A stretch of 21,131 bases of DNA from assembly GCA_934371915.1 (NCBI GenBank), contig CAKROE010000038.1, positions 1 through 21,131 of the forward strand. Direction: 5' to 3'. Source of the DNA: an uncultured Blautia sp. GTDB lineage: Bacteria > Bacillota > Clostridia > Lachnospirales > Lachnospiraceae. The notes under the pieces were generated by a model. The model saw only the letters and a program-made list of their open reading frames with translations, was not told the origin of the DNA and made no database searches. The position numbers and the translations under genes are program-made. Of the stretch, positions 1 to 21,131 are shown in pieces (within the stretch, counting starts at the first letter, position 1; every line of letters begins with the position of its first letter).

Positions 1-891
1 GTGCGAGAACATCAAGTGAGTCACGATCGCTTTTTCCAGTCATGGGCTTTAATGGGAGGACGGTGGAATGCGCTTGAGTACGAACGTTTGCAGCAAGTCG
101 TCAACTTTCAGCGTCGCTATCCAGTCCTACTCAAGATTGTCAACCGAATGGGGCGCACGGCCGATGCCTTGGGCAAGAAGAATATCGGACACACGACAGG
201 CGCAGCTGAGCGAATGGAACACGCCTCTCACAGTGACATTACAGGTATTAGCATGGGGCGTGACTTAAACGCCCTCTTGCCTCACGAATGGGCTATCTAT
301 TCCGACCCCAATATGGAGGACCTCTTCTTACAACGATACGTTACCAGTCGTCTCCAAACGTTTGGCTACGAAAGTCACGCGATGAATGCCGCGCGCAATC
401 TGCATAAGAAGCCCGCCCGTCCTCTAGGTCCTATGATCGTATGTGTCGACCTTTCGGGCAGTATGATGGGCGAACCTTGTCAAGTGGCGCTTTCGTTGAT
501 GATGCAACTGTGCGAATTGTGTATGCAAAAGCACAGACGTTGTTTCTTAATCGCCTTTTCAGTGGCTGCACAGCCTATCGACGTGTTGACAGATCGCACA
601 CAATTATTGCAGTTCTTTAATCGCAAGGCGAGTGGCAGCACAGATGCGCACCACATGATGAACACGATGTTTCAGCTCTTAAAGTCGAACGCCCAATACG
701 CTGGTGCAGACGTGCTATGGGTGACGGATTTTCGCATTCCATTGCCTGAACGAGAATATTTCATCGAAATGGAGCGCCTGCAGCAAGACGGCACGCGCTT
801 CTACGGCCTTCAATTAGGCATAGCCGAAAATCGTTGGGCCTCTCACTTCGACGAACTCTTCAAGATAGAAGACGTGAAGATGTTAGCCTAA
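1..891 (+). CDS. VWA-domain protein, ViaA/CoxE-like, C-terminal part
   Basis: The frame is open from the first base, so the GTG at position 1 need not be the real start and the N-terminus probably lies outside the window. The last 296 residues contain a von Willebrand factor A fold. Its metal-binding (MIDAS) signature DLSGS is at residues 150-154 after hydrophobic strand MIVCV, with a conserved Thr in GSTDAH near 213 and an Asp in WVTDF near 242. In ViaA-like proteins a helical N-terminal half precedes a C-terminal VWA domain, and the gene usually sits next to a MoxR/RavA AAA+ ATPase; that partner, if present, would be upstream of the window. The product should be a cytosolic metal-binding partner of such an ATPase. 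GC is clearly higher than in the following genes, so this looks like host backbone. The VWA call is firm; the ViaA subfamily is likely. Confidence 0.85.
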   Translation: MREHQVSHDRFFQSWALMGGRWNALEYERLQQVVNFQRRYPVLLKIVNRMGRTADALGKKNIGHTTGAAERMEHASHSDITGISMGRDLNALLPHEWAIYSDPNMEDLFLQRYVTSRLQTFGYESHAMNAARNLHKKPARPLGPMIVCVDLSGSMMGEPCQVALSLMMQLCELCMQKHRRCFLIAFSVAAQPIDVLTDRTQLLQFFNRKASGSTDAHHMMNTMFQLLKSNAQYAGADVLWVTDFRIPLPEREYFIEMERLQQDGTRFYGLQLGIAENRWASHFDELFKIEDVKMLA

Positions 892-956
892 ATACGCGAG
901 TTCGGGATAAGAAGCGCAAAAATAAATAGGGCAAACGAGCAAAAAAGTTCGTTGTG

Positions 957-1144
957 TAAAAAGTTTCCGCAGCATAATTTTTTATGGCATTGCGGTGGGC
1001 GGGGTACGATGAAATGTACATTATTTGGTGAATATTTGTATTTTTCTTTCGTCTTTCTTGCATCAAGTATTAAAATATCGTACATTTGGAGCGTTCATTT
1101 TATTAACTTTAAAAGTTGCGCCCGACACGGATTAGGGAAAGGAA
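957..1144 (+). repeat. Direct repeat copy 1: promoter and leader cassette
   Basis: These 188 bases run from the segment AAAGTTTCCGCAGCAT to the base before the start codon of the 208-aa exported protein. A copy of equal length lies at 1954-2141 directly before the next gene. Long blocks are identical, including TACATTTGGA, CGTTCATTTTATTAACT and GTTGCGCCCGACACGGATTA. Conservation is strongest from the -7 element to the ribosome-binding site. The segment serves as promoter and 5' leader. I see no coding sequence in 892-1144. A small inverted repeat (934-940 with 947-953) lacks a T-tract and is not a good terminator. Confidence 0.85.
1058..1088 (+). promoter_or_regulatory. Bacteroidota-type promoter upstream of the 208-aa exported protein
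   Basis: The -7 element TACATTTG (1081-1088) fits the Bacteroidota consensus TAnnTTTG exactly. A TTG at 1058-1060 lies 20 bases upstream, matching the -33 element. The same pair with the same 20-base spacing recurs before the next gene. Transcription should begin near 1095, giving a leader of about 50 bases. No start site has been mapped; the support is motif, spacing and repetition. Confidence 0.7.
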
Positions 1145-1771
1145 ATGAAAAAATATTTTGCACATAGTGTTATGCTTATTTTTTGTTTTATAGTCAGCAT
1201 ATTAGCAGGATTCTCACAAAATAGTGCTACAATAAAATTTGAATATGAAAACGCGTTTAAGCGTTCATATGGCTCAAATAAAGCATATATAGTACTATCT
1301 CGAGTTAATCCGAATACGTCCTATAACTCATTTGACGTTGTTACCATTAGTAGTAAAGTAACAACTACATCAACTAGATACAAAAACAAGAAGAAAATAC
1401 CTGTTATTTTGCAGCAAATCTCTGAGATTGATTGTGACACTTTAGAAATCTGTCATCAACGTTATATAAAAAACAGTGAGATTAAAATTGAAAAGATTCC
1501 TACATACTACATAATAGGTAAAGGACGATTAATCAAGAAGTTTTCACCAAACAAGAACTCTGATCCTAACGTAGAAGATTTTGGGACATGTTATGACACA
1601 AAATGGTCTAGAAAATATATGAGGCAGGAAATCACTAAGGAGTTTTTTGAATATCTTTTAAATAGATGTCCAAAAAAATTTGTTAAAGTAGAACGTAATT
1701 CAAGTGATGTTCATAACTTAGACAAAGATAATGAACCTAGTGTAATCAGTCGTATTCTATTAGGAATCTAA
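1145..1771 (+). CDS. Exported protein of unknown function
   Basis: This is a 208-aa protein that I do not recognise. Residues 1-25 are a good signal peptide: MKKYF, a hydrophobic stretch rich in Ile, Leu and Phe, and a likely cleavage after GFSQ or nearby. There is no lipobox Cys. The mature part is Lys/Asn/Tyr-rich, has four Cys (C95, C103, C149, C175 by approximate count) and shows no motif I can name. The start is supported by GGAAAGGAA just upstream, by the signal peptide and by the repeated promoter cassette. The gene is single, with its own promoter and its own terminator at 1802-1847. It is strongly AT-rich compared with the VWA gene before it. An exported or periplasmic location is likely; the role is unknown. 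Confidence 0.7.
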   Translation: MKKYFAHSVMLIFCFIVSILAGFSQNSATIKFEYENAFKRSYGSNKAYIVLSRVNPNTSYNSFDVVTISSKVTTTSTRYKNKKKIPVILQQISEIDCDTLEICHQRYIKNSEIKIEKIPTYYIIGKGRLIKKFSPNKNSDPNVEDFGTCYDTKWSRKYMRQEITKEFFEYLLNRCPKKFVKVERNSSDVHNLDKDNEPSVISRILLGI

Positions 1772-1801
1772 GCCACCCTTTTGGGCGACTACTTTCTTTC
1801 A

Positions 1802-1847
1802 GCCGCCATGCACACAGGCTCTCTTGCTATGCGTATGGCGGCTTTTT
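1802..1847 (+). terminator. Rho-independent-type terminator of the first cassette
   Basis: GCCGCCAT (1802-1809) pairs with ATGGCGGC (1835-1842), extendable by two inner pairs, and TTTTT follows directly. It begins 30 bases after the stop codon of the 208-aa exported protein. The arm sequence, the loop segment CTCTCTTGCTATGCGT and the preceding CTTTCTTTCAG recur at the terminator of the next gene, so the terminator is part of the repeated cassette. Confidence 0.85.
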
Positions 1848-1874
1848 AGTGGACTTTTTCTTTTCTCATGGCTA

Positions 1875-1922
1875 CATTACCATCCTTTGATATTGTCCAA
1901 ATAGGGTGATGTTGGCACCTTG
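1875..1922 (+). repeat. Post-terminator repeat, copy 1
   Basis: This 48-base segment, from CATTACC to CCTTG, resembles 3625-3672 over its full length without gaps. About three quarters of the bases match by eye, including TTTGATA, GTCCA and TTGG. It lies between the first terminator and the second promoter cassette. Short open frames cross it on the minus strand in both copies, but no plausible protein is preserved. It may be a relic of an ancestral sequence carried with the cassettes. Confidence 0.55.
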
Positions 1923-1953
1923 AATGCTTTCGATACGCTATATATTGGCTGTG

Positions 1954-2141
1954 AAAAGTTTCCGCAGCATGATTTTTATGGCGTTTCGGTTGGTGGAGTA
2001 CAATGAAATGTATATTTTTGGGTAAATATTTGTATTTTTCTTGCGTTTTTGTTGTATTTAGTGTTAAAAAGTCGTACATTTGGAACGTTCATTTTATTAA
2101 CTATTAAAAGTTGCGCCCGACACGGATTAAGGGATAAAAGT
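1954..2141 (+). repeat. Direct repeat copy 2: promoter and leader cassette
   Basis: This is the second 188-base copy of the promoter/leader cassette at 957-1144, ending at the base before the start codon of the DUF1573 gene. Most differences lie in the upstream part; the -7 element and the leader block GTTGCGCCCGACACGGATTA are unchanged. Equal length and matched position relative to the start codon indicate duplication of an expression cassette rather than chance similarity. Confidence 0.85.
2052..2082 (+). promoter_or_regulatory. Bacteroidota-type promoter upstream of the DUF1573 gene
   Basis: A TTG (2052-2054) lies 20 bases upstream of TACATTTG (2075-2082), the same arrangement as at 1058-1088. 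Expected transcription start is near 2089, which leaves a leader of about 50 bases containing the conserved GCGCCCGACACGG block. The two exported-protein genes should therefore be expressed together, though from separate promoters. Confidence 0.7.
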
Positions 2142-3329
2142 ATGTTTAAGTTATTAAAAATATGGCTATGTATTTTAGCTTTCAATTGTGTTTCTAACAA
2201 TTGTATTGCTCAAATAAAGATTAACTCTGCATATTCCATTGATTTTGGTAAAGTCCTGATAACGGGAGAAGCTATTGAAAAGGAAATTGAATACGAAAAT
2301 ATTGGTTCTGAAGCAATATCTATTGTTGATATTCACGCAAGTGCTGGTACTGTATCTGCGGACTTTTCAAAAAAAACTTTGATGCCTAAAGAGAAGGCAG
2401 TGTTTACTATAAAACTTAAATCTGGTTATGGTGTTACTATTGGTAAACATCGTGTTATGCTTACTATAATGACCTCAGATAAGCAGTTTAAAAGGCTCCA
2501 AGTTCTCTATAATATGTCCGATGAAATTGCTCCTAGGGAAAAAAGAGGAGATATCTATCTTACATACGTAAATGGGAAATATGGAATAGAAAATTTAAAT
2601 GGTAAAAAGATTATAGAGAATAAGTACAAAACTATAGTAATAATGCATGATTATTACTGCTGTAGGACTGCTAATAACTATGAAGTATTAGACAAAAATG
2701 GAAAGCTATGCTATTCATTTATTGCTGATAGTTTTAGTTTTATTCCAGAAGGTAATTTTATGATTAGAGAAAAAGGTGAGTATGATGCCATATACGGTCT
2801 TGACGGAAAGTGCATAGAACCCTTTAGTAAGAAACTTCACATAAAACAATCTCGTATTACTAATGACGCTTATTTTGGTAAATATCTCAAAGCAAATACG
2901 GATGATAACTTCGGAGTTATCATAAATTGTAAAGGGAAAGAAGTCTTTCGATTTAAATACCCACAAATTAGAGGGGTAGAAATAGAAAAAGATTTTACTC
3001 CATTCTATATAGATGGACGTTTCTTTGTCGTAATTGATGGTTGTAATTTTGCCCGATTTAAAGATTTATTTGTTTTAAATATCTTTATAGATATTACAGG
3101 AAAAGTTGCGCAAACTTTACTTTCTGCTGGATATGTACATATAAATCCCTTCACGCGCAAATTATCTACATATTGCTACCTTGAAAAGGGAAAACCTAAA
3201 CAATATAATCTTAGTACTTTTTCTTTAGAAAAGTTCTATGAAGATGAAAAGAATCTATACGTGAAACAAGAATATACGGCATTGGATATAGGTGCTTTAC
3301 AGAAAAGCAGCAATCCATTATTAAAGTAA
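2142..3329 (+). CDS. Exported DUF1573-like protein with WG-like repeats
   Basis: This 395-aa protein starts at ATG 2142. I chose it over an upstream in-frame ATG at 2049 because the upstream one lies inside the promoter repeat, whereas 2142 follows GGGATAAAAGT and begins a signal peptide (residues 1-24, ending NCIAQ). Residues about 28-125 look like the Ig-like DUF1573 domain of Bacteroidota exported proteins (IDFGKV, then KEIEYENIGSEAI, then MPKEKAVFTI). The usual CGC motif of that domain is replaced by SAG (residues 68-70). Residues about 136-330 contain degenerate WG-type repeats (GKYGIENLNGKKIIENKY and DNFGVIINCKGKEVFRF), which normally form beta-rich surface structures. It has its own promoter and a terminator at 3376-3421. 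A periplasmic or cell-surface binding role is plausible; no enzyme motif is visible. Confidence 0.75.
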   Translation: MFKLLKIWLCILAFNCVSNNCIAQIKINSAYSIDFGKVLITGEAIEKEIEYENIGSEAISIVDIHASAGTVSADFSKKTLMPKEKAVFTIKLKSGYGVTIGKHRVMLTIMTSDKQFKRLQVLYNMSDEIAPREKRGDIYLTYVNGKYGIENLNGKKIIENKYKTIVIMHDYYCCRTANNYEVLDKNGKLCYSFIADSFSFIPEGNFMIREKGEYDAIYGLDGKCIEPFSKKLHIKQSRITNDAYFGKYLKANTDDNFGVIINCKGKEVFRFKYPQIRGVEIEKDFTPFYIDGRFFVVIDGCNFARFKDLFVLNIFIDITGKVAQTLLSAGYVHINPFTRKLSTYCYLEKGKPKQYNLSTFSLEKFYEDEKNLYVKQEYTALDIGALQKSSNPLLK

Positions 3330-3375
3330 TTTTTTGACTACACAAAGCCCTCCCTTTCGGGTACTCCTTTCTTTC

Positions 3376-3421
3376 AGCCGCCTACTCTATTGCTCTCTTG
3401 CTATGCGTTGGGCGGCTTTTT
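3376..3421 (+). terminator. Rho-independent-type terminator of the second cassette
   Basis: AGCCGCC (3376-3382) pairs with GGCGGCT (3411-3417) and is followed by a T-tract. It lies 46 bases after the stop codon of the DUF1573 gene. The preceding CTTTCTTTCAG and the loop segment CTCTCTTGCTATGCGT match the terminator at 1802-1847. Confidence 0.82.
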
Positions 3422-3906
3422 CTTTGGCTTGGCACGCGCTTCGAGAGCACTCGACTCAGCAGCAGTTTCGGGTGGCTACATTTCGGTGGTGGGCGCAGCA
3501 GGCTTATTCTCCATCCCGTGACACAGCAGAAGCAATTACCCGAGATGTTCTTTTTGCCCTGTGCGCTTTGTAGGAAGGGATAACGCATGGGCTTAGGTTG
3601 GGCTTTTACAGTAAACACGACTCTCATTACCGCCTTTTGATACGGTCCAGATGAGGTGGTATTGGTATCTTGCCACTCGTAATAAGGATAAGTTTTCGCT
3701 TTCCCCTATTTTCTTAGATTTTACCGCTGAACGATATATTACCACCGGTAGCAGAACTTGTATACGATGTCGGGCATGTTCTCAGCTGGCTCTTGGGCGA
3801 TAGCACCTTCTTCTTCGCTTGCCCCGATTGTTACGCAGCGCACCACCTTCGCGTTTATATTCAAGTATTGCGGTCCGCTAAAACTCAAAAAGAACATAGA
3901 AATCCT
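3422..3906 (+). other. Gene-free region of higher GC
   Basis: I see no supportable gene here. Open frames of 60-80 codons exist on both strands but show no family features, no ribosome-binding site and odd composition. The stretch is GC-richer than the genes on either side and includes the second post-terminator repeat. It could be the remains of a decayed gene or a degenerate mobile-element flank. Confidence 0.5.
3625..3672 (+). repeat. Post-terminator repeat, copy 2
   Basis: This 48-base segment is the partner of 1875-1922. In the first cassette the repeat begins about 28 bases after the terminator T-tract. Here about 200 GC-richer bases lie between terminator and repeat, as if sequence had been inserted or lost between copies. 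Confidence 0.55.
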
Positions 3907-3947
3907 ATCCGCAATGCCCATAAATAGGTGTTGCGGATGATTTTTTT
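3907..3947 (+). terminator. Strong hairpin with T-tract, terminator-like
   Basis: ATCCGCAATGCC (3907-3918) pairs with GGTGTTGCGGAT (3927-3938), twelve pairs of which two are G-T, around an 8-base loop. GA and seven T follow. It reads as a plus-strand terminator, yet no plus-strand gene is visible between 3422 and 3906. It may terminate a lost gene, or insulate the IS remnant at 3963 from upstream transcription. Confidence 0.6.
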
Positions 3948-3962
3948 GAAAAAGTAAGCCCC

Positions 3963-4941
3963 TTAGTCAAATAAAGAAGGTTCTGGAGGACCTTCCTTTG
4001 CCTCTTCAAGCATCTTCCCCCAATCTTTTTCTGGTTCTTCAAGAAAAGTATAGCAGTTCACATAGTACATGAGCATAATTCTTACCATTGTTGCCAGTCC
4101 AGAAAAACTCAATGAGCGTTTAATGCGTTTCTGTATGATCATTAAAAGCAGATTTGCAATAAAAGTAACCCAAATCTGGATTTTTATGGCATTGGGCTCT
4201 CTCCGTAGAAATATCTTCTAAGAAAATTCTGCTTCTGTTGCTTGAAAAGAAGCTCTATCTCCCACCTTTTGCGGTATATGGTGATAATTTCTTCGGAAAG
4301 CATGTCCATATCGTTAGTAAGTAGCGATATCAATTTGGGCTTTTTCTTCTTGAGGTCAACATATGTGATAATCCTTGCCTTGTGCTTAATTTCTCCTGTT
4401 CCCTTTATATGCTTTGTCTTTCTTGCATAAGTCCATTTTGATCCATATACATTGTGTCTGAGAATGTATTATAGACAAGATTCTTCTTCATCTTTGTGAC
4501 ATATATGTTGGAAAACAATGATATGGTGGTTGAATCTATGATTTGCAGGCGATTAAGTCAGGATGGCACCTGGCGTTTTCAACTGTCCGAGGAAAGTTCG
4601 TCTTTGTAACGTGCATATAAACTGCGGTATGTGCTTTCAAACACGGTTTCTGGTCTACGGGCATTGGTATCAGACAATGTGCTGCGTCTTGGCATCATGT
4701 TTATGCCCAGATGTGTCAGTTTACGAGCTACTGGGAACATGGAATCGATTATCTCACGAAGAGAATCGAATCTTTTAATGACTGCATAGAGCATGACAAC
4801 AAGATGTTGGTAAGCATCAAAGTGCTTTACATAACGTTCTCCTTTCTTTTCACGACTGAATTTGAGAAATTCATGCTTGTCAAGCAAACTAATCAGTTGA
4901 CCATACATCGGCTGTCCGTTAAAATGTGTACCTTTGTTCAT
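3963..4941 (-). pseudogene. Decayed IS4-family transposase (DUF4372 type)
   Basis: Read on the minus strand, the gene begins at ATG 4941-4939 (MNKGTHFNGQP) and keeps the DUF4372-like N-terminus typical of this IS4 subgroup (QHLVVMLYAV, LRE, THLGIN, RRSTLSD). At about 4579 an in-frame TGA interrupts it, followed by a compensating +1/-1 pair. IDSTTISLFSN, carrying the first catalytic Asp (codon 4534-4536), then joins directly to YVTKMKKN near 4505. The stretch between them, which should carry the second catalytic Asp, is missing. A further frameshift follows, then the C-terminal IYRKRWEIELLFKQ motif with the catalytic Glu, and the normal end EPSLFD before stop 3965-3963. With a deletion, a stop and frameshifts it cannot be active. 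I could not identify terminal inverted repeats with confidence. It ends only 150 bases before the long operon. Confidence 0.85.
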
Positions 4942-5080
4942 AGTTACTGGAATTATATTTTGCAAAGACCAAGCTACCGTTTCAAAATGGTGCACAAACA
5001 AAGCGCAACCAGGACTTGAAATTAATACTGATAGCGAAAAACTTAGATGTTGACATTCGGGAACTAATAGTTCGAACCAA

Positions 5081-5091
5081 AAAGGAATAAT
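5081..5091 (+). promoter_or_regulatory. Ribosome-binding site of the first operon gene; no convincing promoter nearby
   Basis: AAAGGA (5081-5086) lies a few bases before ATG 5092, a better site than most in this operon. In 4942-5091 I find no clear TTTG/TAnnTTTG pair. TTGACA (5050-5055) with TAATAGTTCG (5065-5074) and a weak TTTG/TATATTTTG pair (4933-4962) are the only candidates, and neither fits the consensus spacing. Confidence 0.4.
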
Positions 5092-5451
5092 ATGACAGGA
5101 TTAAGTGATAAAGCATTTGCTACAATGGCTGTTTGCGAAGAAACTAAGAGACCATTCGGTATAACCGTGGACTATATTGGTCCTCGGCATTATAAATTTT
5201 TATGGGCTTTCAAAATAGATAAGGATAAAGCTCATAGAGAAGGTTACGATGAACACACTGTAACAGGTAGCGTTGAACTTGATTCTGAGTACCCAGGATG
5301 TCCTTACTGTGGAAGCAAGCAATTCTATATCTGCGGATGTGGTAAAATCATTTGCTATCACGGTGAAAGAGTTGTAACATGTCCTGCTTGTGGTCAACGA
5401 GGAGAAATAACGACTGTAAGTGAAATAAATATTAAAGGTGGTGGTTACTAA
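5092..5451 (+). CDS. Stand-alone TerY-C-like zinc-binding protein
   Basis: This 119-aa protein has a Cys-rich C-terminal half: C70 and C73 (CPYC), C81 and C83 (CGC), C88 with H90, and C97 and C100 (CPAC). That order fits the TerY-C metal-binding domain usually found at the C-terminus of TerY VWA proteins, and should bind two zinc ions. The first 60 residues (FATMAVCEETKRPFGITVDY) resemble the stretch preceding the zinc knuckles in that family. Here it is encoded separately, while the TerY protein two genes downstream lacks it, so the two probably form one functional unit. It is the first gene of the operon, 23 bases before the kinase. It is cytosolic, with no signal peptide. The domain name is from recall of the pattern and needs a profile search; zinc binding itself is well supported. 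Confidence 0.72.
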   Translation: MTGLSDKAFATMAVCEETKRPFGITVDYIGPRHYKFLWAFKIDKDKAHREGYDEHTVTGSVELDSEYPGCPYCGSKQFYICGCGKIICYHGERVVTCPACGQRGEITTVSEINIKGGGY

Positions 5452-5474
5452 CCCACACCAACTTATAAAAATAA

Positions 5475-6758
5475 ATGACAGAATTAAGCAAGAACTCAAT
5501 TGTTTCTTTGGTTGGTGGTGGAACAGCTACCATTGTCAAGGAATTAGGACGAGGTGGACAAGGTATTGTCTATCTTGTGGAAGTTTGTGGCGAAAAGAAA
5601 GCCTTAAAATGGTATTTAAATGCTCCTGATGATAAATTTTACCGTAATTTGGAACACAACATCGCTTCAGGTGCTCCTTCTGATGCTTTCTTATGGCCAG
5701 AATATCTGACTGAAAAGCAACAAGGAAGTTATGGGTACATCATGAAACTACGTCCGCAGAACTATTACGAGTTTGGTAATTTCTTGTTAGCAAAGGTTTC
5801 TTTCAAGTCGTTTACAGCTATGCTGTCAGCAGCTATGAGAATTTGTGATGGCTTTATGATGCTCCACCGTTTTGGTTATAGTTATCAAGACCTAAACGAT
5901 GGCAACTTTTTCATTGACCCACAAACAGGTGATGTCCTTATTTGTGACAATGACAACGTAATGCCTCAAGGTGAAAAATCTGGTATTATGGGTAAGGCAA
6001 GATATATGGCACCAGAAATCGTTGCAGGCGGTATACCTGACAAATATAGCGATAGGTTCTCCCTCTCTGTTATTTTGTTTATGCTATTCTATGCAAATCA
6101 TCCTTTCGAAGGTGCAAAAGTTGTTGCTTGTCCATGTATGACCGAATCATTCGAGAAAAGATTTTATGGTAGTGAGGCACTATTTATCTACGATCCAACA
6201 GATAAGTCTAACTTGCCAGTAAGAGGTATACATCAAAATGTCATAAGAAGATGGCCTGCGTTTCCCAAAATGCTTCGTGATACATTCATTGAAGAATTCA
6301 GCAAAGAAAAGTTGCAAAATCCAAGTTCTCGTATGATTGAGCAAAACTGGAAGAAAATCATTTCTACGATTAGAGATAGTCTTGTTGTGTGTCACCACTG
6401 TGCAGAAGAAACTTTTGTAAATATCTCTAATACAACAGACAAGTGCATGAATTGTGGTAAAGACGTTGATTTGTCAAAGCGACTTGTTATCAAGAATCGT
6501 TCACTTCCTCTGATAAATAAGACATTTATATACGTTGATGAGGACAATACTCCAGATGGTGTAGTTACAACTGATAGTAATGGTTTTATGCTTATCAAAA
6601 ATGTTTCTACTGAAACATGGACTGTAGAGACACCAAGTGGAAAAATCAAGACCGTTGCTCCGAATGAAATACTTCCTGTGAAAGAAGGATTAAAAATAAC
6701 ATTCCGTGTTCACACTGTGCCATACAAGGCAGAGATTAAAGTTATGTCGAACAATTAA
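5475..6758 (+). CDS. Ser/Thr protein kinase of the TerY-associated group, with zinc ribbon
   Basis: This is a 427-aa eukaryotic-like protein kinase. The glycine-rich loop is GRGGQG (25-30), the ATP-anchoring Lys is K45 in ALKWY, the catalytic loop is YQDLNDGN (137-144) with D139 and N144, the metal-binding DFG site reads DND (158-160), and MAPE (178-181) closes the activation segment. HRD is replaced by YQD, as often seen in this bacterial subgroup. A zinc ribbon follows (C306, C309, C324, C327), then a beta-rich C-terminal domain of about 90 residues. There is no membrane segment, unlike many PknB-type kinases, so it is cytosolic. It should phosphorylate Ser/Thr on partner proteins, with TerY and downstream operon products as candidates, opposed by the PP2C two genes on. 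All catalytic residues are present, so it is probably active. Confidence 0.9.
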   Translation: MTELSKNSIVSLVGGGTATIVKELGRGGQGIVYLVEVCGEKKALKWYLNAPDDKFYRNLEHNIASGAPSDAFLWPEYLTEKQQGSYGYIMKLRPQNYYEFGNFLLAKVSFKSFTAMLSAAMRICDGFMMLHRFGYSYQDLNDGNFFIDPQTGDVLICDNDNVMPQGEKSGIMGKARYMAPEIVAGGIPDKYSDRFSLSVILFMLFYANHPFEGAKVVACPCMTESFEKRFYGSEALFIYDPTDKSNLPVRGIHQNVIRRWPAFPKMLRDTFIEEFSKEKLQNPSSRMIEQNWKKIISTIRDSLVVCHHCAEETFVNISNTTDKCMNCGKDVDLSKRLVIKNRSLPLINKTFIYVDEDNTPDGVVTTDSNGFMLIKNVSTETWTVETPSGKIKTVAPNEILPVKEGLKITFRVHTVPYKAEIKVMSNN

Positions 6759-6770
6759 AATTTGAATAAT

Positions 6771-7520
6771 ATGTCACTTTTAGATGATGTGGTCAGCGTG
6801 CCACGTAGAACCATGACCCTTTTCTTCCTTATTGATACATCAGGAAGTATGATGGGTAACAAAATCGGTGCCGTAAACGACGCTGTAGTAAATGTATTGC
6901 CAATGCTTGATGAGATTTCGGCTTCAAATCCTGACGCAGAGATTAAGGTGACAGCCCTTGAATTCTCTAATGGAACAAATTGGCTATACGACGAGCCAAA
7001 ATTGGCATCCGATTTCAAGTGGCAGGATGTTCAAGCCAACGGCTTGACCTCTCTTGGCGCAGCCTGTGTGGAACTCAACAACAAACTTTCTAGAAATGGA
7101 TTTATGCAGGCTGCAAGTGGTTCATTCGCACCAGCTATTATTCTTTTGTCAGATGGAGGTCCAACAGATGACTTCCAAAGTGGACTAAACAAGCTGAAGA
7201 GTAACAATTGGTTCAAGGCTGCAATCAAAATAGCCATAGCTATAGGTGATGATGCGGACAAAGACGTACTAAAAGACTTCACTGGTTCAATAGAGGCCGT
7301 CTTCACTGTTCACAACATTGATGCGCTTAAACAGGTTATTCGTGTAGTAGCGGTAACCTCCTCACAGATTGGAAGTAAGAGTTCTACCGCTGGCGAAACG
7401 AGCAAGCAAGAGCAAGTGATCAAGGATGTTACAGAAAATGTTAAAGACATTGATGGCGCACATTCTGAAGCTGCGGCTCCAGAGCCAGCAGCTTCTAACA
7501 ATTATGATGATTGGGATTAA
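6771..7520 (+). CDS. terY: TerY-type VWA protein
   Basis: This 249-aa protein starts at ATG 6771; an in-frame TTG at 6762 is possible but less likely. The VWA fold has a complete MIDAS: DTSGS (22-26), T93 in GLTSLG, and D128 in LLSDGG. The pattern TLFFLIDTSGSMMG with later LSDGGPTDD is characteristic of TerY. After residue 195 comes a low-complexity Ser/Ala/Glu tail ending NNYDDWD, in place of the zinc-binding TerY-C domain, which is encoded separately at the start of the operon. In TerY-phosphatase-kinase triads, TerY is thought to be a metal-dependent scaffold whose state is set by the kinase and PP2C. It lies between those two genes with 12 and 20 base gaps. It is cytosolic. The symbol marks the family; this is not the plasmid tellurite-resistance locus. 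Confidence 0.88.
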   Translation: MSLLDDVVSVPRRTMTLFFLIDTSGSMMGNKIGAVNDAVVNVLPMLDEISASNPDAEIKVTALEFSNGTNWLYDEPKLASDFKWQDVQANGLTSLGAACVELNNKLSRNGFMQAASGSFAPAIILLSDGGPTDDFQSGLNKLKSNNWFKAAIKIAIAIGDDADKDVLKDFTGSIEAVFTVHNIDALKQVIRVVAVTSSQIGSKSSTAGETSKQEQVIKDVTENVKDIDGAHSEAAAPEPAASNNYDDWD

Positions 7521-7540
7521 ACAAGATATTTTGAAATTAG

Positions 7541-8947
7541 ATGAAAGATTTACATCACTCATGTCAAGGCGAAAGCCACATCTTATCAAATAAGGTGTGC
7601 CAAGATTCGTCTTACAGTTCTACAAGCGACACTATGTCCATTGCAATCGTATGTGATGGACATGGTGGGGCACGCTATTTTAGAAGTGATGTTGGTTCTC
7701 GTTTTGCTGTAGATGCAACCAAAGAATGTGTTCAAGCCTTTGTGTCTGAAATAGATGTGAACTTGTTCAAGAATAAACCTTTTACTCAAAAGGAAGCGCT
7801 GTCTTCCGAAGCAAGTTCAAATATCTATACAAAAGACACGAATGTTGACAAGGCACTTCGTCAACTGTTCTCTTCAATTATCTATTGTTGGAGAGAAAAA
7901 ATCACACAACATTCACAAAGCACTCCTTTATCAGAAAAAGAAAAGTCTTCGATAAAAGCAGATTATCTCTCTGATTTTGAAAAAGGCATTGGCATTGAGA
8001 AAACGTACGGTTGCACATTGATGTGCTACGTATACACAGCACATTTCTGGTTTGCCTTTCATATTGGCGACGGCAAATGTATTGCTTTTGATGATAATGG
8101 AACTTGGTTTGAACCCATCCCCTGGGACGAAAAATGTTTCTTAAATAAGACGACGTCACTTTGTGACTCATCAGCCATAGAAGAATTCCGGTACTGCTAT
8201 AGTGGTGACGGAAATAATCCCGTAGCCGTATTTCTTGGCTCTGATGGAATTGACGATTCCTTTGGTGAAACCGAGAATATGGTAAATTTCTATGTTCAAA
8301 TTCTCAAACTTATAAACAAAGAGGGGCTTGAAACTGCTGTAGCCAATATTCAAGAGACCTTACCGCAATTAAGTAAAATTGGCAGCAAGGACGATATGTC
8401 TATAGCCTGCATCTACGACGAAGAATCTCTTCGAAAAAAAGAGAAACATCTCGTTGGGTGGCAAAAGCGGAATATAGAGAACCAACTATTTGAAACAAAC
8501 AAACGCATTCTTAAATATAAGGAGGAAATTACGCGTCTTGGCAAATGTGACCTCAGAAATCAGAGGCTAATGATAGATTTTCAATATGCAAAGCAAGATT
8601 TATCAAAAGCTTTTGAATTAAAGCACTCACTTGCAAATAAGTGGAATAAAATTTCTGAGGAAATAGATGGAGAATCGTATACACCTTATAATGACGAGAT
8701 TGGTTGGGAAGAATCATATCTTGTAGAGTCGGAATTAACTGACGCGAATTGCACATCGACGCCCCCTACGAATGAGGCAAAAACAAATGTAAAAGACACT
8801 CCTACCGATAATACTAATGAAGCATGTTATGAAAACTCCGAAGAAGATACTGTGACTGGATTAGAAGCCGATGAGACCATTGAGGCTGAAGAGAAGAACA
8901 TGACCGACATGAAAGATAAGGACAACAATACTGCTGAAAAAGAATGA
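7541..8947 (+). CDS. PP2C-family Ser/Thr phosphatase with acidic C-terminal tail
   Basis: This 468-aa protein carries a PP2C (PPM) domain in the first 290 residues. The metal-binding motif is VCDGHGG (D39), followed by HIGDGK near 175, GSDGIDDSFG near 235 and SKDDMSIACIY near 282-292. This is the full set of Asp positions expected for a two-metal phosphatase. Residues about 298-375 are predicted helical and coiled-coil. The rest is an acidic tail rich in Glu, Asp, Thr and Asn. It should reverse the action of the kinase two genes upstream. The coiled coil and tail exceed the usual PP2C length of about 250 and may tether it to another operon protein. Its stop overlaps the next start by four bases (ATGA), which suggests translational coupling. 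Confidence 0.9.
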   Translation: MKDLHHSCQGESHILSNKVCQDSSYSSTSDTMSIAIVCDGHGGARYFRSDVGSRFAVDATKECVQAFVSEIDVNLFKNKPFTQKEALSSEASSNIYTKDTNVDKALRQLFSSIIYCWREKITQHSQSTPLSEKEKSSIKADYLSDFEKGIGIEKTYGCTLMCYVYTAHFWFAFHIGDGKCIAFDDNGTWFEPIPWDEKCFLNKTTSLCDSSAIEEFRYCYSGDGNNPVAVFLGSDGIDDSFGETENMVNFYVQILKLINKEGLETAVANIQETLPQLSKIGSKDDMSIACIYDEESLRKKEKHLVGWQKRNIENQLFETNKRILKYKEEITRLGKCDLRNQRLMIDFQYAKQDLSKAFELKHSLANKWNKISEEIDGESYTPYNDEIGWEESYLVESELTDANCTSTPPTNEAKTNVKDTPTDNTNEACYENSEEDTVTGLEADETIEAEEKNMTDMKDKDNNTAEKE

Positions 8948-10377
8948 CTTTACATGAAGCTATAAAAAAGTTGGTTGCGCAGTTTGGTGAGAGCATCGTG
9001 ACCGAAGTGAGGTTGGCCAATTTATTGGCTGACCTCAACGGCTATCAGGACTACCCTGCCATGAAGATGGTATTAAAAGATTTTCTGAAAGCTGGATATG
9101 GCAAGAAATTATTTGATATATATTCTAAAGACTCCCAAAATGCCATCAGTAAAAGCGTAGATTTTACTAAAACTTTTGCAAGCGTTTCAAACTACAAAGA
9201 AGATTTGATTAGTTATGCATTTGATTGCATACTGTTTGCACTTGGTTGTATTACAACAATCAACGAACCAATGACTAAGGGGTATGACCCTTATACAAAG
9301 GGGGATGGTGACATCTTGGACAACTTGGCAAACCAGTTAGCCTCACTTCAAAAGGAATATCTTGACTTGTTGGATAGATTGGCTACTTTACCACAAAATA
9401 TTTATAAAGATGCACCGGGCTATTATAGCACAGAAGCCTTAAACAAACTCTATGCAGTAGAAGCCAAGATTGCTGTAATCATCAAAGAGACAAACTCTAC
9501 AGTAAATTTAGACTGGTGTACAAACAAGCGGACAGAAAAACTTGAATATTTCAAGAAGCAAAAAACTGAGGCTGTTGCAAAAGCGCTTGATGAATTGAGA
9601 TGTCAATATAAAAAATTGCTTGCATCACTTATAATTGTACCGAAGAAGTTTGGTATAAAGCGTTCTGGACACTATGACGATAATGGTGAGAAGGAATTGT
9701 CTTCTGTAGAAGATGATATAAAACTCAACTATTACAACATGGGGAAGACCTATGATAATTGGTGCAAAAAAGAGAAGAACAAATATCTTGTAAAATATCA
9801 TATTGACAACAAGAGCGTTGCACTCCAACTGTTTGCGAAAATAGGTATACCTGCAGCGGTAGTTATTGGAGCGTCAGGTACAGGAATAAGCTATATGACT
9901 TCATCAAGCGCTATTGAGCAATTTGAACACACAATAGCCTTGGGTGAGCAACAAGCAACTGCTGGAGAATACGGTAAGGCATTGCAACTCTTTAGCGATG
10001 CAAAGAGCAACTATACCGCATCATTCAGAACAGGTCATTATCAAGGTGTTGCTGACGAACATATAAGTTCGAGTGTAAATGATGCTACGCAGTTAAGTGT
10101 CAAGATGATAGAAGAAGGCAAACTCATAGATGCGAGTACATTGCTTTCATCTTTGCCTCAGAAAGTCATCTCTGAAAACCAACAGTTTTTAGATCAATAC
10201 AATTCTGCAAAATCAACTTTGGACAAAGCTATAAATGAAGGACTTGACAATCTCATCTCTGATATATCAAGCAATCATGGAAAATTGAGCGGCACGGCAA
10301 AACAAAAGTTGAATGAATTGCTGAAGATAAATCCTAATGATTATTGGTTGAACTTCATTAAGAATAAAGAAAAATGA
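8944..10377 (+). CDS. Membrane protein with TPR-like repeats, unknown function
   Basis: I do not recognise this 477-aa protein as a named family. Residues 1-65 form a helical domain (MTLHEAIKKLV, then RLANLLADLNGYQDYPAMK) that reminds me of an N-terminal domain shared by various Bacteroidota signalling proteins; this is an impression only. Residues about 135-290 are long charged helices. One clear membrane segment lies near 296-316 (FAKIGIPAAVVIGASGTGISY). The final 150 residues are helical and TPR-like (TAGEYGKALQLFSDA, then EEGKLIDASTLLSSL). With one membrane span it could place the helical part in the cytosol and the repeats outside. Overlapping the PP2C gene by ATGA on one side and hxsA by ATGA on the other, it is well placed to link the phosphosignalling group to the exported Hxs protein. 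Confidence 0.65.
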   Translation: MTLHEAIKKLVAQFGESIVTEVRLANLLADLNGYQDYPAMKMVLKDFLKAGYGKKLFDIYSKDSQNAISKSVDFTKTFASVSNYKEDLISYAFDCILFALGCITTINEPMTKGYDPYTKGDGDILDNLANQLASLQKEYLDLLDRLATLPQNIYKDAPGYYSTEALNKLYAVEAKIAVIIKETNSTVNLDWCTNKRTEKLEYFKKQKTEAVAKALDELRCQYKKLLASLIIVPKKFGIKRSGHYDDNGEKELSSVEDDIKLNYYNMGKTYDNWCKKEKNKYLVKYHIDNKSVALQLFAKIGIPAAVVIGASGTGISYMTSSSAIEQFEHTIALGEQQATAGEYGKALQLFSDAKSNYTASFRTGHYQGVADEHISSSVNDATQLSVKMIEEGKLIDASTLLSSLPQKVISENQQFLDQYNSAKSTLDKAINEGLDNLISDISSNHGKLSGTAKQKLNELLKINPNDYWLNFIKNKEK

Positions 10378-11285
10378 AAAATAAGGCTAAAAAGATAATT
10401 CGTAACATTCTGATTGGTGCAGTAGCATCAATCTACAACTCTGATGCACAGGCTGCGGATAATTCTGCAAAACCACTTTTTGAGGGTCTTAATGGAGATG
10501 ACAAGGAAAGTGCAGTAAGTGCTCTTAAAAATAAAATTATAAGGAATGTTTTACAGATAAAGAAAAATGGTGATACAAAACTAATTGCAGGACACCGTTC
10601 ACATATGTCACACCGTTCTGGCGGTGGTGGTGGCGGTGGTCACTACTCACATGCTTCTCACTATTCTGGTTATGGTGGTGGAAATTCGAGACATAGTAGC
10701 CATTCTTCTCATAGTTCAAGCTCATACGGCACAACCTATTCTGCGCCAAAGCCAGCTCCAAAAACGTACAAAACTTACGATTTGGGAGACAGAACGTTGA
10801 AGTCTGGACTATATGGTAATGATGTCTCTAAACTAACATCTTTGCTCGTATCAAAGAAATACATGAGCAGTTCATGGATTACCATGCAAAATGGTTATCC
10901 TATTTATAATGCTCGTGTAATTTCAGCGGTAAAACGTTTTCAAAAAGATGCTGGCAAGGCACAGGATGGAGTTATGACGTCATCACTTGCTACAACTCTT
11001 GAAAATTGGGATGAAAGTAAGACTACTCTTGTTTTAGGTATAAGAATTCTTGGGTATAATGAGACCGCAGAATTGGCTGGAAACGATGTTAATGAGTTAA
11101 TCGCTTTATTGCGTAATGCCGGTTTTCCACCAGACCCTTCAAAACTGAAATACAATGATAGTAAGGCTGTGTTCACAAAAGACATAGAAACAGCTGTCAA
11201 ATTGTTCCAAGCATATAATGGCTTAACTCCTGATGGGAAAGTAGATGAAACTACAATATCAAAACTAAGAACGATAGCAAAATAG
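10374..11285 (+). CDS. hxsA: His-Xaa-Ser repeat protein HxsA, exported, peptidoglycan-binding-like
   Basis: This 303-aa protein has a signal peptide (residues 1-28, KK, hydrophobic core, cleavage after DAQA). It then has nine His-x-Ser triplets in three clusters of three: HRSHMSHRS (74-82), HYSHASHYS (90-98) and HSSHSSHSS (107-115), separated by Gly-rich spacers. After a Pro/Lys linker come two peptidoglycan-binding-1-like repeats, about 141-210 (AVKRFQKDAG, then QDGVM) and 222-300 (AVKLFQAYNG, then PDGKV). HxsA is the presumed substrate of the paired radical SAM enzymes HxsB and HxsC. The modified residues and final product are not known to me. The peptidoglycan-binding part suggests that the modified repeat segment is held in the periplasm at the wall. 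It overlaps the upstream gene by ATGA and is 8 bases before hxsD. Confidence 0.88.
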   Translation: MKNKAKKIIRNILIGAVASIYNSDAQAADNSAKPLFEGLNGDDKESAVSALKNKIIRNVLQIKKNGDTKLIAGHRSHMSHRSGGGGGGGHYSHASHYSGYGGGNSRHSSHSSHSSSSYGTTYSAPKPAPKTYKTYDLGDRTLKSGLYGNDVSKLTSLLVSKKYMSSSWITMQNGYPIYNARVISAVKRFQKDAGKAQDGVMTSSLATTLENWDESKTTLVLGIRILGYNETAELAGNDVNELIALLRNAGFPPDPSKLKYNDSKAVFTKDIETAVKLFQAYNGLTPDGKVDETTISKLRTIAK

Positions 11286-11293
11286 CCAAAAAT

Positions 11294-11590
11294 ATGGAAT
11301 TAAAGATAGATAGGAATATATATTCTGATGCTTGTGTATCAAAAGCGATATATAGTCTCTCAAAAGACTATGCTATTAGTCGCAACCTTGAGGGTAATAT
11401 AGAAAGACTCAATGTTATACCTCTTGGAGAAAAACAAGTACAATGCGATATTGAAGCACAGGTATTTAACACATTAAACGATTATAAGTTAAGACAAGTA
11501 ATTGAAGACGAAACGCATGACATAAGAACAATTCTTTATGCCAAAGCGTTTGCAGATTTCGATGATATAGATAGTAATGATGAAGTATAA
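11294..11590 (+). CDS. hxsD: His-Xaa-Ser system protein HxsD
   Basis: This is a 98-aa cytosolic protein. It carries the family signature NDYxLR: LNDYKLR at residues 61-67, which gave the HxsD family its early descriptive name (LLNDYxLRE). The predicted fold is short beta strands plus one helix, compatible with a peptide-recognition or chaperone role for the radical SAM pair, but that role is inference from its fixed place between HxsA and HxsB. The last 14 bases overlap the start of hxsB, so their translation is probably coupled. The length is normal for the family. The identification is supported by the motif and by the neighbours on both sides. Confidence 0.88.
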   Translation: MELKIDRNIYSDACVSKAIYSLSKDYAISRNLEGNIERLNVIPLGEKQVQCDIEAQVFNTLNDYKLRQVIEDETHDIRTILYAKAFADFDDIDSNDEV

Positions 11591-12980
11591 ATTATTGCCC
11601 TTTACATTCAGTAGGATATCGTCCAAAGAAGTTTTGGTAAACGAATTGGGAGATATGTTGGCTGTACCTGATGGTACCGTCCAAGCTGTTGTTGAACATA
11701 AAATAGACACCAAGAGCGATTTATACAAGTCATTGGTTGCAAATTTTTTCTTAACAGAGAGGACTATTCCTACATTGATAGATGTATATGCAGAAAGATT
11801 GGCTGAAAAGAAGCGTTTCATGGATGATGGGACTGCTTTGCATATTTTTGTTTTGACATTGCGGTGCAATCAAAACTGTATTTATTGTCAGGCATCAAGT
11901 CAAGACGAGCATTGTGCACACAAGTCTATGTCATTTGAAACCATGAAGTATTCTGTAGATTTGATGTTCAAGTCACGTTCTCAATGGTTGACTATGGAGT
12001 TCCAAGGAGGTGAACCCTCCCTTGAACCAAAACTTTTGCGCTATGGTATAGAACTTGCTGAAAGAAAAAACGAAACAGAGCATAGACATATGCGCTATGT
12101 CCTGTGTACAAACAGCATAAATCTTACAGAAGAGGTTCTTGATATATGCAAAACATACCATGTGCTTATATCCACCTCACTTGATGGTCCGTCATGGTTG
12201 CATAACAAAAATCGCGGAAAACAAGATAGTTATGAAAAAGTAACAAAAGGAATTACAAAAGCAAGAGCATATCTCGGAGAAGATCAGGTTGCCGCTTTGA
12301 TGACAACATCTGAACTTGCTTTGGATTATCCTAAGGAAATAGTTGATGAATATGTAAAACTTGGTTTCCATAGCATTTTTCTTCGTGCTCTTAACCCATA
12401 CGGACTTGCAAGTGAAAATTCTGATTGGGAACTTTACACTGATAGGTTTATTGAGTTCTACAAACAGGCTTTTGAGCATATCTTGGAACTCAACAAGCAG
12501 GGATTTCTTATGATAGAAGAGTTCGCAGCTATTATTCTTCGTAAGATACTTACTCCTTGGTGCACAGGGTTCGTTGATTTACAGTCACCAGCAGGTATTA
12601 TAAATTCTGTTTTGGTCTATGATTATGACGGATATTTGTACGCTTCTGATGAATCTCGCATGTTGGCAGAAGAAGGCGACTATACTTTCAGAATTGGCAG
12701 TGTAAAGGAGCGTTACGAAGACTTGTTGTATAGTAAGAAAGTCCGTTCTTGGTCAAAGTCTTGGTCAAATGAATTATTGGCTGGATGTTCAGACTGTGGT
12801 GTTCGTGCCTATTGTGGTGCAGATCCTGTGAGAAACCATTCCACACAAGGGAATTTATATGGTTACCGTCCGACATCGTTATTGTGCAAAAAGAACAAAG
12901 CGATTATTGAATATCTCATTTCACTGCTCATAGACAGAAAGGAAGAGGTTACTCAAATATTTAAGACTTGGATAATATGA
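11577..12980 (+). CDS. hxsB: Radical SAM maturase HxsB
   Basis: This 467-aa radical SAM enzyme (a second in-frame ATG at 11580 is equally possible) has an N-terminal region of 85 residues, then the 4Fe-4S cluster motif CNQNCIYC (C97, C101, C104). FQGGEP about 40 residues later is the SAM-binding GGE motif. The C-terminal region has further Cys in a SPASM-like arrangement: C404, C407 and C413 (CSDCGVRAYC) and C440, which should hold one or two auxiliary clusters. Such enzymes modify peptide substrates by radical chemistry; HxsB is expected to act on the His-x-Ser repeats of HxsA, together with HxsC. The start overlaps hxsD by 14 bases and the stop overlaps hxsC by ATGA. The specific reaction is not known to me. 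Confidence 0.92.
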   Translation: MMKYKLLPFTFSRISSKEVLVNELGDMLAVPDGTVQAVVEHKIDTKSDLYKSLVANFFLTERTIPTLIDVYAERLAEKKRFMDDGTALHIFVLTLRCNQNCIYCQASSQDEHCAHKSMSFETMKYSVDLMFKSRSQWLTMEFQGGEPSLEPKLLRYGIELAERKNETEHRHMRYVLCTNSINLTEEVLDICKTYHVLISTSLDGPSWLHNKNRGKQDSYEKVTKGITKARAYLGEDQVAALMTTSELALDYPKEIVDEYVKLGFHSIFLRALNPYGLASENSDWELYTDRFIEFYKQAFEHILELNKQGFLMIEEFAAIILRKILTPWCTGFVDLQSPAGIINSVLVYDYDGYLYASDESRMLAEEGDYTFRIGSVKERYEDLLYSKKVRSWSKSWSNELLAGCSDCGVRAYCGADPVRNHSTQGNLYGYRPTSLLCKKNKAIIEYLISLLIDRKEEVTQIFKTWII

Positions 12981-13846
12981 AACAACGTGATATAGACATA
13001 AAATCTAATGATAATACTTTGTTCGTAACAGAGCAATGTAACAATCGTTGTGTCATGTGCTGCCAACCTCCTAAAAGAGTAAACGACATTGATTTGTATT
13101 TTGAACAAAATATAGAACGTGTTAAAAACGCTCCCAAGGATCTTCCCGTTATAGGAATTACTGGAGGCGAACCAACTTTGTTAGGAGAAAGATTGATAGA
13201 TTTGATACTTCTTATCAGACAAGAATTACCCGATACTGATATTCATATTCTTTCAAATGGAAGAAATTTTAAAAACATCAATTATACAAAGCGTATTGTT
13301 GAGGCTGGAGAAAACAAACTGATTCTCGGCATTCCATTTCATTCTGATTATGAAGGCGACCATGACATGATAGCAGGAGCAAAAGGAGCATACAATGAAA
13401 CCATATTGGGATTATACAATATAGCTATGCAGGGTGGAAGTGTTGAACTCCGTATCGTCATGAACAGCCTTAACTATAATCGTTTTTTACCCATGGCTGA
13501 ATATATACACAAGAACTTGTCATTTGTGGCATGGACAGCTTTTATGGGCATGGAGCGAACTGGTTTGGCTGAAAAGCGAAGTGAAAAAATATGGGTAGAA
13601 CCATGTGAATATATGTCACAATTAAGTGATGCAGTTCATTTCTTAGATGATTGGCATCACGAAGTTGCCATCTATAATATTCCATTATGTTTGTTACCCA
13701 ATGATTTGCATGCCTTTGCCAAAAAAAGTATATCCGATTGGAAGAACTATTACCCTGAACTATGCAATGGGTGCTCTGTGAAAGATGATTGTTGTGGACT
13801 ATTCGCCACATCAAGTAAAGAGTTTTTGAATCTACATACGCTATAA
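12977..13846 (+). CDS. hxsC: Radical SAM maturase HxsC
   Basis: This 289-aa radical SAM enzyme starts at ATG 12977 in the ATGA overlap with hxsB; an upstream TTG at 12968 is less likely. The cluster motif is CNNRCVMCC (C21, C25, C28, with an extra C29), followed by QPPKR, and the GGE motif is in ITGGEPTLLG near residue 60. The C-terminus has C263, C266, C272 and C273 (CNGCSVKDDCC), suggesting an auxiliary iron-sulfur cluster in a shorter SPASM/twitch-like domain. The EQCNNxCxMCCQPP signature and the pairing with HxsB and HxsD fit HxsC. It presumably completes the modification of HxsA, either alternately with HxsB or as a complex. The next gene starts one base after its stop. Confidence 0.92.
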   Translation: MKQRDIDIKSNDNTLFVTEQCNNRCVMCCQPPKRVNDIDLYFEQNIERVKNAPKDLPVIGITGGEPTLLGERLIDLILLIRQELPDTDIHILSNGRNFKNINYTKRIVEAGENKLILGIPFHSDYEGDHDMIAGAKGAYNETILGLYNIAMQGGSVELRIVMNSLNYNRFLPMAEYIHKNLSFVAWTAFMGMERTGLAEKRSEKIWVEPCEYMSQLSDAVHFLDDWHHEVAIYNIPLCLLPNDLHAFAKKSISDWKNYYPELCNGCSVKDDCCGLFATSSKEFLNLHTL

Positions 13847-13847
13847 A

Positions 13848-14948
13848 ATGGGAAAATGTAAATATTGCGGCCTAAGTGCAGGTTTATTCTCACACGTTCA
13901 CAAAGAGTGTGAAGAGAAACATAAGCAAGGAATTGCAACATTACTTGCTTGCCTTAATTCGTACTTCAATGGTGCGGAAGACATGAGTTGTGTGCTTTCA
14001 CAAATTAAAACTTTGCAAACTAATAACTTCTTGAGTCAAGAAGACATCGAGACCTGTTGCAGCCAAGCCATAAAGCATTATGCCGATGTTGTGAAACTTC
14101 CTATCACGAAGCAGCATTTACAAATAGTTGATTCATTCCTTAACAATATAGGAATTCCTCGTACCGCTCTTAACAAAACGGGAGCTTTGGCTGTGCTCGG
14201 CAGACGCTTTTATCAAGCTACGCTTATGAGCTATTTTGCTGAAAATGAACCCATGGCTAAAGTAGAAAAGCGTACACAAATTGTTACAAGACTATTGCCT
14301 ATATCAAGTGATCAAAAAGAATCAGCAGGGCTCAAAGCCCTGGATAAGGCTGCGCACAAATACCTCTCCAATGGTTTGATTACAGATAGTGAACAAGCAC
14401 ATCTTGATGACTTCTCAAAGGCTTTACAACTGCCTGTGAACAATTTACCTGCAAGTTATAAAGGCTCAGACATTGAAAAGATGCAGCAGGCTTCAATTCT
14501 ACGAAAAATTCAGAATGGCCAGATTCCTTCGCAAAGTAACTTTACCATTCCTATCATGTTGTCTTCAGGTGAATACATTATTTGGCAGTATCCCAATGTT
14601 ACAATGTATCAAGAAAAAATTACCAAAGAATGGGTGGGAAGAAGCTGTGGTTGGAGTTATAGAGTCTGCAAAGGCGTTTATTACAGAACAGGTAGCTCTA
14701 AGGGGCATCCCATAGAACATTCTTCGATGGAGAGTGTAGGTGTCGGTACATTAGTGCTCACAAACAAGAACATTATTTTCTACTCTCCACAGAAATCATT
14801 CAAGGTGCCATACAAAAAACTTATAGGTGTTACACCATATTCAGATGGCATGGAGTTGCAAAAAGATGGGGTCAATGCCAAGCGCCAAATATTCCAAGGG
14901 TTCGATAGTTGGTTCATCATGAATTTACTATCCGTTATCAATATATAA
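13848..14948 (+). CDS. Zinc-ribbon protein with C-terminal PH/GRAM-like domain, unknown function
   Basis: This is a 366-aa protein. Residues 4-21 form a short zinc-binding knuckle (C4, C7, H16 and/or H18, C21: CKYC, then HVHKEC), a start common in bacterial proteins of unclear role. Residues about 30-215 are helical, with several Cys. The C-terminal 120 residues are beta-rich: VGTLVLTNKNIIFYS, then FKVPYKKLIGVTPYSDGM, a pattern typical of PH- or GRAM-like domains such as bacterial bPH, ending in a short helix. There is no signal peptide or membrane segment. Lying between hxsC and the FtsK-gamma gene, with gaps of 1 and 11 bases, it belongs to the same unit. It could bind a membrane lipid or a partner protein; I cannot assign a reaction. 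Confidence 0.6.
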   Translation: MGKCKYCGLSAGLFSHVHKECEEKHKQGIATLLACLNSYFNGAEDMSCVLSQIKTLQTNNFLSQEDIETCCSQAIKHYADVVKLPITKQHLQIVDSFLNNIGIPRTALNKTGALAVLGRRFYQATLMSYFAENEPMAKVEKRTQIVTRLLPISSDQKESAGLKALDKAAHKYLSNGLITDSEQAHLDDFSKALQLPVNNLPASYKGSDIEKMQQASILRKIQNGQIPSQSNFTIPIMLSSGEYIIWQYPNVTMYQEKITKEWVGRSCGWSYRVCKGVYYRTGSSKGHPIEHSSMESVGVGTLVLTNKNIIFYSPQKSFKVPYKKLIGVTPYSDGMELQKDGVNAKRQIFQGFDSWFIMNLLSVINI

Positions 14949-14959
14949 AAGTCAAAAAT

Positions 14960-16477
14960 ATGGAAAATGAACTACATATAACAGCAAGGGTTCCTCAACA
15001 GATTCAGAGTTGCGAGGAAACCTTTTTTCCAAATAACGGATATGGAACAATTGAGTTAACTCCTTATGGAGATTATTTGCTCAATACCACTTATATCACA
15101 GAAACTGCTGCTCGAAGAACAAACGAGTACAAAAGTGCATACAAGGAGGTTACTGAAAATATGTTTCATGCTTATGAGGAAGAGACGCGTGCATACACAT
15201 CTCTTCATGAGAATATGCCTTTGGTAGAGTCTGCCGTTAAACTCAAAAAAGACTTGATGACTTTGGCTCCTCAAAAATACGAAAGAGGTCGCTTCACTTT
15301 TAGTAAACCCACAAAAGACGACATTGAGAAAGACCTTATAGAAGAGGCAAAGAACATTAACTTTGACATGACAAACACCAATGGTCATGTTGATGAAAAG
15401 ATGTTTGTGAAAGAGCATGTCAATGAAATGATAGAAATTCGTCAACATGCCTGGCAAGAAGCGTGTGACTTTTTCAATAAGATAGAGGATGCACGTGAGG
15501 AAAGAGTAAATGCAAAATTCTATGTTGAGTATAAGACGTTGTACAACAGAGCAAAAGAATACATCGAGGGAAATGAAACCTCTGTAAAGCAAGAACTTTT
15601 GAATTTGTGTGGAAAAGTTTCAGTTCCATACAATCTGAGCCTTTCGTTTGCATATAATCAAACAACGCATATATTAGAAACCTCTATAATAGTGGAAGAT
15701 GGAATTTCTGTTCCCATTTCTAAGGCCGTCATTTTGGCATCTGGAAAGATTTCTATCAAGAATAAATTGGTAAGAGAAACGATTACAGAGAAGACAATCA
15801 GTGCGATCAGTTTAACATATTTCCTTGCAGCTCACTTGTTCAATGTATCTCCCAATGTTCTGTATTTACGTCTTTTTTTGTACGAAAGAAACAAACAATC
15901 TCCATTACTATGGGTAGAATTTGAACGAGAAAAGTTTTTATGCGTTAACCCCTATAGAGTAAGTGTTGTATCCGACATTCTTAGTTATCCGAATGTATTG
16001 GAGTTTAAGAATAGGGCAGATTCAATTGCATTGTGTGCTATGGACAAGGATTCGTTCGATAACAATGTAGCTATGGCTATTCAGCATGCTAATGAAATTC
16101 ATCCTAAGTATCAATCTTCACATGTAGACTTAAACAATGATATAGCTATTTCTTTTGATGACGTAAGTCTTCCGCTTAAAGTGCACAATATAGTGAATGA
16201 AGTTCGTAAGGCAATATCCTTGACGAACAATGACAACAATATTGATGAAGATAGAGATCCTCTATTTCGCCAAGCTGCCGAACTTCTTGTAATACACCAA
16301 CAAGGTTCTACATCATTGATACAACGCAAATTTTCCATTGGATTTATTCGTGCTACACGACTAATGGATCAATTGGAACATGTAGGAATTATTGGACCGA
16401 CACGCGGTTCAAAGCCACGAGAAGTACTCGTTTCGGATACTATACAATTGGAGAATATTTTTTCAAAATTAAAATAA
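14960..16477 (+). CDS. Coiled-coil protein with FtsK-gamma winged-helix domain, no ATPase
   Basis: This 505-aa protein starts at ATG 14960; an earlier in-frame ATG at 14909 would overlap the previous gene by 40 bases. Residues about 50-215 are long charged helices, probably coiled coil. Residues about 215-395 form a mixed alpha/beta domain that I do not recognise. Residues 433 to about 500 are a clear FtsK-gamma domain: DPLFRQAAELLVIHQQGSTS, then QRKFSIGF, RLMDQLE, GIIGPTRGSKPREVLV. In FtsK/SpoIIIE this winged helix reads polar DNA sequences and activates XerD at dif. Here the FtsK ATPase (Walker A GxxGxGKS) and membrane parts are absent, so this is not a translocase. The domain could bind DNA as a regulator of the operon, or recognise a recombinase or protein partner. 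Confidence 0.82.
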   Translation: MENELHITARVPQQIQSCEETFFPNNGYGTIELTPYGDYLLNTTYITETAARRTNEYKSAYKEVTENMFHAYEEETRAYTSLHENMPLVESAVKLKKDLMTLAPQKYERGRFTFSKPTKDDIEKDLIEEAKNINFDMTNTNGHVDEKMFVKEHVNEMIEIRQHAWQEACDFFNKIEDAREERVNAKFYVEYKTLYNRAKEYIEGNETSVKQELLNLCGKVSVPYNLSLSFAYNQTTHILETSIIVEDGISVPISKAVILASGKISIKNKLVRETITEKTISAISLTYFLAAHLFNVSPNVLYLRLFLYERNKQSPLLWVEFEREKFLCVNPYRVSVVSDILSYPNVLEFKNRADSIALCAMDKDSFDNNVAMAIQHANEIHPKYQSSHVDLNNDIAISFDDVSLPLKVHNIVNEVRKAISLTNNDNNIDEDRDPLFRQAAELLVIHQQGSTSLIQRKFSIGFIRATRLMDQLEHVGIIGPTRGSKPREVLVSDTIQLENIFSKLK

Positions 16478-16510
16478 CAATGCGTTAGTGTAGCTAATAT
16501 CAACATCGTA

Positions 16511-18487
16511 ATGATAATGCAAAGTAAACAAATAATTTGTATATTGTTGGCACTGCTCATGTGGAATCCTTTAATGCTTCTTCTTTTGACAAAGAGTTGG
16601 GGCATTACTGCAATAATTACCATGATTGTGATAGCAATATCATTTATGGTGTCAACATCAGAAAGCCTACGTGTAAAAGTGTGGGCTTTCAATTTGTGTG
16701 CTTTGTCGAGCATAGCATTTCATTCAGAATTATTGTTTAGAGAGTTCCTTTCAGACAAGGATATCCCCAATTTATATGAACTTCATGGTAAATACTATTT
16801 CAACAAAACTTTTCTTGACAAAGAATTCAGAACCAATGAATATGTAAGTAGTTACAAAACTAATTGTCAAGGATATCGCATAGACAATTTGTCAAATCCC
16901 TACGATTCAGTCAAAACCTGCGATTGGCTGTTCATTGGTGACTCTTTTACCCAAGGAGCACAAGTTAATTACAACGATTTATATACAACCCAACTGTTCA
17001 GAAACTTTCCAGACAAGATTATTGTAAATGCAGGAATAAGTGGCGCAGGATTGTATGACGAACTGAACTATTTCAAGGATAAAGGCAAAACATTAAAACC
17101 TAAGGTCGTCTTTCTACAGATTGGGGCGTTCAACGATTTTTTCAATATCAAAGAACGTTTTGCTACCTTTCAAGACTATTTGATGGAGAAGTCTGATTTA
17201 TACAGATATTTTGCTTATAACATAGTTTCAACAGATTCTCTTCCTTTGGGCAGATGGACAGAACCGTTCTTCCCATCAAAGAAAGAAAACATTGACTACA
17301 ACATTCTATTCAAGGAAAAATCTGAAGTCAAGATTGCTGATATGAAAGCATTCAAAACTTGCATCAATGCGTGGAAAAAGGAGGTAGAAAGTATCGGAGC
17401 AAAGTTGGTACTATTTCTTATACCATCCAAAGAACAAGTTTCACCTACGCTGTTGAAGGAGGTGATGGATAAATATAGTATCACATCTGCACAATTGGAC
17501 ATGACTGCCCCTAATCGTCTTTTTGAGAACGTCTCAAACGAATTGAACTTGATTCATTATGATTTGACAAAAGGCTTCTGTAAATCAGAAGATTTCCCGT
17601 TTTTCAATCAAGATGAGCATTTAAGTATAAGTGGGCATACCATAATAGCTACAGAACTCACAAAACGCTTACAAAACTATTTAAGTGCAACGAATTTACT
17701 CAGTGTGAAAAATAGCCATGACAGATATCCTTCGTTTCATGGAGATAATCTTCTTTACCAAAGTCAAGATATAGATGGTGGTTACCTTATATGCAACCAA
17801 TGCTTAGACGGAACTAACCGGCAAATAATGGTGAAGAGCTATGAAGAGCTTATACATCCCATCATCTCACAAGATGGTAGATATTTGGCATATACAGAAG
17901 GTAATCAAGAAAGCAGCGAGACTGATGTGACCGTGCGAGATATAGTCTTGAAAACAGAGCATAGGGTAAATGGGAACAAACTGTATGCTGCTATTCCCAT
18001 GTTCAATCATCAAGGGACAATGTTAGCATTGCCTATATGGAACCGGAATAAAGCAAATCCTGCCAACATCGCCATCTATAGTCTTGAAAAGAACTGCATA
18101 ATAAAGACAATACCATCAAAAAGAGAATGTTGGAGACCGATATTCACAAATGATGACAAAAAAGTCTTATACATTCAAAAAGAGAAGTTTTTCAAAATTA
18201 AATCCTTTGACTTGGCAACAGGAGCGATTTCTGAGATACTTTCGTTACCATTTGATATATGGGATATTGCACTATCTCCTTCAGGACGCTACATTGTATT
18301 TGCTGGAAATAAAGAGGGTAATTGGGACTTGTTCTCCTATTGTTTGAAGACCAAAAAGGTAAGACAGTTGACAAAAACAAAAGGGAACGAATGGGATCCT
18401 GCATTTGGAAAATCAGATTCTGATTTGTTCTATGCAGGAACATTTGGCTTTAATGACGGTATTTTTTTCAAGAAGATAGAGTTATGA
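16511..18487 (+). CDS. Membrane-anchored SGNH-hydrolase-like protein fused to a TolB/WD40-like beta-propeller
   Basis: This is a 658-aa protein. Two or three N-terminal membrane segments lie at about 8-27, 31-49 and perhaps 58-72. An SGNH/GDSL fold follows: FIGDSFTQG (Ser145), Gly in NAGISGAG near 173-180, IGAFND with N208, and the distal pair D368 and H370 in DEHLSISGH. All catalytic positions are filled, so esterase or acyl-transfer activity is plausible. Residues about 395-658 form repeated beta-propeller blades (SQDGRYLAYTEG, then SPSGRYIVFAGN and NEWDPAFGKSDSDLFYAG) of the TolB/WD40 type. SGNH proteins paired with MBOAT proteins take part in O-acylation of surface polymers (AlgJ/AlgX, DltD, PatB). 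The stop overlaps the MBOAT start by ATGA. The propeller fusion is unusual in my experience and may supply glycan or protein binding. Confidence 0.82.
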   Translation: MIMQSKQIICILLALLMWNPLMLLLLTKSWGITAIITMIVIAISFMVSTSESLRVKVWAFNLCALSSIAFHSELLFREFLSDKDIPNLYELHGKYYFNKTFLDKEFRTNEYVSSYKTNCQGYRIDNLSNPYDSVKTCDWLFIGDSFTQGAQVNYNDLYTTQLFRNFPDKIIVNAGISGAGLYDELNYFKDKGKTLKPKVVFLQIGAFNDFFNIKERFATFQDYLMEKSDLYRYFAYNIVSTDSLPLGRWTEPFFPSKKENIDYNILFKEKSEVKIADMKAFKTCINAWKKEVESIGAKLVLFLIPSKEQVSPTLLKEVMDKYSITSAQLDMTAPNRLFENVSNELNLIHYDLTKGFCKSEDFPFFNQDEHLSISGHTIIATELTKRLQNYLSATNLLSVKNSHDRYPSFHGDNLLYQSQDIDGGYLICNQCLDGTNRQIMVKSYEELIHPIISQDGRYLAYTEGNQESSETDVTVRDIVLKTEHRVNGNKLYAAIPMFNHQGTMLALPIWNRNKANPANIAIYSLEKNCIIKTIPSKRECWRPIFTNDDKKVLYIQKEKFFKIKSFDLATGAISEILSLPFDIWDIALSPSGRYIVFAGNKEGNWDLFSYCLKTKKVRQLTKTKGNEWDPAFGKSDSDLFYAGTFGFNDGIFFKKIEL

Positions 18488-19695
18488 TAAGAAAGTTTAC
18501 ACTACTTTTACTAAGTCTTGCGTGTTATGCATATTTCACGCAATGGGATGTTGTATACTTTCTTCTTTTGGCAATCTTTGTTGTCTGTTCAACCCACATA
18601 AATAACGCACCCATCAGAAAGGCTCTTGCATTTGTGACTATCGTCAGCCTCATTGCCGGATTTTTATTTTTTAAGTCTGCCACAATTAGGGGAAATATAA
18701 TATTAGGGTATTCTGTATTTGCTTTCTGCGGCTTATCCTTCGTTATAGACCAATATAAAACAAGTCAAAGATATGATGTGATAGACATTCTACTTTATCT
18801 GTTTTTCTTTCCAAAAATGCTGGCTGGTCCAATTGTACGTGTTAAAGACTTTACAACACAACTTAACAAGAACGCAATGTCTAAGCACCAATTGTATCAA
18901 GGCGCAAAACTTCTTATATATGCAAGTTTCCTAAAATTTATTGTTGCTGACTTGGTTTTGAACAATGACATGACAGGAATAGGCTTAAATTTGTTGATGC
19001 AAACAATGATATGGGGCATTCGATTTTATCTTGATTTCTATGCATATTCTCTAATCGCTGTCGGTCTTGGACTCTTTGTAGGAGTCAGGTTGCCATACAA
19101 TTTTAACAATCCATATGGCGCATTGACATTCCGAGATTTATGGCATCGTTGGAACATCACATTGTCTCAATGGCTAAGCAAATATGTCTATATACCACTT
19201 GGGGGAAGTAGATGCTCTGCGGCTAACACATATTTGAACATTGTCTTAACATTTGTTGTTAGTGGTCTTTGGCATGGCATAACCTTACCGTTTGTGTTGT
19301 GGGGAATTTGTCATGGCACATTAGTTTGCTTGGAACGAATTTACCTCAAATATTCAGGAAAGGCATCACGGAAATGGTCGTACAGATTATTTGTTGTTTT
19401 GACAACAATGTTCTTATGGCAACTTTTTCGTCTAACGGATTTGGAACAAATTGCAGACTTTACTGCCCAACTTTGTTCGTTGGCAGCTATCGACAAAAAA
19501 ACATTGATATATGGTATCTCTGCATTTTTGTTATTATACGCAATAGAAAGACCGATAGTAAAACGGCTGATGCTTGGAAACGAGAACTTGCGATGCTATG
19601 TAATTTGCGAAGTGTCGATTCTGTCCATCATGTTGGCTGTATTAGTATTATGCCCACTTCATTATACGTTTAATTTCTTCTATCTAAAATTTTAA
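18484..19695 (+). CDS. MBOAT-family membrane O-acyltransferase, AlgI-like
   Basis: This is a 403-aa polytopic membrane protein with about ten hydrophobic segments. The MBOAT signatures are present: FFPKMLAGPIVR near 110-120, LWHRWNITLSQWLSKYVYIPLGG (H221 region) and SGLWHGITLPFVLWGICHG with the catalytic His near 264. The length is somewhat shorter than the usual AlgI of about 460-500. MBOAT partners of SGNH proteins carry an acyl group, often acetyl, across the membrane onto a glycan or other surface substrate. Translational overlap with the SGNH gene upstream and a 1-base gap to the carbamoyltransferase downstream argue for a shared substrate. The substrate cannot be read from the sequence. 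Confidence 0.9.
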   Translation: MIRKFTLLLLSLACYAYFTQWDVVYFLLLAIFVVCSTHINNAPIRKALAFVTIVSLIAGFLFFKSATIRGNIILGYSVFAFCGLSFVIDQYKTSQRYDVIDILLYLFFFPKMLAGPIVRVKDFTTQLNKNAMSKHQLYQGAKLLIYASFLKFIVADLVLNNDMTGIGLNLLMQTMIWGIRFYLDFYAYSLIAVGLGLFVGVRLPYNFNNPYGALTFRDLWHRWNITLSQWLSKYVYIPLGGSRCSAANTYLNIVLTFVVSGLWHGITLPFVLWGICHGTLVCLERIYLKYSGKASRKWSYRLFVVLTTMFLWQLFRLTDLEQIADFTAQLCSLAAIDKKTLIYGISAFLLLYAIERPIVKRLMLGNENLRCYVICEVSILSIMLAVLVLCPLHYTFNFFYLKF

Positions 19696-19696
19696 C

Positions 19697-21131
19697 ATGG
19701 TCGTATTAGGTATTTCAGCATATTATCATGATTCTGCCGCAGCATTGATCGTTAACGGCAAAGTAACTGCGGCCATATGTGAAGAACGATTGAGCCGTAC
19801 TAAACATGATAAATCGTTTCCTAAGAGAGCAATTGCTTTTTGTGTCGAATATAGCGGTATCACATATACAGATATTGACTATGTAGTATTTTATGAGAAG
19901 CCATTAAGAAAGTTCGAACGTATCTTAACTACTCATATATTTCATGCGCCCAATGGGTTCAAAACTTTTGTAAAGGCAATGCCGATATGGTTAAAGGAAC
20001 GCTTGGACATGAAATCAACGATAACGAAATCTCTGAATGAATTGTGCCATCATAGAATCAAATGGGACATACGTTTCGTTGAGCATCATTTGTCGCACGC
20101 TGCAATGGCATATTTCACATCGCCATTTGAAAATGCAGCCATTTTAGTTGTTGATGCTGTGGGTGAAAATGCCACCACATCACTATTCAAAGCCATTGAT
20201 TGCAAGATTGAATGTATCAAACAACAGAGTTTTCCAAATTCTGTAGGATTGCTTTATTCTGCATTTACTTATTATTTAGGATTCCAAGTGAATTCCGATG
20301 AATATAAGGTGATGGGATTGGCTCCCTATGGAGACCTTTGTGCAGAACAAACACAACGGTTTATCAACATCATCAAGACTAAACTCGTAAGCATAGGAGA
20401 TGATGGAAGCATCATTATAAACCAGAAATATTTCACTTTCATGGTTGGTCTCAGAATGGTAGTTGACCACGTGTGGGCAAATTTATTCGGTATTGCTAAA
20501 AGAGAAACTGATGCGCCAATAAAGACTGAGCACATGAATCTTGCCGCAGCTATACAATATGTGACAGAGGAAATCTTCTTGAAATTGGCTGCTCATATAA
20601 AAGCTTTGACCAAATGCAACAATATTTGCATATCTGGAGGGTGTGCGCTGAATTGTGCCGCAATGGGTAAAATCAAAGCAAGCGGTTTGTTTTCCGGTGT
20701 ATTCATACCTTTTGCCCCTGGTGATGACGGAGGAGCAATCGGTACGGCGTTGGCTTTTTATGCCCTTGCGTCTGGTAAGAGGTGTATGCCAAATGTCTCC
20801 CCATATCAAGGATGCTGCTTTAGGAATGAAGAGGTGGAAAAGACACTAAAGGATGAAAAACTTGAATTCAGTTTTCTCCAAGGAGATAATTTATACGATA
20901 AAATTGCAGTTTCATTGTCCCACGGGAATATAATTGGTTGGTTTCAAGGAAGAATGGAATTTGGTCCTCGCGCCTTAGGTAATAGAAGTATTTTGGCAGA
21001 CCCACGAGACCCTTCAATGAAAGATCGTATAAATGCAAAAGTTAAATACAGGGAAACTTTTAGACCCTTCGCACCTGTAGTAACACAAGATGATGCATCT
21101 CGATTCTTTGAAGATTCTAACTCTCCATTTA
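19697..21131 (+). CDS. NodU/CmcH-family carbamoyltransferase, 3'-truncated by window end
   Basis: The gene starts at ATG 19697, one base after the MBOAT stop, and remains open to the last base, giving 478 codons of an expected 550-620. The N-terminal ASKHA-type domain begins VLGISAYYHDSAAALIVNG, with EERLSRTKHD, VEHHLSHAAMAYF (metal-binding His) and VVDAVGENATT. It continues with DEYKVMGLAPYG, ISGGCALNC and PFAPGDDGGAIG. The C-terminal carbamoyladenylate-forming (YrdC-like) domain starts near 395 and contains FQGRMEFGPRALGNRS and NAKVKYRETFRPFAP. The enzyme uses carbamoyl phosphate and ATP to transfer a carbamoyl group to a hydroxyl, known on Nod factors, cephalosporins, aminoglycosides and other small molecules. 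The acceptor here is unknown. It may share one with the MBOAT/SGNH pair. The operon may continue past the window. Confidence 0.93.
   Translation, partial: MVVLGISAYYHDSAAALIVNGKVTAAICEERLSRTKHDKSFPKRAIAFCVEYSGITYTDIDYVVFYEKPLRKFERILTTHIFHAPNGFKTFVKAMPIWLKERLDMKSTITKSLNELCHHRIKWDIRFVEHHLSHAAMAYFTSPFENAAILVVDAVGENATTSLFKAIDCKIECIKQQSFPNSVGLLYSAFTYYLGFQVNSDEYKVMGLAPYGDLCAEQTQRFINIIKTKLVSIGDDGSIIINQKYFTFMVGLRMVVDHVWANLFGIAKRETDAPIKTEHMNLAAAIQYVTEEIFLKLAAHIKALTKCNNICISGGCALNCAAMGKIKASGLFSGVFIPFAPGDDGGAIGTALAFYALASGKRCMPNVSPYQGCCFRNEEVEKTLKDEKLEFSFLQGDNLYDKIAVSLSHGNIIGWFQGRMEFGPRALGNRSILADPRDPSMKDRINAKVKYRETFRPFAPVVTQDDASRFFEDSNSPF

Follow-up and report, generated by a model that had tools for sequence, protein, structure and literature searches.

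A TerY-type phosphorylation triad in line with a His-Xaa-Ser radical SAM system and acyl/carbamoyl-transfer genes in a recurring yet separable operon

At many Bacteroidales loci, hxsADBC is found in line with a TerY-type triad of kinase, vWA protein and PP2C. In the window (the whole stretch of DNA analysed, 21,131 nucleotides) the two are joined, with SGNH, MBOAT and carbamoyltransferase genes, in a run of 14 genes that is a real operon as far as gene spacing and recurrence define one. The three groups form a recurring yet separable set, and gene 5, by its predicted architecture, unites two parts that keep different company elsewhere: a domain associated with TerY and a membrane-plus-TPR half associated with hxs. 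The reading which I prefer, with a probability of about 0.45, is that of a phospho-switched envelope stress or conflict system whose output would be a modified, peptidoglycan-binding His-Ser protein; I infer its function, export, substrates and role in defence. No description of the full 14-gene set was found in the open literature, a scope outside which Anantharaman 2012 (TerY) and Haft & Basu 2011 (Hxs) fall, and the same literature yielded neither an experiment on, nor a reported function of, any Hxs radical SAM system.

Results

Genes were called by a greedy longest-ORF method. On one strand, 14 ORFs extend from 5092 to the window end, where gene 14 continues and its C-terminus is cut off (Table 1). 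The first-pass annotation had described 14 close-packed genes with no terminator among them, a description borne out here: the gaps reach at most 33 bases, and a scan found no terminator-like site between the genes. In order, the spacings are 23, 3 (12 counted from the first ATG of gene 3) and 20 bases up to gene 4, overlaps of 4 and 4 around gene 5, 8 bases between genes 6 and 7, overlaps of 14 (7/8) and 13 (8/9; 4 with the later ATG of gene 9), then 1, 11 (from the ATG of gene 11 at 14960) and 33 bases, an overlap of 4 (12/13) and finally 1 base. On both strands together there are 8 terminator-like sites against 9.6 +/- 3.4 in shuffled sequence; the + strand holds two of them, one within each of genes 12 and 13. 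Promoter-like sites (63 against 56.4 +/- 8.9) do not exceed the shuffles, so the scan is uninformative, in either direction, on internal promoters; the Bacteroidales promoter pattern matched 3 times (1.81 expected) and never directly before gene 1. The operon is preceded, at a distance of 90 bases, by a transposase-type remnant.

Table 1. Genes of the operon, with window coordinates and supporting matches
Gene	Position	Strand	Assignment	Support
1	5092..5451	+	stand-alone TerY_C metal-binding domain protein, 119 aa	PF15616 9.4e-13
2	5475..6758	+	Ser/Thr kinase, C-terminal zinc-ribbon-like Cys pairs	Pkinase PF00069 1.6e-13
3	6762..7520, first ATG 6771	+	TerY-like vWA protein	VWA PF00092 1.5e-8; DxSxS motif
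4	7541..8947	+	PP2C-type phosphatase	PP2C_2 PF13672 1.5e-29; CDGHGG, SDGI, KDDMS
5	8944..10377	+	bridge protein: adaptor, membrane-type helix, TPR-like tail	
6	10374..11285	+	HxsA-like putative substrate	PG_binding_1 PF01471 1e-14 at 236-298
7	11294..11590	+	HxsD	TIGR03976 69.1 (cut-off 50)
8	11577..12980	+	HxsB radical SAM maturase	TIGR03978 563.1 (cut-off 370); CNQNCIYC at 97
9	12968..13846, ATG 12977	+	HxsC radical SAM maturase	TIGR03977 328.5 (cut-off 267.9); CNNRCVMC at 24
10	13848..14948	+	366-aa conserved protein, CKYCG zinc-ribbon-like start	alignment of 12 loci
11	14960..16477	+	~420-aa conserved region and C-terminal FtsK-gamma winged helix	FtsK_gamma PF09397 7.3e-26
12	16511..18487	+	membrane-anchored SGNH domain and TolB-like PD40 propeller	PF13472 1.1e-8 (Lipase_GDSL_2), PF07676 4e-8
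13	18484..19695	+	MBOAT acyltransferase	PF03062 4.4e-27; nearest solved relatives DltB 8.3e-17
14	19697..21131	+	O-carbamoyltransferase, TobZ/NovN/GdmN type	PF02543 4.6e-80, PF16861 1.9e-32

The window holds the TerY-like vWA protein, the adjoining PP2C and the kinase with zinc-ribbon-like Cys pairs that together mark TerY-P systems. The kinase has a glycine loop, DLNDGN and CDND, its Cys pairs (CHHC 306, CMNC 324) lying past the kinase domain in a region that matched no zinc-ribbon Pfam model, and is 63-75% identical to its counterparts at nine other loci. As in the triad of PMC11090510, in the sections of that paper available, all three proteins are adjacent, the kinase ends in such Cys pairs and nuclease/helicase-type partners occur at sibling loci; unlike that triad, this one is partnered, through gene 5, with an Hxs system whose substrate is of the envelope type, and a separate TerY_C protein (Cys motifs CPYC, CGC and CPAC) is additionally present. 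Activity against phages is reported for a TerY-P-like module whose kinase has an OB fold (PMC11090510, same sections) and for a TerY-P system of P. aeruginosa (PMC10889362, in part). A PADLOC scan of ten proteins of the operon (genes 1-8, 10 and 11) gave only partial cross-hits of the kinase (PD-T4-6, Mad6 and one further kinase model) and of the radical SAM type (pVip).

The Hxs core resembles the curated system (TIGR03976-TIGR03979) in its A-D-B-C order, in the scores of HxsD, HxsB and HxsC and in an H-x-S repeat protein adjoining the maturase genes, with nine H-x-S motifs at 74-115. It differs in the ten further genes attached and in that this HxsA-like protein, which has a peptidoglycan-binding part, scores below the cut-offs of both HxsA (TIGR03979, 26.1 against 121.65) and HxsA2 (NF038296, 32.8 against 48). 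The full His-Xaa-Ser system claimed at first pass thus stands for the three other proteins and falls short for HxsA itself. Its N-terminus has a signal-peptide-like, weakly hydrophobic start and none of the 14 genes was recognised as an exporter, against the export step of the earlier proposal; a complete wall-to-surface export pathway within the operon was rejected on the same count.

Gene 5, whose adaptor/membrane bridge the first-pass annotation had overlooked, has no Pfam match. Its N-terminal ~115 residues are predicted to form an all-helical adaptor domain, followed by a coiled coil, one membrane-type helix by hydropathy (~292-318; weak in some relatives, at 1.23 in L006 and L043) and a C-terminal TPR-like region, with TPR-type structure matches around 320-385. 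The structure model (pLDDT 87, pTM 0.39) gave no specific match for the adaptor fold, the matches mostly spanning residues 123-393 and barely covering the adaptor, so homotypic binding by this domain would be a guess. Among the best 80 of 233 HxsB loci, adaptor and tail are both present at all 17 kinase-positive ones, and the adaptor is at none of the 29 kinase-negative loci with long flanks, by presence thresholds which I chose for the gene 5 parts. Six hxs loci of the same best 80 carry gene 5 without a visible kinase; at L018, L041 and L057 only the tail is present and no TerY-type kinase was found in their genomes, while L011, L013 and L026 have adaptor and tail, with gene 5 or the PP2C at a contig end. 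Away from hxs, at the TerY locus L096, the adaptor occupies residues 1-111 of a 2302-aa DUF4011/AAA/MTES_1575 helicase-nuclease-type protein, next to a gene 10 relative, an FtsK and an NS endonuclease. A small helical domain common to different proteins of one locus recalls the effector-associated-domain conflict systems (the portion of PMC7159879 available); the adaptor here lacks a Pfam match, and the comparison is one of general layout, not of homology.

Gene 10 is present at 13 of the 17 kinase-positive and 0 of the 29 long-flank kinase-negative hxs loci, and the gene 1 family likewise at 13 of the 17 (all among the best 80 of 233). Against solved structures gene 10 reached a best E of 0.61; its C-terminal part may be bacterial-PH-like, a reading by eye without a database match. 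In gene 11 the FtsK-gamma domain that had been noted as an orphan is confirmed, as the sole Pfam match and the sole clear match of the structure model; the FtsK_SpoIIIE motor domain is absent and the ~420-aa region gave no fold assignment. Its standing as a conserved part was rejected: among the fetched hxs loci (best 80 of 233) only L017 shares it, L016 has DUF3320 in its place, and 446-aa relatives end without it, some close database relatives having it. Judged by domain content, this C-terminal end is swappable. The gene 11 family also lives off hxs (one copy lies ~1.5 Mb from the hxs genes of its genome), and has thousands of database relatives, recorded without neighbourhood context.

Pairing of MBOAT with SGNH proteins is a known arrangement, and here too a DltB-like MBOAT gene overlaps the SGNH gene. 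It departs from the DltB/AlgI-type pair in the TolB-like propeller of the SGNH protein (TolB structure matches down to 4.8e-14), in the carbamoyltransferase gene that follows, and in that the SGNH protein was found full-length at hxs loci alone. This protein starts with hydrophobic segments, and its GDS 143, FND 207 and DEH 368, which I take to be the catalytic residues, are invariant in nine loci. Within the genomes searched, the full-length form occurs only at hxs loci: one hxs-linked copy among 393 genomes of the order, solely that same genome among 395 of the phylum (both samples centred on a genome found through hxs, hence not a random member of them), and once each in 10 of 27 hxs genomes, nine already known. 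Gene 14 shares both Pfam domains (Carbam_trans_N, _C), HHLSH (at 130) and structure matches (carbamoyltransferase, NovN, GdmN, TobZ) with TobZ, NovN and GdmN. Those enzymes act on small molecules; gene 14 is cut by the window end.

Recurrence was assessed at 80 HxsB loci, the best 80 of 233 and biased to relatives of the window; L010 and L012 come from one MAG, L026 equals L101 (identical HxsB), and contig ends hide genes at many of them. The triad lies beside hxsADBC at 17 of these best 80, every kinase being accompanied by vWA and PP2C and 16 of the 17 by gene 10 or 11; the order sample added another kinase and hxs locus (L102). The same order is seen in several families of bacteria, and this repetition in other genomes is more than chance. 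Adjacency in one strain only, named beforehand as speaking against the proposal, is not what the neighbourhoods hold, since the set recurs across loci. Only L015 and L025, 2 of the best 80 of 233, have all 14 families (L006 and L043 have 13, the number also carried in Segatella baroniae B14 and Bacteroides faecichinchillae), and a single fixed 14-gene unit was accordingly rejected. No kinase is seen in the flanks of 63 of the best 80, nor at 29 of the 41 with at least 8 kb on each side. A case in point is L001, the nearest HxsB relative (75% identity), with neither TerY kinase nor SGNH gene in flanks or genome; the set is therefore not locked together. Genes 12-14 adjoin hxs without TerY at L047, L056 and L069 (genes 12-13 only at L072), Draconibacterium, Tenacibaculum and Lutibacter having hxs with genes 12-14, no TerY in the flanks and no kinase in the genome, and TerY occurs without hxs at L096-L098. 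The joining of modules proposed at first pass hence recurs, but the modules also come apart. Divergence follows that of HxsB for the kinase (r 0.71) and genes 5 (0.70), 11 (0.84), 12 (0.90), 13 (0.86) and 14 (0.90), which could also reflect whole-genome shared ancestry.

An unexpected enrichment at hxs loci concerns exported-type nucleases (27 of the best 80 of 233) and K+ channels (22), its statistic using 30 of the 41 long-flank loci, picked by me after an earlier result had been seen, and Poisson values that treat loci as independent; all 41 long-flank loci gave 19 and 15. One or both are found at 15 of the 17 kinase loci among the best 80, and neither in the window itself; at L006 and L025 a K+ channel or exported-type nuclease sits no more than a few kb from gene 14. 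Also encoded at sibling loci are CHAT or papain-like proteases, FtsK motors and helicase-nuclease-type proteins, and both L014 and L016 are flanked by transposases.

Discussion

Recurrence in related bacteria points to a real inherited machine. In the preferred reading, zinc-binding kinase, phosphatase and vWA protein would form a phosphorylation switch in the cytoplasm, acting through the gene 5 adaptor and, across the single membrane helix of that protein, reaching the envelope through the TPR-like part on the outside. While HxsA is still in the cytoplasm, its His-x-Ser repeats would be modified by HxsB and HxsC, aided by HxsD; once outside, HxsA would bind peptidoglycan, and genes 12-14 may attach acyl and/or carbamoyl groups to it or to an adjacent surface molecule. 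The helicase-nuclease-type, FtsK, nuclease, K+ channel and CHAT/papain-like partners of sibling loci make a role in stress or conflict at the envelope, for instance against incoming phage or DNA, the most likely one, rather than routine metabolism.

A wider reading, which I hold to be doubtful, makes Hxs the envelope-side output arm of a conflict-system family. Interchangeable cytoplasmic switches (TerY-P with the gene 5 adaptor, tubulin-like with papain-like protease, TPR-CHAT protease, Virul_Fac/SrfC-like, AAA with FtsK-gamma) would drive the HxsA-D core. Together with an exported nuclease and a voltage-gated-type K+ channel, that core would make up a wall-anchored barrier that senses membrane disturbance and keeps out incoming phage or DNA; the 14-gene operon would be its acyl/carbamoyl-tailoring version.

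The switch might instead merely tune a decorated, wall-bound HxsA for adhesion, wall stability or barrier, with no part in conflict. PG_binding_1 on HxsA, the SGNH/TolB-like, DltB-like and carbamoyltransferase partners (the SGNH protein having been found full-length at hxs loci only) and the Draconibacterium, Tenacibaculum and Lutibacter versions without a kinase all fit this; it leaves unexplained why related loci carry exported-type nucleases, K+ channels and helicase-nuclease-type, CHAT and papain-like proteins, and I consider it unlikely.

The metal-type Cys pairs of genes 1 and 2 and the nine H-x-S motifs would suit a metal-stress response in which TerY_C, the kinase zinc ribbon and the vWA protein sense metal and a His-rich HxsA is the wall-bound trap. 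For TerY-P, a function as a switch that senses metal has been put forward as a hypothesis (PMC11090510, in the sections available). Metal binding, however, does not require HxsB/HxsC chemistry, and the 50 neighbour proteins scanned, a minority of the neighbours, include no metal transporter or regulator, which makes this quite improbable. Still less probable is antagonism, with HxsA a modified, released toxin-like protein which the remaining genes control and deliver. HxsB falls within a radical SAM enzyme network that has been searched for natural products of peptide type (PMC9062424, in part), and such an enzyme acting on a peptide effector was suggested for another conflict system (PMC7159879, in part), but HxsA has a peptidoglycan-binding domain, and none of the 14 genes could be recognised as an immunity gene or as a dedicated exporter. 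Coincidence, that is, independently useful modules piled up in an insertion hotspot, is disfavoured and very improbable: the modules are found apart (no kinase is visible at 63 of the best 80 of 233 hxs loci; TerY occurs without hxs at L096-L098) and transposase traces lie 90 bases upstream and around L014 and L016, but the order is kept in several families, gene junctions overlap, gene 5 is a fusion and divergence follows HxsB.

Conclusions

To sum up, Hxs gains a concrete, testable context, namely a TerY-type switch acting through a putative bridge protein and a set of acyl/carbamoyl enzymes, and has a statistical link with exported-type nucleases and K+ channels. For TerY-type modules, an envelope-type output would be added to the partners that target nucleic acids.

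The operon and its recurrence

The first-pass annotation had described a single operon of 14 genes free of internal terminators, and both points hold: 14 contiguous genes run to the end of the window, several of them overlapping and none more than 33 bases from the next, and a scan of the window placed no terminator-like site between them, the total count not exceeding that of shuffled sequence. In order, they encode a TerY_C protein (gene 1), a kinase, a TerY-like vWA protein and a PP2C phosphatase (genes 2-4, the TerY triad), a putative bridging protein (gene 5), HxsA-like, HxsD, HxsB and HxsC proteins (genes 6-9), a conserved CKYCG protein (gene 10), an FtsK-gamma-ended protein (gene 11), and SGNH/TolB-like, MBOAT and carbamoyltransferase proteins (genes 12-14). 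Domains were checked by Pfam and, for genes 1-10, by NCBIfam; expected motifs, including catalytic residues, were found in the kinase, PP2C, vWA, both radical SAM enzymes, SGNH and carbamoyltransferase. Of the Hxs system, HxsB, HxsC and HxsD pass curated cut-offs; the HxsA-like gene scores below its cut-off despite nine H-x-S motifs and a peptidoglycan-binding domain. The DUF4372-type fragment upstream of the operon is probably a transposase remnant.

Features located by coordinates in the window and in the compared loci (L)
Locus	Position	Strand	Feature
Window	1-891		vWA-domain (CoxE-like) gene, 5' end open; outside operon
Window	2049-3329		DUF1573 protein gene; outside operon
Window	4579-5001	-	DUF4372-type fragment ending 90 bases upstream of gene 1
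Window	5092 to end	+	14-gene operon
L006	9194-9706		second, shorter HxsA-like gene, between hxsA and hxsD
L043	9194-9583		second, shorter HxsA-like gene, between hxsA and hxsD
L007	6053-6910		voltage-gated-type K+ channel gene directly 3' of hxsC
L020	12212-13087		as L007
L037	12291-13046		as L007
L040	12275-13027		as L007
L044	12218-13072		as L007
L034 (Prevotella lacticifex)	6309-9695		1128-aa TPR-CHAT gene between hxsA-like gene and hxsD
L037	1280-7545		tubulin-like and papain-like gene pair in hxs run (Pfam)
L042	977-7239		same pair (sequence clustering)
L044	2484-8725		same pair (sequence clustering)
L096	G208:C2:114500-134000		TerY triad and gene 10, without hxs
L106 (Methylobacter plasmid)	11591-12307		thermonuclease gene beginning 14 bases 3' of hxsC

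An alignment of 14 HxsB proteins retrieved 233 relatives in genome contigs, and profiles of the 14 gene families were run on the best 80 of these 233 loci. This neighbourhood check, proposed with the original claim, bears it out in part: the kinase lies beside hxs in 17 of the best 80, all 17 carrying vWA, PP2C and both parts of gene 5, 13 each TerY_C, gene 10 and gene 11, and four SGNH; in one further locus, L013, PP2C sits at the contig edge. Among the 41 of the best 80 with at least 8 kb on either side, 12 have the kinase, and a profile search of the 29 kinase-negative ones found gene 10, the gene-5 adaptor domain or gene 11 in none. Within the best 80, all 14 families are present in L015 and L025. 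The same order recurs in part: Segatella baroniae (L006) and Bacteroides faecichinchillae (L043) have 13 families in the order of the window, without gene 10, but the triad is downstream of hxs in L003 and L004, and gene 11 follows gene 14 in L025. In the HxsB tree every kinase-positive row falls inside one well-supported clade of 37 rows, which also includes kinase-negative ones; those with labels belong to Prevotellaceae, Bacteroidaceae, Muribaculaceae and unassigned Bacteroidales. L001, which is kinase-negative, is the sister of the window.

The order sample comprised 393 genomes around genome G001, itself reached via hxs. HxsB exceeds the cut-off in 15 of them and the kinase family occurs in six. 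The two coincide in three genomes: they are neighbours in G001 and G185, and in G378 each sits on a short contig of its own. The other three kinase genomes, G208, G218 and G356, gave no HxsB match at E 1e-100. None of 14 hxs genomes with a kinase-less locus yielded the kinase in a search with no positive control of its own, run with the alignment that gave matches in the order sample. The gene-11 family occurs in three of 286 order genomes (G001, G185, G202), all with HxsB, beside hxs in the first two and about 1.5 Mb away in G202.

Genes 12-14

The SGNH/TolB-like protein is encoded in 10 of the best 80 of 233 hxs loci; at an eleventh, L009, it lies immediately beyond the locus end. Among the 393 genomes of the order sample and the 395 of a phylum sample, a full-length copy turned up in one each, in both cases the hxs-linked copy of G001; G313, which has no HxsB match, gave a partial match to SGNH only. 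A search of 27 hxs genomes located it in 10 (nine known beforehand, that of L009 new), each with a single copy at the hxs locus. It is also a neighbour of hxs at TerY-less loci of Draconibacterium (L047), Tenacibaculum (L056) and Lutibacter (L069), and at one from a Tannerellaceae MAG (L072) in which gene 14 was not found.

For genes 12-14, compared over 8-9 rows, distances co-vary with those of HxsB at r 0.86-0.90; gene 11 reaches 0.84, and genes 2, 3, 4, 5 and 10 give 0.64-0.71. This fits joint inheritance; shared genome ancestry can also produce such co-variation. That the 14 genes constitute one heritable system is the favoured reading, with a probability of roughly 0.85.

Gene 5 as a probable bridge between modules

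Gene 5 consists of an N-terminal adaptor domain of about 115 residues and a C-terminal part, the latter combining a membrane-type helix with a TPR-like region. Further proteins encoded at these loci also carry the N-terminal domain, among them FtsK-type, TPR and PEGA proteins; 9 of the 17 kinase loci have at least one extra copy. Six hxs loci have gene 5 without a visible kinase: L018, L041 and L057, in whose genomes no kinase was found, retain the C-terminal part only, while L011, L013 and L026 have both parts, with gene 5 or PP2C at a contig end; the genome of L026 (and L101) has a triad on a different contig, L100. Conversely, L096 bears the adaptor at residues 1-111 of a 2302-residue DUF4011/AAA/MTES_1575 protein adjoining gene 10, FtsK and an NS endonuclease. 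Because of this distribution of parts among hxs loci with kinase, hxs loci without it and a TerY locus without hxs, gene 5 is read as a fusion tying the TerY and hxs modules together, through which they may bind directly. L096 also has two Fe-hydrogenase-like proteins and a SpoIIE-type phosphatase.

Nucleases, channels and other partners

A DNA/RNA non-specific endonuclease (PF01223) is encoded in 27 of the best 80 of 233 hxs loci (e.g. L003, L010, L016, L026, L037, L044, L046, L056), in L008 and L017 as short frames close to the end of a contig; most of 17 such nucleases inspected by eye have an export or lipoprotein-type start. Channel-type genes with a T[TV]GYG[DE] filter occur in 22 of the same 80. 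The 17 kinase loci include 13 with the nuclease, 10 with the channel and 15 with at least one; the channel gene follows the operon in L006 and L025, and the window has neither. For 30 genomes selected among the long-flank loci, the hxs locus of about 21 kb contains the nuclease in 16, versus 0.46 expected (61 copies over 105.7 Mb), and a channel gene in 13, versus 0.26; nucleases in or near hxs operons are far above expectation.

Some hxs operons without TerY carry other modules: besides the TPR-CHAT gene and the tubulin-like/papain-like pair, L029 has a DUF4236/FtsK-gamma/AAA protein (those of L030 and L054 are similar in length and FtsK-gamma position) and L045 a Virul_Fac (SrfC-like) protein, with genes of similar size in L046. 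None of these modules was found beside hxsADBC in many others of the best 80 of 233 loci.

Beyond Bacteroidota, two (Methylobacter and Nostoc) of seven plasmid stretches examined have a thermonuclease gene by hxsC, and an AAA ATPase and a helicase are annotated as a pair near that of Methylobacter; relatives occur near hxs in L078 and L080. A plasmid search with HxsB returned 475 records at E 1e-5 (318 from Klebsiella), 399 covering at least 80% of HxsB and the weakest being other radical SAM enzymes. The Leptospira phage record KF114877 has an annotated hxsB (47.9% identity).

Proposed mechanism

HxsB and HxsC belong to the radical SAM maturases, acyl transfer is the role of MBOAT/SGNH pairs, and carbamoyltransferases act on hydroxyls. 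Among solved structures, the propeller comes closest to TolB, the MBOAT protein to DltB and the carbamoyltransferase to NovN/GdmN/TobZ-type enzymes. A full-text search of the open-access literature gave no title or abstract describing an Hxs function or the combination of kinase, Hxs and MBOAT/SGNH/carbamoyltransferase. Beyond the observed parts, order, recurrence, gene-5 domain split and partner enrichment, a tentative mechanism, somewhat short of an even chance as a whole, may be proposed: the TerY-type triad would act as a phospho-switch signalling across the membrane via gene 5, and HxsA would be matured, exported, bound to the wall and tailored, the system possibly serving in stress or conflict.
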